In this document: positions 1 to 64,000 of the stretch, piece after piece
Numbering within the stretch: position 1 is the stretch's first letter
Layout of the letters: every line of letters begins with the position of its first letter
Origin: Corynebacterium kutscheri
GTDB lineage: Bacteria; Actinomycetota; Actinomycetes; Mycobacteriales; Mycobacteriaceae
Reading direction: 5' to 3'
Assembly (NCBI RefSeq): GCF_000980835.1
Contig: NZ_CP011312.1
Span: 124,001-188,000 of the forward strand
DNA: 64,000 bases
Made by a program: the position numbers and the translations under genes
Notes under the pieces: generated by a model
Databases searched by the model: none
Seen by the model: the letters and a program-made list of their open reading frames with translations, nothing else
Told to the model about the DNA's origin: nothing

Positions 1-1
1 T

Positions 2-688
2 GTGATTGGGCTTATGCTCGATTGGAATATAATCGGCGTGCAACTTTTGGCACTTATCTGCGGGCTCATTACGGTATATGTGGCCATGATAATTGCTAAA
101 ACACAAGGTCAAACGTCGATAGTTATGTTGATTCTTGCTGGTGTAGTTATGTCAGCAGTGGCAAATGCAATCATTTCAATTTTAAAATTGGTTGCTGATC
201 CAACCAGCAAACTTCCCGAAATCACCTATTGGCTCATGGGATCCTTAGCTGGTGTGCAATTTAGTGCAATCGCATTAGGCATACCAGGAGTAGTAATTGG
301 TTTAATAGTGATTTATTTATTGCGGTGGCGGCTCAACATTCTTTCTTTATCTGAAGATGAAATTCGAGCAACCGGAGTCAATGTAAAAATATTACGGCCG
401 CTTATCATTGGAGCGGCAACCCTTATCACCGCGTCTGTGGTCTCTATGTGTGGGCAGGTGGGCTGGATCGGACTTTTGGTACCACATTGTGCGCGCATGC
501 TCGTTGGCAACAACTCCAAGGTGGTCATCCCTACCTCAATGCTATTGGGGAGTTGTTTTATGGTGATCATTGATACTTTGGCACGAACAGTCTCCGCTTC
601 TGAGATCCCTATTTCAGTATTAACCGCCCTTGTGGGAGCACCATTTTTCATTTCGCTACTACGCAGCAGTGGAGGTCGATGGCGATGA
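2..688 (+). CDS. FecCD/BtuC-family iron-siderophore ABC permease, 5' partial
   Basis: This is the C-terminal about 228 residues of an inner-membrane permease of the FecCD/BtuC family, usually about 330 aa, so roughly 100 N-terminal residues lie before the window. The reading frame is open from base 2. The GTG there gives an apparent start but is probably internal. Several hydrophobic helices are visible. The motif GQVGWIGLLVPHCARM near the centre is the family's conserved loop (usually GxIxFVGLxxPHxxR), which contacts the ATPase. The ATPase gene follows with a 10-bp overlap, so the two form one importer. Family knowledge suggests ferric siderophore or haem as substrate. The substrate itself cannot be read from this fragment. 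Confidence 0.88.
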   Translation: MIGLMLDWNIIGVQLLALICGLITVYVAMIIAKTQGQTSIVMLILAGVVMSAVANAIISILKLVADPTSKLPEITYWLMGSLAGVQFSAIALGIPGVVIGLIVIYLLRWRLNILSLSEDEIRATGVNVKILRPLIIGAATLITASVVSMCGQVGWIGLLVPHCARMLVGNNSKVVIPTSMLLGSCFMVIIDTLARTVSASEIPISVLTALVGAPFFISLLRSSGGRWR

Positions 689-1482
689 GCCTTGCAGTAA
701 AAGCAGGTGAGTTTTGTTATCCCGGTACTGCTAGGTCAATTCTTAACAATGTCAATTTTCAGCTTTTATCAGGTGAACTATTAGCCATCCTTGGACCCAA
801 TGGTGCTGGAAAAACCACCCTGTTAAAAGCAATGATTGGGTTACACCAATGGACTAAAGGAGAGACGTTTCTTCATGGGATTGCCTTGAAAAATCTCTCC
901 ATACGCGAAATTGGGTGCGCAATTTCTTATGTACCGCAAGCAAAATCCGCCGCGCCCTTATCGTTGAGCGGCATAGAAATGGTAGAACTTGGTCTCGCAC
1001 CAAAACTTGGTACCTTTGCCCAACCGGGCAAACAGGAACGCAACCTTGCCTGGCAAGCTTTAGAACGCGTCGGGGCAACCGGCTTAGCAAACCTACCCTG
1101 TGGGCAAATGTCTGGGGGACAGTTCCAAATGGTTCTCATTGCCCGAGCACTAGTTACAAACCCACAGGTACTAGTACTCGATGAGCCGGAAACAGGACTT
1201 GATTTTCGTAATCAACTAATAGTTTTAGAGTTACTACGACACCTTGCCGATAGCGGTTTAATGGTGGTGATGAATACACATTATCCCTCGCACGCACTAC
1301 GCATTTCTGACAAGACGATACTGATTGGCAAAGACCACAGTATCCGATTTGGGGAAACAAAAACACTGCTTACTGAAAAAACCTTATCCAAGTTATTTGA
1401 TGTTGAAATTGCAGTAGCACAGATTAATTCCGGGGTGAAAACACTAAAAGTGGTTGCACCAATAGGCCTTATAGGCTCTTAA
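679..1482 (+). CDS. Iron-siderophore ABC transporter ATP-binding protein
   Basis: A 267-aa cytoplasmic ATPase that powers the permease just upstream, with which it overlaps by 10 bp. Walker A is GPNGAGKT at residues 39-46, the ABC signature reads SGGQFQM, and Walker B is VLVLDEPETGLD, followed by a switch His in MNTHYPSHA. Length and motif order fit the FecE/FhuC group of iron-complex importers. The start at 679 is ATG; a second in-frame ATG two codons later is equally possible. The gene is probably last in its operon, because a hairpin follows at 1503-1537 and tyrA converges from the other side. Confidence 0.92.
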   Translation: MAMSLAVKAGEFCYPGTARSILNNVNFQLLSGELLAILGPNGAGKTTLLKAMIGLHQWTKGETFLHGIALKNLSIREIGCAISYVPQAKSAAPLSLSGIEMVELGLAPKLGTFAQPGKQERNLAWQALERVGATGLANLPCGQMSGGQFQMVLIARALVTNPQVLVLDEPETGLDFRNQLIVLELLRHLADSGLMVVMNTHYPSHALRISDKTILIGKDHSIRFGETKTLLTEKTLSKLFDVEIAVAQINSGVKTLKVVAPIGLIGS

Positions 1483-1502
1483 CTAACGCGCTTTATCATG
1501 CT

Positions 1503-1545
1503 CTAACCAAAGCAGGTATTTTCCTGGCTTTGGTTAGGAAAGCAT
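1503..1545 (+). terminator. Hairpin after the ABC transporter operon
   Basis: An inverted repeat of CTAACCAAAGC against GCTTTGGTTAG (1503-1537), with a short loop, is followed on the plus strand by a T run at about 1545. It lies between the convergent ABC ATPase and tyrA genes. The T run sits a few bases away from the stem, so termination is likely but not certain. Confidence 0.5.
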
Positions 1546-1554
1546 TTTTTGTAG

Positions 1555-2571
1555 CTAAAAAACCTCAATCCGAGCACCAAGATTTTCTGCCTGAATAAGC
1601 TGGTTTACCCACCCAGGTGCACCGGGATGGACGCGAAAGACCGGCCGACTTGAGATCTTTAGTGGGCTTACCGATTCACTAGAGTGCATTCCTGAACGTG
1701 CCTCGAAGCGGATACGAGAGCGATAACCAGAATCAACGAGTTCTTCGATATTTGGTTTCGACCCGGTCAAATGAGCACGGGTATCTTCCAAAATACTAAT
1801 GGCTTCGTCTACAGCGTTAAGAAGTGCTGGTGCATTGGTTTCACACATGGCTCGCACGAGGGAAGGCGCAGTACCAGCAACCCGGGTGCCATCACGAAAA
1901 CTACCTGCGGCTAAGGATAACGAAAGTGCGCCGCCATTATCACCGACAATTGCTAAGGTTTCTGCGAGTACATGCGGTAGGTGCGAGATTCGTGCTACCG
2001 CGGCATCGTGTTGGGCGACTCGGCAGGGAATAACTTCAGCACCAACAGTTGATGCCATCGCAGCGACATCACGCCATAACTCTAACCACTGAGTACTCGG
2101 AGTATGGTCAACAGCATGATCGAAGGTAACTACCCAGGCTGCTGATTGGAAAAGTCCATCGATACTAGCACCCCAACCGCTTTGTGCAGTCCCAGCCATG
2201 GGGTGCCCACCAACATATTTATCTACTAATCCATGTGCACGCACCATTGCATATACCTCACTTTTTACGCTCACCACATCAGTGAAACCACAGTGCGGGG
2301 CATACGTTGCTAGTGCCCCCAAAAGGGTATTAATAGCCGGCATGGGGGTAGCTAAAACAATGAGGGCGTTATCACTTTCAGCGCGCTTTAAGGTGGCTTC
2401 AAGATCGGAGCTAATATCGAAACCTTCTTTGACACCGGCGCGTGTTCCTGAAGGTGAGCGGTTAAAGCCATACGCTGGTACCTGTTTGCTCACCAGTGAG
2501 CGAAGTAGCGAACCGCCAATGAGTCCGAGTCCAATAATGCATACGGGGCGTGTAAATGGAAGCGTAGTCAC
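1555..2571 (-). CDS. tyrA: Prephenate dehydrogenase
   Basis: About 338 aa. It catalyses oxidative decarboxylation of prephenate (or arogenate in some actinobacteria) in tyrosine synthesis. The N-terminus has the dinucleotide-binding motif GLGLIGGSLL right after the start. GGHPMAGTAQSG and the later HLPHVLAETLA match the TyrA active-site and dimer regions. The open frame runs on to 2667, but that extension would cross the start of the divergent gene at 2609. I chose the GTG at 2571 because it puts the Rossmann motif about 10 residues in, as in relatives, and has a purine-rich AAAAGG just before it. The promoter would sit within the 37-bp divergent gap. Confidence 0.9.
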   Translation of the reverse strand: MTTLPFTRPVCIIGLGLIGGSLLRSLVSKQVPAYGFNRSPSGTRAGVKEGFDISSDLEATLKRAESDNALIVLATPMPAINTLLGALATYAPHCGFTDVVSVKSEVYAMVRAHGLVDKYVGGHPMAGTAQSGWGASIDGLFQSAAWVVTFDHAVDHTPSTQWLELWRDVAAMASTVGAEVIPCRVAQHDAAVARISHLPHVLAETLAIVGDNGGALSLSLAAGSFRDGTRVAGTAPSLVRAMCETNAPALLNAVDEAISILEDTRAHLTGSKPNIEELVDSGYRSRIRFEARSGMHSSESVSPLKISSRPVFRVHPGAPGWVNQLIQAENLGARIEVF

Positions 2572-2608
2572 CTTTTCAGTGTCGCATATCCCGACTACGG
2601 TTAGCACT

Positions 2609-3076
2609 ATGAAGCACAACTTTGCTGTGACCATCACGCGCACCGACTCCACCTGGCAGGTGCACACCTTTGATGATGATTATTCGGATCTTCAGACATC
2701 TGTGCGCGCCGTTCGTAATCTACGCGCTGAAGGTGCCTCCTTTGCTCTTTTATGTGTAGAAGATGATTATTTTGTTGTTGTGCGCCCGACACCTACCAAG
2801 GTGAAGTATTTGCTTTCCGACGCCTCTGCCGCCTCCGAAGATGATTTTGCCGCCAGCATTCTCGAAGAACTAGATGTAGAGATCCCCGAAGCAGGGGAAG
2901 ACCCGTGGGCAGAAGGCGATTTCGATATCCTCGCAGATATTGGTTTGAGTGGGCAGATTATGGCGCTTATTTGCGATGAAACCGATTGGTGGGCATCTGA
3001 ACAAGTACAGCGTCTTGCCGAGGAACTAGGAGTAGAAGATGAGCTTGAGCAAGCACTTGCCCCAAGCTCTCGGTGA
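2609..3076 (+). CDS. tRNA adenosine deaminase-associated protein
   Basis: A 155-aa acidic protein, matching the actinobacterial family always found just before tadA (TIGR03941-type). It starts at ATG 2609 (MKHNFAVTITRT). The longer upstream open frame is a shadow of tyrA. It has no transmembrane segment. The C-terminal half is strongly acidic, with runs such as EDDFAASILEELDVEIPEAG. It overlaps tadA by 38 bp, which points to translational coupling. The biochemical role is not established; by context it may help TadA make inosine at position 34 of tRNA-Arg. Confidence 0.85.
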   Translation: MKHNFAVTITRTDSTWQVHTFDDDYSDLQTSVRAVRNLRAEGASFALLCVEDDYFVVVRPTPTKVKYLLSDASAASEDDFAASILEELDVEIPEAGEDPWAEGDFDILADIGLSGQIMALICDETDWWASEQVQRLAEELGVEDELEQALAPSSR

Positions 3077-3557
3077 ATATCGCGCTGAACAACGTATGCG
3101 TATCGCGTTGGAGCAAGCACACTTTACCCCACCAGGTGATATCCCAGTGGGGGCAGTAATTTTTAGCCCTTCCGGAGAAATTATTGGCCGTGGGGTCAAT
3201 CGTCGAGAAGCCGATCAAGATCCTTTAGGACACGCTGAAATAATGGCGATCCGGCAAGCAGCACCACGCTTAGGGGATAGCTGGCGGCTTAGCGATTGCG
3301 AACTAGTGGTTACCCTAGAACCGTGCACTATGTGTGCTGGTGCCGCAGTAGGAGCACGCATGGGCAGCATTATTTTTGGTGCTTATGAGCCCAAAACCGG
3401 GGCCTGCGGTTCACTTTTCGACGTGGTACGAGACCAAAGCCTACTGCATCGTCCACAGGTGCGCGCCGGGGTATTAGAAGACGAGTGCAGTCGGTTACTA
3501 AGCGACTTTTTTACGTCGTTACGCAATTGTGAACATGCTTATGAACTGGGAAAATAG
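3039..3557 (+). CDS. tadA: tRNA-specific adenosine deaminase (A34 to inosine)
   Basis: 172 aa. A zinc-dependent cytidine-deaminase-fold enzyme that converts the wobble adenosine of tRNA-Arg(ACG) to inosine. The catalytic motif HAE (within GHAEIMAIRQA) and the zinc motif PCTMC (within LEPCTMCAGA) are both intact. The ATG at 3039 is preceded by AGGAG at about 3028 with good spacing, so translation begins inside the preceding gene. The length is slightly above the E. coli enzyme because of a short N-terminal lead. tRNA-Ser(CGA) follows 550 bp downstream. Confidence 0.93.
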   Translation: MSLSKHLPQALGEYRAEQRMRIALEQAHFTPPGDIPVGAVIFSPSGEIIGRGVNRREADQDPLGHAEIMAIRQAAPRLGDSWRLSDCELVVTLEPCTMCAGAAVGARMGSIIFGAYEPKTGACGSLFDVVRDQSLLHRPQVRAGVLEDECSRLLSDFFTSLRNCEHAYELGK

Positions 3558-3658
3558 TTCATAAGGTAAATTTTTTTCGGATAGAGCTAAGAAAAAGCGC
3601 AACTGCTACGTAGTATGGAAGATGTAAACAAAAATAAATTTTCTTCAAGGAAATGCGT

Positions 3659-3871
3659 ATGGAACTGAATAAGAATGCACTTTCCGAGGTGGTTAACAAA
3701 GTTAGCGACCTCAATGAGAAGGCTTCGGCTGTAATTGACCAGGTGAAAGAGAAAGTCGCGGATAACGAGACCTTGTCTGGCTTGGTTGAGCGCGCCGATG
3801 ATGTCCAGGATAAGGCCGAGAGTCTTATTAAGCAGGCTAAAGAGAAAATGGCAGGTGATACTAATGAGTAA
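3659..3871 (+). CDS. Small charged helical protein, function unknown
   Basis: A 70-aa protein rich in Lys, Glu, Asp and Ala with no Cys or Trp, predicted to be one or two amphipathic helices (for example LNEKASAVIDQVKEKVADNE). An in-frame ATG six bases upstream at 3653 is too close to the AAGG box at 3647-3650, so I chose the ATG at 3659, which has 8-nt spacing. Its stop overlaps the start of the next gene in an ATGA arrangement, so the two are co-translated. The partner is CsbD-like, which suggests a stress-linked role by association only. Confidence 0.7.
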   Translation: MELNKNALSEVVNKVSDLNEKASAVIDQVKEKVADNETLSGLVERADDVQDKAESLIKQAKEKMAGDTNE

Positions 3872-4073
3872 TCTTTCCAACAAATTTGAAGATGTAGCCG
3901 GCAAAGCTAAAGAAGCTATCGGTGAGGCAACTGATAATGAGAAACTCGAAAATGAGGGCAAAAAAGATCAGGTTGTTTCCGATGTTAAAGAGGCTGTAGA
4001 TAAGGCTGGCGAGTCCATCAAGGATGCAGCAAACAAAGTTATTGGTTCTTTTAAGAAGGACGACGATCAGTAA
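3864..4073 (+). CDS. CsbD-family general stress protein
   Basis: 69 aa. The segment AGKAKEAIGEATDNEKLENE is the CsbD family signature (GKxKExxGxxTxdekLexeG). This family is small, hydrophilic and helical, and is induced by general stress in many bacteria; its molecular function is unknown. The ATG at 3864 overlaps the stop of the preceding 70-aa gene. A longer open frame from 3786 lies inside that gene and is rejected. The C-terminus is lysine-rich (GSFKKDDDQ). tRNA-Ser(CGA) starts 38 bp after the stop. Confidence 0.82.
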   Translation: MSNLSNKFEDVAGKAKEAIGEATDNEKLENEGKKDQVVSDVKEAVDKAGESIKDAANKVIGSFKKDDDQ

Positions 4074-4111
4074 ATTTGGTGCTGCGTCACCGTATTGCTA
4101 GGCTGTTTTGC

Positions 4112-4199
4112 GGTGGCGTGTCCGAGCGGCCGAAGGTGTTCGCCTCGAAAGCGAATGTTGGGTAACCCCCAACCGCGGGTTCAAATCCCGCCGCCACCG
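4112..4199 (+). tRNA. tRNA-Ser, anticodon CGA
   Basis: An 88-nt class II tRNA. The acceptor GGTGGCG pairs with CGCCACC, the anticodon stem TTCGC/GCGAA encloses loop CTCGAAA (anticodon CGA, reading UCG), a long variable arm follows, and the T-arm has GGTTCAAATCC. The discriminator base is G at 4199. The next bases are CA rather than a full CCA, so the 3' CCA is probably added after transcription. Confidence 0.97.
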
Positions 4200-4206
4200 C
4201 AGCTAA

Positions 4207-4240
4207 CCCCCTTTGATTTACATGATCAAAGGGGGTCTTT
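4207..4240 (+). terminator. Rho-independent terminator after tRNA-Ser
   Basis: A perfect 11-bp stem, CCCCCTTTGAT against ATCAAAGGGGG (4207-4217 and 4225-4235), with a 7-nt loop is followed by TCTTTT. It directly follows the tRNA. Confidence 0.88.
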
Positions 4241-4348
4241 TAATAGGTGAGTTTGTTTGAAGAAGGCCGGATATTTTTTGTGATACATGCCGATAGCATG
4301 CAGCATATTGTGGATATGTTTATTGTTCACCGCACCTGATATGCACCG

Positions 4349-5224
4349 TTAATATTGACGCAAATGAATAGCACCTTGACCGCGGGTAGCTCGTACTATC
4401 TGGGCAATAGCAAGGATCATCTCTAGTAATTCTTCAGTACGATTCCCGAGTGCCCGGAAGAGAAATCCTGGTTTATCGCATTCCGAAATTGCTGCAATGA
4501 CACTTGAGTTCTTGGTTAAATATTCAGTTAGATAACCTCGAACGGTGTCAATAATCTCAGAATTAATGTTAGGGTCAAAACAAATTGCGGTGGCAATATG
4601 AGTTTTCCCGCCCATAAATACACTAGAATCTTGGGAAAATTCTATCTCCAATGGATTAATCCGTAGGTTATCTACCAGCACAAGTTCTTTGTCTCTGTGG
4701 ATTACAGAACGAATATGGGCTTGGTGATATAAGAAATTTTCCCCTTCCGGAGACCAGCCTGGAGTAATGATGTCGGAAATAAAGAGAGAGCCCTGTGGGT
4801 GTACCTGTGCCGTAATATGCTGACGGAAATCTGCATCACGGTACAGGATGAGTTGATCCGGGATATATTCTAAAACCGCATCCGCAGCAACATGAATATC
4901 AACATTTTGGACAACAAAGTCCCCTGGAGTTCGATACACCTTAGTGGCTGATTGATCTGTCAATAGCATTGATGCTCCAGATTCAACAGCAAGCTGGATG
5001 CGATATGCATCGCCGCCAACATACCCGCCACCGGGATTAACGATGGTGTAATACACCTGTCCAGAATCATCGAGGTAATGCGGGCGAAGAATTTTCAACG
5101 CTCGGGTATGGTATTGGGTTGTAGCGACTGATTTATTGCCGCTCATACCAATTCCTAATTCGAGCACACCCATTTCCTCATGCGGAGGATTATGCTCAAA
5201 AGTGCCTTTATCGAGATCCCACAT
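4349..5224 (-). CDS. ureD: Urease accessory protein UreD (UreH)
   Basis: 291 aa. UreD is the scaffold of the UreDFG complex that loads nickel into apo-urease. Family features are NPGGGYVGGDAYRIQLAV, then LLTDQSATKVYRTPG, then the central LILYRDADFRQ and DIITPGWSPEGE. It is the last gene of the minus-strand urease operon: its ATG directly abuts the stop of ureG with no spacer. No signal peptide or membrane helix is seen. Confidence 0.93.
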   Translation of the reverse strand: MWDLDKGTFEHNPPHEEMGVLELGIGMSGNKSVATTQYHTRALKILRPHYLDDSGQVYYTIVNPGGGYVGGDAYRIQLAVESGASMLLTDQSATKVYRTPGDFVVQNVDIHVAADAVLEYIPDQLILYRDADFRQHITAQVHPQGSLFISDIITPGWSPEGENFLYHQAHIRSVIHRDKELVLVDNLRINPLEIEFSQDSSVFMGGKTHIATAICFDPNINSEIIDTVRGYLTEYLTKNSSVIAAISECDKPGFLFRALGNRTEELLEMILAIAQIVRATRGQGAIHLRQY

Positions 5225-5839
5225 TTAGTCCGCCAGATCAACCATTAAAACGTCGTGACGGATCCAGTTGATAACCTTATCTAGCCCCTCATCGGTTTTA
5301 AGATTTGTCAGTACAAAAGGTTTATTACCCCGGAAAACCTTAGAGTCTTCTTCCATAACGCGTAGATCTGCGCCCACATGAGGGGCAAGATCTGTTTTAT
5401 TAATGACAAAGAGATCAGACTTAATCATGCCCTGACCAGCCTTGCGCGGGATCTTCTCGCCTTGGGCAACATCGATAATGTAGATGGAAAAATCTACTAG
5501 CTCTGGACTAAAAGTTGCTGAGAGATTATCGCCGCCTGATTCCACAAATACCAACTCAAGGTCAGGATGGCGCTTGACTAGTTCATCAAAGGCAGCATCA
5601 TTCATTGAGGTATCTTCCCGAATGGCGGTGTGCGGACAACCACCGGTTTCGACACCAATAATGCGATCTTCGGGCAAGAGACCTTCTTTAGCAAGGATCT
5701 TTGCATCCTCAGTGGTGTAAATATCGTTGGTGATTGCCGCCATGGAGATTTCGCCGTCGAGTGCACGGGTAATGCGCTCGATTAATGCGGTCTTGCCGGA
5801 ACCAACTGGTCCGCCGACACCAATTTTAATAACACTCAT
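5225..5839 (-). CDS. ureG: Urease accessory GTPase UreG
   Basis: 204 aa. A SIMIBI-class GTPase whose GTP hydrolysis drives nickel insertion into urease. The P-loop GPVGSGKT is close to the N-terminus. [16 protein letters not shown] carries the Cys-Pro-His nickel-binding site that is diagnostic for UreG, and [13 protein letters not shown] is the guanine-specificity motif. The open frame begins 21 codons earlier, but the ATG at 5839 ([13 protein letters not shown]) has a purine-rich AGGAAAAGAGAAAA leader and matches relatives. It lies 28 bp after ureF. Confidence 0.95.
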
Positions 5840-5867
5840 TTTTCTCTTTTCCTCATGTGGTTGATTG

Positions 5868-6587
5868 TTAGGACATGAACATACGGCTACGCAAGGTTTC
5901 ATGCTGCATTTGCGCCACCTCTAGACGTGGGGCGACCGCACCTAGATCCGCTACCGTATGCGTCATTGTCAGCTGCGCTGCCTGGATAATAACCTCATAG
6001 GCACTTACCAACACCCGCTGCCCAGCATCTTGGCCGAGCGGGATAGCACGGATAGCATTCTGGGTCATGGAATTAGCCATCTGCATCAGATAAGCAGTAA
6101 CAGCTTGCCGGGGTGATACACCTTCTGAACCTAGAAGAAGGCCTACAGCAATAGCGGGGTTACCATGCATTTCTTCGGCCAGGATTGCCTGATAATACTT
6201 TTCGACGATGGGTTGATCCGGAGCAATAGTTAAAGCTATTTTTGCCATGCGCTTTCCCATAGAGTTCATGGAAGTGCGCACTTGTTTGGCTGTTTGGCAG
6301 GCATGAACTAATTGATCTAGTTCGTTAAGGTGACGTAGTTTCGTCGCAAAGTCTTTATCGGACTGAACCAGTTCTACCGCAAAACGGACCGTTAATGCTT
6401 CAGTAAAACTTGCTTGCCGTAAATAGCTATGCAGCCAATGCTGGTAAGAATCCGGATCATGGACATCATTGGCCTGGATAAAAGTTTCCAGTCCTGCCGA
6501 ATGAGCAAAACTACCGGTTGGCAGAGCTGAATCAGTGAGATGCCAAATGATGAGCTCTGCTCGGATACTAGTGGCTGTGTTCTGCAT
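5868..6587 (-). CDS. ureF: Urease accessory protein UreF
   Basis: 239 aa, all-helical. UreF sits between UreD and UreG in the activation complex and gates GTPase activity. The N-terminal [20 protein letters not shown] is the conserved UreF segment. The start is set at ATG 6587 ([13 protein letters not shown]), overlapping the end of ureE by 20 bp. The open frame extends 18 codons further into ureE, which would be unusually long. No strong Shine-Dalgarno is present, which fits coupled translation from ureE. Confidence 0.9.
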
Positions 6588-7044
6588 GACGGAATGCTTC
6601 TGGCATAACATGATTGCCTCGGGTGTACTCCACACCAGCATGTTCGAGATAATGCTCTACAGTGTGGTCGAAACGTACCACCATGGCAGCTTTATCAAAG
6701 ACACTGTCTTGGTCGAAGAACTGGGCTTGTAGATGGCGGTTTCCGAGTGTGTGCGCAACTGCTAAAGCTTCTCGGATATCCTTTGGCGTAATTACGAGAA
6801 CATCAGTGGCAGCAATTTCGGCTACTAGTACGGTGTCATTGTCTTTGATAAAGATATCGCCATCTTTTATTTCCCGAAGATCATTACTTAGGCGCAAAGC
6901 ATATTCTGCACCGTTTTTACTGGTTACTCGTTGAATACGCTTAAGCCGGGTCTCATTATCAAAGATAATGGTGTCTATAACTAATGCGTCCCGTTCAGCT
7001 TGCGGGAGGTCATTAATATTTCCTTGTATTTCGGTAATAATCAC
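6568..7044 (-). CDS. ureE: Urease nickel metallochaperone UreE
   Basis: 158 aa. UreE delivers Ni2+ to the UreDFG-urease complex. The first half is the peptide-binding beta domain (DALVIDTIIFDNETRLKRIQ) and the second half the metal-binding ferredoxin-like domain (VLVITPKDIREALAVAHTLG, GNRHL). The tail HAEHSH is only mildly His-rich compared with the long His tails of some UreE proteins, so storage capacity is probably small. It starts with GTG at 7044. A 135-bp gap separates it from ureC, the largest gap in the operon. Confidence 0.93.
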   Translation of the reverse strand: MIITEIQGNINDLPQAERDALVIDTIIFDNETRLKRIQRVTSKNGAEYALRLSNDLREIKDGDIFIKDNDTVLVAEIAATDVLVITPKDIREALAVAHTLGNRHLQAQFFDQDSVFDKAAMVVRFDHTVEHYLEHAGVEYTRGNHVMPEAFRHAEHSH

Positions 7045-7179
7045 GTGTAATCTTTCGCTAATTTTTAGAAGCAGTACTAAGAAGCAGCACTAAGACGGAG
7101 CCAGTGTGTACATCGGCTCTGCTTTGTTTTATTCCGGTGTGCTACTCAAGATAGGAAAACCGGTGACGTTATACAGCCA

Positions 7180-8889
7180 CTAGAACAAGAAGTAGCGCTG
7201 AGCCATTGGAAGCTCGGTAGCTGGCTCAGAAGTGATAGGTTCACCGTCAACAGTGAGCGTATACGTTTCTGGATCCACTTCAATGTTTGGGGTGGCATTG
7301 TTGTGCTTGAGATCTGCCTTGGAGATTGTGCGCATGTTCTTTGCTTCGACAAATTTGCGATCAATACCAAGTTGTTCTGGTATGTCAGCCTCGAAAGCAG
7401 CCGTCGGTAGGAAGGTTACCGAGGTACGACCAGCAGCAGCACCACGAGCGCCAAAGGAATAACGCATGGTACGAGGCTGTGGCGTTGGGATAGAAGCATT
7501 AGCATCACCCATAATCGAGCGAGCAATAATGCCAGACTTAATCACGATATTTGGCTTTACACCGAAGTATGCCGGATCCCAAATAACAAGATCGGCGAGC
7601 TTACCTTCTTCAACAGAGCCAATCGTATCGGCCACACCAGAAGCAATAGCTGGGTTAATGGTGTACTTAGCAATATAGCGCTTGATGCGCTCGTTATCGT
7701 TGTTGGTAGTATCGCCTGCTAGTGAGCCCCGTTGTTGCTTCATCCGGTGAGCAACCTGCCAGGTGCGCAGCACAACCTCGCCCACACGACCCATAGCCTG
7801 AGAGTCGGAGGAAGTAATAGCCAAGACACCCATATCGTGTAGAACATCTTCGGCAGCGATTGTTTCTTTGCGAATACGTGAATCAGCGAATGCGATATCT
7901 TCTGGAAGATCAGCATTGAGGTGGTGGCACACCATGATCATGTCAAGATGCTCATCCATCGTATTAACGGTAAATGGCAGGGTCGGGTTGGTTGATGCTG
8001 GCAAAACATTAGGTAGACCAGCTACTTTAAGAATATCTGGGGCATGTCCGCCACCAGCGCCTTCGGTGTGGAAGGTGTGGATTACCCGGTCTTTGAAGGC
8101 AGCAATGGTGTTACCGGCAAAGCCGCCCTCATTCAAGGTGTCAGTGTGAATAGCAACTTGAACGTCCATTTCATCGGCAACGGTAAGCGCGTTGTCGATG
8201 GTATTTGCGGTAGCACCCCAGTCTTCGTGAATCTTAAGTCCGATAGCGCCAGCGCGAATTTGTTCGCGTAAACGCTCTGGGTTGGAGGCGTGTCCTTTAC
8301 CAAGGAAACCTACGTTGACGGCAAAATCGCGAGAAGCTTCGATCATCTTAGCGATATTGCTTGCACCAGCGGTTACGGTTGTTGCATTAGTAGAATCAAC
8401 TGGGCCAGTGCCACCACCAATAAGAGTGGTGGTTCCATTATCTAGAGCTGCCTCGACCTGCTCAGGGGAGATGAAGTGGATATGGGTATCAATAGCGCCG
8501 GCAGTGACAATCTTGCCTTCGCCGCCGATAACCTCGGTGCCAACACCAATAATGATATCGATATTGTCCATAATATCGGGGTTACCGGCTTTGCCGATCT
8601 TCATAATACGGCCGTCTTTAACAGCGATATCAGCGGAATAAATGCCGGTGTAGTCAATAATAGTGGTGTTGGTGATAACCAGGTCGGGAACTTGGTCTGC
8701 GTCGACACGGGAGTTTTGTCCCATGCCATCGCGAATAACTTTTCCGCCGCCGAAAGAAACCTCATCGCCATAGTGGGTCAGATCCTTTTCAACGACTGCA
8801 ATGAGGTCGGTATCGGCTAGGCGGATTCCGTCGCCGGTGGTTGGTCCGTGTAGTTCTGCGTATTGGCGACGACTCATTTCAAAAGACAT
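7180..8889 (-). CDS. ureC: Urease alpha subunit (catalytic)
   Basis: 569 aa, full length. It hydrolyses urea to ammonia and carbamate at a dinuclear nickel centre. Visible active-site elements are [11 protein letters not shown] (nickel His pair), [11 protein letters not shown] with the Lys that becomes carbamylated, [13 protein letters not shown], the mobile-flap [13 protein letters not shown] and MVCHHLN. The ATG at 8889 has GAGGAG 10 nt upstream. With ureA and ureB it forms the apo-enzyme; three separate structural subunits are the usual bacterial arrangement. In C. glutamicum the urease operon is under nitrogen control by AmtR, but I did not find a convincing AmtR box here. Confidence 0.97.
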
Positions 8890-8950
8890 GATGCTGTGCT
8901 CCTCTAGGCTTTAATGTGCACTGTTGTAGTTGTGGTAGCTGTCTAGACGG

Positions 8951-9262
8951 CTAGTCAATTTTTCCGTTGACTTTATTGTTGAAGCCGTAGATTTCGCGGG
9001 TGCCGGCAAAGTCAATGAGATTGACTGTGCGAGAATCGCCCGGTTCGAGTCGTACCGCAGTACCAGCTGGAATATCGAGACGCTTACCCATAGCTGCTTG
9101 ACGATCAAATTCCAGTTCGGAATTAGCCTCTGCAAAGTGGAAGTGGGAACCAACCTGGACTGGTCGATCGCCTTTATTGGTTACCTCAATTGTGATGGCT
9201 TCGCGGCCGGCATTCATAATGATTGGGGTGGTCTCAGAAATGAAGTATTCACCAGGGATCAT
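8951..9262 (-). CDS. ureB: Urease beta subunit
   Basis: 103 aa. A structural subunit of urease. It begins with the typical MIPGEYF, followed by [21 protein letters not shown] and the [10 protein letters not shown] region, then [12 protein letters not shown] near the end, all standard UreB segments. An AAGGAG box precedes the ATG. It lies 28 bp after ureA and 61 bp before ureC in the same operon. Confidence 0.95.
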
Positions 9263-9290
9263 AGTGGGTCTCCTTAAGACGGCAATATTG

Positions 9291-9593
9291 TTAGCGAATT
9301 GGCTTGTGAACGGTGACTAGTTTGGTGCCATCTGGGAAAGTTGCTTCTACCTGAACATCGGCGATCATCTCTGGTACGCCTTCCATAACATCATCGCGCG
9401 TTAAAATGGTGATGCCTTCAGCCATGAGTTGAGCAACAGATTTGCCATCGCGAGCACCCTCCATGAGTTCAGCAGTAATTAATGCGACTGCCTCTGGATG
9501 GTTGAGTTTGAGACCGCGTTCTTTACGACGTCGTGCCAAATCAGCTGCGACGACAATCATGAGCTTATCTTGTTCACGCTGAGTGAGATGCAT
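9291..9593 (-). CDS. ureA: Urease gamma subunit
   Basis: 100 aa, the usual UreA length. The sequence opens [13 protein letters not shown] and contains [16 protein letters not shown] and [20 protein letters not shown], the conserved gamma-subunit segments. GGAGG precedes the ATG. It is the first gene of the urease operon; the promoter must lie in the 490-bp region upstream (9594-10081). Confidence 0.96.
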
Positions 9594-10081
9594 AAGAATC
9601 CTCCATTTGGGAAGGTTGAATTAGGGAGACGTTCTTCTACGTACAGGGATACCTAGAATTTCTTAGAATATTAATGGTGCATTATGGATTTTGTATTACC
9701 GCTGTGTAGGTAAGCTGGTACGTGAGTTGTCCTCGTGTGTCGACTTGCTGGTTAATTAGGATCAGTCATCAGGTAAGAATTGAGCGTTATCAGGGCTTCG
9801 TCTTGGTATTAGTCCTTTTTAACGAGTTGTTTATTTATGGTGTCATCAGAGCTTGCGGGTGCCAACGGTTCGAGGCGATGAGATTACATATGCTTAGCGC
9901 TGTCGGAGATAAAAATATTTTTATTGGTGATTCTTGCTGGTGTGATAGCGATTATGTGTTCCTGGTGGTCGTGGTGCCGATCAATAAACAAAATAAATAA
10001 AACGGAGATTTTAAAGTTTCACAGGTTTTGTCGGTACGCTGAATCACTGTTGTTTCGTTAGCGGACTTGAGGAGTATATCA
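9594..10081. other. Divergent intergenic region between urease operon and mmpL gene
   Basis: About 490 bp with no convincing gene. It must hold the promoters of ureA (minus) and of the MmpL gene (plus). A 92-codon open frame at 9722-10000 has no ribosome-binding site and no family resemblance, so I did not call it. The section around 9650-9700 and 9890-10010 is AT-rich. No clear operator palindrome was found. Confidence 0.5.
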
Positions 10082-12472
10082 ATGGCCAAGTTTTTGTACC
10101 GGTTAGGAAAATGGTCTTTCCGGGCAAAATGGGTGGTCATTGTGGCCTGGGTGCTATTACTGGCCATTTTCGGTGGGTTATCAACACTATTGCAACGTGG
10201 TTTTGTAGATACCTTTACGATGAGCGGTACTCCCTCCCAACAGGCCTTTGAGATTTATGAAAAAAACTTCCCTGAGGCAGCGAATCCGTTACAAGGTACT
10301 GGCGTTAACATTGTGTTCCAGGCACCGGAAGGGCAAAGTTTAGCTAACCCGGAAAATACGGCGGCAATTCAAAGTGTCGTCGATCGTATTAATGAGAGCC
10401 TAGGCGATCACATTACTAATACGACTCGGTGGGGAAATCCGATAACACTGAACCCTGAACTGCAAGCGATGATTATTGACCAGTTCACCTCTATGGGATT
10501 GCCAGAAGAAAATGCTCGCTTAGATGCAGAGAATCTCTCCTTGGTTTCGGCAGACAAAACCATTGCCTATACCACCTTTGATTTTGATTACCCGCTTACT
10601 GCTGATGTCACAGATGAGGATCGTCGATTAGTTAATGAAGCACTCCAAGTAGGCAGAGACGCTGGGCTAACAGTAGAAGCTAATGGCACTGGCTTTGGTG
10701 ACCCTATCATTATTGAGGAAACCTCAGAGATTATTGGTGTGGCAGTTGCCGCCATTATTTTGATTTTCACTTTTGGCTCATTGGTTGCTGCCGGTATGCC
10801 GGTGCTCACCGCAATTGTGGGTGTAGCTATTGGTTCTTTAGCTACGGTACTTGCTACCCGCTGGTTTGATATGAATACGGTCACCCCAGTGCTAGCAATC
10901 ATGCTGGGATTAGCTGTGGGTATTGACTACTCGCTCTTTATTATTTTCCGCTATCGACGTGAGCTTAAGCGGTTGAACCCGCAAGAAGCAGCCGGTATGG
11001 CGGTAGGTACCGCCGGATCAGCAGTGGTTTTCGCTGGTATTACCGTTATTGTTGCCCTAGTGGCACTAGCAGTTGCAAACATTACCTTCCTTACCTATAT
11101 GGGTATTGCGGCAGCCTTTACTGTGTTTATTGTCGTATTGATTGCGCTGACTTTGGTGCCAGCGGTACTAGGGCTATTGGGTCGGCGTATTTTCTCAGGC
11201 GAGTTAAAAGTTTTGACGCGGCGTCGAAAAGCAGAAACCGTAACTATGGGTAAGCGGTGGGTAACGTTGGTTCATCGCATGCCGGGACTAGTTATTGCAG
11301 TGGTGATTTTCGCGCTGGGGGCTTTGACAGTACCAAGTTTAGGGTTGCATTTGAGCTTGCCGACAGACACCCAATCGGACTACAGCACAACCCAACGCAA
11401 AGCAGCCGATTTGATGACTAAGGGGTTTGGTGCTGGGGTTAACGCACCGATGTTAGTAGTTGTTGATGCACATGATGTGAACCCGGACGCGGAGATTCTG
11501 CAGCCGTTGATTAGTGCACAATTAACTCAAGAAAACCCTACTGAGCAGGAAAGAAAACAGGCTGCGGTGTTTGCTTCCTATATGTATGTGATTCAGAAAT
11601 ATTCGACGAACCAGGATATGAAGCATCTTCAGCTGGTTGCGATTAGTGATGATCAGCTAGCCGTGCAGATGTTGCTTACCCCAACTTCTGCCCCGGAAGC
11701 GACATCGACCAATCAGCTTATTCTTAGCTTGCGTGAGCAACAGGTGGAAGTGGAATCGGCAACTGGTATTAATACCGGTATCACTGGTTTGGTGCCGATT
11801 CAGCAGGATATTACCAACCGTTTATCCTCAGTGATGGGTCTTTATCTGCTGATCGTGGTGGGACTAGCCATTGTTTTGCTCATGATTATTTTCCGATCAG
11901 TACTAGTACCACTGGTGGCTGGAGTGGGCTTCTTACTCTCAATTGGAGCGGCTTTTGGCGTGACCGTCTTGTTTTGGCAGGAAGGCCTATGGGGCTTGGT
12001 TCCTACCCCAGGGCCAATTATTGCCTTTATGCCAATTTTCTTGATCGGTGTGTGTTTCGGCCTGGCCATGGACTACCAGGTATTTTTAGTCTCTGCCATG
12101 CGTGAGCACTATACCCATTCCGGTGGGCAAGCAGCCAAAGGTTCAAAGTACACAGCAGTAGAAGAATCCGTTATTCACGGTTTTGCCAGCGGTGCGCGAG
12201 TAGTTACGGCTGCGGCTTTAATTATGATTGCCGTATTCGTTGCTTTTATTGGCCAGCCGATTCCTTTTATTAAGATTTTTGGCTTTGCTTTGGGTGCGGG
12301 TGTGCTTTTCGATGCTTTCTTTATCCGCATGGCATTTATGCCGGCAGCGATGTTTATTTTGGGCAATGCTACCTGGTGGATGCCACGCTGGTTAGATAAG
12401 TTGTTGCCACATCTTGATGTAGAAGGCGCCGCGCTAGAAAAAGAACGACTAGAAAAACAGAATCCTCGGTAA
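10082..12472 (+). CDS. MMPL-family RND transporter
   Basis: 796 aa. A polytopic inner-membrane exporter of the MmpL type: one N-terminal helix, a large periplasmic loop (about residues 40-210), a block of five helices, a second loop (about 430-580) and a second helix block. GLAVGIDYSLFIIFRYRRE is the first-half motif carrying the Asp-Tyr of the proton relay, and GVCFGLAMDYQVFLVSAM is its second-half counterpart, so the pump should be proton-driven. The ATG at 10082 follows GAGGAG; an upstream in-frame start at 10067 lacks one. Corynebacterial relatives export mycolate precursors or other lipids, but this copy cannot be assigned a cargo. tgt follows 12 bp later, perhaps co-transcribed. Confidence 0.9.
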   Translation: MAKFLYRLGKWSFRAKWVVIVAWVLLLAIFGGLSTLLQRGFVDTFTMSGTPSQQAFEIYEKNFPEAANPLQGTGVNIVFQAPEGQSLANPENTAAIQSVVDRINESLGDHITNTTRWGNPITLNPELQAMIIDQFTSMGLPEENARLDAENLSLVSADKTIAYTTFDFDYPLTADVTDEDRRLVNEALQVGRDAGLTVEANGTGFGDPIIIEETSEIIGVAVAAIILIFTFGSLVAAGMPVLTAIVGVAIGSLATVLATRWFDMNTVTPVLAIMLGLAVGIDYSLFIIFRYRRELKRLNPQEAAGMAVGTAGSAVVFAGITVIVALVALAVANITFLTYMGIAAAFTVFIVVLIALTLVPAVLGLLGRRIFSGELKVLTRRRKAETVTMGKRWVTLVHRMPGLVIAVVIFALGALTVPSLGLHLSLPTDTQSDYSTTQRKAADLMTKGFGAGVNAPMLVVVDAHDVNPDAEILQPLISAQLTQENPTEQERKQAAVFASYMYVIQKYSTNQDMKHLQLVAISDDQLAVQMLLTPTSAPEATSTNQLILSLREQQVEVESATGINTGITGLVPIQQDITNRLSSVMGLYLLIVVGLAIVLLMIIFRSVLVPLVAGVGFLLSIGAAFGVTVLFWQEGLWGLVPTPGPIIAFMPIFLIGVCFGLAMDYQVFLVSAMREHYTHSGGQAAKGSKYTAVEESVIHGFASGARVVTAAALIMIAVFVAFIGQPIPFIKIFGFALGAGVLFDAFFIRMAFMPAAMFILGNATWWMPRWLDKLLPHLDVEGAALEKERLEKQNPR

Positions 12473-12484
12473 GATAACCCAATC

Positions 12485-13732
12485 ATGACTGATATTACCT
12501 TTGAACTTGGCACAGAGCTTTTCGACGAACCCGGAAAACACGGACGCACCGGCACCATTCACACCCCGCACGGTGATATTCGCACCCCAGCGTTTATTCC
12601 AGTGGGCACAAAGGCCACAGTGAAAACCCTTACCCCGGAACAGATTCGCGAAACTGGTGCCCAGGCAGTGCTATCGAATGCCTACCACCTGTATTTGCAG
12701 CCTGGTCCAGATATTGTTGACGAAGCCGGTGGTGTGGCTGCCTTTGAAAATTGGCATGGCCCAACCTACACCGACTCCGGTGGGTTCCAGGTAATGAGCC
12801 TAGGAGTGGGCTTTAAAAAAGTGCTTGCCATGAATGTGAAAGGGTGGGAAGAAAAAGATATCCGCGCCCGACACAAAGATCGTCTGGCTAAAGTTGATGA
12901 AGATGGCGTGGATTTTCGCAGTGTGATTGATGGCTCGCGGCATCGTTTCACTCCAGAAGTCAGTATGCAGATTCAGCACCAACTCGGTGCCGATATTATG
13001 TTTGCTTTTGATGAGCTCACCACGCTCATTGATACCCGAACCTATCAGGAAGAATCAGTGGCACGCACCCACCGCTGGGCACAGCGGTGTATTGACGAAC
13101 ACAACCGGCTAACCGAACAGCGCGTAGGTAAGCCCCTGCAATCGCTATGGGGTGTTGTCCAAGGTGCACAATACGAAGACCTGCGTCGACAAGCTGCGCG
13201 GGGACTTGTTGAGATATCCAATCAAGCAGAAGCCGAAGGACGACGTGGTTTTGGTGGTTTCGGCATTGGTGGTGCACTAGAAAAAGAGAACTTGGGTACC
13301 ATTGTTGGCTGGGTATGCGATGAACTGCCCAAAGACAAAGGCCGCCACCTTCTCGGAATCAGCGAGCCAGATGACCTGTTCACCGCTATTGAAGCTGGTG
13401 CGGATACTTTTGACTGTGTGGCACCTACTCGTTTGGGTCGTCGTGGTGGAGTGTATACTTTAGATGGTCGACTTAACTTAACTGCAGCTCGCTTTAAACG
13501 CGATTTCACTCCGGTGGATGCAGAATTTGGCGGTTATGTCAGTGAAAACTACACCCGCGCCTATATCCACCATTTGTTTAAAGCAAAAGAATTCCTGGCT
13601 GGCACACTATGCACCATGCACAATGTGACTTTTATGATCAAGCTGGTTGATGATATTCGCTTCCACATGGAAGCCGGCAGCTATGCGGAATTCAAAAAAG
13701 AATTTATGGGACGCTACTACGCGAGCAAATAA
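12485..13732 (+). CDS. tgt: tRNA-guanine(34) transglycosylase, zinc-cysteine-less variant
   Basis: 415 aa. Tgt swaps guanine 34 of GUN-anticodon tRNAs for queuine or preQ1. The general-base motif [12 protein letters not shown] and the nucleophile region [16 protein letters not shown] are intact. The usual zinc site C-x-C-x2-C-x26-H is not: the aligned residues are Phe348, Gly350 and Ser353, while His379 is kept at exactly the expected spacing. The substrate pocket also differs: FDEL instead of FDEC, and [10 protein letters not shown] instead of the common GGLSVGE. The frame is uninterrupted and gluQ follows 13 bp later, so the gene looks maintained. The exact base inserted by this variant is uncertain. 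Confidence 0.85.
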
Positions 13733-13745
13733 AAGGAGCCTGAGT

Positions 13746-14630
13746 ATGGCGGGGAGATATGCGCCGTCGCCAAGCGGTGACCTACATTTTGGTAACCTGC
13801 GCACCGCACTCATTGCCTGGCTGGCGGCGCGCTCTACCGGAAGGGAATTTTATTTACGGGTAGAAGACATTGATACCCAGCGTAGTTCTATGGAATCGGC
13901 ACGTCGGCAAATCGAGGATCTAGCCGCGCTCGGTTTGGATTGGGATGGTGAGATCACCTACCAGCACGATAATGATGCCCGCTATACACAAGCATTAGCC
14001 AAACTGCCGGTGTATGAATGCTATTGTTCGCGCAAAGACATCGCTGAGGCTGCTCGGGCACCGCATGCGATTGCCGGGCAATATCCTGGAATCTGTCGCA
14101 ACCTTTCCGAAGCGGTTCGGAAACAACGACGGGCACACTTGGCAGAAAATAACCGTATTCCGGCACTACGGCTGCGCGCGGAGGCTAACCAGTGGACAAT
14201 AACCGATCTGCTTGCTGGTGAAGTAACTGGGGAAGTCGATGATATGATTCTTCGCCGGGGCGGCCAGAACCCGGATTGGGCATATAATTTAGCAGTTGTG
14301 GTCGATGATGCAGCCCAGGGGATTGACCAGGTAGTACGCGGTGATGACTTGCTTTCTTCAACGCCGCGACAAGCATATTTAGGCCACCTATTAGGCTTAG
14401 CGACGCCACTGTATGTGCATGTTCCACTAGTTATTAATAATCGTGGTGCCCGTCTTGCTAAACGCGATGGGGCAGTGACCTTTCGTGAACTCAGCGCTGC
14501 TATGGGTGAGGCGGACGTGCGGGCAAAGATTGCTCAATCATTGAATCTGCACGGCACAACGATGAATGAGCTACTTGAAGATTTCACGCTGGAGAATATT
14601 CCGCGTACCCCCTATATCTGGTCAGGGTAG
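13746..14630 (+). CDS. gluQ: Glutamyl-Q tRNA(Asp) synthetase
   Basis: 294 aa. A truncated GluRS-like enzyme that attaches glutamate to the queuosine base of tRNA(Asp), lacking the anticodon-binding domain. The class I signature is in [19 protein letters not shown] (HIGH-like HFGN), the KMSKS-like loop is RLAKRDG, and the zinc ligands CYC...GQYPGIC are present. An open frame begins 33 codons earlier inside tgt, but ATG 13746 follows AAAGGAGCC and starts right at the family N-terminus. It is coupled with tgt, so the pair handles modification of tRNA position 34. Confidence 0.92.
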
Positions 14631-14648
14631 TACCGCTAAGCACAGATA

Positions 14649-14690
14649 ACTTCACGCACTAGAAAATATCTAGTGCGTGAAGTTCTTATT
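14649..14690. terminator. Bidirectional terminator between gluQ and the convergent lipoprotein gene
   Basis: A 15-bp perfect stem, ACTTCACGCACTAGA (14649-14663) against its complement (14669-14683), with a 5-nt loop, is followed on the plus strand by TCTTATT. It sits between convergent genes and may stop transcription from both sides. Confidence 0.78.
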
Positions 14691-14718
14691 CGTTGCTCTT
14701 ATCGGTTGCTTTGTGCGC

Positions 14719-16452
14719 TTAGAAGCGAACCGGAGGCTGTCCCATACCCATACCGCCCCGAGTTATGGTGGCTTCACCAGCGGTGACAGTGGTGGTTGTT
14801 CCATTCACACTGATGGTATATGACTCGCCATTATGAAGCTCAGCAGCGGAATACTGCACTAGACCAAAGTTCTTTAATGCAGTAAAGCGAGTAATCTCAG
14901 TACCGGAAGCATCACTAATGATGACCTCATCACCCGCAGCGCCAGTGGCAGAAGTAGAAATCCAGCCTTGTCCATCGCTAGAGCTAGGGTTAGCTGCCAT
15001 GCCATTAGAGCCTAGCGCGATGAGCTCACCACCGGTGATCGTAAAAGTACCGTTATAGTCAATAGCGCCATTGCCATTATTTGTTGGCCCCCAGACTGTG
15101 GTGGTGCCGCCCGTGATAATCAGATCTCCATTTGAATCCAAGCCATCGCCACCGGCATTAATGGTGACTGTGCCGCCCGAGATTACAACTTGTTCGCCGG
15201 TAGATGCATCACCGCCCATAGCTCTACCACCAGGCATTTCTCCTTGTTGGGGCATAGCGGGGATAGCAGGTGACTCTATGTCGCTTCCGGTAGCGGAGGT
15301 AGTAGTTGCATCGGCAACTGCTGTAACACCGGCTTCTGCGGTAACCGAACCAGAGCCGTTAAGTCCATCATCACTGCTGGTGACATCGACAGTGCCATCA
15401 GCAATAGTAATCAGGCCAGCTTCTAGCCCCTCGGTTGATTTGGTGATAGTAACCGAAGCGCCGTCGATCAGTAATGTAACTTCGGCATGGATTCCATCAT
15501 CGGCGGTAGCAGCGGTAACAGTACTGCCAGAGCTCAGTCGGATGGCACCATCGGTATGGAGCGCATCGTCGGCACTATTGATGGTGATAGTTCCGCCTTC
15601 GCTAATGAGGTAGCTATCAGCTTTGAGACCTTTTTGGGAAATGTCGTCATTTTTCCCGCTATCAGCACCGCCACCAGCGGTGATAGTGATATTTCCACCG
15701 CTGATAAGAATATCTGTGGTAGCGGCAATAGCATCGCCGTCGGTGGTCAGTGTGAGATCACCGCCGGTGATAGCGATATAGCCCTTGGTGGGGTCATCGT
15801 CTTTGTCTGACTTTAGTGCATCTCCACCAGCGGTAACTGTGATTGTGCCGCCTTCGATTGCGAGGGCATCATTTGCTTGGATACCGTCGTCGCCAGCGGT
15901 GACGGTGATAGTTCCAGAAAGAATAACGAGATCATCAGAAGAGCTGATTCCATCATCAGTGGCAGTAACATTTAGTGATCCATTACCACTGAAGGTGAGG
16001 TCGGCAGTGGAGTCAATTGTGCCATTAACTGTATTAGTCCCGGTGGTAGAGATTGCCACATTAGCAGCCTCGGTGACGGTTATATCGCCATTAATAGTGG
16101 CATTATCCATAATGAGTACCACGTCAGCATTGGCAGCAGTAATGGTCACTGAGTTGTAGTTACCAGTTAACCGATAGACTCCGGCAGCGGAAATAGTTGC
16201 GGAAGTGTCGCTGAGTTCTTGAGCATCAGCAGCATCCCATTCGTCATCGTTATAGGTGGTGTAGTCGCTATTATCTGCCATTGCTTGGGCAATAGTGGGT
16301 GGCTGGGTGGTGTCATAGTTGTCGTAAGTCGTTGTGCTCGTTGCACTTGTTGTGCCCGTTGTGGCGGTGCCGGTGATGTTGTCGGTGGAGCATGCGGTGA
16401 TACCTAACGCAAGTGCCAGGATAATAGCAGTAAGTGGTGTGCGATGGTTCAT
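14719..16452 (-). CDS. Secreted beta-helix lipoprotein, Cthe_2159-type carbohydrate-binding domain
   Basis: 577 aa. The N-terminus is a lipoprotein signal (MNHRTPLTAIILALALG then lipobox ITAC), so it should be anchored outside the membrane. Most of the rest is built from repeats of about 20-25 residues, such as GGTITVTAGGDALKSD and SSDDGLNGSGSVTAEAG, rich in Gly, Thr, Ser and Asp. This is the pattern of a parallel beta-helix and matches PF14262, whose founder Cthe_2159 binds polygalacturonate. A low-complexity Ser/Thr linker follows the lipobox. The open frame begins four codons upstream with TTG; I chose the ATG at 16452. It lies downstream of a VTC-domain gene and a DUF4956 gene, a partnership seen in other Gram-positive bacteria. 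The ligand is unknown. Confidence 0.82.
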   Translation of the reverse strand: MNHRTPLTAIILALALGITACSTDNITGTATTGTTSATSTTTYDNYDTTQPPTIAQAMADNSDYTTYNDDEWDAADAQELSDTSATISAAGVYRLTGNYNSVTITAANADVVLIMDNATINGDITVTEAANVAISTTGTNTVNGTIDSTADLTFSGNGSLNVTATDDGISSSDDLVILSGTITVTAGDDGIQANDALAIEGGTITVTAGGDALKSDKDDDPTKGYIAITGGDLTLTTDGDAIAATTDILISGGNITITAGGGADSGKNDDISQKGLKADSYLISEGGTITINSADDALHTDGAIRLSSGSTVTAATADDGIHAEVTLLIDGASVTITKSTEGLEAGLITIADGTVDVTSSDDGLNGSGSVTAEAGVTAVADATTTSATGSDIESPAIPAMPQQGEMPGGRAMGGDASTGEQVVISGGTVTINAGGDGLDSNGDLIITGGTTTVWGPTNNGNGAIDYNGTFTITGGELIALGSNGMAANPSSSDGQGWISTSATGAAGDEVIISDASGTEITRFTALKNFGLVQYSAAELHNGESYTISVNGTTTTVTAGEATITRGGMGMGQPPVRF

Positions 16453-16540
16453 TGGTTTTCTCAATTCTTATAAAGATATGTGCTCAGGTATTGGCACATA
16501 TAGGTGGTGAGTCACAGGAGTTTTTTACTCGGTGTGGTGG

Positions 16541-17308
16541 TTAGTTATAGAAGTGGTGGTTGAGCACTTTATGCCATCGGTTGTGCGGCAAAGCGGAATC
16601 TAGAGCGGCCATCCCGGTGCCAAACTTGGATATTTTTGCTGGTCGGTGACCATTTGCCCACAATAGGCGGTCGAGTTCGGAAGGACGAGAACCCGATTTG
16701 GTTTCAAAGATCACCATGTCTGGTCGAGCGAGGTATTGATTATGCGCATTTGCCCAATCAAGTTCGGTATCAAAAGTAGCGCGTCCGGCACCATCGGCCA
16801 TGAGTAAGGTAGTGCGTTTATAGCTACCCCACATTGTTGGTTGCAGGTGAGCACCAGTACCGGTAGGCTGTCCGGCTGCGACAAGGCGCTCTTCTAGCCA
16901 GGGGCGTACGTCGTCGATAAGCACATCGTGCATTGCTGCTTCGAAATCATAAGGGATTCGCTCTTTGATGGTGACCCCACGCGCACCTTTGGCTTTGACT
17001 TCTAGGAATGCGATTTCCGAATCAACATAGGTGCGGGTGCGCACTTTGAACTTGTGTCGCCGCGGATGTGCTGCCAGATAAAAACTACGCAAATCTGGGG
17101 TATCAAAGTAGGTGGAGCGATAGGCCTGTGGTGCTTGCCCATTGAGAATCAGCACGCGGGTTGCGGGGTTGAGCCCATTAATAACCCGTTGCACATCATC
17201 GCGGCGCAGAACATATTTACGATCTACGCGAGTCAGCATCGCTGCTTGCGCGATAAGTTCATCGAGGCTGATCGGTTTGAGATCATCCGTTATGATTGCG
17301 GTGCTCAT
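16541..17308 (-). CDS. VTC-domain (polyphosphate polymerase-like) protein
   Basis: 255 aa, soluble. It resembles the VTC domain (PF09359), a triphosphate-tunnel fold whose yeast member Vtc4 makes polyphosphate from ATP. Basic and acidic tunnel-type residues are present in order: RVDRKYVLRR, YRSTYFDTPDLRSFY, KFKVRTRTYVDS, AFLEVKAKG, TIKERIPY, KRTTLLM and ATFDTELDW, so the catalytic fold looks intact. It has no SPX domain or membrane helix of its own. The gene lies 37 bp after the DUF4956 membrane gene, which may supply the membrane anchor. Whether the product is polyphosphate is inference. Confidence 0.82.
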   Translation of the reverse strand: MSTAIITDDLKPISLDELIAQAAMLTRVDRKYVLRRDDVQRVINGLNPATRVLILNGQAPQAYRSTYFDTPDLRSFYLAAHPRRHKFKVRTRTYVDSEIAFLEVKAKGARGVTIKERIPYDFEAAMHDVLIDDVRPWLEERLVAAGQPTGTGAHLQPTMWGSYKRTTLLMADGAGRATFDTELDWANAHNQYLARPDMVIFETKSGSRPSELDRLLWANGHRPAKISKFGTGMAALDSALPHNRWHKVLNHHFYN

Positions 17309-17345
17309 AATGGTACTTTCTTGTGCTTATCGACGTTTGTCCGAC

Positions 17346-17969
17346 TTAGTGAGCCAGCGCCTCACGGTGTGGATTTTCGGTGATCGTTTGAACGGAGACT
17401 TTTCTTTTCATTGTTGCTTCACCGCGTACCAATCCCACATCAACCAAGGTGAGATCATTAACAAGATCAAGCTTAACGACGCTGATAGTGTGCACCTTCG
17501 CGCCGGTAAGAACTTCCGCCTCTTGGCGTAGTTCTTCTGGATCAGTGATTGCACGATCAAGTTGGATCTGTTGAGTTTCAATGGAATTTCGGCTGGTGAG
17601 GGTGGTATCGGTGATAGCCATAACAGCAATAATGAGAACCATCATTGCAAGAGGCATAGCCGCTGGGGTAGACGTTAGCCCGGCAATTAAGCCAAGTGCC
17701 AGAGCAGAGAAGTAGTAGGCAACCTCGCGTTGGGAGATCTCCGAAGAACGCAAGCGGATAATGCTGAGAACACCGAAAAGACCTAGGCCAAGACCAGAGC
17801 TAACTGTTGAGGTAGCCAAAACGGTTGACACGGCAAGCACACCGATATTCACACCGAAGAAAGCAACAACGAGATCGGCGCGACGATGCTTGGGGTAGTA
17901 GAGCGCAAGAACAAGAACAGAAATAGCGACTAGATCGATGGCGATCATGGCAAATGATGCGGTAGTCAT
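17346..17969 (-). CDS. DUF4956 membrane protein
   Basis: 207 aa. The N-terminal two thirds holds several membrane helices (IDLVAISVLVLALYY, ADLVVAFFGVNIGVLAVS, YYFSALALGLIAGL, AMMVLIIAVMAI). Between them is the conserved DUF4956 segment GLGLFGVLSIIRLRSSEISQ. The C-terminal 70 residues are a cytoplasmic domain with mixed charge. It is the first gene of a three-gene minus-strand operon with the VTC protein and the beta-helix lipoprotein. A good model is a membrane platform for the VTC enzyme, but the function of DUF4956 is unknown. Confidence 0.85.
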   Translation of the reverse strand: MTTASFAMIAIDLVAISVLVLALYYPKHRRADLVVAFFGVNIGVLAVSTVLATSTVSSGLGLGLFGVLSIIRLRSSEISQREVAYYFSALALGLIAGLTSTPAAMPLAMMVLIIAVMAITDTTLTSRNSIETQQIQLDRAITDPEELRQEAEVLTGAKVHTISVVKLDLVNDLTLVDVGLVRGEATMKRKVSVQTITENPHREALAH

Positions 17970-18690
17970 GTGGTGAATCCTTCCGGGATTTTTTTGGTTG
18001 TGCCCGTTTACTATGACTGTTCATACTGTAAGCTTCCTGTGCACTGCCCAGAATTTCCCCACCAGAATGCTATAGATTTTATAAGCCCAGTTAAATAGGT
18101 GTTTTTTGCTAGTTTTTTGTTAGTGTGCAGCAAAAAAGTGGTTCACAGGAAAATTCATATTATAAAAAGAGTTCGCTTATTCCCTGGTAAGTGCTGACGT
18201 AAATTAATAATATGTGGCTTTCGTGGTGTTATTTGTGAGATCTAGGTGTATTCGAGAGTGAAAAATGTGGGATCATGCCCGTTTTTGTCGGGGTGGGGCG
18301 ATAAAGAATAGATGGATGCGAGGGTAATTCCCGAAGGTTTTGTATGGCGTTGCTTTACTGCTGAGTTATAAGATTTGGCGCTCAATAGTTTTTAAGCAAG
18401 TGGTGTCCTCATAGAAAAGAGGGGGAGTTTTGTTCAAAGCGCTGCCGTAGGGAAGAATTTTTGTTTTCCTATAGGGAACTTCTTTGGGTTAACAAGTAGT
18501 GATAGTGGGGGAAAGAGCCTGTCTTAATGAAGAATGAAAGACAGGCTCTTAGATAATTTTTCAGACAGCCGAAATTTGGGTTGTGGTAAAAGTTGGGTAT
18601 GACACTTCATACCCTGTGGCTACGCTATGGTTATAGGTGATGTGCGGACTATACCGACATAGCTTTTGTCTGGTGAACTATGGGGGATAG
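17970..18690. other. AT-rich 720-bp intergenic region without a convincing gene
   Basis: It should contain the promoter of the DUF4956 operon at its left end. Two inverted repeats stand out: TTTTTTGCT against AGCAAAAAA at 18102-18137, and a 12-bp hairpin at 18514-18549 listed separately. The rest shows no reading frame with a ribosome-binding site. Its low GC and lack of genes next to the decayed integrase at 20 kb fit an accessory, partly eroded region. Confidence 0.5.
18514..18558. terminator. 12-bp hairpin downstream of the small membrane-protein gene
   Basis: AGAGCCTGTCTT (18514-18525) pairs perfectly with AAGACAGGCTCT (18538-18549) across a 12-nt loop. It lies about 140 bp past the end of the minus-strand 58-aa gene. 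There is a short T run on the plus side only, so it may be a terminator or the end of a decayed repeat. Confidence 0.4.
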
Positions 18691-18867
18691 TTATTTTTTA
18701 TGTATTGATCGCGCATATAGCAGGCAACCACCGGATCCGATAAGGGTAATAGGGATTCCCATTGAAAGGATGGGATGAGAATAGCCACTAGCAAGAATCT
18801 GCATGATATTTAAAGAAATACCAACAAGTGTGGTGCAGATAGAAAGTATGCCGAGGCATTTTTTCAT
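18691..18867 (-). CDS. 58-aa two-helix membrane protein, possible immunity partner
   Basis: A 58-aa frame starting MKKCLGILSICTTLVGISLN and ending YARSIHKK. It has two predicted membrane helices (about residues 4-26 and 33-51) with a short loop GYSHP, and positive charges at both ends. AGGAG lies 7 nt before the ATG, and only 9 nt separate it from the stop of the upstream secreted-protein gene, so translation is almost certainly coupled. I do not recognise a family. By size, topology and position it could protect the cell from, or help export, the secreted hydrophobic protein. That is inference. Confidence 0.68.
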   Translation of the reverse strand: MKKCLGILSICTTLVGISLNIMQILASGYSHPILSMGIPITLIGSGGCLLYARSIHKK

Positions 18868-18876
18868 TATTTTCTC

Positions 18877-19524
18877 CTATTGAGACCAGCATCCCCCGGT
18901 AAGGAATATACGAATACCACGTCCCCATGAGTTACATAATCCTGCTAGACCTGAGGAGATTGTAAGCAGTCCAGCTATCGTCGCAGCTACAATGGAACCT
19001 ACTCCTGTTGCGGATGTGATGATAGCGGCTAGCGTAGCTACGCCGGCTCCTGCTGTATATGCATTTTGTAGGGCTGTTGCAGAACAACTGTTCAAAAGCA
19101 ATGCCGGGGGAAGTTTTTGAAAACCATTTTTTCCTGAACAGGTAGCACGTAGCTCAGTTATAAATGGTGTAAGTGTATCTGCTTTTTCTTCAAGGGGTAC
19201 AAGCTCTTCTTCTTGGGCATAGATTAGCCATTCTTGGGTGATGAGTCCTACAGTAAAATCGTTTAGTGTGTGGGAGTCAATTGAAGGATTATTTTTTGCT
19301 TTGGAATAATCGAATGAAGAATTTTGATAATCAAGGTATTTATCAATTTCTTCAAGAGAAGTTTTCTCTTCTTTAGAAAGAACATTTTCGGGGATAGTGT
19401 CTTGAGTTGTAAACTCTCCATACTGGGTATAGATGGGCGGTCTATTTTGCGCTAAGGCGTTTGGAGTGAAAAATATGGACGCTGCGGTGGTGAAGGCGAT
19501 TAAAGAGGCTGTTTTTGATTTCAT
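18877..19524 (-). CDS. Secreted protein with hydrophobic Cys-containing C-terminal domain, possible bacteriocin-like toxin
   Basis: 215 aa. The start is ATG 19524, preceded by GAGGAAG; the open frame extends 13 codons further without a ribosome-binding site. Residues 1-25 are a Sec signal peptide ending NALA before QN. Residues 40-130 are acidic and hydrophilic. Residues about 150-196 form a Gly/Ala/Ile-rich hydrophobic block (GVATLAAIITSATGVGSIVA and the following helix). It ends CNSWGRGIRIFLTGGCWSQ. Four Cys (129, 147, 197, 212) could make two disulfides. I cannot name a family. A secreted, membrane-seeking C-terminus plus a tiny coupled membrane protein is the layout of several bacteriocin/immunity pairs. 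Confidence 0.72.
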   Translation of the reverse strand: MKSKTASLIAFTTAASIFFTPNALAQNRPPIYTQYGEFTTQDTIPENVLSKEEKTSLEEIDKYLDYQNSSFDYSKAKNNPSIDSHTLNDFTVGLITQEWLIYAQEEELVPLEEKADTLTPFITELRATCSGKNGFQKLPPALLLNSCSATALQNAYTAGAGVATLAAIITSATGVGSIVAATIAGLLTISSGLAGLCNSWGRGIRIFLTGGCWSQ

Positions 19525-19604
19525 GGAAAACTTCCTCGCGGATATCAAATTAAATGCTGACAATTATTAAGCTAGTTGTTAGAAAAATTTTTGAATAGTG
19601 TTTA

Positions 19605-19627
19605 GGTTAAATTTATAAAAGTTAACC
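19605..19627 (-). promoter_or_regulatory. Inverted repeat upstream of the secreted-protein gene
   Basis: GGTTAA at 19605-19610 and TTAACC at 19622-19627 are separated by 11 AT-rich bases, about 80 bp before the start of the secreted-protein gene. The position suits an operator. No regulator is assigned. Confidence 0.35.
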
Positions 19628-19948
19628 CTATTTTGGGGTTGCAGTTTTCTTGTTTTTAAGAAAAGTAGATGTTTGTTTTACTGCTACTTGTGTCAGCAAC
19701 GTATTTTGGGAGAGTTGGGATAGTAGGCAAGGCTAATGACATGTGAGTATCACAGAAATTCAAGGCATGTCTACAATGGCACCCCACCTCGCCAGCTACA
19801 AAACGTACACCGTCAACTAAAGCAATTAACCCTTCATGATCGGTGTCAGACAACGAATGAAATGAGCCAACGCCCATGATTGTTGCAACATCCACCAAAG
19901 GCTAGGCGTTGCAACGACTTTCTGAACTCAAGGGCGGCGGCACCAGCA

Positions 19949-19998
19949 AAAATCCCAGCTTCTTCCTGAACTGGTATTTTGCAAAATGCGGAGGATGG
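19949..19998 (+). repeat. att-like direct repeat, distal copy
   Basis: A 50-bp stretch that matches 20373-20422 at 41 of 50 positions, including AAAATCCCAG at the left and GCGGAGGATG at the right. The right end copies the last bases of the tRNA-Ser(GGA) gene. This is the footprint expected where an element integrated at the tRNA 3' end. Confidence 0.65.
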
Positions 19999-20002
19999 GC
20001 GC

Positions 20003-20246
20003 TTACTGTCGTAGCATCACGTACCCGGCGCGCCTCGATTACCTCAGGTGGTAGCCAGATGTTTAACTCTATGGCTCTTGATATTTCAGATAGGAACTCT
20101 TCTGCCTCTCCTTTGGTGGCAAAAGTAGTTGGTGCTGTGTAGTTTTTTTCGTTTGCTCCTTTATAGCGTGCTTGGAACCTGCCACTAGGTAGCTTTCTGA
20201 TTGACCCGAATCCGGTATGTCGGGTGCGGCGTTTTTTAGCTGGCAT
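20003..20246 (-). pseudogene. Truncated phage-type tyrosine integrase (N-terminal arm-binding domain only)
   Basis: About 80 residues are recognisable from MPAKKRRTRHTG through FGSIRKLPSGRFQARY, APTTFATKGEAEEFLSEI and LPPEVIEARR. This is the typical N-terminal arm DNA-binding domain of actinobacteriophage integrases, which are usually 370-400 aa. Homology stops at about 20003, just where the distal att-like repeat starts. The remaining frame to 19902 is only a read-through of that repeat. The core-binding and catalytic domains are absent, so it cannot recombine. The start lies 167 bp from the 3' end of tRNA-Ser(GGA). Confidence 0.82.
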
Positions 20247-20372
20247 AAGGGGTGCCTATTCGTATGAGGTATTACAGCCGTGCCATAAACGTGCCATAAC
20301 TGAGGCCATTTAAGTACGCTTGTGTCCACTTATGTCCTTATCACATCATGGAAAATTACCAACATATAAAAG

Positions 20373-20422
20373 AAAATCCCAGCTCATTTCTGAACCGGGA
20401 TTTTGTATATTGCGGAGGATGT
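20373..20422 (+). repeat. att-like direct repeat, tRNA-proximal copy
   Basis: The partner of 19949-19998, 41 of 50 identical, 424 bp away. Its right end (from 20413) is the 3' end of the tRNA-Ser(GGA) gene. The repeats flank the integrase stub. Confidence 0.65.
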
Positions 20423-20498
20423 GGGATTTGAACCCACGAGGGTCGTGAAACCCGCACGCGTTCCAGGCGTGTGACATAGGCCGCTAGTCGAATCCTCC
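20413..20498 (-). tRNA. tRNA-Ser, anticodon GGA
   Basis: An 86-nt class II tRNA on the minus strand. Acceptor GGAGGAT pairs with ATCCTCC, the discriminator is G, and anticodon stem CACGC/GCGTG encloses CTGGAAC (anticodon GGA, reading UCC/UCU). A long variable arm and T-arm GGTTCAAATCC follow. CCA is not encoded (CA only). The 3' end is the apparent integration target of the decayed element. Confidence 0.97.
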
Positions 20499-20634
20499 AG
20501 CAAGCACACTAAGTGCTACCCGAAACACTATACACAGTGTGTATAGCAATAACAAAAACTTCCTGGCGGTGCGGTTTTATCCTTGGGTTATGAAAAAGTT
20601 GAGCTCGATGAAGATTTGGGTTAGGCTTGGCGGT

Positions 20635-20725
20635 GGACTTCGCATGGCGTTTATCCCATGAACTCCCCCAGGGCAGGAATGCAGTAAGGGTCAGTGGGCT
20701 CTGGCGGGTATGCGGAGTCCTTTTG
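20635..20725 (+). ncRNA. ffs: Signal recognition particle 4.5S RNA
   Basis: The sequence has the bacterial small SRP core: CAGGGCAGGAATGCAG then TAAGGGTCAG, the asymmetric loop and tetraloop region bound by Ffh. The outer stem forms from GGACTtCGCAT (20635) and ATGCGgAGTCC (to 20720), followed by TTTTGTTATT as a terminator tail. In corynebacteria this gene lies near tRNA-Ser and dnaX, as here. The exact 5' end may be a few bases further out. Confidence 0.85.
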
Positions 20726-20989
20726 TTATTTATACGGCGTATGGGGGTGCGTCGATAAGCGAAAGCTGGATTGTGGCCTGGCTATGGTGAAGGTGGGAAT
20801 AAAAAACTGTGCGTAATCCTATAACAAGGAAGAGAATTATTACCGGAAGATAAATATTTTATGCTCGTTTACATGGGATTATGTGAGTTTCGTAACATAT
20901 TTATATGCGGTATGGCTTTACCTGGGGATTTATAGTTGTTACGCTCTTTGAAACCATTTACACCATTTTCACCACAGAGGAGAAAAACC

Positions 20990-21547
20990 ATGCTGCAAGG
21001 GAATCTTGCTCGTTCATTCTTTCTTTCCGGAGCGCTGGCGATTATCGTTGGCCTGCTCATCATGGCTTGGCCAGGAATCACACTGGTCACACTGGCAATT
21101 GTTTGGGGTATTTACGCTATCGTCGATGGCATAAGCAGCTTCATGCGGATCTCTAGCACCCAGGGTGGCGAACGTTTCCTGAATATCTTCTCTGGAATCA
21201 TTGGCGTTGTTGCTGGTATCGCTGTTATTGCTCAGCCAGTATTGGGCATGGCCATTTTGACCTGGGTTCTTGGCTTCTGGATGATCGTGCGCGGCTTCAC
21301 TGAAATCTTCGGTGCCTTCTCCTCAGTGAAGGGCGGCGCTAAATGGTGGCTGGTTCTAGCTGGCGTGCTCTGGATTATTGCTGGTGGCTTTGTTATGTCT
21401 TACCCAGGAAGCGCAATGGTCAGCATTATTTACTGGCTTGGCTTCTTTAGCATTGTTTGGGGCATCGCCTTGATTGTTGCTGGTATTCAGGTTCGCTCTG
21501 CCGAAAAGAAAACTGAAAGTACACCAGAAGCTGAATCAGTAGCTTAA
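20990..21547 (+). CDS. HdeD-family membrane protein (DUF308)
   Basis: 185 aa with six predicted membrane helices arranged as three similar pairs (ALAIIVGLLIMAWPGITLVT, IIGVVAGIAVIAQPVLGMAI, GVLWIIAGGFVMSYPGSAMV), each ending in a Pro-Gly or Pro turn. This is the pattern of HdeD/DUF308 proteins, linked to acid resistance in E. coli. The open frame starts 18 codons earlier, but ATG 20990 has GAGGAG just upstream. The C-terminal tail is hydrophilic (KKTESTPEAESVA). It is monocistronic, with a strong terminator after it. Confidence 0.85.
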   Translation: MLQGNLARSFFLSGALAIIVGLLIMAWPGITLVTLAIVWGIYAIVDGISSFMRISSTQGGERFLNIFSGIIGVVAGIAVIAQPVLGMAILTWVLGFWMIVRGFTEIFGAFSSVKGGAKWWLVLAGVLWIIAGGFVMSYPGSAMVSIIYWLGFFSIVWGIALIVAGIQVRSAEKKTESTPEAESVA

Positions 21548-21558
21548 AAAGATACTAA

Positions 21559-21596
21559 AAATGCCCACATTATTTTTTATGTGGGCATTTTTTATG
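21559..21596 (+). terminator. Terminator after the HdeD gene
   Basis: A 12-bp stem AAATGCCCACAT / ATGTGGGCATTT (21559-21570, 21579-21590), with an 8-nt loop and further Ts. The A-rich left side means it could also act on the minus strand for the converging ClC gene. Confidence 0.88.
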
Positions 21597-21617
21597 CGAG
21601 CATTTCATCACGTAGGG

Positions 21618-22784
21618 CTAGTCAAGTAGGGCTGAGGGAAGAATTTTTAATATTCCGATAGCAATCAGCGCGGCAACTAAGAGTGGGCCTATGGCAGTTC
21701 CTGGAAGCATAAAAATCATAATCAGGACAATGACGAAAGGCTTTTTCAACGCTATTGTGGTCGCTGCAACCATACCAGCAACTAATACAGTTCCGATGTC
21801 TGCCTGAGGAAGAAATACTAAGCTCACAGCTCCTGCGGCGGCACCGGCAAAAGCGAGCGGGAAGAATTCACCGCCTTGCCAACCAGATATTAAACTCAGC
21901 GCAGTAGCTATTACTTTTAAGACGGCAAGTGCTAATAAACTCCACCAGGCAGATTGTTCGATAAGCGTGGTCAACTCTGGCATCTGTGCGTGTCCAGAAA
22001 AGCGCAATAACGGCACTATCGCTAATAAAGCAGCTAAAACTACTGAGCCACCAATAATACGCAGCCAGGGGGAAGCAATTTTTGCTATATACATATGGCC
22101 ATAGTGGTGCAGAATAAGAAAAATAATGGCCACAACGCAGCCGCATAATGCAGCCGGAATTGCTTGCCACCAGGTCGCTATTTCTCCACGCGGTGCTATA
22201 GGAAGCTCAAGGGCATGTGGATGCGCATCAAAGATGCGCAAGGTGGTCATAAAAGTAAGAAAACCACTAATACCGGCAATAAAAGCCGGAAATTTTGTTG
22301 GTGGGAGACTGTCATTGTCAAATGCGGCAGATGCCGGCGGCGAACCATAAATACTAGAAAGTACGGCCGCATTACCAGCAGCACCGATAGCCTGAGCCTG
22401 CTGCTTCGTTGTAGTAATTTTTGTACTAACAAAAATTGATAGTTCAGCAACAATTGCTACCAAACCTGCTTCTGGCCCAATAGAAGCTCCGAAAGCAACC
22501 GCAACAATGGCGGATAATGCAATAAAACCAATTTTGCGAGCATGCAGCGGATTGGGATCCGCACTTTCTGCAATAAGCTTATCAAGGTTACTGTTTTTAT
22601 ATTGGGTGTGCAGGCACGCCAAAAGCACACCACCGACACAAATAACAATAAAAGCAAATAAAGCGCTGCTGCCTAGATTCCAAATGCGGTGCTGTAAACC
22701 GACCATAAGCAGTAGGCTGAGTGCGCTAACAATGCCGGCAAGTCCTCCATAAAGGAGGGAAACTGAGAAAACTTTAGTGGTCAT
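21618..22784 (-). CDS. ClC-family (YfeO-type) anion channel/transporter
   Basis: 388 aa with about ten membrane helices. Features of the ClC fold are FGASIGPEAGLVAI in the place of the usual GxEGP selectivity loop, and GWQGGEFFPLAF matching the GxFxP loop. The GPEAG variant is typical of the YfeO-like branch rather than of classical ClC-ec1. The canonical GSGIP loop is not evident. It overlaps the K+ channel gene upstream by 11 bp, so the two are co-translated. Whether it is a channel or a proton-coupled exchanger cannot be read from sequence alone. Confidence 0.85.
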   Translation of the reverse strand: MTTKVFSVSLLYGGLAGIVSALSLLLMVGLQHRIWNLGSSALFAFIVICVGGVLLACLHTQYKNSNLDKLIAESADPNPLHARKIGFIALSAIVAVAFGASIGPEAGLVAIVAELSIFVSTKITTTKQQAQAIGAAGNAAVLSSIYGSPPASAAFDNDSLPPTKFPAFIAGISGFLTFMTTLRIFDAHPHALELPIAPRGEIATWWQAIPAALCGCVVAIIFLILHHYGHMYIAKIASPWLRIIGGSVVLAALLAIVPLLRFSGHAQMPELTTLIEQSAWWSLLALAVLKVIATALSLISGWQGGEFFPLAFAGAAAGAVSLVFLPQADIGTVLVAGMVAATTIALKKPFVIVLIMIFMLPGTAIGPLLVAALIAIGILKILPSALLD

Positions 22785-23268
22785 GGTGTGTCTGTTTTAA
22801 GGATTTGGTGCGGTTTTTTCGTAGGCTATCGCTTAGGGCATGGCCTAAGGAAGCGATAAAGACAAGGTCAAAGATAATCATGATCATAACTAGGATCTTT
22901 GCGGCTTGACCAACGGGGTGGATATCACCAAAGCCTACGGTAGACATGGTGGTAAGCGTGAAATATAGTGCGTCGGTGCGGGTATGCAATCCGGTAAATT
23001 GATCAGGCTCTTGGTAGGCCAAAATAAAACAGGAAAAAGCACAGGCATGAGCGGCGACAAAGATCAGTGCAATGAGATTGAAAAACTGTTTTTCTTGTTT
23101 GCGCAATTGATCAGTGATGACCACCGCAAGGACTATGATCATTCCTACCGCTAAAATAGGTTGCGCTATTGAATCACTATTGGCTTGTACTGGTGCCAGG
23201 TAGAAGATAGCCGTCGTAAAGATATAAATAAATATTTGTTTTAATACGGGGGAAAGAAGAACGTTCAT
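22774..23268 (-). CDS. Two-helix potassium channel (Ion_trans_2)
   Basis: 164 aa. The C-terminal half contains a pore loop and selectivity filter TMSTVGFGDIHPVG between two helices, the minimal K+ channel unit. Ahead of it are two or three further hydrophobic segments (IFIYIFTTAIFYLAPV, PILAVGMIIVLAVVITD, LIALIFVAAHACAFSCFIL). No RCK or cyclic-nucleotide domain is attached. Its stop overlaps the start of the ClC gene, implying coordinated K+ and Cl- flux across the membrane, perhaps for osmotic or membrane-potential control. Confidence 0.88.
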   Translation of the reverse strand: MNVLLSPVLKQIFIYIFTTAIFYLAPVQANSDSIAQPILAVGMIIVLAVVITDQLRKQEKQFFNLIALIFVAAHACAFSCFILAYQEPDQFTGLHTRTDALYFTLTTMSTVGFGDIHPVGQAAKILVMIMIIFDLVFIASLGHALSDSLRKNRTKSLKQTHHDH

Positions 23269-23462
23269 AGGAAAAATTTTCTTAAAGAAAACTTATGGTG
23301 TTAAGCAGATAAGGTGATATGTGGCAATGGTTAGGTGGGAATAGATAAAAACATGGCTTAGAAGTAAAAATAATCTAATTCAGTTTTTTATGTTCTTATT
23401 AGGGCTAGAATGCAAAGTGCAGGTATCCGTTGTACAAGAGTAGCGCATAAAAAATTTTAAGG

Positions 23463-24743
23463 GTGACTAACGTGTCTTTGTATGACTTTGAGGCTCAGCG
23501 TCGCACCGAGCTGTATGAAGAAACTTCGGCCAAATATAAGCAATTACAGTCTCGCCAACTCAAGCTTGATCTCACTCGGGGTAAACCATCGAGCGAACAA
23601 CTCGATTTTTCTACTTCTTTGCTGTCCCTTCCGGGAGAAGACTTCCGTGCTAGTGATGGTACCGACTGCCGTAACTATGGCGGATTATTCGGAATTACCG
23701 ATATTCGCGCGTTATGGGCAGAGCTACTAGGACTACCAAGTACTCAGATTATTGCCGGCGACGGATCTAGCTTGAACATTATGTTCGATCTCATTTCCTT
23801 CGCCTACGCCTTTGGCACTCAGGATTCCCCGCGTCCGTGGAAAGATGAGGAAAAAGTAAAGTGGCTCTGCCCGGTGCCAGGTTATGATCGTCATTTCACC
23901 ATTAGTGAGCACTTTGGTTTTGACATGATCCCAGTTGAGATCACTCATGATGGTGTGGATCTCGACGTAGTGGGTGAACTATTAAAAGACCCACAGGTTA
24001 AAGGCATGTGGACAGTGCCCATATACGCTAACCCCACCGGAGTGACCTTCTCTGAAGAAACCTGTCGCGCATTAGCAGCACTACCTAGTGCTGCCCCTGA
24101 TTTCCGAGTCATTTGGGATAACGCCTACGCAGTACATTCACTAAGTGATGACTTTCCAGAAGTACACAATGTGATTGACTTTGCCGAACAAGCAGGAAAC
24201 CCCAACCGGTTCTGGGTTATGAGCTCAACCTCAAAGATTACCCACGCCGGTTCAGGAGTATCTTTCTTTGCCTCTTCCGAAGCTAACCTGGAATGGTACG
24301 CCTTACATGCGAATGTGCGCGGGATCGGACCGAATAAGATTAACCAACTTGCCCACGTACAGTTTTTTGGAAATGCCGATGGCGTGCGGGAACATATGCG
24401 CAAGCATGCACAGTCCCTAGCGCCGAAATTCCACCGGGTACTTGAAATCCTCGACACCCGGCTGAGTGAATATGGCGTAGCTACCTGGACCAAACCTACT
24501 GGCGGCTATTTCATTTCCCTCGATGTGGTAGATGGCACAGCAACCCGAGTCGTTGAACTAGCCAAAAATGCTGGCATTGCTCTTACCGGTGCTGGTTCTT
24601 CCTTCCCGCTGCACCATGATCCTAACGATCGCAATATTCGCCTTGCTCCTTCGCTGCCACCAGTAGCAGAACTCGAAGTGGCTATGGATGGGGTAGCAAC
24701 CTGTGTATTACTTGCCGCACTAGAAAAAACACTCGCTAAATAG
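23463..24743 (+). CDS. aspT: Aspartate aminotransferase, class Ic type
   Basis: 426 aa. A PLP enzyme that converts oxaloacetate to aspartate, feeding lysine, threonine and methionine synthesis. It matches the C. glutamicum AspT type: LKLDLTRGKPSSEQLDF, VKWLCPVPGYDRHF, IWDNAYAVHSL and the PLP lysine in SSTSKITHAGSGVSF. GTG at 23463 is used here; GTG at 23475 is an alternative. Gene order aspT - SUFU-like gene - dnaX is conserved in the genus. A clear terminator follows. Confidence 0.95.
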   Translation: MTNVSLYDFEAQRRTELYEETSAKYKQLQSRQLKLDLTRGKPSSEQLDFSTSLLSLPGEDFRASDGTDCRNYGGLFGITDIRALWAELLGLPSTQIIAGDGSSLNIMFDLISFAYAFGTQDSPRPWKDEEKVKWLCPVPGYDRHFTISEHFGFDMIPVEITHDGVDLDVVGELLKDPQVKGMWTVPIYANPTGVTFSEETCRALAALPSAAPDFRVIWDNAYAVHSLSDDFPEVHNVIDFAEQAGNPNRFWVMSSTSKITHAGSGVSFFASSEANLEWYALHANVRGIGPNKINQLAHVQFFGNADGVREHMRKHAQSLAPKFHRVLEILDTRLSEYGVATWTKPTGGYFISLDVVDGTATRVVELAKNAGIALTGAGSSFPLHHDPNDRNIRLAPSLPPVAELEVAMDGVATCVLLAALEKTLAK

Positions 24744-24751
24744 AGAATAGA

Positions 24752-24792
24752 AAATAAGGCGTCCCTGATATTAAGGCAGGCGCCTTATTTGT
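24752..24792. terminator. Terminator between aspT and the convergent ABM gene
   Basis: A 10-bp stem AAATAAGGCG / CGCCTTATTT (24752-24761, 24781-24790). It has A and T tracts on both sides, so it could serve aspT and the minus-strand gene ending at 24795. Confidence 0.75.
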
Positions 24793-24794
24793 GC

Positions 24795-25124
24795 TTATCG
24801 ACGTAAAAACTTCTCATCCCCGGACGTATCCGAAGTATCGGAAATGTAGCGTTCAATACGCATATGAAGATCATAGTGATCGCGCAAGCGAGCAATTGTC
24901 TGCATCATTGGGGACGCATGGTGAGCATCAATGGCTTGTTGATCCTGCCAAGAATCAATGAGTAATACCGTGTGGGGGTCGTCGATAGGCACAAAATACT
25001 CATAACGAAGATTACCCGGTGCATTGCGAATAGCAGCCACAGTGCCGCTTTCAACCATCTCGCGAGCAAATTGCTGTGCCGCATAAGCAGTACCGGTGTA
25101 AAAAATATTAACTGTGATAGCCAT
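24795..25124 (-). CDS. Antibiotic biosynthesis monooxygenase (ABM)-domain protein
   Basis: 109 aa. A small ferredoxin-like fold protein: MAITVNIFYTGTA, then FAREMVESGTVAAIR, then the signature NLRYEYFVPIDDPHTVLLID and WQDQQAIDAHHASPMMQ, as in YgiN-type quinol monooxygenases. The ATG at 25124 is preceded by AGGAG; the open frame extends 11 codons more without one. The C-terminus (YISDTSDTSGDEKFLRR) is a polar extension. The natural substrate is unknown. Confidence 0.8.
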   Translation of the reverse strand: MAITVNIFYTGTAYAAQQFAREMVESGTVAAIRNAPGNLRYEYFVPIDDPHTVLLIDSWQDQQAIDAHHASPMMQTIARLRDHYDLHMRIERYISDTSDTSGDEKFLRR

Positions 25125-25190
25125 AGTGGCACCGCTCCTTAAAAAAATATTGCCCAATGCAAGTGTACCGGTACTGCTAGCGTAGAGAAC

Positions 25191-25736
25191 ATGCGCTTTG
25201 AAGAAACTGCCCTATGGTTGGATAATCTCGTTCCGGCTGCGATGGTGATTCACGAACCCATTGGTGGTACTGGCTTTAAGGTAGCAAGCTTTAATTTAGG
25301 AGCAGAAACATTTGCCGCCACCGTAGAGTTCAATCATATTGACACCGGATTAGAGGCACAGGGCAAAGACGTGCGCAGTGAATTGATCAGCGTTGCCAAA
25401 TGCGAAGCACCCATTATTGTCGGTGCATTAAATGCAGCGGCAAGTATTTTTGCTGAAGAACCTCGTCAGCACGCCATGCCAGGAGCACTCGTCGCTGGGA
25501 TCATCGAACGCGCCGGCCTAGCAGAGCAGGTTAGTGTGCGGCATGGACTTTTTGTGGCTCCATTTATGTGGGGCAAACAAGTACCACAATTTGATGAACC
25601 AAAACAATTAACTGTGCTCTTACACATGCTCATGCTGACCCAGGATGAGTACGATTATGCAACCACCTACGGGGTTGCTGAGCTCCAAAAAGAGATGCTG
25701 GCAGGAAGTATCGACCTAAACAACTGGGCTAGGTAA
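25191..25736 (+). CDS. Suppressor-of-fused-like domain protein
   Basis: 181 aa, soluble. The C-terminal portion LFVAPFMWGKQVPQF, then LLHMLMLTQDEYDYATTYG and VAELQKE, resembles bacterial SUFU-domain proteins (PF05076), which share a pattern of two aromatic residues followed by E-Y-x-Y-x-x-x-x-G. It sits directly before dnaX (9 bp), a position kept in corynebacteria. Molecular function is unknown. Confidence 0.65.
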   Translation: MRFEETALWLDNLVPAAMVIHEPIGGTGFKVASFNLGAETFAATVEFNHIDTGLEAQGKDVRSELISVAKCEAPIIVGALNAAASIFAEEPRQHAMPGALVAGIIERAGLAEQVSVRHGLFVAPFMWGKQVPQFDEPKQLTVLLHMLMLTQDEYDYATTYGVAELQKEMLAGSIDLNNWAR

Positions 25737-25745
25737 TCTAGACGC

Positions 25746-28094
25746 GTGGCTTTATATCGTAAGTATCGTCCCGGTTCCTTTGCAGAGCTGGTCGGCCAGG
25801 AACAGGTGACTATTCCGCTGATCAACGCCCTTGATAGCGGACGGATCAATCACGCCTACCTGTTTACCGGACCTCGTGGCTGCGGTAAAACCTCCTCAGC
25901 ACGCATTATGGCGCGCTCACTCAACTGTGCGGAAGGACCAACCTCGACACCATGCGGGGTATGCCATTCCTGTATCGCCCTTGCCCCCAATGGTCCAGGC
26001 TCAATCGATGTCACTGAGCTTGATGCGGCTAGTAACCGTGGCGTAGATGATATGAATGAGCTACGCGACCGGGCAATGTATGCGCCGGCAGAATCTCGCT
26101 ATCGTATTTTTATTATCGACGAAGCCCATATGATCACCCGTGAGGGAGCCAACGCACTATTAAAAGTGGTCGAAGAGCCACCCGCGCACCTTATTTTTAT
26201 TTTCGCCACCACAGAACCGGAAAAGATTCTTCCCACCATCCGCTCCCGAGTACACAGCTACCCCTTTAGGCTACTGACTCCCCAAGCCATGACGGATCTA
26301 TTAAAACGCACAGTTGCCGGCGAGCAAGCAACTGTGTCCGAAGACGTATATCCCATGGTGGTGCGCGCCGGGGGAGGCTCCCCGCGTGATACTTTATCTC
26401 TGCTTGACCAGCTACTAGCCGGTGCAGGAGAAAGCGGGTTGGGTTATGAACAAGCACGCATGTTACTCGGGGCTACCGATGATGCGCTTATCGACGCAGC
26501 CATTGAGGCCATCGCGGCTAAAGATGTGGCAGCTTTGTTTGCGGTAGTCGATGACGTTATCGAGATGGGCTTAGACCCACGCCGCTTTGCCAGCGACCTA
26601 CTAGAACGCATCCGCGATCTTATGATTTTGCATAGTGTTCCAGACGCACTAGAAATAGGACTGGTCGACGCACCCACCGATCGAGGCGAAATACTAAGCG
26701 CACAAGCACAGAGTTTTTCTTCCGGGGAACTACCGCGTATTGGCACACTGCTCAGCGAAGACATTGCCACCTTACGAGGCGCAACAAGCCCGCGACTGCT
26801 GCTAGAGATCTTATGCGCCAAGATGATTATCACCCCGCTTCCGGAAGCGACTTTTGTTACGCAGGACACAAACACCTCAGCGGCGATGCCCGCTGTAACA
26901 TCTGCTAGCTCAGCTGCTGCATCAAAGAGCGCTAGCACAAGCACAGATAAACCGGTGGTGCGCTATGAACGGAAATCGCAACGTCTAGCTAGAGAGCGTG
27001 CGGAAAAAGAGGCACAAGCAGCACAGTCAACAGAACAAGAGGCGCAACCTCAATCACCGCCAGCATTGTCGCAGGCTAAGCCAGAACAAGCGAATAAAGA
27101 ACAACAACCACAACCGGCTGTAACCAAGCCACAACCGACACCAGAGGTTGTTTCTGAACCAGAAGTAGCCCAACCGACTATCCAGGATGTACAGGCGAAG
27201 TGGACGACGGTAAAAGAAATCGTCGAAAAGCAAAGTGCAGTCATGGCGGCGTTGCTAGCGGGTGCTTCAGTGCTCGGGATAAAAGACGAAGAGTTGATCA
27301 TTGGGCACAACACTGGTGCCTTGGTCGAGCGATTAAATGCAGAGAATAACCGGAAGATATTAGCTCAGGTTTTAGGTGATGAGGTTGGTTTGACACTAGC
27401 CCTGCGGTTTGTGATCAATACTGATCCGGCTGCCCACGGTTTTGCTGTAGATGAAGCACCACAAGTATGGCAGCCAGAAGCTGAGCTAGACGCTGAATTA
27501 GAAGCAATAGCCCAGCCAACAACGAAAGACGAACCAGCTGTTAATACCAAGCCAGCAGTAGCAGTAGAACCAGTTGCAGCGGAACCCGAACCAGAACCGG
27601 TTGCAGAAAAACCTGCTGCTGATCCTTGGGGCGAACCTGCTCCTATCGGTCAGTCGGTGGCACAGTCGACGCCCTTGCGTACGAAACCACCACAATACAG
27701 TGCCCCAGAGCCTGAGCTCGCATCACCTGAGCCAGAAGTTTCTCGCCCACGCTGGCAAGAGGCCGCTGAACGAGGACGCGCGCATATGGCAGAACTTGCT
27801 GCGCGCCCGCAATTTTCCGATGGAGTTCCGCTGCCTCCGGAGCCAGAAGATGACAACGAACCCCCCATGGTTGACCCCTATGGTTACGATGCCGATGAAG
27901 GTATCCCAGAGACAACATCTCAGCCAGCAACACCTCAGCCGACAGATGTGGTAGCTACGCAGGTAGCTAGTCAGCAGGAGGAAGAAGAAATGATGGCCGC
28001 CGCTGCTGCAGAACCGGGCACGATGGATCATCGAGACGCGATGACTGTGGCGATGGACATGCTTGCGGCAGAACTCGGCGCTAAGCGAATCTAA
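25746..28094 (+). CDS. dnaX: DNA polymerase III subunit gamma/tau
   Basis: 782 aa. The clamp-loader ATPase of the replisome. Walker A is GPRGCGKTSSAR, the zinc module is CAEGPTSTPCGVCHSC, Walker B is IFIIDEAHM, and sensor 1 is IFATTEPEK. After about residue 370 the sequence becomes a long Pro/Gln/Glu/Ala-rich linker (the tau-specific region), with a short conserved block around VKEIVEKQSAVMAALLAG. The start is GTG 25746 (MALYRKYRPGSFAELVG). ybaB and recR follow in the classic dnaX-ybaB-recR order. Confidence 0.95.
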   Translation: MALYRKYRPGSFAELVGQEQVTIPLINALDSGRINHAYLFTGPRGCGKTSSARIMARSLNCAEGPTSTPCGVCHSCIALAPNGPGSIDVTELDAASNRGVDDMNELRDRAMYAPAESRYRIFIIDEAHMITREGANALLKVVEEPPAHLIFIFATTEPEKILPTIRSRVHSYPFRLLTPQAMTDLLKRTVAGEQATVSEDVYPMVVRAGGGSPRDTLSLLDQLLAGAGESGLGYEQARMLLGATDDALIDAAIEAIAAKDVAALFAVVDDVIEMGLDPRRFASDLLERIRDLMILHSVPDALEIGLVDAPTDRGEILSAQAQSFSSGELPRIGTLLSEDIATLRGATSPRLLLEILCAKMIITPLPEATFVTQDTNTSAAMPAVTSASSAAASKSASTSTDKPVVRYERKSQRLARERAEKEAQAAQSTEQEAQPQSPPALSQAKPEQANKEQQPQPAVTKPQPTPEVVSEPEVAQPTIQDVQAKWTTVKEIVEKQSAVMAALLAGASVLGIKDEELIIGHNTGALVERLNAENNRKILAQVLGDEVGLTLALRFVINTDPAAHGFAVDEAPQVWQPEAELDAELEAIAQPTTKDEPAVNTKPAVAVEPVAAEPEPEPVAEKPAADPWGEPAPIGQSVAQSTPLRTKPPQYSAPEPELASPEPEVSRPRWQEAAERGRAHMAELAARPQFSDGVPLPPEPEDDNEPPMVDPYGYDADEGIPETTSQPATPQPTDVVATQVASQQEEEEMMAAAAAEPGTMDHRDAMTVAMDMLAAELGAKRI
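26837..26848. repeat. Palindromic double copy of the GCTTCCGG word
   Basis: GCTTCCGGAAGC within dnaX: two overlapping copies of an octamer found about 48 times in the window. The other palindromic copies are at 36895, 54345 and 63101. Confidence 0.8.
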
Positions 28095-28140
28095 TCGGTA
28101 TGCTTGTGCGAGTAAACAATAAAAAGTGAAAGGTACCTAT

Positions 28141-28461
28141 ATGACTCAGCCAGATATGTCGCAGCTTCTTGCCCAAGCTCAGCAAATGCAAGCACAATTG
28201 CAGGCCGCTCAGCAGGAGATTCTTGCTTCCACTATTACTGGTAGTGCCGGAAATGGCCTTGTTACCATTGAGATGCTCGGCAATGGCCAGGTGCAAAATG
28301 TCACCATCGACCCACAGGTAGTCAACCCTGAGGATATAGAAACCCTACAAGATTTGCTTGTTGGTGCTTTTGGTGAGGCTCATGACAAGCTAGGCCGTCT
28401 TGCCGAGGAGAAGATGGGGCCACTTTCCCAGGGTTTTGATTCTATGGGCGGGCTGTTCTAA
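28141..28461 (+). CDS. YbaB/EbfC-family nucleoid-associated protein
   Basis: 106 aa. A dimeric DNA-binding protein conserved between dnaX and recR. MSQLLAQAQQMQAQLQAAQQ is the long helix, followed by GNGLVTIEMLGNGQVQNVTI, the central strand region. An in-frame GTG at 28126 is rejected in favour of ATG 28141, which fits the family N-terminus. The C-terminus PLSQGFDSMGGLF is the usual Gly-rich tail. Confidence 0.92.
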   Translation: MTQPDMSQLLAQAQQMQAQLQAAQQEILASTITGSAGNGLVTIEMLGNGQVQNVTIDPQVVNPEDIETLQDLLVGAFGEAHDKLGRLAEEKMGPLSQGFDSMGGLF

Positions 28462-28479
28462 GTCGGTTAACCGCAGCAT

Positions 28480-28513
28480 AATCCGCGTCTTTATGGCAAG
28501 GACGCGGATTTTT
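28480..28513 (+). terminator. Terminator between ybaB and recR
   Basis: A 10-bp stem AATCCGCGTC / GACGCGGATT (28480-28489, 28501-28510) with an 11-nt loop and further Ts. It implies that recR has its own promoter or is reached by partial read-through. Confidence 0.8.
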
Positions 28514-28567
28514 CGTATTTGTTATGATTAGTTGTTTGCTTATTGTTACAACCAGGGGATAGCAGAA

Positions 28568-29224
28568 ATGTTTGAAGGGCCGCTGCAAGACCTTATCGAC
28601 GAGCTTTCTAGGCTTCCGGGAGTAGGGCCAAAAAGTGCTCAGCGGATCGCTTTTTATTTGCTCAGCGTTGAAGCCGCCGATATTTCCAGGCTTCAAGACG
28701 CGCTGGGGGCGGTGCGCAATGGGGTGCAATTTTGTCGCATTTGTTGCAACATTTCGCGCGAGCAGGTGTGCCGAATTTGTGCTGATTCGCAACGCGATCG
28801 GGGGCTGATTTGTGTGGTGGAAGAACCCAAAGATATTCAGGTTATTGAGCGCACGGGCGAGTTTTCCGGGCGCTATCATGTGCTCGGCGGGGCACTTGAT
28901 CCGCTGGCTAATGTAGGGCCTAAAGAGCTGCATATCACTGAGTTATTGCAGCGCATTGGTGGAGTTCTCCCGGATAGGGAATTAGCCGATTCCACCCCGG
29001 AAGCGCCATTATATGATGAAACGCCCACGGTTACTGAGGTCATTATTGCGACTGACCCCAATACCGAGGGCGAGGCAACTGCTGCGTATATTGCGCGCCT
29101 GCTTCGAGATTTCCCCGACCTAGTGGTTTCCCGGTTAGCTAGCGGTATGCCACTTGGTGGTGATTTAGAATTTGTTGACGAACTCACGCTATCGCGCGCA
29201 TTAAGCGGTCGGCTTAGGCTTTAA
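28568..29224 (+). CDS. recR: Recombination mediator RecR
   Basis: 218 aa. It works with RecO and RecF to load RecA at gaps. It shows the helix-hairpin-helix [17 protein letters not shown], the four-Cys zinc finger [16 protein letters not shown], and the Toprim region [16 protein letters not shown] with [12 protein letters not shown]. The start [10 protein letters not shown] at 28568 matches the family; the longer TTG frame at 28532 is unlikely. It has the third-position-of-operon context typical after ybaB. Confidence 0.95.
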
Positions 29225-29272
29225 TTTTCGGTGCCTAGCAGTTTTAACGCAGCACTTATTTAACGTAAGTGG

Positions 29273-30028
29273 TTATTTGGTACTTGCTAGGCGTTCCTGA
29301 CGCAGTCGCTCAATAATAGGTAGATCTAAAGGCTCAAGCTCAGAAAGCGAAATACCCATTGCCTGGCTAAGAAGTAGATCGGCAAGCTGTGGGTTACGCG
29401 CTAATACCGGACCGTGCATATAGGTACTAATAATAGAGCCTTGCACCGCACCCTCGGCAGTAATCTGGCGATCATGATCAAGAAACTCCGCCGCTGCCGC
29501 AGCATCACAGTTACCTTGGCCAAAAGTTACCGTGCCAAGTGGTTGCGCATCAGCGCCCAGCAACGTAGCACCCAAGTGATTCTCAAAACCGGTTAGTGGC
29601 TGGTTTAGCTCAGCGGTAACCCCCGCGCCGGTTGGCTGAGAGCGCACTTCGCCAATAGCACGAGTTTCTAAACTGACAGTGGTTGCGTCGATAAGCCCAA
29701 GTCCATCTGCGATACGCCCACCAGCGCGGAAAGACTCACCCAAAATTTGAAAGCCAGCACAGATCGCCAAAATAGGGGTCTGCTGGGCGGCAGCACGCTT
29801 GAGGCCATGGGTATCGGCTAGCTTTTCGACGGCCAAAAGTTGCGCAGTATCTTCGCCACCACCAATGCAATAAATATCGAGCGAGTCTGGGATTGCTTCG
29901 CCAAGAGATATCGAAACAACTTTGGCGTTGATCCCGCGCAGGCGAGCACGCTGACGCAGGATCAAAGCGTTGCCACTATCGCCGTAGGTGCCCAAAATAT
30001 CGGGCAGGATTAAACCGATGGACAGCAT
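29273..30028 (-). CDS. gatD: Lipid II isoglutaminyl synthase, glutamine amidotransferase subunit
   Basis: 251 aa. The GATase_3 subunit that supplies ammonia for amidation of D-Glu in the peptidoglycan stem peptide, acting with MurT. The nucleophile Cys is in PILAICAGFQILGE, and the His of the triad is in ISTYMHGPVLARNP. A CobB/CobQ-like oxyanion GGGEDTAQ is present. Its start overlaps the murT stop in a TAATG arrangement. It was long annotated cobQ2 in corynebacteria. Confidence 0.92.
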   Translation of the reverse strand: MLSIGLILPDILGTYGDSGNALILRQRARLRGINAKVVSISLGEAIPDSLDIYCIGGGEDTAQLLAVEKLADTHGLKRAAAQQTPILAICAGFQILGESFRAGGRIADGLGLIDATTVSLETRAIGEVRSQPTGAGVTAELNQPLTGFENHLGATLLGADAQPLGTVTFGQGNCDAAAAAEFLDHDRQITAEGAVQGSIISTYMHGPVLARNPQLADLLLSQAMGISLSELEPLDLPIIERLRQERLASTK

Positions 30029-31302
30029 TAGGCCTCCTTTTGCGTGGCACCCGCGCGCAGCAGAGCCTTTTTTAAATCACGGAATGCGGTGTAATTAGCA
30101 ACTACTTCAATGCGCCCGATAGGGCAGGCTTTAATTGCGGTGAGCGGATCGGGGATATGCTCATGTTGCACGCTGGCATAAGTGAGCCGCACAGCAAGAT
30201 CAGTACCGCGCTCACCAGTGGATTTAACTTTAAGGCTGCTCAAATCCTCAAACTCGACATCCCACAACCAGGAAAGATCCTCCCCATCGGCAACCTGACC
30301 ATTGACTGCAATGACTAGCCCATCAGCAGTGCGATCAACCATGGATAAGGCTTCCTGCCAGCCAGCAGGGTTTTTAGCTAACAAAAGGTGTACATCACGT
30401 TCGCCTAATTGCAGAGTGGAGTATCGTCCAGCAACATTGGTGACACTTTCGACCGCATTAATAGCGTCGGCAAGCGAAATACTAAAACATGACACCGCTG
30501 CCGCAACAGCTTGGGTGGCATTACCTCGGTTAGCATTACCTGGTAGTTGGAGTTTGAGCGGAACGATCTGTGAGTCTGGCCCGGCAATACCCATCGGTGA
30601 GATCGTCCAGCTAGGTTGAGGGCGCTGGAAAATAGAGCCGTCGGCAAGAGGCTTAGCGGCACGCCACGTATTTCCCTCATGGATAATACTGCTTCCGGTA
30701 CGCGGACAGCTGGTGGCATCATTGAGCCACCCAGCACCGGCAGAAACCCACACTACATTCTTGGCGGCATAGGCAACTGAAGAGACCAATACATCATCGG
30801 CATTAGCGATAACCGTCATCTCTGGGTGCTTGGCGACGCATTCCCGTAAGGTACGCTCGATCTTATTTATTTCGCCCACCCGATCGAGCTGATCGCGGGA
30901 AAGATTGAGTAACACCAGACAGCTAGGACGCAGCCGCTCAACAACCTGTGGCACATGCAGCTCATCGACTTCTAAGACCACATGTGAGGCAGACTGATTA
31001 GCCATAAGAGCGGAAATGATACCGGCATCCATATTATCGCCACCCTCATTGGTAGCTACAGTATGCGCCGAGCGCAGTGCCGCCGCGAGCATGCGCGTGG
31101 TGGTGGATTTACCGTTGGTTCCCGTGACGATCGCTACGGGGCGGTTTTTACCTAACGAGGACATAATGGCCGGGTCGATTTTCTCGGCAATAAGACCGCC
31201 GATCATTCCACCAGAGCCACGCCCTGTTTTTTGTGAAGCAAAGGTAGCAAGCCGCGCCGCGCCAATGGCTAGCTGCGTGCGCACTTCAGGGAAAAACTTC
31301 AT
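30028..31302 (-). CDS. murT: Lipid II isoglutaminyl synthase, MurT ligase subunit
   Basis: 424 aa. A Mur-ligase-fold enzyme that activates D-isoglutamate of lipid II with ATP for amidation. The P-loop is VTGTNGKSTTTRML, followed by ATNEGGDNM and EVDELHVPQV. The four-Cys zinc ribbon known from Streptococcus pneumoniae MurT is not preserved: only one Cys remains in DATSCPRTGSSII, where a CPxCG motif would be expected. The DUF1727 C-terminal domain is present. It forms an operon with gatD. Confidence 0.92.
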   Translation of the reverse strand: MKFFPEVRTQLAIGAARLATFASQKTGRGSGGMIGGLIAEKIDPAIMSSLGKNRPVAIVTGTNGKSTTTRMLAAALRSAHTVATNEGGDNMDAGIISALMANQSASHVVLEVDELHVPQVVERLRPSCLVLLNLSRDQLDRVGEINKIERTLRECVAKHPEMTVIANADDVLVSSVAYAAKNVVWVSAGAGWLNDATSCPRTGSSIIHEGNTWRAAKPLADGSIFQRPQPSWTISPMGIAGPDSQIVPLKLQLPGNANRGNATQAVAAAVSCFSISLADAINAVESVTNVAGRYSTLQLGERDVHLLLAKNPAGWQEALSMVDRTADGLVIAVNGQVADGEDLSWLWDVEFEDLSSLKVKSTGERGTDLAVRLTYASVQHEHIPDPLTAIKACPIGRIEVVANYTAFRDLKKALLRAGATQKEA

Positions 31303-31330
31303 GCCAAAAGCATAGTCGTTGTTGTACTAG

Positions 31331-32404
31331 CTATGCTTCTTCAACAGGTGTACCGGGTGCGGTGTTCTTAACAAGACGGAGAAATTCCTTATCACTGAGC
31401 AAAGGAATACCTTTGCGAACAGCATGCATGGCTTTGCCCCGTAAATCATCCCGTTGATTACACACCACAACTGAGGATCGTCGGGTGGTTTTGGGGGCAT
31501 ACACTAGCTGCGCAGCAACAATCTTTCTAATAAGAGCATCGGGATGAACCGTAACCTCAGGGGCAATTACTACTTCCATTCCCTGAACTAGGCCTGTTTT
31601 GGGTGTATAGACACCAGGATTTTTAAACGCGGGTTCGGTTGCTATTGCCTGGTTATATACCTGACTGCGCTGCAAACCAAACCGATCGCTACCTAAATTA
31701 TTAGGTGAGATGCTTGCCATTTTTCCCATAGCATCGAGAACAAAAAAAATCCGAGTCACAATATCAGTTTCTTCACGGATAACTTCTCGGGCACTAAGCT
31801 GGGCGCGTTTGATGGTGGCGTGTGCTGGTTCCACATCAAGGTGAAGTGTCTGGGCAATAGTGCGGATCCGGTTATCTTCTAACACCAAACCTTGTTGGTA
31901 CGCACTAGCAAGCGTATCGACGATTTTGTGTGGCTTGGGCACATGGCCTACACGTTGGCGACGACTTCGCTGCCGGTTTCGGCTACGATTAGCCCGAGCA
32001 GCTTGCGCCATAGCGCGCCGAGCCTCAGCGACAACAAACCCCCAAGTCATTGGCAGATTATTGAGGATGAGTGTGCGGCCGTCGATAAGTTTGCCAAGTG
32101 CTTTAAGTATCTGACTAAACCGCTTACCCTCGGCAACCTCGGCGCGAGTGAATCCATGCAGATGCTGCGGCCCTGGATCGCTTCCGGAGTTAATAACACT
32201 ATAAAACTCTTCGGTAACTTCACCATCTTTAGTGAGCACGACCGCATGAAGCGCAACTATTCGTGAGGTTGCCGGATGAATACCGGAGGCTTTGACCGTA
32301 AGCACAACAAAAGGCGTACGTGCGATTTCTCTCCGACGCTGTTGCGCCCATTGGGCGGCTCGCTCTGGTTTAGAAGCGTCCGAAGACTCCGGTGAGTGAC
32401 TCAT
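31331..32404 (-). CDS. DnaQ/exonuclease-fold protein with degenerate active site, C-terminal BRCT-like domain
   Basis: 357 aa from ATG 32404 (GTG six bases upstream is an alternative). The position equals the corynebacterial gene annotated DNA polymerase III epsilon (dnaQ) between murT and leuA. The fold pattern is there, but the DEDDh metal ligands are not. Exo I should read D-x-E and is Thr36-Val-Lys38 in VVLTVKASGIHP. The Exo II Asp is Thr120 in LNNLPMTWGF. The Exo III Asp, five residues after His195, is Arg200. Residues about 270-350 (VYAPKTTRRSSVVVCN, GKAMHAVRKGIPLLSDKEF) look like a BRCT domain. It is probably a binding or scaffold protein and not an active nuclease. Confidence 0.8.
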   Translation of the reverse strand: MSHSPESSDASKPERAAQWAQQRRREIARTPFVVLTVKASGIHPATSRIVALHAVVLTKDGEVTEEFYSVINSGSDPGPQHLHGFTRAEVAEGKRFSQILKALGKLIDGRTLILNNLPMTWGFVVAEARRAMAQAARANRSRNRQRSRRQRVGHVPKPHKIVDTLASAYQQGLVLEDNRIRTIAQTLHLDVEPAHATIKRAQLSAREVIREETDIVTRIFFVLDAMGKMASISPNNLGSDRFGLQRSQVYNQAIATEPAFKNPGVYTPKTGLVQGMEVVIAPEVTVHPDALIRKIVAAQLVYAPKTTRRSSVVVCNQRDDLRGKAMHAVRKGIPLLSDKEFLRLVKNTAPGTPVEEA

Positions 32405-32448
32405 GGGCACCTAGTCTACCCGGAAGCGACTTTTAGTTAGTGCTTTGT

Positions 32449-34152
32449 CTAAGCTAATAGCTCCAGAAGATCAGCTTGCACCTGACGACGACGAATCTTG
32501 CCCAGCTGGTCACGAGCGAGATCTTCAAAGTGATAGAAGGTACGAGGCACTTTATAGCGGGTGAGCCGTTCGCGAGCGAAGTCTTTTAACCCAGCTGGAT
32601 CAAGAGCTGCACCATCGCGGAGAGTAACACAGGCGACTACATCTTCCGAGCCGTCGTTACGCGGGCGACCAACTACCGCAACATCAAGCACATCCGGATG
32701 GGCAGTCAGTACTTCTTCGACCTCAGCAGGATAGACATTAAAGCCACCAGTAATAATGATTTCCTTAATGCGGGCAACCAGGCGAACAAAGCCGTCCTCT
32801 TCCATCACACCAGCATCACCGGTGCGCAGCCAACCATTATGGAAAGCCTCGGCAGTTGCTTCCGGTTTATTCAGATACCCTTGGAAAACCTGTGGGCCAC
32901 GCACTAATATCTCGCCCTCTTGGCCATCGGGCATGGTCTCATCGAGATTATCTGGATTAGCAATGCGAACTTCGGTAGAAGGAAACGGAATACCCACATA
33001 ACCAGGACGACGGTTACCATCCATCGGATTACCACAAACTACCGGGGAAGTTTCAGTAAGGCCATAGCCTTCGACTAAAGTGCCGCCGGTGAGCTCTTCC
33101 CACGCTTGGACAGTTTCTACTGGAAGAGTTGCCGCGCCAGAAAAGGAGGAGCGAATACCTTTAAGCTCAATATTTTTAGCATGCGCTTCGGCAATGATTT
33201 TCTCGTATAAGGTAGGCACACCCGGTAGGAAGGTAGGAGTGTGCTTTTTGAGTACTTCCATAATGAGTGGGATCTGTGGTGCAGGTAGCAGAATGATTTC
33301 TGCACCAACCTTGACCCCTAATGCGCAGTTTAACAACATGCCATAGACATGGAATAGCGGCAGTGCGGCAAGGAATCGCTCTGGTTTTTCTCCTAAATCA
33401 CTAAACCATTGCATACCCATCATGAGGTTGGAAACCATGTTCCCATGTGAGAGTAATGCTCCCTTAGGCACACCTGTGGTGCCGGAAGTATAAAGAATAA
33501 GCGCAATATCTTTTTGGGCGATTTCTGCTGGCACAAAGGAAGCACTATTGCCACCAATGGCATGGCTTAATAGGGTAGACCAGGCAATAGTATTGGGGGC
33601 TTCGCCACTAAGGGCATCACGCTTAGCCTTAATAAAAGGCAGCGGTAACGAGAGCAACATTTGCTTGGAGCGTGGCATTGCCTCGATAAGGTTCACCGAG
33701 ATAATGGTTTCTAGGGGAGTATCGCCACGCAGCTTTTCTAAAGTATCGGTTGCCTTATCCCAACCAATAGCCACGCGTGCACCGTGATCTCTAAATAATC
33801 CACGCAGCTCGTGAGCAGTATAAAGCGGATTGTGTTCAACAACTGTGGCACCAAGTTTCAAGATGGCATAGAACGCGACGAGGTGCTGCGGACAGTTAGG
33901 CAGCACAATAGCTACCTTATCGCCAGGGCGAATACCGAAGGCCTTAAGCCCTACGGCAGCGGCGCGTACCTGCTGGTCAAGCTCGGCATAGGTTTGAGTG
34001 CGACCAAAAAAATAGGTTGCTGGACGGTTCGGGTTTTTAGCTAGGTTCTCGTCGTAAATATCACATAAGGTGGTGTGATCGTCGAGGTCTGCTTCTGGAT
34101 TAGTCCAGGGTGCATACTGCTTAACCCAGGCTTTGGTTTCATACGCGCTCAT
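32449..34152 (-). CDS. fadD: Long-chain fatty acyl-CoA synthetase
   Basis: 567 aa. An adenylate-forming enzyme that activates fatty acids with ATP and CoA. The AMP-binding P-loop is LILYTSGTTGVPKGALLSH, and the adenine motif is EGYGLTETSPV. The hinge and C-terminal domain are WLRTGDAGVMEEDGF and RIKEIIITGGFNVYPAEVE. The catalytic Lys lies in RYKVPRTFYHF...LGKIRR. The length fits the FadD family. No operon partner is tightly linked: leuA is 216 bp upstream and the DnaQ-like gene is 44 bp downstream. Confidence 0.92.
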   Translation of the reverse strand: MSAYETKAWVKQYAPWTNPEADLDDHTTLCDIYDENLAKNPNRPATYFFGRTQTYAELDQQVRAAAVGLKAFGIRPGDKVAIVLPNCPQHLVAFYAILKLGATVVEHNPLYTAHELRGLFRDHGARVAIGWDKATDTLEKLRGDTPLETIISVNLIEAMPRSKQMLLSLPLPFIKAKRDALSGEAPNTIAWSTLLSHAIGGNSASFVPAEIAQKDIALILYTSGTTGVPKGALLSHGNMVSNLMMGMQWFSDLGEKPERFLAALPLFHVYGMLLNCALGVKVGAEIILLPAPQIPLIMEVLKKHTPTFLPGVPTLYEKIIAEAHAKNIELKGIRSSFSGAATLPVETVQAWEELTGGTLVEGYGLTETSPVVCGNPMDGNRRPGYVGIPFPSTEVRIANPDNLDETMPDGQEGEILVRGPQVFQGYLNKPEATAEAFHNGWLRTGDAGVMEEDGFVRLVARIKEIIITGGFNVYPAEVEEVLTAHPDVLDVAVVGRPRNDGSEDVVACVTLRDGAALDPAGLKDFARERLTRYKVPRTFYHFEDLARDQLGKIRRRQVQADLLELLA

Positions 34153-34368
34153 AGTGCCCTTTCTTTGGCGGTGGTAGTCGCACAGACGTGGAGTTTTCTC
34201 GCGGTATTTTTACGTAAATATGCGCAAAAATAAATGATTTCCGATACAATATTATCTAATAGTGCCAGGTATTTTCGGAAATAATTGGTGACGAGCCGAG
34301 CACACCACCATTTTTATTCCTAATAACCACCCCGTTGATAAGCAGATATCGCTGGTTAAAAGAAAGAT

Positions 34369-36544
<2,176 letters not shown>

Positions 36545-37813
36545 ATGTTGTACATTAAATCGGTGCATAATATTCAGTGGCAACCAGCTAAGTCTAGGAA
36601 TCCTAAGCCGGAGCTTATTCAACTCGAAGCAGACGGGGCAGTGGCTTCGGTTACATTTCCCGCTTCCGGAAGAGTGGCACAATGGCTGCGGCTTCCAGGC
36701 TTGCAGCGACAGCCGCTCATGCGCGTCGATTGGGTAGGGGCTGCGCTTATCCTTGCCGTATCTGTTGTGTTTCGGCTGGGCTGGATGCAATTTATGCGTG
36801 GCGATAGTAGTATCGCTGAACTGCTGATCCGTTGGGATGGGCACCATTTTCTCGATATAGCGAAATATGGTTATCTCACGGCAACCGGTGAGGGGCTTCC
36901 GGAAGCGGATATTCACCATACCCGGTTGGCGTTTTTCCCTGGGCTGCCTATGTTAATGCGCACAATCCATTCGATTAGCGGCATGGAATATATGTGGGCT
37001 GGTGTTCTTATCGCCAGTATTGCCTCATATTTTATGCTCGTTGCCATAATGGCACTTGCCGGTCTTATGGGAGCACAGTTGCCGGCTCGGCTCGCGGCAG
37101 CTGTAATGCTTGCCGGAGCGCCATTAAATATTACGTTCATGATGGTCTACACGGAAGCGCCTTTTCTTGCGCTGGCATTATGGGCGCTTGTTGCTGTGAT
37201 CTATCAGCGGTGGCTATATGCTGCGCTACTTATTTCTGTAGCTGGTTTGTTCCGTTTGACCACGATTGATTTGGTATTAGCGTTTGCAGTGGTGGTGGCG
37301 ATATATGCAACAAAAAACCTTCGTGCCTGGGTGGCGGTTATTTTCTCCATGCTACCGATGGTGGGGTATTTATGGTGGGCATCAAGCTATACCCGTGATA
37401 TTGGTGGTTATTTTGGCCTACAGAAAAAGGGTTGGCATTCTTCTTTTGATTTTGGTGTAGCCACAGTGCGGTGGATTTCTCGTCGACTGCAAGGATCCCA
37501 AGAGATTGCATATATTTTTTCGGTTATTGTCATTGTGGTTGCAGTAGCCATGGTATTTTTTGCTTTTCGACGTTTACCCTGGGCGTATTGGCTTTTTAGT
37601 GCTGCGGTGGTGGCTAATGTGGTGCTTTCCGATGGGATTATGACCTCTCGGCCGCGGCTCCTGCTTCCGGCGGTGCTTCTTTTCTTGCCGTGGGTTATTG
37701 AATTAGGCGACCGAATAAGCAGAAGAAAATGGTTAACTATTGCGATTGGTTATGGATTAGCCGGATCGTGGTTTTCCATTCATATGATTACGGTTTTTCC
37801 CTATGCTATTTAG
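36545..37813 (+). CDS. PIG-V/GT-C-type membrane glycosyltransferase-like protein
   Basis: 422 aa with about ten membrane helices after a polar N-terminus of about 60 residues. RWDGHHFLDIAKYGYLTATG is close to the PIG-V pattern WDxxxYxxIAxxGY, and LAFFPGLPMLMRTI matches its FFPLYP segment. PIG-V enzymes add mannose from a polyprenyl-phosphate donor on the outer face of the membrane. In corynebacteria this suggests lipoglycan or glycoprotein mannosylation, but the acceptor is unknown. GAGGAG is only 1-2 nt from the chosen ATG at 36545, so the true start may be slightly downstream. Confidence 0.75.
   Translation: MLYIKSVHNIQWQPAKSRNPKPELIQLEADGAVASVTFPASGRVAQWLRLPGLQRQPLMRVDWVGAALILAVSVVFRLGWMQFMRGDSSIAELLIRWDGHHFLDIAKYGYLTATGEGLPEADIHHTRLAFFPGLPMLMRTIHSISGMEYMWAGVLIASIASYFMLVAIMALAGLMGAQLPARLAAAVMLAGAPLNITFMMVYTEAPFLALALWALVAVIYQRWLYAALLISVAGLFRLTTIDLVLAFAVVVAIYATKNLRAWVAVIFSMLPMVGYLWWASSYTRDIGGYFGLQKKGWHSSFDFGVATVRWISRRLQGSQEIAYIFSVIVIVVAVAMVFFAFRRLPWAYWLFSAAVVANVVLSDGIMTSRPRLLLPAVLLFLPWVIELGDRISRRKWLTIAIGYGLAGSWFSIHMITVFPYAI
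36895..36906. repeat. Palindromic double copy of the GCTTCCGG word
   Basis: GCTTCCGGAAGC inside the PIG-V-like gene. See the finding on the iterated word. Confidence 0.8.
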
Positions 37814-37837
37814 TGTGCGTGAGAGTACTGGTGTGGT

Positions 37838-38677
37838 TTAGCCGACGCGGCGACTCGATAGGGCGATCGTCGATAAGATCATAACGATGAGTGCTAGTGC
37901 CATAAGTGTCCAATTCCACCCGGAGACCTGGAATTTTTCCCCTAAAATGGCATAGCCTAATGCGAAAGCAACGATGGGTTCGACGATAGTCATTGCTGGA
38001 AGAGAATTTTTTAACCGGCCGGCATTAAAGGCGTATTGCTGCACAAAAGCGCCCAAACTAGCCAGGGCAATAAGGCTATAGAGCTGCCAGCTAGTGAGTA
38101 ACCCCCACCCGCCAGCGTGAGTAAATACATCGACAGTGGCTTTAGAAAGTACCGCCACAAAACCATAGATTCCGCCGGTAACACTGCCTAGCAGTAGTGC
38201 GCGCTGGTTTAAATTAGCGGTACGTTTTGCCCACAGCCACATGCCGATAAGAATGACTGCTCCAATAACTACTGCCGTGCGCCATTCGGAGAGTTCTGGT
38301 TGTGGTTTTCCCGGAAGCGGTTTTCCTAAAATAACCAGGATTGCCACCGCGATGGTAAGCAGGCTGGCCCAGGTCATCTCATCAGAAGCGAGTTTGCGTC
38401 CGTCGTAACGTGCGGATAGAGGCAGGGTAAACATTAAGGAGAGCACCAGAATGGGTTGCACAATAAGGAGAGTGCCAAACCCTAAGGCAACAACTTGTAA
38501 TCCATAGCCAATGAGTGCGGTGGACATACCAATCCACCAGCGTGGTCGGCGAATAGCGGAAAAAAAGACGTGTTCAGAAGCTTCGGTAGCGACTCGGTGG
38601 CGCACGACAGTGCCCCACGCGATTGTGAGCGCAGAGGCAAGTGCGAAAAAAACTGCGAGTACGTTAGAAGACATCAT
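37838..38677 (-). CDS. DMT-superfamily membrane transporter
   Basis: 279 aa with about nine to ten membrane helices in two similar halves, the drug/metabolite transporter arrangement. The second half begins with the conserved GGIYGFVAVLSKATVDV and ends LPAMTIVEPIVAFALGYAIL, typical of actinobacterial DMT proteins related to NIPA-like carriers. The start codon is doubled (ATGATG); either may be used. The substrate cannot be inferred. It is divergent from lysC with a 222-bp gap. Confidence 0.78.
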   Translation of the reverse strand: MMSSNVLAVFFALASALTIAWGTVVRHRVATEASEHVFFSAIRRPRWWIGMSTALIGYGLQVVALGFGTLLIVQPILVLSLMFTLPLSARYDGRKLASDEMTWASLLTIAVAILVILGKPLPGKPQPELSEWRTAVVIGAVILIGMWLWAKRTANLNQRALLLGSVTGGIYGFVAVLSKATVDVFTHAGGWGLLTSWQLYSLIALASLGAFVQQYAFNAGRLKNSLPAMTIVEPIVAFALGYAILGEKFQVSGWNWTLMALALIVMILSTIALSSRRVG

Positions 38678-38899
38678 TTACAGACAGTAGCCTTAAAATA
38701 GGGTGGGGGCTGGTATCGGCGAGCAAGAAATGTTGCAGATAGCATAGTTGCTGACAAAAGTGTCACATAATTACCTATTGCCCGGCAGGTAACGGTAGGC
38801 TGTCAAAGCAGTAGGGATGGACGAACGTGTGCGAATGAGAAAACGCTGAGAAAGTTTGTGCCTGAGATTGAGGTGAAAATAGGGAAGGCGGTGCCAGTT

Positions 38900-40165
38900 A
38901 TGGCTCTTGTCGTACAAAAATACGGCGGTTCCTCATTGGAAACACCAGAACGTATCCGTCGTGTTGCCGAGCGGATTGTGGCCACAAAAAAACAGGGCAA
39001 TGACGTTGTTGTTGTGTGCTCTGCCATGGGTGATACCACTGATGAGCTACTTGATATGGCTGCTCAGGTCAACCCGGTACCACCGGCGAGAGAAATGGAT
39101 ATGCTGCTTACTGCTGGTGAGCGTATCTCGAATGCATTGGTGGCCATGGCAATTGAGTCTTTTGGGGCTCAAGCGCAGTCTTTTACTGGTTCACAAGCTG
39201 GCGTGATTACCACCGAGCGTCACGGCAATGCTCGAATTGTGGAGGTTACTCCTGGTCGGGTGCGTGAAGCTTTAGACGCGGGCAAGATTTGTTTGGTAGC
39301 CGGTTTTCAAGGCGTTAACCGCGAATCGAAAGATGTGACAACTTTAGGCCGAGGTGGCTCAGACACCACAGCGGTAGCCCTAGCAGCTGCGCTGAATGCC
39401 GATGTGTGCGAGATTTATTCCGATGTCGACGGTGTATATACTGCGGATCCACGTATCGTGGCCAATGCACAAAAATTAGACAAACTCTCTTTTGAAGAAA
39501 TGTTGGAATTGGCTGCAAGTGGTTCCAAGATTCTTGTTTTGCGCAGTGTTGAGTATGCCCGCGCCTTTGACGTGCCGCTGCGCGTTCGTTCGTCGTATAG
39601 CAATGATCCCGGTACGTTAGTTTCCGGTTCAATGGAGGATATTCCCGTGGAAGAAGCAATTTTAACCGGTGTGGCAACCGATAGTTCTGAAGCCAAGATT
39701 ACGGTCATGGGAATTCCAGATTCTCCCGGTGCCGCCGCTGGGGTTTTTCGCGCTCTTGCCGATGCGGAAATCAATATTGATACGGTGCTGCAAAATGTTT
39801 CTTCGCTAGAAGATAACCGCACTGATATTACCTTTACTTGCCCGCGTGCTGATGGTCCGCGTGCGGTGGAGATCCTGCGTGCCTTGCAGCCTAAGAATGA
39901 CTGGCAATCGGTGGTTTATGACGATCAGATTGGCAAGGTTTCTTTGGTTGGCGCTGGTATGAAGTCGCACCCAGGAGTGACTGCGGAGTTTTGTGAAGCG
40001 TTGCGCGATCAAGGGATTAATATTGAGCTTATTTCTACTTCGGAAATTCGTATTTCAGTGATTATCCGCGAGTCAGATCTGCCGGCAGCCACCCGCGCAC
40101 TTCATGAGAAATTCGATCTTGGTGGTGAAATAGAAGCTGTTGTTTATGCCGGAACGGGGCGCTAA
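38900..40165 (+). CDS. lysC: Aspartate kinase, alpha subunit
   Basis: 421 aa, the same length as C. glutamicum LysC. It phosphorylates aspartate, the entry to lysine, threonine, methionine and diaminopimelate synthesis. [15 protein letters not shown] is the kinase N-terminus. [32 protein letters not shown] is represented by its GRGGSDTTA and [13 protein letters not shown] parts. Two ACT domains at the C-terminus bind Lys and Thr for concerted feedback ([33 protein letters not shown]). The open frame starts 14 codons earlier without support. Confidence 0.96.
39647..40165 (+). CDS. Aspartate kinase beta subunit, internal in-frame start
   Basis: 172 aa, identical to the C-terminal ACT-domain part of LysC. 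In C. glutamicum the beta subunit is made from an internal GTG at codon 250 and forms the alpha2-beta2 enzyme. Here codon 250 is also GTG (39647), with GGAGG eight bases upstream, giving exactly 172 residues. The beta chain carries the regulatory Thr/Lys-binding sites. Confidence 0.82.
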
Positions 40166-40185
40166 CACTTTTTCGCTTTTCGACG

Positions 40186-40227
40186 TCTCCCGCTGCGTGT
40201 TGTATAACCCGCAGTGGGAGATTTTTA
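40186..40227 (+). terminator. Terminator after lysC
   Basis: A 12-bp stem, TCTCCCGCTGCG (40186-40197) against CGCAGTGGGAGA (40210-40221, with one G-T pair), is followed by TTTTTAT. It separates lysC from the adhesin gene and hence from asd. Confidence 0.85.
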
Positions 40228-40486
40228 TGTGTGTGGAATTTTTATTTGGCAGCGGATGTGTAGTTTTGCGCCAGAGGACGTAAGGTATGTGACGCGTCAA
40301 TAAAAAATTATGAATGTGTCAGTGGGGAAACCTAGTTCAGGGGGTACTCATTGGTCTCATGCGTGCAAAATGTTAGGCTGCAGAAGTTTGGTGTTTTTTC
40401 AGGCAGTAGTAATTTTTTGTGAAAAATTGCACTGTATGCACGAATCAAAGTTCTGAAGTAACAACTTCATCGAGAGGAGAATAAGG

Positions 40487-43096
40487 ATGGAAGAGTCTGC
40501 GCGTTCTTTTCCCATTCCTCATATTCATGGGTGGTTCAAAGCCGCATTAGCAGCTGTTGTAACTATCGCTATGCTGCTAGTTCTGGTTCCCTTTATTGGT
40601 AATGCTCAGGAACAAGGTGCCGACAAGTTTGTCTTAAGCAATCCGGTACTTACCAATGATGCCGATAGCACCACCCTGAACGATACGATCACAGTAAATA
40701 CCACTGTGAATTTTCGTGTCCAATGGGCGCTGAAAGAAGGTAAAAAATTAGCTGCTGGTGATACTTTCAGTGTTGAACTTCCCGACGATATCATTGGCTA
40801 TCCGGCTAGTTTGCCTGAGTTTAAACTGCGTGATGGTAATGAGGATGTGGCAACGTGCACCCGACATAACGAAAAGAAACTCTCGTGTACTTTCTTGGAT
40901 AACACCGAATTGCTGAAAAAAGAACAGCGATTAGGTTCACTCAATGTTTCGGTGCAGGCTCGCACAGTTACTAATACCAAGACTGTATCGGTTCGCGTTA
41001 ATGGAACCGAAAAAATGGACCTGTCTCTTCCTAAAGGCAATGGAACCTGCGTGATCTGTGCGAACAAAAATATGCCTCAGGTAGCGGTTAAAAGCGGCAT
41101 CATTGAGCGCGCACAGGCAAACGCTACGCCAGGCTCGTTGAATTCTTTTGATCGGGTTCGCTGGGAAGTTACTATTCCCGGTAACCAATTAGCTAGTGAG
41201 AACCTTAGCCACTTAGAGATCACCGATACCATTACTGGTGACCATTACTTTAAAAACAACACAGATATAGACCATACCCAGCTACGCGTCCGGGTCTATG
41301 ATTCAACCGGTAAGGAAGTAACCAAGGAATTCTACCCTTCGCTTACTGGTAATAATCCGCACGTACTTACCGGGGTAGCAGAAGGTAATGACAAAGACCA
41401 TACCGTTGTTGCCCGTCTGAACGAGCTTAAAGCTCGCATGAATAAACCAGCTAAAGGTTGGAACCCAGATGCCTCAGGCAAAGAAGATACTCGAGTAGGA
41501 AACTATAAGTGGGTTTTTACCTACTACAGCTTCTTTGTGGAAGGTAAAACACCAGCTAGTAAGGCGGAACTAGATATTATTCCGGCAAAGAATGTTTTTA
41601 AGGTTACTAATAGTAAAAACATTACTGCTGAGCGTAGTGCCCGCTATAGTTCTGCTGGCGGCGATGCTTCTGGTGTCGTTCCGTTCTACTTGACTAAACA
41701 GGTTAACGGGCTTAACCCAGAGCTTTTGAAAAGAGCACAGCAACACTACTTTAGTTTCGATTATGTATGCCGCAAAGAAGTAGGCAAACCAGTTGAGATT
41801 AATGCTCTTAGCGAGCTGACTAAATCTGGAAATGCTGACCTCTACGATAGAGGTAGTTTTGGTCTCGGCGTTGCTGGCGATGGTTCTCGTGAGCGAAGCC
41901 CTAAATCTTATCCAGTAGGCACACATTGCCGAATCTGGGAAGATAAGGCATCGGCACGATTCCATGATGTAGAGCCAAATATTTTCACCACAGTTGAATC
42001 TAGTTTGTTGGAGTCGAGCGATTTCGCGAATGTCGTGCTATCAACTGATTTGATAAAGAACGTGGTGCCATTCCAGAACCTTTATCCACCAGTAGCACCA
42101 ACGACGACACCAACTTCTACTACCCAGTCGACGACAACGACTACTGAGACAACGTCTACTACTGAACCAACTGAGACAAGTTCTACTACCGAAACGACGG
42201 AACCAACCGAGACCTCGAGCACCGAGCCAACGGAAACCACCACAACCGAGACCTCGACAACGGAGCCAACAGAAACGACTTCGACCACCTCGACGACGCA
42301 GGACACTACCGAGCCGGTACCACCTACGACTTCGAGTACCGAGCCAACAGAGCCAACTTCAACAACCTCAAGTACTGAACCGACTCCAACGACGTCGACG
42401 ACTGAGCCAAGTACTACCCCAAGTACCACTAGTGCGACCACAACTCCGCGAGTCCCTTCCGGGGGCTTGGAGGTAAGCAAGCGCGTCGATACGCAATCTT
42501 TGGTGGGATCGTCGATACCAGTGAATAAGGTGTTCAACTTTGTTGTGACTTGGGACGTTAATGGACAAAGCGTCACTAAGGAATTTAGCCTTTCCGACGG
42601 ACAAACTTTCGCTGATTTTGGTGAGATTCCAGCGGGCACAACCGTGATAATTCGTGAGATTCAGCCTGATAATGGTTTATTTGAGAGCTGGGCACAGCCA
42701 AGCTTTAGTATCAATGGCCAAGATGTGCAGGCGCAGGATAATGCTATTCGGGTAACCACTGGTGAAGAAACCGTGGTGAAGGTAGCAGTGACCAACCATC
42801 GCAGCATTCCATGGTGGCCGATCTTGATTCCGTTGATCCCACTTATCCCATTAATACCGAATATTCCACCAGCCTCGCCTGCTCCACCGCAGCCGGTGGA
42901 AACCCCAGCACCAAGTAGTGCACCAAGTAGTTCGATGACTAGTACACCAAGTATGCCGCCAAAGGCAGATACGACTACGACGCAGAATAAAACCCAGCGT
43001 AACCTGGCAAATACGGGTGTAGAGCTCAACTTAATTGTGTTGCTTGCCCTCGTCCTTGTTATTGCAGGTCTAGTTAGTAGGTTTAAGCGCTCTTAA
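40487..43096 (+). CDS. Sortase-anchored surface adhesin with DUF5979 domain
   Basis: 869 aa. An N-terminal signal with hydrophobic core AALAAVVTIAMLLVLVPF is followed by an Ig-like SdrG/collagen-adhesin type region (about residues 50-520, e.g. GDTFSVELPDDIIGYP). Residues about 536-655 are a Thr/Glu/Pro/Ser stalk of TTTEPTETSS-like repeats. A DUF5979 domain follows (about 659-765, GGLEVSKRVDTQ to KVAVTNH), then an unusual IPWWPILIPLIPLIPLIP segment, a Pro/Ser spacer, and a sorting signal LANTG at 840-844 with a hydrophobic helix and FKRS tail. AAGG precedes the ATG. It is a cell-wall adhesin candidate. C. diphtheriae has a comparable anchored protein at this locus as far as I recall; check this. 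Confidence 0.9.
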   Translation: MEESARSFPIPHIHGWFKAALAAVVTIAMLLVLVPFIGNAQEQGADKFVLSNPVLTNDADSTTLNDTITVNTTVNFRVQWALKEGKKLAAGDTFSVELPDDIIGYPASLPEFKLRDGNEDVATCTRHNEKKLSCTFLDNTELLKKEQRLGSLNVSVQARTVTNTKTVSVRVNGTEKMDLSLPKGNGTCVICANKNMPQVAVKSGIIERAQANATPGSLNSFDRVRWEVTIPGNQLASENLSHLEITDTITGDHYFKNNTDIDHTQLRVRVYDSTGKEVTKEFYPSLTGNNPHVLTGVAEGNDKDHTVVARLNELKARMNKPAKGWNPDASGKEDTRVGNYKWVFTYYSFFVEGKTPASKAELDIIPAKNVFKVTNSKNITAERSARYSSAGGDASGVVPFYLTKQVNGLNPELLKRAQQHYFSFDYVCRKEVGKPVEINALSELTKSGNADLYDRGSFGLGVAGDGSRERSPKSYPVGTHCRIWEDKASARFHDVEPNIFTTVESSLLESSDFANVVLSTDLIKNVVPFQNLYPPVAPTTTPTSTTQSTTTTTETTSTTEPTETSSTTETTEPTETSSTEPTETTTTETSTTEPTETTSTTSTTQDTTEPVPPTTSSTEPTEPTSTTSSTEPTPTTSTTEPSTTPSTTSATTTPRVPSGGLEVSKRVDTQSLVGSSIPVNKVFNFVVTWDVNGQSVTKEFSLSDGQTFADFGEIPAGTTVIIREIQPDNGLFESWAQPSFSINGQDVQAQDNAIRVTTGEETVVKVAVTNHRSIPWWPILIPLIPLIPLIPNIPPASPAPPQPVETPAPSSAPSSSMTSTPSMPPKADTTTTQNKTQRNLANTGVELNLIVLLALVLVIAGLVSRFKRS

Positions 43097-43129
43097 GTTG
43101 TAGCGTAAGTAGCTAAGCTATTGAAAAGA

Positions 43130-43168
43130 AAATGTCGCCTCCTGGAAATATAGGAGGCGACATTTTTA
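43130..43168 (+). terminator. Terminator after the adhesin gene
   Basis: A 14-bp stem, AAATGTCGCCTCCT against AGGAGGCGACATTT (43130-43143, 43152-43165), with an 8-nt loop and a T run. Confidence 0.9.
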
Positions 43169-43183
43169 ATGTTTGAGCACATG

Positions 43184-43207
43184 TGTTTAACCACATTTGG
43201 TTAAACA
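43184..43207. promoter_or_regulatory. 24-bp perfect inverted repeat upstream of asd
   Basis: TGTTTAACC and GGTTAAACA (9-bp arms, 6-bp spacer ACATTT), 168 bp before the asd start and after the adhesin terminator. There is no T run, so an operator is more likely than a terminator. The regulator is unknown. Confidence 0.45.
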
Positions 43208-43272
43208 TATTTATGGTGAAAGAGTGAAAGCGCAGGATCCTATCACTTTTTAGTGCTACTTATCTTCGATAA

Positions 43273-44406
<1,134 letters not shown>

Positions 44407-44432
44407 TTGCATCTTATGATGAACATATAGAT

Positions 44433-44473
44433 AAATGCCGAACACTGAAAAGAAGGTGTTCGGCATTTTTTAT
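44433..44473. terminator. Terminator between asd and the convergent sigC
   Basis: AAATGCCGAACAC / GTGTTCGGCATTT, 13-bp perfect stem (44433-44445, 44456-44468) with a T run. Its right end touches the sigC stop, so it may serve both genes. Confidence 0.88.
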
Positions 44474-45033
44474 TAGGCGCTTGTTGCACCGCGCTCGTCA
44501 TTGTTTTTGCTGGCTGCGAGAATATCTGCGCGAGCACGTGCTACCCGGGAGCGAATGGTACCAATGCGCACGCCAGCAATAGTGGCGGCTTCTTCGTAGG
44601 AATAGCCTAAAACTTGGGTCAAAATGAGTGCTTCGCGACGCTCTATTGGCAGCTCATCGATAATAAGCTGCACATCCACCCAGTCACTCCACGTGGATTC
44701 ACTAGGGGAGTCAATGGATTCGACCTGGGCAATGGATTTTTTGGGTCGGGCAAGATCGTGGCGGATATTATCTACCCATACTCGCCGGGCTAAAGAAAGC
44801 AGCCAGGTATGTGCCGAAGAGCGAGCGGCAAAACGTGGTAAGGCGCTAATTACTCGTAAGTAGGTTTCCTGGGTGAGGTCATCGGCAATTCCGGAGCCGC
44901 CGAGGTGAGCAAGGAGTCGCCACACGTCTTTTTGGGTCAACCGGATGAATTCGGTGAGCGCAGCTTTATCTCCGCGACCAGCTTTGAGTGCTAGTTCGGT
45001 GACATAGGCGCTTGGGCGCTCGGCGTTTTTCAT
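44473..45033 (-). CDS. sigC: ECF RNA polymerase sigma factor SigC
   Basis: 186 aa. An extracytoplasmic-function sigma factor with region 2 (DVWRLLAHLGGSGIADDLTQETYLRV, represented by DDLTQETYLR and SLARRVWVDNIRHD) and region 4 (LPIERREALILTQVLGYSYE then GTIRSRVARARA, the -35 recognition helix). The position between asd and katA is that of C. glutamicum sigC, which answers impaired aa3 oxidase activity by inducing cydAB. ATG 45033 is preferred over GTG 45051. No anti-sigma gene is adjacent. Confidence 0.9.
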   Translation of the reverse strand: MKNAERPSAYVTELALKAGRGDKAALTEFIRLTQKDVWRLLAHLGGSGIADDLTQETYLRVISALPRFAARSSAHTWLLSLARRVWVDNIRHDLARPKKSIAQVESIDSPSESTWSDWVDVQLIIDELPIERREALILTQVLGYSYEEAATIAGVRIGTIRSRVARARADILAASKNNDERGATSA

Positions 45034-45137
45034 GGCTGTTGATGTTACCACTGGGGTAATAGTTGAGGGAATAGTACGTACAATGTGTGGCGATGGGGTC
45101 GTCGAAAAGTAGTAAAAAGGGTCATTAGGGTGCGTAA

Positions 45138-45156
45138 TTAGGTTTTCCTAAATTAT
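45138..45156. promoter_or_regulatory. DtxR-like box upstream of katA
   Basis: TTAGGTTTTCCTAAATTAT matches the DtxR consensus TTAGGTTAGCCTAACCTAA at 14 of 19 positions, with the left half nearly perfect. It lies about 85 bp before katA. Iron control of catalase would be sensible because the enzyme needs haem. Confidence 0.35.
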
Positions 45157-45238
45157 AAATTTATTTTGCAAGGTTTTTACTTTTAATATAGATTGTTCAT
45201 TGACTCACTTTGATAAGAAACCCCTTTAGGAGGATCAA

Positions 45239-46777
45239 ATGAATTCTTCAATTGATTCAGTATTGGCCAACGGTCAACTTTCAGACACTTCCGGAACCAC
45301 GACTCGTCACGGCGGGCAGCCGGTCGCTAGTGAAAATATCTCTATTACCGCTGGCGCACAGGGGGCGAATGTACTCAATGACATTCACCTCATTGAAAAA
45401 CTGGCGCATTTTAACCGCGAGCGCGTTCCAGAGCGCAACCCACACGCTAAAGGCCATGGCGCTTTTGGTGAACTGCACATTACTGAGGATGTTTCCCAAT
45501 ACACCAAGGCAAAACTCTTCCAAAAAGGCACTGTTACCCCAATGGGTGTGCGTTTTTCTACCGTTGCCGGTGAGCAGGGTTCGCCAGATACCTGGCGCGA
45601 TGTACATGGTTTTGCGCTTCGTTTTTGGACTGAGGATGGCAACTATGACATCGTCGGCAATAACACCCCGACTTTTTTCCTACGGGATGGAATAAAATTC
45701 CCTGATTTTATTCACTCCCAGAAGCGCTTAGGTCGTAACGGGCTACGCGATGCGGATATGCAGTGGGATTTTTGGACCCGCGCCCCAGAAAGCGCCCACC
45801 AAGTTACCTACCTGATGGGGGATCGGGGTACTCCGAAGACCTCGCGCCACCAGGATGGCTTTGGCTCACACACGTATCAGTGGATCAATGAAGCAGGAAC
45901 TCCAGTATGGATTAAATACCACTTCAAGACCCGCCAGGGCTGGGACTGCTTTACCGACGCCCAGGCGCAGGAAATGGCCGGAAAAAACGCTGACTACCAG
46001 CGCGAAGATCTTTATAACGCAATCGAAAACGGCGACTATCCTATTTGGGATGTCAAGGTTCAGATTATGCCTTTTGAAGAGGCAGAAACCTACCGTTGGA
46101 ACCCCTTCGATCTAACCAAGACCTGGTCGCAAAAAGACTATCCGCTTATCGACGTCGGATACTTTATTCTTAACCGTAATCCACAGAACTTCTTCACTCA
46201 GATTGAACAGCTCGCACTGGATCCATCCAATTTGGTGCCAGGTATTGGTCTTTCCCCAGATCGCATGCTGCAAGCACGTACCTTTGCTTATGCCGACGCG
46301 CACCGCTACCGTATTGGACCGAACTATCGCCAGCTGCCAATCAACCAGCCAATTGTGCCGGTCAACACTTACTCGCATGAAGGGGCAATGGCTTATCAGT
46401 TCAATCCTGCGACGGCACCTACCTATAGCCCGAATCGCTTTGATAAAGGCGCAGGTTTCCTCGATGATGGCGAGACCACCAGCTCTGGAAAGAGCTACGG
46501 GCAAGCTGTTGATCTCTATGTGAACCCAGATCCACATGGCACAGATCTTGTACGTGCTGCCTATGTTCGTCATGAGCAAGACGACGATTTTATTCAGGCC
46601 GGAATTCTCTTCCGGGAGGTTTTCGACGACGGTGAGAAACAGCGTTTTATTGATAACGTAACCAATGCCATGGTTGGTATTTCGCCAGAAGTTGAACAGC
46701 GCGTTTATTGGTACTGGTCTCAGGTTGATGAACAACTAGGTGAAGAAATCAAGCGCGTTTTCGCAACTAAGAAGTAA
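45239..46777 (+). CDS. katA: Catalase (monofunctional, haem)
   Basis: 512 aa. It degrades hydrogen peroxide. The distal His is in RVPERNPHAKGHGAFGEL, the distal Asn in DIVGNNTPTFFLRD, and the proximal haem Tyr in RMLQARTFAYADAHRYRIG. The region before the distal His (RNPHAKGHG) is the small-subunit clade 3 type. AGGAGG lies just before the ATG. It is probably transcribed alone, because a strong terminator follows. Confidence 0.96.
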   Translation: MNSSIDSVLANGQLSDTSGTTTRHGGQPVASENISITAGAQGANVLNDIHLIEKLAHFNRERVPERNPHAKGHGAFGELHITEDVSQYTKAKLFQKGTVTPMGVRFSTVAGEQGSPDTWRDVHGFALRFWTEDGNYDIVGNNTPTFFLRDGIKFPDFIHSQKRLGRNGLRDADMQWDFWTRAPESAHQVTYLMGDRGTPKTSRHQDGFGSHTYQWINEAGTPVWIKYHFKTRQGWDCFTDAQAQEMAGKNADYQREDLYNAIENGDYPIWDVKVQIMPFEEAETYRWNPFDLTKTWSQKDYPLIDVGYFILNRNPQNFFTQIEQLALDPSNLVPGIGLSPDRMLQARTFAYADAHRYRIGPNYRQLPINQPIVPVNTYSHEGAMAYQFNPATAPTYSPNRFDKGAGFLDDGETTSSGKSYGQAVDLYVNPDPHGTDLVRAAYVRHEQDDDFIQAGILFREVFDDGEKQRFIDNVTNAMVGISPEVEQRVYWYWSQVDEQLGEEIKRVFATKK

Positions 46778-46789
46778 AAAACTTTTATC

Positions 46790-46815
46790 AGCGCCCCTTT
46801 TAAGGGGCGCTTTTT
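46790..46815 (+). terminator. Terminator after katA
   Basis: AGCGCCCCTT/AAGGGGCGCT stem with a tiny TT loop, then TTTTT. The arms are perfect. Confidence 0.9.
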
Positions 46816-46830
46816 CGTTGGTAGGAAGGT

Positions 46831-46845
46831 AGATAAGCCTATGCT
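46831..46845. promoter_or_regulatory. Possible DtxR box before the siderophore-interacting protein gene
   Basis: AGATAAGCCTATGCT fits 11 of 15 positions of the DtxR core AGGTTAGCCTAACCT, 50 bp before the start of a siderophore reductase gene. Position and target make iron regulation plausible, but the match is weak. Confidence 0.3.
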
Positions 46846-46894
46846 GTTGAGAAGATAAAACGACCTGGTGTGTCATACACCCAAAGGAATATTC

Positions 46895-47779
46895 ATGCCA
46901 TTTCAACCTTTTTTGGTTACTGTTGCCCGCACCCAAGAAATCTCTCCCCATTTTCGCCGGATCACTTTTACTGGTGCCAGCGAGATTGGCCCAGCAGTAC
47001 CGGTGCGTGACCAGCGCATTAAACTTATTATCCCCGGTACAGCCGGGTTGTCTCAGCTAGTTGGTGAGGATTGGTTTAGCACCTGGCGCAGCCTAGATCC
47101 CGCTAGCCGAGGATTTATGCGTACTTATTCCATCCGTGATCTTCGTCGACAAGCAGATGAAATCGACATTGATTTTGTGCTCCACCCAGGAAGCCCCGGC
47201 CCGGCAAGTAGTTGGGCAGAAACCGCCAAAATAGGCGATCAACTGCTTATCATTGCCCCTGATCGTGACGATGACACCGGCGCAGGCATTGAATTTGCTC
47301 CCGGAAGAGCCCGCCAGGTTTTCCTCTTTGGCGATGAAACAGCCGTACCTGCGATTGCCCGCATTATCGCTGATTGGCCAGCAGGGCTTTATGGTACCGC
47401 CTTTGCCGAGGTGCCCGATGCGGCAGATATTCAAGAGTTTGATTGTCCTGATACGCTCACACTGAATTGGCTGGTACGCCCAGCAGGGATAAACCATGGC
47501 GAGCTGCTGAATCAAGCCGTAGCCGAATTAGTACATGCTCCAGCAACACCAGTGCTGTTAACAACAGATGCAGCGCCAGTATGGGAAACACCGGTGTATT
47601 CAAGTGCCGGTGAAGAAATAACCGAAGAAGCAGTTGCCGAAGATACTTATTATTGGATTGCCGGTGAGTGCTCAGCAGTAACAACAATGCGTCGGTTATT
47701 GGTGAAAGAAGCTGGTATTCCGCGCGGTAATGTGTCGTTTATGGGTTATTGGAAACGAGGTCGCTGCTTAGATGATTAA
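46895..47779 (+). CDS. Siderophore-interacting protein (FAD-binding ferric reductase)
   Basis: 294 aa. SIP/ViuB family: it releases iron from imported siderophores by reduction. FAD binding is shown by GFMRTYSIRDLR (RxYSxR) and later FGDETAVPAIARI; the C-terminus has the family signature GNVSFMGYWKRGR. The open frame begins nine codons earlier, but ATG 46895 has AAAGGA upstream. The flavin reductase-like gene follows 39 bp later and may supply reduced flavin. Confidence 0.9.
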   Translation: MPFQPFLVTVARTQEISPHFRRITFTGASEIGPAVPVRDQRIKLIIPGTAGLSQLVGEDWFSTWRSLDPASRGFMRTYSIRDLRRQADEIDIDFVLHPGSPGPASSWAETAKIGDQLLIIAPDRDDDTGAGIEFAPGRARQVFLFGDETAVPAIARIIADWPAGLYGTAFAEVPDAADIQEFDCPDTLTLNWLVRPAGINHGELLNQAVAELVHAPATPVLLTTDAAPVWETPVYSSAGEEITEEAVAEDTYYWIAGECSAVTTMRRLLVKEAGIPRGNVSFMGYWKRGRCLDD

Positions 47780-47818
47780 GCAGGCATGGGCTGTGTTAAG
47801 GGCGGTAGGCAAGAACTG

Positions 47819-48421
47819 ATGGATAAGTATTTTTATGCACCAACTGGTGAGCATGAGCTACAGTACTCACCGGTTAATGCGATTATTGGGCCACGGCCAA
47901 TTGGTTGGATCTCCTCGGTGTCACCTAGTGGACAGGCAAATTTGGCACCGTACTCGTTTTTTAATGTGTTTAACCGTAAGCCACCGATTATTGGTTTTGC
48001 CAGCATTGGTAGGAAAGACTCAGTACGCAATATTGAAGCAACGGGGCAGTTTTGTTGGAATATGGTGTCCACTTCGCAACTGGCGGCCATGGATGCTACC
48101 AGTGATCCGATTACTGGTGATGAATTTGAGTTCGCGGGCATCGAAAAAGCGCCCTCTCGGCTTATTGCTGTGCCCCAGGTAGCGCAGTCGCATGCAGTTT
48201 TTGAATGTCTACTCACCCAAATCGAACAACTTAAAGACGCTTCCGGGAAGGTGACTGAATCAGTGATGGTCTTTGGCGAGGTTATTGGTGTACACCTTGA
48301 TCGCAGCATGATCGACGACGGACTGTTTATTACCGAACGTGCCGAGCCACTTTTACGCAGCGGTGGTGCCGAGACATATTTCCGTATTACCGCAGAATCA
48401 AGAATAGATTATCGACGATAG
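47819..48421 (+). CDS. Flavin reductase-like (FMN-binding split barrel) protein
   Basis: 200 aa. Flavin_Reduct domain (PF01613): IIGPRPIGWISSVSPSG, NLAPYSFFNVFNRKPP and GFASIGRKDSVRNIEATGQF match the FMN-binding portion. The start is ATG 47819 (MDKYFYAPTGE); the longer frame from 47786 lacks support. It is probably co-transcribed with the siderophore-interacting protein gene. The natural partner and substrate are unknown. Confidence 0.85.
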   Translation: MDKYFYAPTGEHELQYSPVNAIIGPRPIGWISSVSPSGQANLAPYSFFNVFNRKPPIIGFASIGRKDSVRNIEATGQFCWNMVSTSQLAAMDATSDPITGDEFEFAGIEKAPSRLIAVPQVAQSHAVFECLLTQIEQLKDASGKVTESVMVFGEVIGVHLDRSMIDDGLFITERAEPLLRSGGAETYFRITAESRIDYRR

Positions 48422-48509
48422 CGATAATTAAAAATAGTGCCTTTGAACAGGTAAAAATGTTCTTTTGTGTTAAAAGTTGTTATGTCGGTATTGATATAAA
48501 GATATGTAG

Positions 48510-48529
48510 TGATATATCTTTATATATCA
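48510..48529. promoter_or_regulatory. AT-rich palindromic operator before the PadR gene
   Basis: TGATATAT-CTTT-ATATATCA, perfect 8-bp arms, 50 bp before the PadR start. Further GATATA/TATATC half-sites lie at about 48491-48506 and 48531-48552. Such repeats before a PadR gene suggest autoregulation. The E. coli Ni/Fe regulator YqjI is a His-rich PadR relative. Confidence 0.5.
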
Positions 48530-48580
48530 GCGATATAACGGTATCTCTGATAACGACACTTCTTAACGGAAAGGACTATT

Positions 48581-49120
48581 ATGCGTTTCGCACATCACCA
48601 CCACCGCCACTTTGACCGCGAAGATGCCCACTTCCATGGTCATGAACATCACGGACGTGGACACGGACATAGAGGCAAAGGCCGAGGGCGCGGTGGCCGC
48701 GCCGGGAAAGGCGATCTTCGGGCAGTAATTTTGTATCTGCTAAGCACTGAAGCAATGCATGGATACCAAATCATCACCACTATTGCGGAAAAAACCCAAG
48801 ATAATTGGACCCCAAGCCCCGGCGCAATTTATCCCACCCTGGCCATGTTGGAAGACGAGGGTTTGATTACGATCACTACTGAATCCGGCCGCAAGCTTGC
48901 CACTATTACCGAGGCCGGCGCACAGCTGGTTGCCGAAAATGCTAACGACTGGTCAATAATTATGGATCGGTACCACCCAGATAATGAGCAAGCTCGACTA
49001 GCAGCTGATGAAAAACTACATGCAGCATTTAAACAGCTCATGTTTTTGTTGCATGAAACCGATAGCGAAAAAGCACTGACAGTGCTCAACCAGGCTATCG
49101 AGGAATTAAAAAAGAGTTAA
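48581..49120 (+). CDS. PadR-family regulator with His-rich N-terminus
   Basis: 179 aa. Residues 1-45 are a flexible metal-binding type tail (HHHHRHFDRED, then HGHEHHGRGHGHRGKG). Residues about 45-120 are the PadR winged helix (GDLRAVILYLLSTEAMHGYQI, represented by ILYLLSTEAMHGYQI and PSPGAIYPTLAMLEDEGLI). The rest is a dimerisation helix. The layout resembles YqjI of E. coli, which senses nickel/iron through a His-rich N-terminus. Palindromic operators lie upstream. The target gene is not obvious in the window; autoregulation is likely. Confidence 0.85.
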   Translation: MRFAHHHHRHFDREDAHFHGHEHHGRGHGHRGKGRGRGGRAGKGDLRAVILYLLSTEAMHGYQIITTIAEKTQDNWTPSPGAIYPTLAMLEDEGLITITTESGRKLATITEAGAQLVAENANDWSIIMDRYHPDNEQARLAADEKLHAAFKQLMFLLHETDSEKALTVLNQAIEELKKS

Positions 49121-49132
49121 TTAAAAAAGAAG

Positions 49133-49170
49133 AAATCCTGTTTACTCACCTCAGCAAACAGGATTTTTTT
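49133..49170. terminator. Terminator between padR and the mnh operon
   Basis: AAATCCTGTTT / AAACAGGATTT stem (49133-49143, 49156-49166) with an A-rich left and T-rich right flank, so it can work on both strands between these convergent units. Confidence 0.88.
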
Positions 49171-49466
49171 TATTCTTCGGTTTCGTAGAGTGAGCGCCCC
49201 ATAATAAAACTTCCGATAGCCAAAATAACGAGCAGTCCGGCAATAGTAAGCACCACCCGGATAAGATTCCCGACCGAAAAATCACCCTGACCAATATCGT
49301 TAATCAGGCTGGCGATAAGAATCAGCGGTAGCGCTACTGAGGTGGTATTACCCATAAGGTTTGCCCGGGTCAAGGCATCGGGAGCGCGATAAAGCGCAAT
49401 AATTGTCGCTAGGGTGAACATGCTGGCCACAATGATAAGCAGGCTCGCTGCAACGTCGTAAAGCAT
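49170..49466 (-). CDS. mnhG: Mrp antiporter subunit MnhG
   Basis: 98 aa with three membrane helices. The signature YRAPDALTRANLMGNTTSVA is the MnhG/PhaG motif. It is the last gene of the mnhACDEFG operon, overlapping the mnhF stop by one base. It is part of the multi-subunit Na+(K+)/H+ antiporter in the cytoplasmic membrane. Confidence 0.92.
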   Translation of the reverse strand: MLYDVAASLLIIVASMFTLATIIALYRAPDALTRANLMGNTTSVALPLILIASLINDIGQGDFSVGNLIRVVLTIAGLLVILAIGSFIMGRSLYETEE

Positions 49467-49732
49467 TATCGGCGCCCCTTCGAAATAATGCGAGCATTAC
49501 TCATTGTTGGCAATACGCCACCAACAAGCGCGGCAAGCAATGCAATTTCATAGTTGATTTGGGTATCATTGTGCAGCGCCCACAGCAGATAAAAGCCGAT
49601 CATGCAATAAAACACCATATCGGAAATAACTGCGCGGGTTAGTTGCTCTGGAGTGCGAAACATTAAAATAATCGTCGCCAGAATACCAACAGCCATAGTT
49701 GCCATACCAATAAGAGTGACAATCTCAAACAT
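49466..49732 (-). CDS. mnhF: Mrp antiporter subunit MnhF
   Basis: 88 aa with three helices. MFEIVTLIGMATMAVGI, FRTPEQLTRAVISDMVFYC and ALLAALVGGVLPTM match MnhF/PhaF. It overlaps mnhE and mnhG by single bases (TAATG-type), so translation is coupled. Confidence 0.9.
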   Translation of the reverse strand: MFEIVTLIGMATMAVGILATIILMFRTPEQLTRAVISDMVFYCMIGFYLLWALHNDTQINYEIALLAALVGGVLPTMSNARIISKGRR

Positions 49733-50118
49733 CAGTTATCCTCCCATTTCGGTGCCGGAGCAGGCTTTTCGACACTCACAGCAGACCAATCAAGCGGAAT
49801 ATCTTTTACCCTTGGGCTCAGCATCTCTTCCATATGTGCTAAATCCTTAACCACCGCTTGTGGATCGGCACCAGCAACCGCATGAACATATAAGAAGCGC
49901 TGTTCATTATGAGAATGCAGCGTTAATGACAAAGTGCCCGGTGTTGCAGTAATGGAAGCAGCGAAGGCAGTGATAAGAAAATCACTGTGGATTCGCAGTG
50001 GATAGTGCACAACGCAAGGATCAATATTTTTGCTTCCGGTAACGGTATCTTTAAAAAGCGTCCAGGCGGCCATAATCACCTGGCCAATAAGCCACACAAT
50101 ATAGATCAGTGCATGCAT
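49732..50118 (-). CDS. mnhE: Mrp antiporter subunit MnhE
   Basis: 128 aa. It has one clear N-terminal membrane helix (LIYIVWLIGQVIMAAWTLFKD), followed by a cytoplasmic domain with TATPGTLSLTLHSHNEQ and FLYVHAVAG, which correspond to the MnhE core (TPGTxxxxxxxxxLxVHxL). It is shorter at the N-terminus than MnhE of Bacillus (about 158 aa). One-base overlaps join it to mnhD and mnhF. Confidence 0.88.
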   Translation of the reverse strand: MHALIYIVWLIGQVIMAAWTLFKDTVTGSKNIDPCVVHYPLRIHSDFLITAFAASITATPGTLSLTLHSHNEQRFLYVHAVAGADPQAVVKDLAHMEEMLSPRVKDIPLDWSAVSVEKPAPAPKWEDN

Positions 50119-51650
50119 TAGCGGCCTCCTTGTAAATTATCACCAGTAACAACCGCTACCGGAGGTTGCTCGCCTTGATAAAGAACCGCCTGCTGATAGC
50201 CAGTGACATCGAGTAAACCAGAAGCGGCTTGGTTGGTGGCCTGGTAGAGCTGTCCGGCGAAAATGAACATAGACAAAGACATCACGATCATCACCGCACC
50301 AGGAGCCAGCCGGGAAAACGGAACCCGAAGCGTTTCCGGAAGGTGACGCATCGGAGCCCCCCAATACACCTTGCGCCACAACCGCAACATGGCTAAGAAA
50401 GCACCGAAGCTAGCAGTGATAATCACCGCGATTACTAGCCAAGATTGCCAGGCATCTGCGCTAGCGATGCTAAGAATTAAAAACACTTTGCCCCACAGGC
50501 CAGAAAACGGCGGGAAGCCCACTACCGAAAACGCCCCGGAAGCAAATACTGCCGCCACTAATGGATCGCGCCTAGCAATACCGGATAGCTTCTTAATTTT
50601 GTCGGTGCCATAGGTTTCTTCTACTGCACCAGAGGTAAGAATGAGTGACCCAAGGGTAATCATGTGATGTAGTGCATAGAAGATTCCGGAAGCGATGAGA
50701 GCTTGAGGGTTGCGCTGGGTAAAAGCTAGTACCACCAGAATCATGGGCATGCCATTAATCATTTGGTAGGCAAGAATTTGGCGCATAGATTTCTCACCCA
50801 AACCACCAAAAGCGCCCACGATCATAGAGATCACGCAGATGGTGATAATCAGCCACATCCAGCGGGAATCAAGATCGAAAATAACGACATAAATACGCAT
50901 CAGCATATATACCGCAACCTTGGTATGCAGGGCAGAAAATAGTCCCATGACCGAGGCCGATGTTGCCGGATAACTACGCGGTAGCCACGTATGCACCGGG
51001 AAAATACCGGCTTTGATCACCAGAGCTACCACAATGACCCCCATTGCTACGGTGATGGAACCATGACCGCGCGCTGCTCCAGCAAGAGCAGCAATATTTA
51101 CTGCCCCAGCAACACCATAAAGTAGTGCGACACCGATCAGCAGCAGGGTTGAGGTGGCCAAATTGACCAGCACGAAGGTACGCCCAGCGCTTAATCTTGC
51201 CCAGGTGCCGGTCATTGCAACGAGGGCATAACTTGGTAGCAGCATGACCTCCATAAAGACGAAGAAGTTAAAGAGATCAGCAGTAAGCAGCGCGCCCATA
51301 ACACCGGTGAGCAGCATAAGCGAAAGTGAAGGATAAAACCGAGAGCGGGTTTCGCCCACCACAATGGCAAACCAGTTTGCGCAGAGTGCTACGAGTGCGG
51401 TGGTGATAATCATGATCGCAGCAAACGGATCAGCAGCAAAAGAAATCGCTACGCCACCAACATAATGTCCGATGGCATGCGCCATGGTGCCATGCTGGGC
51501 GACCTGAGCAAACAGCAAACAACCCGCAATCACAATGCCGAGCGGGGTCAGCAGTGCAAGCGTATCTCGCAACCACCGCCAGGGAGCCATTGCGGCGATT
51601 GCTACCGTCGCAAGGGGTAAACCTACAAAGAGGGGAAGTACATAATCCAT
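50118..51650 (-). CDS. mnhD: Mrp antiporter subunit MnhD (NuoN-like)
   Basis: 510 aa with 13-14 helices, a proton-translocating antiporter-like subunit related to complex I NuoM/N. Family motifs are FFVFMEVMLLPSYALVAMTG with the key Glu, AGIFPVHTWLPRSYPATSAS with the Lys, and FSALHTKVAVYMLMRIY. It overlaps mnhC and mnhE by one base each. Together with MnhA it forms the ion-pumping core. Confidence 0.94.
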   Translation of the reverse strand: MDYVLPLFVGLPLATVAIAAMAPWRWLRDTLALLTPLGIVIAGCLLFAQVAQHGTMAHAIGHYVGGVAISFAADPFAAIMIITTALVALCANWFAIVVGETRSRFYPSLSLMLLTGVMGALLTADLFNFFVFMEVMLLPSYALVAMTGTWARLSAGRTFVLVNLATSTLLLIGVALLYGVAGAVNIAALAGAARGHGSITVAMGVIVVALVIKAGIFPVHTWLPRSYPATSASVMGLFSALHTKVAVYMLMRIYVVIFDLDSRWMWLIITICVISMIVGAFGGLGEKSMRQILAYQMINGMPMILVVLAFTQRNPQALIASGIFYALHHMITLGSLILTSGAVEETYGTDKIKKLSGIARRDPLVAAVFASGAFSVVGFPPFSGLWGKVFLILSIASADAWQSWLVIAVIITASFGAFLAMLRLWRKVYWGAPMRHLPETLRVPFSRLAPGAVMIVMSLSMFIFAGQLYQATNQAASGLLDVTGYQQAVLYQGEQPPVAVVTGDNLQGGR

Positions 51651-52078
51651 TACTTAGCCTCCGTTTCGCTTTTTAACGCGTTACGACGAGCGGTATAGGC
51701 CTCATCCTGGGCAAGTTCGGCATTAGTGGTCGAACGCCCCAGGGTTTGTAGTGGTGAATCTTCGTCGGCAACTTCTTCCGGTTCGGTGTCATCGGAACGG
51801 CCCAAACCAGACAGGGTGAGCATATACGTTGTGGTTGCCATGGCGATCACAATGGCAGTCAGTACGAAGGCCTGAGGGATCGGATCAGCAGCGTCGCTGA
51901 GTGCGGTCCGGCTAGGGAACGGCTCGCCACGCCAGGCGGGCACACCAATCGCGAGAATAAGCAGGTTGGTGGCATGACTAATCAAGGTCATACCAATGAC
52001 AATGCGCAGCATCCCGCGTTGTAGAACCAGGTACACGCCCCCGGAAGCGAGAATTGCGATAATGAGTGCAAGAATCAT
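51650..52078 (-). CDS. mnhC: Mrp antiporter subunit MnhC (NuoK-like)
   Basis: 142 aa with three helices, related to complex I NuoK: GVYLVLQRGMLRIVIGMTLISHATNLLIL and DPIPQAFVLTAIVIAMATT are represented by GMTLISHATNLLILAIG and PQAFVLTAIVIAMA. A charged C-terminal tail of about 45 residues extends past the usual end. The start directly follows the mnhA stop. Confidence 0.92.
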   Translation of the reverse strand: MILALIIAILASGGVYLVLQRGMLRIVIGMTLISHATNLLILAIGVPAWRGEPFPSRTALSDAADPIPQAFVLTAIVIAMATTTYMLTLSGLGRSDDTEPEEVADEDSPLQTLGRSTTNAELAQDEAYTARRNALKSETEAK

Positions 52079-55048
52079 TTATTTCTCCTTTCCGGACTCG
52101 GTGATGTGTTGGTTGCTGTCGTCGATAAGCATGGCACTGGCCTTGCGGGCTTTGTTACGTAATTTTTGGTCTGTGTACTCAGAACAGGAACCACGGGGAT
52201 TAGAGAAATCGTCGAGATGGCCAACCTTAGGCAGTGAAGCAAGTGGAGAATCCTGCCGGTTATAGTTGAGATCGGCGTAATCCATACCAGGACGTAGATA
52301 GCCGCCGAGTGCATTAATCGCCATGGATACCATGCCCAACACCGCCAAATAGACACCAACATCGAAGATCATGGATGTAGTCCAGTGTTGACCAGCCCAA
52401 TGTCCGTGGATGGCGTACATAAAAGAACCATGCAGCAAACCAAGTAAACCGGCACTCACAGCAGTTAAGATACCCACACCGGTGAGATAGATGGGTAAGC
52501 GAACCGGAAAAATCTGCTTGTCGCGTGGTTGCGAACAATAGCTCAGCATCATCGCTGCCGCAGCAACCAGGGCAGCGATAAAACCGCCACCGGGGGAATT
52601 ATGGCCGCGCCAGAAGATCATCACCGAGAGCATAATAAGGATCGGGGTGAGGAATTTCAGCAACGTGCGCAACGGAATGGAATTAAGCGTGGCCTGGTCA
52701 AAAGGTGCTGGATGGGTACCAGGGGCAAAAGGATAACGTGGCATGGACGTAATAACTGCCGCAATTGCGATCGCTGCCATACCTAATACGGAGAGCTCAC
52801 CTAAGGTATCGAAACCACGGAACTCCACCAAAATAGTATTAACGACGTTATCGCCACCAGAAATCTCTGGAGCCTGCTGGAGATACCACAAAGCTAGCTC
52901 GCTGCGCTGGTGACGCGAGAGCAAAACCCACACCGCAAGGAAAGTAAATACCCCCACGCCTACACCAAGAGCAATGCCCAAGGCGTGTTGGGAACGACGT
53001 GGCCGGTGGAAATTCTTTGGTTGCTGGCGAACCACCATCATCATAATGACCACGACTAAGGCTTCCACCATGAATTGTGTAAGAGCAACATCTGGGGCAC
53101 CTAATAAAAGCACCTGCAAGGTCACGCCTACCCCAACCGCGCCGATATAAACCACCGCCGTGAGCCGACGCCTAGTGCGCACCACACCAATAGTCGCAAT
53201 GGTAATAATGGCCAGCGGCACAAGGTCTGTCCAACGATCGGTTGCTAGCCGTGGGCTTAACGCTACTGAGTCAATACCGCCATGAATAAGACCAGGGACA
53301 AGATAGAAGCAACCAAAAATAATTAACAGCAAGAACATGGCGGCCAAATGCCTGGTAGGGGCAACCGAATCCGCCATCTTTCCTAGATAAGCGCCTATCG
53401 ACGAAAGCCCCTGATTGATGTTTCTTAGCGCAGTATTACCACTTATTGGCGCCAACTTCTTACCGCTAAGCGCAGCCCAAATCCGGTGGCGCACCACCAC
53501 CCCTAGCGTGCCAAGAACCAATACCGCCACCGAGATCATAAAGGGCACGCTGAGACCATGCCAGAGGCCAAGGTGGGAATGCGGATTAGTGGAAATAGTA
53601 CTAACGGCTGCGTTGATGGGATCGTCGAAAAGCGAAAGAAACGCCACAATGGGCACCGACATCATACCGGGAAGCGCAGCTGGCAACCATAGGCGCAGTT
53701 TTGCTTCCTTGACTTCACTCATATCACGCTCACCGTCGATAAAACCATCGAAGACAATGCGAGCAGAATAAGTAAAAGTAAAAAGCGCGCCAATGCCAGC
53801 AGAAAGCAGCAATAAAACCACTCCAGCACTAGACAACGGTGCCTCAGTGAACGCTTCCAACAGGGATTCTTTAGAGATAAAACCAAACAATGGCGGCACG
53901 GCAGCCATAGAAGCAGCAGCAATCACCACAGAAGCAAAAGTAAACGGTAGTTGACGCCAAGAACTACCTAACCGAGTCACCTCACGAGTACCAGTTTGAT
54001 GGTCAACAACACCAATAAGCATAAACAAACTGGACTTAAACAAGGCGTGGGCAAGCGTATGCGTTAAAGCAGCAGCCAGTGCCACCGGAGTACCCACGCC
54101 AATAGTAGCCACAATCCAGCCCAAATGTGAGACCGTAGAATACGCCGTAAGCTTTTTTAAATCGGTCTTTTGGATAGCAAAGAAAGCCGCCATCACAGCA
54201 GTGAACATGCCGATAACAATCAGCAGTAGATTCCACGTACGCACATCATGAAAAACCGCGCTAAAACGCAGCAAAACATAAATACCCGCCTTGACCACAG
54301 CTGCCGCGTGCAAGAACGCTGACACAGGAGTAGCAGCCGCCATCGCTTCCGGAAGCCAAAAATGAAATGGCAACTGCGCAGACTTGGTAAACGCAGCTAC
54401 CGCGATCAACACGGCAAGCGTGGCAGTTAATGTGGGCTGCTGCGCCCAGAAATCAGCCGCCAAAATCCCAGAAATACTGGTTGTCCCAGCGTGTGCAGAA
54501 GCAACTGCTAAAGCCACCAGTAAAGACAACCCACCAATAAAAGTAAGGATCAAGGTGCGCTGCGAGCCTTGCTCACCACCTTTGCCACCCGAGCGAGCAA
54601 TCAGCATAAAGGACGCGAGTGATACCAGCTCCCAAGCGATAAACAACACGAAGGCGTCATCGGCAAAAACCAACAGCAAAATTGAGGCCATAAACGCCGT
54701 CATAAGGGTATAAAAGCTGGTGGTGCCATGTTTTTTAGGCAAATATGCTGCCGAATAAACAAACACAACTGCGCCAATGCACAGTGCGAGCAATGCGAAG
54801 AAAATACTTAAAGCATCTGCACGCAGGGCAAAATTAATGTCGACACCGGCGCCCAGCACATCGGGAATCCAGGTAACGCGGTAGGTTAGCGCGGTACCGT
54901 CAGGGGGCAGATCCCGGAAGAGAACTCCGGCAGTGATAAGGAAAATAGCAGCTAGCAGCCAGCCTGCTAATCGATCACAGATCCGGACCAACAAGGGTGC
55001 GCTGGCCAGCGCAAGGACAGCTAGCACAATGACATAGAGTAAGGTCAC
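52079..55048 (-). CDS. mnhA: Mrp antiporter subunit MnhA fused with MnhB
   Basis: 989 aa. The N-terminal 500 residues are the NuoL-like antiporter (DDAFVLFIAWELVSLASFMLI, FTKSAQLPFHFWLPEAMAAA). The next part is the MrpA C-terminal/DUF4040 region (LLGAPDVALTQFMVEALVVV, FRGFDTLGELSVLGMAAIA). The final 150 residues are an MnhB domain (FWRGHNSPGGGFIAALVAA), so no separate mnhB is needed. A polar tail of about 60 residues ends it. The open frame begins 42 codons earlier; GTG 55048 has AGGTG upstream and starts straight into the first helix. It heads a six-gene operon for Na+/K+-proton exchange and pH homeostasis. Confidence 0.93.
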   Translation of the reverse strand: MTLLYVIVLAVLALASAPLLVRICDRLAGWLLAAIFLITAGVLFRDLPPDGTALTYRVTWIPDVLGAGVDINFALRADALSIFFALLALCIGAVVFVYSAAYLPKKHGTTSFYTLMTAFMASILLLVFADDAFVLFIAWELVSLASFMLIARSGGKGGEQGSQRTLILTFIGGLSLLVALAVASAHAGTTSISGILAADFWAQQPTLTATLAVLIAVAAFTKSAQLPFHFWLPEAMAAATPVSAFLHAAAVVKAGIYVLLRFSAVFHDVRTWNLLLIVIGMFTAVMAAFFAIQKTDLKKLTAYSTVSHLGWIVATIGVGTPVALAAALTHTLAHALFKSSLFMLIGVVDHQTGTREVTRLGSSWRQLPFTFASVVIAAASMAAVPPLFGFISKESLLEAFTEAPLSSAGVVLLLLSAGIGALFTFTYSARIVFDGFIDGERDMSEVKEAKLRLWLPAALPGMMSVPIVAFLSLFDDPINAAVSTISTNPHSHLGLWHGLSVPFMISVAVLVLGTLGVVVRHRIWAALSGKKLAPISGNTALRNINQGLSSIGAYLGKMADSVAPTRHLAAMFLLLIIFGCFYLVPGLIHGGIDSVALSPRLATDRWTDLVPLAIITIATIGVVRTRRRLTAVVYIGAVGVGVTLQVLLLGAPDVALTQFMVEALVVVIMMMVVRQQPKNFHRPRRSQHALGIALGVGVGVFTFLAVWVLLSRHQRSELALWYLQQAPEISGGDNVVNTILVEFRGFDTLGELSVLGMAAIAIAAVITSMPRYPFAPGTHPAPFDQATLNSIPLRTLLKFLTPILIMLSVMIFWRGHNSPGGGFIAALVAAAAMMLSYCSQPRDKQIFPVRLPIYLTGVGILTAVSAGLLGLLHGSFMYAIHGHWAGQHWTTSMIFDVGVYLAVLGMVSMAINALGGYLRPGMDYADLNYNRQDSPLASLPKVGHLDDFSNPRGSCSEYTDQKLRNKARKASAMLIDDSNQHITESGKEK
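54345..54356. repeat. Palindromic double copy of the GCTTCCGG word
   Basis: GCTTCCGGAAGC inside mnhA. See the finding on the iterated word. Confidence 0.8.
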
Positions 55049-55237
55049 AGAGTCTTCACACCTATTAAAATTCTTCACTCCCGTCACTCCCCGGAAAGAG
55101 ACAGACAAAGAGGTTGGTTGGATAAAAACTTTCGATGGGCAATAGTGAACCTGTCTTACTCTATCAGCAAGCAAAACTGCATGACCATCGGTGCGCCTGT
55201 GACAAAAGGGAACGTAAGAGCGTTAGTGTGAAGCACT

Positions 55238-56581
55238 ATGAATGCTCGTCGCATCGTCGCCGCTACCTTGCTTAGCGCTCCATTGCTTTTTGGTGCTGCC
55301 TACTTTGCTGGCCACGACCTATCCGAAACATGGAACGCACAGGAAGCCACCGCCGCACCCACCGCAATCGACGATGCCCAGCTTGTCGACGCACGTCGTG
55401 CCACTGGTGAAGCAACGACTCAATCTGGTTTTCTTGTCGACGGTATCAGCCAGCTTGTCGACGGCACCAACCAACTTACATCCGGCGCAAACGAACTAGG
55501 AGCAGGCGCACTGAGCGCACGAGACGGCGCTCGCCAGCTTGCCGACGGACTTATCCAATTACAAGCCGGCACCGGACAACTTGGCGATGGTGCTACCGAG
55601 ATTGCCAACGGTATTGACACTGCGGTGAGCCAGCTTGTGGGGTTAGAAGCCGTGCGCGGACAGATCCTGACCGCCATTAATCAAGTGCGTGCCGAGATCG
55701 CCGGAGCTACCGATAAAGACACCGTCGAATTCCGTGAACAACTTGATGGCTTTAGCCAACAGGTAGAAAATTTTCACTTTGACCCGGCCACGATTACCGA
55801 GTTAGAACGACTACGCACCGGAAGCCGCGAATTAGCCAATCAGCTTGATGTCGCTGGCTATGGCTACCACGACGGCATCTACACCGCCACCAAAGGCGCG
55901 CAAGAACTCGCTTCCGGGCTAGATGAACTCGCGGGCGGGGTAGATGCGGCCATTGCCGGAGTCACCCAGCTAGATACCGGTGCGCAGCGGCTGAATACGA
56001 TGGCACATAACAATAAGGAGAAGATCGCTGGGATTCAACGGGCGCTTCCGGGAGCGCAAGCTGGTACCCCGGAAGCGACTGTTACACGCACTCTCGCCCC
56101 GCTTTATGCTTTCCTTATTGCTGCCGGAGTAATGCTCGGTGTGCTTGGCCGTCGTGGGCGAGTGGTGATACTTGTTAGCTTGTGTCTTGCTGCTATGACC
56201 GGTTTTTTGGCGGCGCTGATTGGTATCGGCGTTGGTGTTGGCGTAGCTAGTGCAATCGCTGGGGTAGGGCTTTTGCTCGCTGTGGTCACGGCGCTTGGCA
56301 CTGAGGCGGCAGTGCGCGTTCTCGGACAAAAGTCGCTTCCGGGGGTGGTTGTGGCGGCTATCGCACAGGTGGCCGTTATTGGTTGGGTGTGGACGCGTGC
56401 AGCAACACAGAGCGTTGATACGCTGTGGCAGGTACTAGCAGGGCTATTACCCTTGAATTATGCCACTACCGCGATAACAACACTTGGCAACGGTGGCTCG
56501 ATGGCCATGCTCTGGCTAGCGATTGGCGTGTTAGGTGCATTAGGTGCGGTGTCAGCGGGAGTAGTGCTGCGAGTTAGATAG
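55238..56581 (+). CDS. Membrane protein with xxxLxxG heptad repeats (YhgE/Pip-like)
   Basis: 447 aa. One N-terminal helix is followed by an external domain of Leu/Gly heptads (ISQLVDGTNQLTSGANELGA and similar, about residues 65-130 and 220-250), then six C-terminal helices. This is the layout of YhgE/Pip (phage-infection protein) relatives common in mycolate-containing actinobacteria. The external coiled part probably spans into the cell wall. The function is not established. Monocistronic, divergent from mnhA. Confidence 0.8.
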   Translation: MNARRIVAATLLSAPLLFGAAYFAGHDLSETWNAQEATAAPTAIDDAQLVDARRATGEATTQSGFLVDGISQLVDGTNQLTSGANELGAGALSARDGARQLADGLIQLQAGTGQLGDGATEIANGIDTAVSQLVGLEAVRGQILTAINQVRAEIAGATDKDTVEFREQLDGFSQQVENFHFDPATITELERLRTGSRELANQLDVAGYGYHDGIYTATKGAQELASGLDELAGGVDAAIAGVTQLDTGAQRLNTMAHNNKEKIAGIQRALPGAQAGTPEATVTRTLAPLYAFLIAAGVMLGVLGRRGRVVILVSLCLAAMTGFLAALIGIGVGVGVASAIAGVGLLLAVVTALGTEAAVRVLGQKSLPGVVVAAIAQVAVIGWVWTRAATQSVDTLWQVLAGLLPLNYATTAITTLGNGGSMAMLWLAIGVLGALGAVSAGVVLRVR

Positions 56582-56671
56582 ACGCGAGGATTGTGCGTCG
56601 AAAAGCTCTTTTGAGGCAAGTAAAAAGCGAGCCTGATCGCTGCGCTAAAAGGCAGAATCTAGACTCGCTTA

Positions 56672-56748
56672 TGGTCGGGATAACAGGATTTGAACCTGCG
56701 ACCCCCTCGTCCCGAACGAGGTGCGCTACCAAGCTGCGCCATATCCCG
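56672..56748 (-). tRNA. tRNA-Pro, anticodon CGG
   Basis: 77 nt including an encoded CCA. Acceptor CGGGATA pairs with TATCCCG, the discriminator is A, anticodon stem CCTCG/CGAGG encloses TTCGGGA (anticodon CGG), and the T-loop is GTTCAAATC. Unlike the two tRNA-Ser genes, the CCA is encoded. Confidence 0.97.
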
Positions 56749-56828
56749 TGGTCGTAAATTGAACTTACTCCTCAGCGAAAGCTGGCGCAAAAAAGCAGCT
56801 AACTAGCTAGTGTTTTGCCAGCGTTAAG

Positions 56829-57701
56829 CTAGCGACGCTCGGTAACACGCACCAGAGTTGCAGACGGCCGACAAAACAGACGCACCGGGGCGAACTTGGA
56901 CTGGCCGAGGCCGTTGGAAACATGCATGGCCATGCCGTCGAAGGTATGCAACCCGGAAGCGCGTTTAGGATCAATTCCACAGTTGGTCACGATCGCTCTT
57001 TCTCCCGGAAGCGCGATTTGGCCGCCGTGAGTGTGCCCGGAAAAGGAAATGTCGTAGCCGTCGGCAGCAAAACGACGCAGCACGCGCGGTTCAGGAGAAT
57101 GCGACAAAGCAATAGCTAAATCCGCTTCCGGGTTGGGAGGACCTGCGATCTGGTCGTAATCGTCGAGATCATGATGCGGATCGTCCACCCCGGCGGCTGC
57201 AATTTTAATGCCAGCAGTGAACTCATGTCGTGCTTGATTAGCATCAAGCCAGCCGTGTTCAATAAAAGCCGCTCGCATGCCCTGCCAGGGAAGATCAATC
57301 TGTGACGGCGTACGTTTCTTTCCGGTAAGGTAGATCAGCGGGTTGACCATCCGCGGCGCCCAGTAGTCGTTGGTACCAAAACAAAACAGTCCAGGGCGGC
57401 GCAGTAGCGGGTTAAGCGCTTGTAATACATAAGGGACGGCTTTTTCGTCGGAAAGATTATCGCCGGTGTTAATCACTAGATCTGGGTTTAATTTATCCAG
57501 TTCGGCGACCCATTGTTGCTTTGCGGTCTGGTTGGGGATCATATGCAGATCCGAAATATGCAAAATGTTAAAGCTTTCTTTAGCGCGTAGTGTACCTTTT
57601 GCCAGTAGTGGCACACTGACTTCCTTTAACCGGAAGCGAGTGGTCTCATAGACCGCGTAGGCGGTAGTAGCGGCGGTAACCCCTAGGGCAGTTTTGAACA
57701 T
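56829..57701 (-). CDS. Metallophosphoesterase
   Basis: 290 aa. A calcineurin-like phosphoesterase anchored by an N-terminal hydrophobic stretch (ALGVTAATTAYAVYETT). Metal ligands are visible in order: NILHISDLHMIPNQ (D-x-H), VINTGDNLSD (G-D), CFGTNDYWAP (in place of GNHD), IALSHSPEP and ISFSGHTHGGQI. The GNHD motif reads GTNDYW here, a common variant in this subfamily. The frame extends 70 codons further, but ATG 57701 has GGAGG upstream. The substrate is unknown. Confidence 0.9.
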   Translation of the reverse strand: MFKTALGVTAATTAYAVYETTRFRLKEVSVPLLAKGTLRAKESFNILHISDLHMIPNQTAKQQWVAELDKLNPDLVINTGDNLSDEKAVPYVLQALNPLLRRPGLFCFGTNDYWAPRMVNPLIYLTGKKRTPSQIDLPWQGMRAAFIEHGWLDANQARHEFTAGIKIAAAGVDDPHHDLDDYDQIAGPPNPEADLAIALSHSPEPRVLRRFAADGYDISFSGHTHGGQIALPGERAIVTNCGIDPKRASGLHTFDGMAMHVSNGLGQSKFAPVRLFCRPSATLVRVTERR

Positions 57702-57735
57702 CGACACCTCCATAACCCTAGTACACTCCAACTTT

Positions 57736-58179
57736 ATGACCTTAAAAGCAACCATCCGTGAAGATATGACCGCTGCTATGAAAGCACGCGATAAACAACG
57801 TACCGGCGCCTTGCGCATGCTGCTCGCAGCCATCCAGCAGGAAGAAACCAATGGTACAAAACATGATGTCGATGACGCCACAACACTGAAAATCATTGCC
57901 CGTGAGATCAAAAAGCGTCGTGAATCCGCTGAGCTCTACGCTGCAAATGGTCGCCAAGAGCTTGCCGACGCAGAACTTTTCGAAGCCAGCGTCTTCGAGA
58001 CCTACCAGCCCGCTCAGCTTGATGACGACAGCCTCAACACACTGGTTGCAGAGGTGATCGCCGCCATACCAGGCGAGGCCACGATGGGCCAGGTGATGAA
58101 GCTAGCCCAAGAAAAAGCTTCCGGAAGAGTTGACGGAAAACGCCTATCGACGGCCGTGCGCGCAGCCCTGGGCAACTAA
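57736..58179 (+). CDS. GatB/YqeY domain-containing protein
   Basis: 147 aa. YqeY family: LKATIREDMTAAMKARDKQ, LRMLLAAIQQEE, IIAREIKKRRESAELYAANG and the C-terminal GQVMKLAQEKASGRVDGKRL are standard segments, similar to the tail domain of GatB. A role in tRNA-dependent amidation is suspected but unproven. The start ATG 57736 is chosen over one 14 codons upstream inside the divergent phosphoesterase gene. Its stop overlaps the stop of the convergent pbp1A gene by 4 bp. Confidence 0.88.
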   Translation: MTLKATIREDMTAAMKARDKQRTGALRMLLAAIQQEETNGTKHDVDDATTLKIIAREIKKRRESAELYAANGRQELADAELFEASVFETYQPAQLDDDSLNTLVAEVIAAIPGEATMGQVMKLAQEKASGRVDGKRLSTAVRAALGN

Positions 58180-60530
58180 CGCCCGCCGAGCAACTGCTGA
58201 AGCAAGCTTTCGATATTGTCTTGGATATCGTTAGCTTGCGGCTCAGGTCGAGTAACCTCTCGTGGTGTGGGGCGTGTGGTCGTGCCATCAGAGACATAAA
58301 CAGTTACCGTCGAACCCCGGCGAAGTGGCAGCGTGGCTTCGACACGCACCACATCGTCGCGGGCAATTCCGTTTCCGGGAGCTAATTGAGTTAATACTGA
58401 ATACCCCTGTTCCTCAAGCTCTCTGCGCACATCCGCAATTGGTCGACCAGCGTAGCGAGAACTCAAGCTAGCGCCTGCGCCCTGATCAAAACTCAAATCA
58501 TATCCCGGAAGCGCTCCTTGGGCTGCGCCGAGACGAGAAGCAGCAGCGAACCAGGTTCGCGCAGGCTCATTGCCACCAAACATGGTGCCGGAGCCGCATT
58601 GACGAGCTGGGCCAGTACACAGTGGTGAATTAGAGGTGCCGTCGTTATAGATGTAAGTTGCGGCTGCAAAATTGTCATTCAGGCCTAAAAAGGCAGAAGA
58701 ATAGTGAGACTCGGTGGTGCCAGTTTTGGCGGCTAATGGTGAGTTCCAACCATAGGCGCGAGCCGCATCGGTAGCGGTTCCCTTGATCGAGTCGTCGCTC
58801 ATGCCGTTAACTAGCGCATCAGCAATTTCGCCACTGAGGGCTTGCTCGCAGGCCGGGCGTTCGATATAAATCTCGTTTCCGGAAGCATCAGTGACCTTAT
58901 CGACGGGATTTGGCTCACACCACACGCCCCCGGAAGCGAGTGTCGCTGCGACATTGGATAATTCCAGAGCATTGACCGCTGTTGGGCCAAGAGTATAGGA
59001 ACCTAAGTTGTGGTCCTTGACATAGTTGGCAATGGAGCTGGTGCCGTCGAAAGTTCCTTCCTGTGCGTAACTACGTAGTCCCATTTTCACAGAAAGATCC
59101 ACCACAGGCTCTACGCCTACTCGCTCAATAAGCTGCACAAAAGTAGTGTTGGGAGAGTATGCGAGAGCGTCACGTAGCGTCATTTGTGGTGCGTAGGAAC
59201 CCGAATTTTCCACGCAATAGGTGTTTGCAGGACAGTTGGCGGCTCCGCCCTCACCGAGTCCCACAGCCTCGTAACGCGCCGGCACGTTAAGCATGGTGTT
59301 CAGGCCATATCCCTGTTCAAGGGCTACAGCAGCGGTGAAAATCTTGAAAATCGAGCCTGCACCATTACCAACTAACGACGATGCTTGTGGGAAGACGGTT
59401 TCGCCGGCTTCAAGATCAAGCCCGTAGCTACGCGAAGAAGTCATCGCCAAAATGTTTCGGGAGTCCTTTCCAGGAGCGATAATATTCATGACTTCGGCTA
59501 CACCGTTGGTTTGTCCGTTTACCTGTCCGGAAGCGGCTTCATGCGCAACGGCCTGAATTTCTGGATCCAAAGTGGTTTTAATCGTGTAGCTGCCACGGGT
59601 GAGCTGGTCGGTGCTTAGGCCTTTTTCGTCGAGGTAGCGCAGAACATAGTCGCAGAAAAACCCACTGTCCCCGGAAGCGATACAGCCGTTGGCTAAGTTA
59701 GTTGGGGTTTCGAGAACACCGAGAGGCTCTAGTGAGAAACTTGCTGCCGCTTCCGGGGCGAGAACACCGGCGTCCACCATTGCTTGTAGCACTGTGTTGC
59801 GTCGCTCGGTGACCCCTTCCGGGTTGGTGTACGGGTTTAGATACGACGACGACTGCACAATACCGGCCAGCATTGCTGATTGTGGCACATTGAGTTCAGC
59901 TGCCGGGATACCAAAATAAGTTTGTGCAGCTGCTTCGATACCGTAGGCGTTATTGCCAAAGGGGATGAGATTGAGGTAGCGGGTAAGGATTTCGTCTTTG
60001 CTAAGTTGCGCGTCGATAGCACTGGCCATGCGCATTTCGCGTAGCTTACGTGGGATCGAGGTCTCGGTGGCGGCAGTCTGTTCGTCTTCGGTTGCCGATG
60101 CCACCAGTAGGAGATAGTTTTTTACATACTGCTGGTCAATTGTCGAGGCACCCTGTTCGACCCCGCCGGCTAATAAGTTGGTGGCAATTGCGCGTAAATT
60201 GCCTTGGATATCTACGCCGTTGTGCTCATAGAAACGTCGATCCTCGATCGCGACAATGGCATCTTTGATGGTCTGGGAGATTTGTTCACTAGTTATTTCG
60301 TAACGACGCTGTGTGTATAACCATGCGATGGGCGTGTCGTTTTTATCCGTGATGGTAGTTACTCCCGGTGTTTGGGCAACGGTGAGATCTTCCAAATTCG
60401 ATTGCATAGTGTCGTTGGTTCGTTCCACGGCGACGGCAGAAATAGCTGCCACAGGTGCGGTTGCAATGGCACCGGCTACGCCAATAGCGGCAGTAGCGGC
60501 AACGAGCTTAGTTAAAGAATTCCAGACGGT
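58176..60530 (-). CDS. pbp1A: Class A penicillin-binding protein 1A with PASTA domain
   Basis: 784 aa from GTG 60530. A bifunctional peptidoglycan synthase: an N-terminal membrane helix, glycosyltransferase domain (AIEDRRFYEHNGVDIQG with the catalytic Glu, GASTIDQQYVKN), then transpeptidase with SIFK (Ser nucleophile), SPN and KTGT motifs. A C-terminal PASTA domain (IADVRRELEEQGYSVL) may sense muropeptides. The locus next to whcA matches C. glutamicum pbp1a. The frame continues 33 codons upstream, but that part has no ribosome-binding site. Confidence 0.93.
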   Translation of the reverse strand, partial: TVWNSLTKLVAATAAIGVAGAIATAPVAAISAVAVERTNDTMQSNLEDLTVAQTPGVTTITDKNDTPIAWLYTQRRYEITSEQISQTIKDAIVAIEDRRFYEHNGVDIQGNLRAIATNLLAGGVEQGASTIDQQYVKNYLLLVASATEDEQTAATETSIPRKLREMRMASAIDAQLSKDEILTRYLNLIPFGNNAYGIEAAAQTYFGIPAAELNVPQSAMLAGIVQSSSYLNPYTNPEGVTERRNTVLQAMVDAGVLAPEAAASFSLEPLGVLETPTNLANGCIASGDSGFFCDYVLRYLDEKGLSTDQLTRGSYTIKTTLDPEIQAVAHEAASGQVNGQTNGVAEVMNIIAPGKDSRNILAMTSSRSYGLDLEAGETVFPQASSLVGNGAGSIFKIFTAAVALEQGYGLNTMLNVPARYEAVGLGEGGAANCPANTYCVENSGSYAPQMTLRDALAYSPNTTFVQLIERVGVEPVVDLSVKMGLRSYAQEGTFDGTSSIANYVKDHNLGSYTLGPTAVNALELSNVAATLASGGVWCEPNPVDKVTDASGNEIYIERPACEQALSGEIADALVNGMSDDSIKGTATDAARAYGWNSPLAAKTGTTESHYSSAFLGLNDNFAAATYIYNDGTSNSPLCTGPARQCGSGTMFGGNEPARTWFAAASRLGAAQGALPGYDLSFDQGAGASLSSRYAGRPIADVRRELEEQGYSVLTQLAPGNGIARDDVVRVEATLPLRRGSTVTVYVSDGTTTRPTPREVTRPEPQANDIQDNIESLLQQLLGGR

Positions 60531-60613
60531 CACCTCATTTACCCTACTTGGCTTTGCGACGAAGGGGGAATGGGGTAAACCCCCACAAAGTGTGATGCAT
60601 TCGACTAGACGGG

Positions 60614-60639
60614 GCATTTGTGAATACACTTACAAATGC
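60614..60639. promoter_or_regulatory. Palindrome with GlxR-like core between pbp1A and whcA
   Basis: GCATTTGT-N10-ACAAATGC, perfect 8-bp arms. Inside it TGTGAATACACTTACA (60619-60634) resembles the GlxR/CRP consensus TGTGANNTANNTCACA. It sits in the divergent 166-bp gap, 58 bp before the whcA ATG, so it could control both genes. Confidence 0.45.
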
Positions 60640-60696
60640 GTAAAGCTTTATTCGGCCGCGACCTTCTATCAACTAGCGAAACATAGGAGAAAATCC

Positions 60697-61035
60697 ATGA
60701 CCACAACAATTGCTAACGAGACTCAGCACAGCCCGTACGTATCGTTGGCGTCTTCGGTTGAATGTGGTGATTGGGTTAGTCAAGCAAACTGTCGCCATGG
60801 TGATCCAGATGCACTTTTTGTTAAAGGTGCGGCACAACGTCGTGCTGCAATGATTTGCCGCCAGTGTCCAGTGCTCAACCAATGCCGCGCCGATGCATTA
60901 GATAACAAGGTTGAATTCGGTGTCTGGGGAGGACTTACCGAACGCCAGCGTCGAGCCATTTTGCGTAACAACCCACACATTAAAAGTTGGGCAGACTACA
61001 TAGAAAATGGTGGAGAAATCTACAACCTTCTCTAG
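60697..61035 (+). CDS. whcA: WhiB-family iron-sulfur regulator (WhcA-type)
   Basis: 112 aa. Four Cys bind a [4Fe-4S] cluster (Cys32, Cys54, Cys57, Cys63, with C-x2-C-x5-C), followed by the WhiB turn GVWGG (75-79) and basic LTERQRRAILRN. The position beside pbp1A identifies it with corynebacterial whcA (WhiB4 type), reported as a negative regulator of oxidative stress genes. AGGAGA precedes ATG 60697; a long upstream open frame is a shadow of pbp1A. Confidence 0.9.
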   Translation: MTTTIANETQHSPYVSLASSVECGDWVSQANCRHGDPDALFVKGAAQRRAAMICRQCPVLNQCRADALDNKVEFGVWGGLTERQRRAILRNNPHIKSWADYIENGGEIYNLL

Positions 61036-61057
61036 ACAGTGACGTATCCTTATTTCC

Positions 61058-61213
61058 ATGACTAAATGGGAATATGCAACTGTGCCTTTAATCACTCATG
61101 CCACTAAACAAATTCTCGACTCCTGGGGTGAAGACGGCTGGGAACTTGTTAGCGTCGTCCCCGGCCCTAACCCAGAAAACGTGGTGGCTTATCTCAAGCG
61201 TGAGGTGCAGTAA
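61058..61213 (+). CDS. DUF4177 small protein
   Basis: 51 aa: MTKWEYATVPLITHATKQIL, then DSWGEDGWELVSVVPGP and VVAYLKREVQ. The W-E-Y and DGWELVSV elements are the DUF4177 signature, conserved next to RidA in corynebacteria. It begins 22 bp after whcA and its TAA directly abuts the ATG of the RidA gene, so it is part of an operon. Function unknown. Confidence 0.82.
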   Translation: MTKWEYATVPLITHATKQILDSWGEDGWELVSVVPGPNPENVVAYLKREVQ

Positions 61214-61669
61214 ATGCGCCCATCGGAAAGACTTCGCGAACTAGGCATTGAGCTGCCTACAGTAGCCGCTCCCGTGGCCGCATACGTTCCGGCAATCAAA
61301 ACTGGAAACCAGGTGTGGACATCTGGGCAGCTTCCGTTTGTTGACGGCGTGCTTCCTGCTACCGGAAAGCTAGGTGTTGATGTCTCCCCGGAAGCGGGTC
61401 AAAATTATGCGCGTCAGGCTGCGTTAAACGCGCTAGCTGCAATTGATGCGCTGGTTGGGATCGATAATGTTGCTCGGGTGCTTAAAGTTGTTGGATTCGT
61501 CGCTTCCGGGGAAGGCTTTGGTGGCCAACCGGCAGTGATTAATGGTGCATCTAACCTTATGGCGGAAGTATTCGGCGCTTCCGGGGAACATGCACGTTCT
61601 GCTGTGGGGGTAGCCGAGCTTCCACTCAATGCGCCAGTAGAAGTCGAGGTTATCGTCGAGCTTCGCTAA
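61214..61669 (+). CDS. RidA/YjgF-family protein
   Basis: 151 aa. Usually an imine/enamine deaminase that removes reactive PLP-enzyme by-products. VWTSGQLPFVDGVLPATGKLG and QNYARQAALNALAAIDA match the YjgF fold; the C-terminal VGVAELPLNAPVEVEVIVEL is standard. In canonical RidA an Arg in the R-x-A-x-x-V motif binds substrate; here ARSAVGVAELP keeps it. It abuts the DUF4177 gene and precedes the MBL gene by 10 bp. Confidence 0.9.
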   Translation: MRPSERLRELGIELPTVAAPVAAYVPAIKTGNQVWTSGQLPFVDGVLPATGKLGVDVSPEAGQNYARQAALNALAAIDALVGIDNVARVLKVVGFVASGEGFGGQPAVINGASNLMAEVFGASGEHARSAVGVAELPLNAPVEVEVIVELR

Positions 61670-61679
61670 GCTAACTGCT

Positions 61680-62495
61680 ATGGAGCATCCTGCTTATAGC
61701 CTACTGCGTCCAGTTACCCCCTCTGTTGGCGTCGTATTGTGCCCGAATCCTGGGTATGCGTCATTGGAGGGGACTAATTCGTGGGTGGTGCGCGCCCCAG
61801 AGGACTCACATAGTATCGTGATTGATCCAGGCCCGGACGATGAGGGGCATCTTAATGTTCTGAATGCTAAAGCACACGAGGTCGGCCTGATTCTTCTTAC
61901 TCATCGCCACCATGATCATGCTGACGGGGCACCTCGCTTCCGTCAGCTTACTGGTGCACCTGTTGCTGCTTTTGATCCTTCCTACTGTATTGCCACCCCG
62001 GAAGCGCTTTTCGACGGCCAGATCATCACTGTTGATGGGGTCACTCCGCAGCTTGAAGTCGTGCATACTCCAGGGCATACGGCAGATTCAGTGTGTCTTT
62101 TTGTGTGGTCGGGTAGTCCGCATGAATCCACTCTGGAAGGGATTATTACCGGTGATACGATTGCTGGTCGGCATACGACTATGATCTCGGAAACTGACGG
62201 TAATTTAGGTGATTATTTGCATACGCTTGAATTGTTGGAGAAACGTGGCAAAAACGTAAAGTTGCTTCCGGGGCATGGGCCCGACGGCGAGGACGTTTCA
62301 AGTTACGCGCGGTGGTATATCCGTCGGCGTCAGCAACGTCTTGATCAGATTCGTGCGGCACAGCAAAAGTTTGGTCAGGACATGCCGCTAAAACAGCTTA
62401 TCGACGAAATATATGACGATGTCGATCCTGTGCTTCGTGGCGCTGCGGAACAGTCTACTCGGGTAGCATTGCGCTATTTAGCGCAACAGCAGTAA
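61680..62495 (+). CDS. Metallo-beta-lactamase-fold hydrolase (LACTB2-like)
   Basis: 271 aa. The metal motif is THRHHDHADG (HxHxDH), followed by VVHTPGHTADS, IITGDTIAG and LLPGHGPDG, which complete the MBL dinuclear site. The C-terminal helical extension (RWYIRRRQQRLDQI) resembles LACTB2/RNase Z-side relatives. It is co-oriented with RidA, 10 bp apart. The substrate is unknown; in C. glutamicum a similar gene lies beside glxR. Confidence 0.9.
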   Translation: MEHPAYSLLRPVTPSVGVVLCPNPGYASLEGTNSWVVRAPEDSHSIVIDPGPDDEGHLNVLNAKAHEVGLILLTHRHHDHADGAPRFRQLTGAPVAAFDPSYCIATPEALFDGQIITVDGVTPQLEVVHTPGHTADSVCLFVWSGSPHESTLEGIITGDTIAGRHTTMISETDGNLGDYLHTLELLEKRGKNVKLLPGHGPDGEDVSSYARWYIRRRQQRLDQIRAAQQKFGQDMPLKQLIDEIYDDVDPVLRGAAEQSTRVALRYLAQQQ

Positions 62496-62496
62496 C

Positions 62497-63762
62497 TTAC
62501 GCGGCTGCATATACTGGATGCGCGATACTGTCGGCGTAGAGTTTGACTAATTCTCCGGCAGAAAGTCGGCGAACTGGCATGTGGTTGACGCGTGCTTTTC
62601 CGGAAGAGAAGTATACCCATTCCAATTCGCCTTGATTGTTGCGTTGGATACGGGCGCGTTTTGTGGTGCATTCACGGTGGTGGCGCGGGCATAACATGGC
62701 GAGATTCTCTATGGTAGTTGCCCCGCCTTGGGAAAAATCAACAATATGATGTCCTTGCCCGAAGCGCGCTTGTTCGGTGCAGTCTGGGTGGGCGCACAGG
62801 ATTTGGTGTGCGGATGCCATGGCGATGTGTTTGGTATTGAACCAGCGTCGCTCGATTCGTACCGCGACCTCGGGTTGTAGCGTTAGATCGTCGTAGACCA
62901 CTGCCCAGCCATGATTGCTGAGTTTGTCGTCGATACGCTCGTAGATTGTGCGCCCATCAGTTAGGCTAAAAGCCTTGCGCTCAGTACCGTTAAAGAGCTC
63001 ACTGGCGAACATAATCGCGCAGGGCTCAAGTCCTTTTTGACGCAGGGTGTTGTTGTCTGAGCAGGTGCAAATATTTGTGCAATTGCATTTATTCGGAGTC
63101 GCTTCCGGAAGCGGGGTCATGCCCTCGCGCAGCATCTTGAGGATAACATCTCCACGGATGTGGCTGTCGGTGCGCCCGCTTCGATGGGTTTGTTGTGCTT
63201 TGACTTGGACATTTATGTATTCAGCGATATCGGAAAATTGCTTTTCGACGAAGCGTGCGGTCAGATATCGGTTTCCTTCCCCATCGACAGCAGAAAGATT
63301 TGCTCGCGTCGTTGGGTGAAAAGAGCTGCTTTTATTGAGCTGACGTGTGCGGTCTTTAGCCTGTGCATTAAGTTCAGTCCAGCTAAGACGTTTTGCTTGC
63401 GTAACTAGCTCTAGAAACAGTTGGGTGCGGGTTGTGGTGACGTCGGTACGCAGTTGTTTGACGTATTTGAAAATTGTACATAGCTTATCCACGCTTAATT
63501 CATCACGTTGTGCAATATCGCGGATTTTTATTAATCGTTCCAAATCGGCACGGTATTCTTCCCGTTCTGCTTCCGAGGCAGTTTTCTTCGGTGTAGTAGG
63601 ACTAAATAAAAATTTACCTAATCTCTGCCAGTCGCGAATAACCTTCGGCGGACTACCAAAACGCATTGACAGCTCGTCGGCGGAGTTTTTGCTGGTATGA
63701 ACAGCCACGATAAGTGCGATACCCAGACGGGAAACAGAAGTAAGAAGTTCGAAAATATTCAT
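62497..63762 (-). CDS. DUF222/HNH endonuclease-domain protein
   Basis: 421 aa. An N-terminal DUF222-type helical region is followed by a C-terminal HNH motif with zinc-type Cys: CAHPDCTEQARFGQGHHIVD, then TTIENLAMLCPRHHREC. This family is abundant in corynebacteria and mycobacteria and its role is unclear; many lie near mobile elements. A Cys-rich insert CNCTNICTCSDN at mid-length is unusual. The end is tail-to-tail with the MBL gene (1 bp gap). The start MNIFELLTSVSRL at 63762 has no strong Shine-Dalgarno. Confidence 0.85.
   Translation of the reverse strand: MNIFELLTSVSRLGIALIVAVHTSKNSADELSMRFGSPPKVIRDWQRLGKFLFSPTTPKKTASEAEREEYRADLERLIKIRDIAQRDELSVDKLCTIFKYVKQLRTDVTTTRTQLFLELVTQAKRLSWTELNAQAKDRTRQLNKSSSFHPTTRANLSAVDGEGNRYLTARFVEKQFSDIAEYINVQVKAQQTHRSGRTDSHIRGDVILKMLREGMTPLPEATPNKCNCTNICTCSDNNTLRQKGLEPCAIMFASELFNGTERKAFSLTDGRTIYERIDDKLSNHGWAVVYDDLTLQPEVAVRIERRWFNTKHIAMASAHQILCAHPDCTEQARFGQGHHIVDFSQGGATTIENLAMLCPRHHRECTTKRARIQRNNQGELEWVYFSSGKARVNHMPVRRLSAGELVKLYADSIAHPVYAAA
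63101..63112. repeat. Palindromic double copy of the GCTTCCGG word
   Basis: GCTTCCGGAAGC inside the HNH gene. See the finding on the iterated word. Confidence 0.8.
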
Positions 63763-63918
63763 AGCTTGACGTTAAAATGATTTTCGTCTTTCTGCAAGAC
63801 CTGCTATGAAATCTGTGGAAAACTATGAGAAATGAGGTATCTCTCACATGAGAATTCCACAGATTTTATCGAAAATGTTATGTTCTATTTTATTCTTAAT
63901 AAAAATGTGCTAAAGAAC

Positions 63919-63949
63919 GAAAAAGGCCACCGGTAAAATACCGGCGGCC
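63919..63949 (-). terminator. Terminator after glxR (minus strand)
   Basis: The stem is GGCCaCCGGTA / TACCGGcGGCC (63925-63935, 63939-63949), with one mismatch and a 3-nt loop. The minus strand then reads a T run (63919-63924). It follows the glxR stop by 15 bp. Confidence 0.85.
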
Positions 63950-63964
63950 TGCGGATTTAATAAA

Positions 63965-64000
63965 CTAGCGAGCGCGTTTTGCTAAGTGCTCAGTGTCTAC
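63965..64000 (-). CDS. glxR: GlxR/Crp-type regulator, C-terminal fragment
   Basis: Eleven codons and a TAG at the window edge on the minus strand encode VDTEHLAKRAR. The ending (D)xE-x-LAxRAR is the C-terminus of the cAMP-dependent regulator GlxR/Crp in actinobacteria (M. tuberculosis Crp ends in SERLARRAR). In C. glutamicum glxR is next to this MBL/HNH region, and a terminator follows at the right distance. The identification rests on a few residues. Confidence 0.7.
   Translation of the reverse strand, partial: VDTEHLAKRAR

Follow-up and report, generated by a model that had tools for sequence, protein, structure and literature searches.

Short DNA words concentrated around HNH-family genes in Corynebacterium kutscheri and two other Corynebacterium species

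Introduction

The octamer GCTTCCGG occurs 48 times in a stretch of 64,000 nucleotides, referred to here as the window, of the chromosome of Corynebacterium kutscheri, a species associated with rodents. An initial annotation, made from the letters of the window alone, likened the octamer to the uptake sequences of Haemophilus or the HIP1 word of cyanobacteria and also proposed a Chi-like signal, a segregation or methylation signal and restriction avoidance. The question raised by this locus is why one short word should be so frequent here and which protein, if any, reads it.

Results

The octamer in the window

A direct count gave 23 copies of GCTTCCGG on the plus strand and 25 on the minus strand between positions 11693 and 63112, with 25 of the 48 lying within the 8.8 kb from 54345 to 63112. 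This reproduces exactly the tally of the initial annotation and its four full palindromes, GCTTCCGGAAGC, at 26837-26848, 36895-36906, 54345-54356 and 63101-63112. The last of these (matches at 63101 on the plus strand and 63105 on the minus strand) is located inside the HNH-family gene described below, which itself contains two copies of the octamer. Dinucleotide shuffles of the window (n=100) contained a mean of 2.1 copies and at most 7, in agreement with the two copies that had been expected by chance, and an order-3 Markov model predicts 5.3. With an order-6 model, the maximal order, 43.9 copies are expected, and the octamer itself is not exceptional because its excess already sits in its 7-mers, of which CCGGAAG (70 copies) and CGCTTCC (44 copies) carry it.

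As had been claimed, the sites are mostly coding: called ORFs hold 73 of the 76 sites between 140 and 215 kb of the genome. Both strands and all six frames are used, as also stated, with frame counts that are unequal (25, 20 and 18 versus 5, 3 and 2). Synonymous-codon shuffles within 60 genes (n=40) left a mean of 9.4 words and at most 15, compared with 73 observed; therefore, protein sequence and codon usage together do not explain the words, and codon usage is ruled out as their cause, as the initial annotation had argued. Longer repeats or MITEs as carriers are also ruled out, since there is little conservation past about 12 bp. The 173 sites between 150 and 213 kb of the genome give a logo of approximately C-G-C-T-T-C-C-G-G-R-R-n-n-G. 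In the PBP1A gene, the 21 word codons fall at residues shared less with 30 orthologs (0.38 versus 0.60), a comparison from which gap-rich columns were absent in both sets and which is uninformative for such columns. Variants that narrowly miss the word at a tolerant position are over-represented and none is clearly depleted, with small expected counts, which speaks against the proposed restriction avoidance.

Regional distribution in the genome

The C. kutscheri genome (one contig of 2,354,065 bp) contains 208 copies of GCTTCCGG, compared with 42 of the reversed-word control, and 75 of the 208 fall between 140 and 220 kb. The successive 20-kb stretches from 140 to 240 kb contain 8, 16, 40, 11 and 5 copies, and stretches more than 60 kb from the cluster contain about 1.1 on average. 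Smoothed with a kernel, the density of CTTCCGG climbs from 0.40 per kb at 130 kb to a value of 2.84 at 190 kb, then drops to 0.30 at 216 kb; the GCTTCCGG cluster extends past the window to approximately 213 kb of the genome. This regional distribution does not support the proposal that GCTTCCGG is a genome-wide, uptake- or HIP1-like word. The dnaA gene is located at the start of the contig.

The cross-genus comparison that had been suggested indicates that the word is peculiar to this species. CGCTTCCGGG occurs 55 times in C. kutscheri and its reversed control not at all, and the other 241 genus genomes contain at most 36 copies (control 22), most of them near their own control. A few of them have a small excess, e.g. 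G080 with 20 versus 1.

The HNH-family gene at the centre

The fitted centre of the GCTTCCGG cluster is 185.5 kb (95% interval 181.5-189.5 kb). Pfam analysis of ten ORFs at the peak identified a gene for an HNH-nuclease-family protein of 421 amino acids on the minus strand at 62497-63762 of the window, or 186497-187762 of the genome (PF01844, E 8e-7). No methylase was found among these ten ORFs. The density of GCTTCCGG is 2.25, 2.67 and 1.70 per kb at 0-2, 2-5 and 5-10 kb from this gene, 0.70, 0.43 and 0.15 per kb at 10-20, 20-40 and 40-80 kb, and 0.04 per kb beyond 320 kb.

The HNH motif region, placed by the Pfam match, spans residues 328-363 (62674-62781, minus strand), and its Cys and His residues are invariant across seven paralogs. 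Codons 1-150 (63313-63762, minus strand) are predicted by the structure model to form a helical domain with a helix-turn-helix-like stretch. In structural comparison this modelled domain bears a possible resemblance to the DNA-binding domains of ParB and Noc, with Noc, ParB, Spo0J and KorB entries taking most of the top VIA-align rows. The model of the whole protein is mediocre (pLDDT 65.6), and its best Foldseek match, to EcoKMcrA, is weak (E 0.09). Pfam detected no ParB CTPase domain in the protein (E up to 0.001, HNH being the only match) and no ParB domain in the six paralogs (E up to 1). With PADLOC and PHROGs, matches were confined to the HNH part, and a PDB sequence match to a helix-turn-helix repeat protein was rejected because it rests on five insignificant repeats. 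A homolog search with the protein returned only itself, and a seven-paralog profile returned five proteins.

Other regional words and the HNH paralogs of C. kutscheri

A blind comparison of each 20-kb stretch with the rest covered 80 stretches, 1.6 Mb in total. The regional words identified were GCTTCCGG, the weaker ACCGCATA at 220-240 kb, CTAGGGCAATTT at 410-470 kb with a minor peak at 280-300 kb, and CTCTATGT at 1085-1105 kb. A further word set at 885-905 kb was taken for a CRISPR array because of its repeats. A genome search with PF01844 then gave eight places, at 186.7, 448.4, 531.6, 1101.1, 1158.7 and 1959.7 kb, at 229.7 kb (below the cut-off) and at 962.9 kb. Thus, all four of the word clusters found blind contain an HNH gene, which was recognised only afterwards. 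The match at 962.9 kb is a 135-aa frame of phage-borne appearance. The first seven places represent a single paralogous family, with 17-30% identity to the first paralog and 47-60% among the paralogs at 531, 1101 and 1158 kb.

Synonymous shuffles left 2.6 copies of CTAGGGCA where 39 were observed and 1.6 of CTCTATG where 15 were observed; 31 of 70 CTAGGGCA and 8 of 23 CTCTATG lie outside called ORFs. The third word, CCTAGGGCAA, occurs 91 times in C. kutscheri (control 0) and no more than nine times in any other of the 241 genus genomes. Ordering 81 stretches of C. kutscheri by their best local word placed the seven that hold an HNH gene at ranks 1, 3, 4, 5, 9, 11 and 28; ranks 2, 6, 7 and 8 were flanks of the same HNH genes and rank 10 was a CRISPR-like array. 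The 531-kb paralog, whose stretch was absent from the blind scan, was tested fresh at 525-540 kb and gave CTACAGCGAA, with TACAGCGAA in 9 bins versus 0.07 and CGCTGTAG in 12 versus 0.31. The small-background scan used there is too liberal, in that a non-HNH stretch reached 3e-12.

Association of words with HNH genes

A uniform test was used that combines the background with the in-stretch Markov expectation at a cut-off of p<1e-6. It was passed by 8 of 18 HNH stretches, 4 of 24 flanking stretches and 1 of 107 others (Fisher 3e-7), the sole other stretch being a tandem-repeat gene. Two stretches counted as having no HNH gene (G009 at 410 kb and G019 at 700 kb) carry a distant one; neither passed, and relabelling them gives 8 of 20 versus 1 of 105. 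Among 14 neighbourhoods (seven in C. kutscheri, four in genome G026 and three in genome G007), eight had p<1e-6 and two more had 1.5e-6 and 1.6e-6. A word was found at all three HNH stretches of G007, a genome that corresponds to C. pelargi judging by where its PBP1A gene lies, and at two of the four in G026, one of these at 1.5e-6. The G026 genome has 16 copies of CCCTAATANG and 26 of its reversed control; ten of the 16 copies are found at 1041.3-1049.0 kb, a concentration that encloses the HNH gene at 1046.7-1047.7 kb. Of the 15 AGTTAGG sites in G007, 8 fall between genes, some of them forming inverted pairs; the third word of this genome belongs to a longer palindrome.

For six words, density peaks within 5-10 kb of the HNH gene and then declines outward. 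Across ten clusters, the gene overlaps the 95% interval of the fitted centre in seven; the centre is within 0.5 kb of the gene in one (G026-1046) and 1.1-1.4 kb off in two of C. kutscheri (229 and 531 kb), and fitted decay scales run from 1 to 40 kb. The words are graded like a binding logo, and seven of the ten genes examined contain words themselves. Strand counts to the left and right of the centre are unbiased in nine clusters (Fisher p 0.18-1) and give p 0.045 in one, which favours neither the Chi-like signal that had been proposed nor a KOPS-like one.

Related proteins tend to have related words. The closest pair in C. kutscheri (1101 and 1158, 60% identical) has CTCTATGT and CCATAGAC, and the closest in G026 (1046 and 3234, 56% identical) has CCCTAATA and CCCCAATA. 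With words exactly as output by the scan, these two closest pairs also rank first and second in word similarity (permutation p 0.0015); p is 0.003 with the closest pair per species and 0.017 for the five closest pairs. In the closest pair of G007, word similarity is no better than average, the words again being as output by the scan.

Several HNH loci lack a word. The uniform test found none for the 1959-kb paralog or for G026-2010 and G026-490, and the words at 1158 and 229 kb are weak by it. Twelve loci with distant HNH relatives lack a word peculiar to them; where the top word there is strong, it is the genus-wide one described below. For the second CTAGGGCA peak, at 280-300 kb, tblastn of the stretches searched returned no HNH gene. 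A comparison with 60 stretches of G008, G019 and G009 yielded repeat arrays between genes and a tandem-repeat gene and no dispersed word. Because of the word-less HNH loci, the claim is limited: the link between word and HNH gene holds for an HNH subfamily, not for every HNH gene.

A genus-wide word

By its counts, GCTTWTCGACG, not GCTTCCGG, is the Corynebacterium word of the HIP1 or uptake kind. It occurs 495 times in C. kutscheri versus 8 for its reversed form; of 41 genus genomes, 29 (C. kutscheri included) have 50 copies or more and the remaining 12 have 1-14. Its density is 0.86 per kb within 2 kb of HNH genes versus 0.37 past 80 kb (GC-corrected p 2e-6).

Discussion

These results suggest that HNH-type genes tag their own chromosomal neighbourhood, each with its own word. 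That GCTTCCGG is the recognition word of the neighbouring HNH-family protein is, we infer, very probable; before the fold result it was already rated probable, and that result raised the odds both of recognition and of the main rival discussed below. The N-terminal ParB/Noc-like domain would read GCTTCCGG, which would have accumulated by substitutions around the HNH gene of the window, and a parallel build-up, with a different word each time, would have taken place at several HNH paralogs of C. kutscheri and of two further species.

For the cause of the build-up, we put forward the hypothesis of a self-linked transmission drive, which, given recognition, has about an even chance of being correct. 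DNA that carries the nuclease gene together with nearby words would be passed on or integrated more often; one possible route is that nicking or cutting of donor DNA at the word yields recombinogenic ends. The advantage would then go to words close enough to share a recombination tract with the gene, and not to distant ones. Under such a drive, density would decay with distance because of the linkage of gene and words, and the generic word would also be denser near HNH genes because transfer is raised there. In our judgement, biased transmission of gene and words together is the proposal that would fit the observations best. Taken as a whole, the account of a word read by the HNH protein and built up around its gene by such a drive is the best explanation, at roughly equal odds of being right or wrong.

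The main rival is a functional binding array, in which the protein mainly binds in a manner similar to ParB-parS or Noc and coats the region around the gene that encodes it, in the service of silencing, segregation, pairing or autoregulation, the cell having been selected for many sites. The modelled N-terminal domain, the centring of sites on the protein's own gene, the graded logo and the lack of orientation are consistent with it. However, there are several such proteins per genome (3-21 matches in each of 24 genomes), each with another word and peculiar to its species; an obvious benefit to the organism is lacking, as is a ParB CTPase domain by Pfam. We regard this array as possible, with the balance against it. 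The words might instead form a local antidote, the nuclease being harmless or parked when bound to a word and nearby words being selected as a protective sponge. The fall of density with distance and the words inside the gene would agree with this, but it gives no reason to expect a raised density of the genus-wide word near HNH genes, and we know of no toxicity of this nuclease; we consider it unlikely.

Two further explanations are very improbable. The regions could be foreign DNA, imported from donors in which the words are common genome-wide, as the somewhat higher GC content of the cluster (0.513 at 180-200 kb) might suggest; yet density declines smoothly with no edges, the region holds ordinary core genes, and the 241 other genus genomes have at most 36 copies of the first word and nine of the third. 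The idea of a Corynebacterium donor sharing the word was therefore rejected. It is just as doubtful that a neighbouring regulator reads the word. A CRP-family gene (domains at L018:7965-8648) lies 0.2 kb from the HNH gene, but the common factor of the clusters is the HNH family, word similarity tracks HNH protein similarity, and the GlxR motif differs from the word.

A more tentative reading, less likely than not, is a new kind of selfish locus: a nuclease with a ParB-like reader would have its own word, and this word would spread outward from the gene over evolutionary time and serve as an address label for the neighbourhood. Genome-wide words such as GCTTWTCGACG, and perhaps HIP1 and uptake sequences, could be the end state of such a process. 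A search of the open-access literature turned up no description of words clustered about nuclease genes; for Corynebacterium, PMC5217627 describes CRISPR motifs. If the proposal is true, such genes would form a selfish or self-marking system built on words, dispensing with both insertion site and methylase and visible from sequence alone, and the specificity of an orphan nuclease could be read from its genomic surroundings. The origin of genome-wide DNA words would become testable because related genes show different cluster widths (1 to 40 kb).

Comparison with known systems

In contrast to restriction-modification, the site is enriched instead of avoided and the ten peak ORFs include no methylase, and in contrast to Chi and KOPS the word clusters have no strand orientation in nine of ten. 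The uptake sequences of Haemophilus and Neisseria and HIP1 are likewise short, on both strands, mostly coding and far above chance, but they are genome-wide, whereas GCTTCCGG sits around one gene. Homing endonucleases of the HNH type share the self-serving appearance of the gene, its species-peculiar occurrence and its variable number; the allele that carries a homing enzyme lacks the site which that enzyme cuts, whereas here the word, if it is the target, is enriched around and inside the gene. The DUF222/13E12-type HNH proteins of actinobacteria are reached by the seven-paralog profile, which finds proteins with PF02720 (which we take to be DUF222) and PF01844; the C. kutscheri proteins themselves have no Pfam match to PF02720, and the distant members have no word. 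The chromosome-specific pairing-centre motifs of C. elegans are also short words confined to particular regions, each matched to its own protein within one family, but they belong to a eukaryote and to zinc-finger proteins and are not centred on the protein's gene. The ParB-parS and Noc-NBS arrays also have several sites grouped around the gene of the reader, and the N-terminal domain of the HNH protein is modelled like their DNA-binding domain. In the present case, however, an HNH nuclease domain replaces the ParB CTPase domain, and each genome has several paralogs with differing words and about 100 degenerate intragenic sites.

Iterated and regional words

GCTTWTCGACG is a true iterated word of the whole C. 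kutscheri genome, in which 495 copies were counted versus 8 for the reversed control. Sites on the + strand of the window include positions 12517, 17325, 24793, 26486, 62006, 62396 and 63240. The word is present in at least 50 copies in 29 of 41 genomes of the genus, and its density is approximately twofold higher close to HNH genes.

The word of the HNH gene at 448 kb, CTAGGGCA, has a second, smaller peak in genome positions 280001-300000 (L023). A tblastn search of this stretch for an HNH gene found none, and the peak is perhaps the trace of an HNH gene that has since been lost.

Repeats of other stretches were also noted. In the uniform local-word test, the sole non-HNH stretch to score was L225 (G009, 1850001-1870000), which holds a long gene with very many short, near-identical repeats. 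GC-rich 10-mers, each in approximately 10 copies, are repeated in L139 (C. kutscheri, 885001-905000) and look like a CRISPR array. In L175 (G008, 600001-620000), CGCACCCA occurs in arrays of closely grouped repeats, which is a regional repeat of another kind.

Gene neighborhood and intergenic words

The HNH gene of the window is directly adjoined by a CRP-family regulator gene (L018:7965-8648, genome 187965-188648), which we take to be GlxR-like. Farther along lies a T2SSE-type ATPase gene (L018:16592-17710) that resembles those of Tad pilus loci. In G007 (L244, L245), the words of two HNH genes are also present in intergenic DNA, arranged as inverted pairs or as a longer palindrome. Uptake words show this arrangement in the terminators of Haemophilus.
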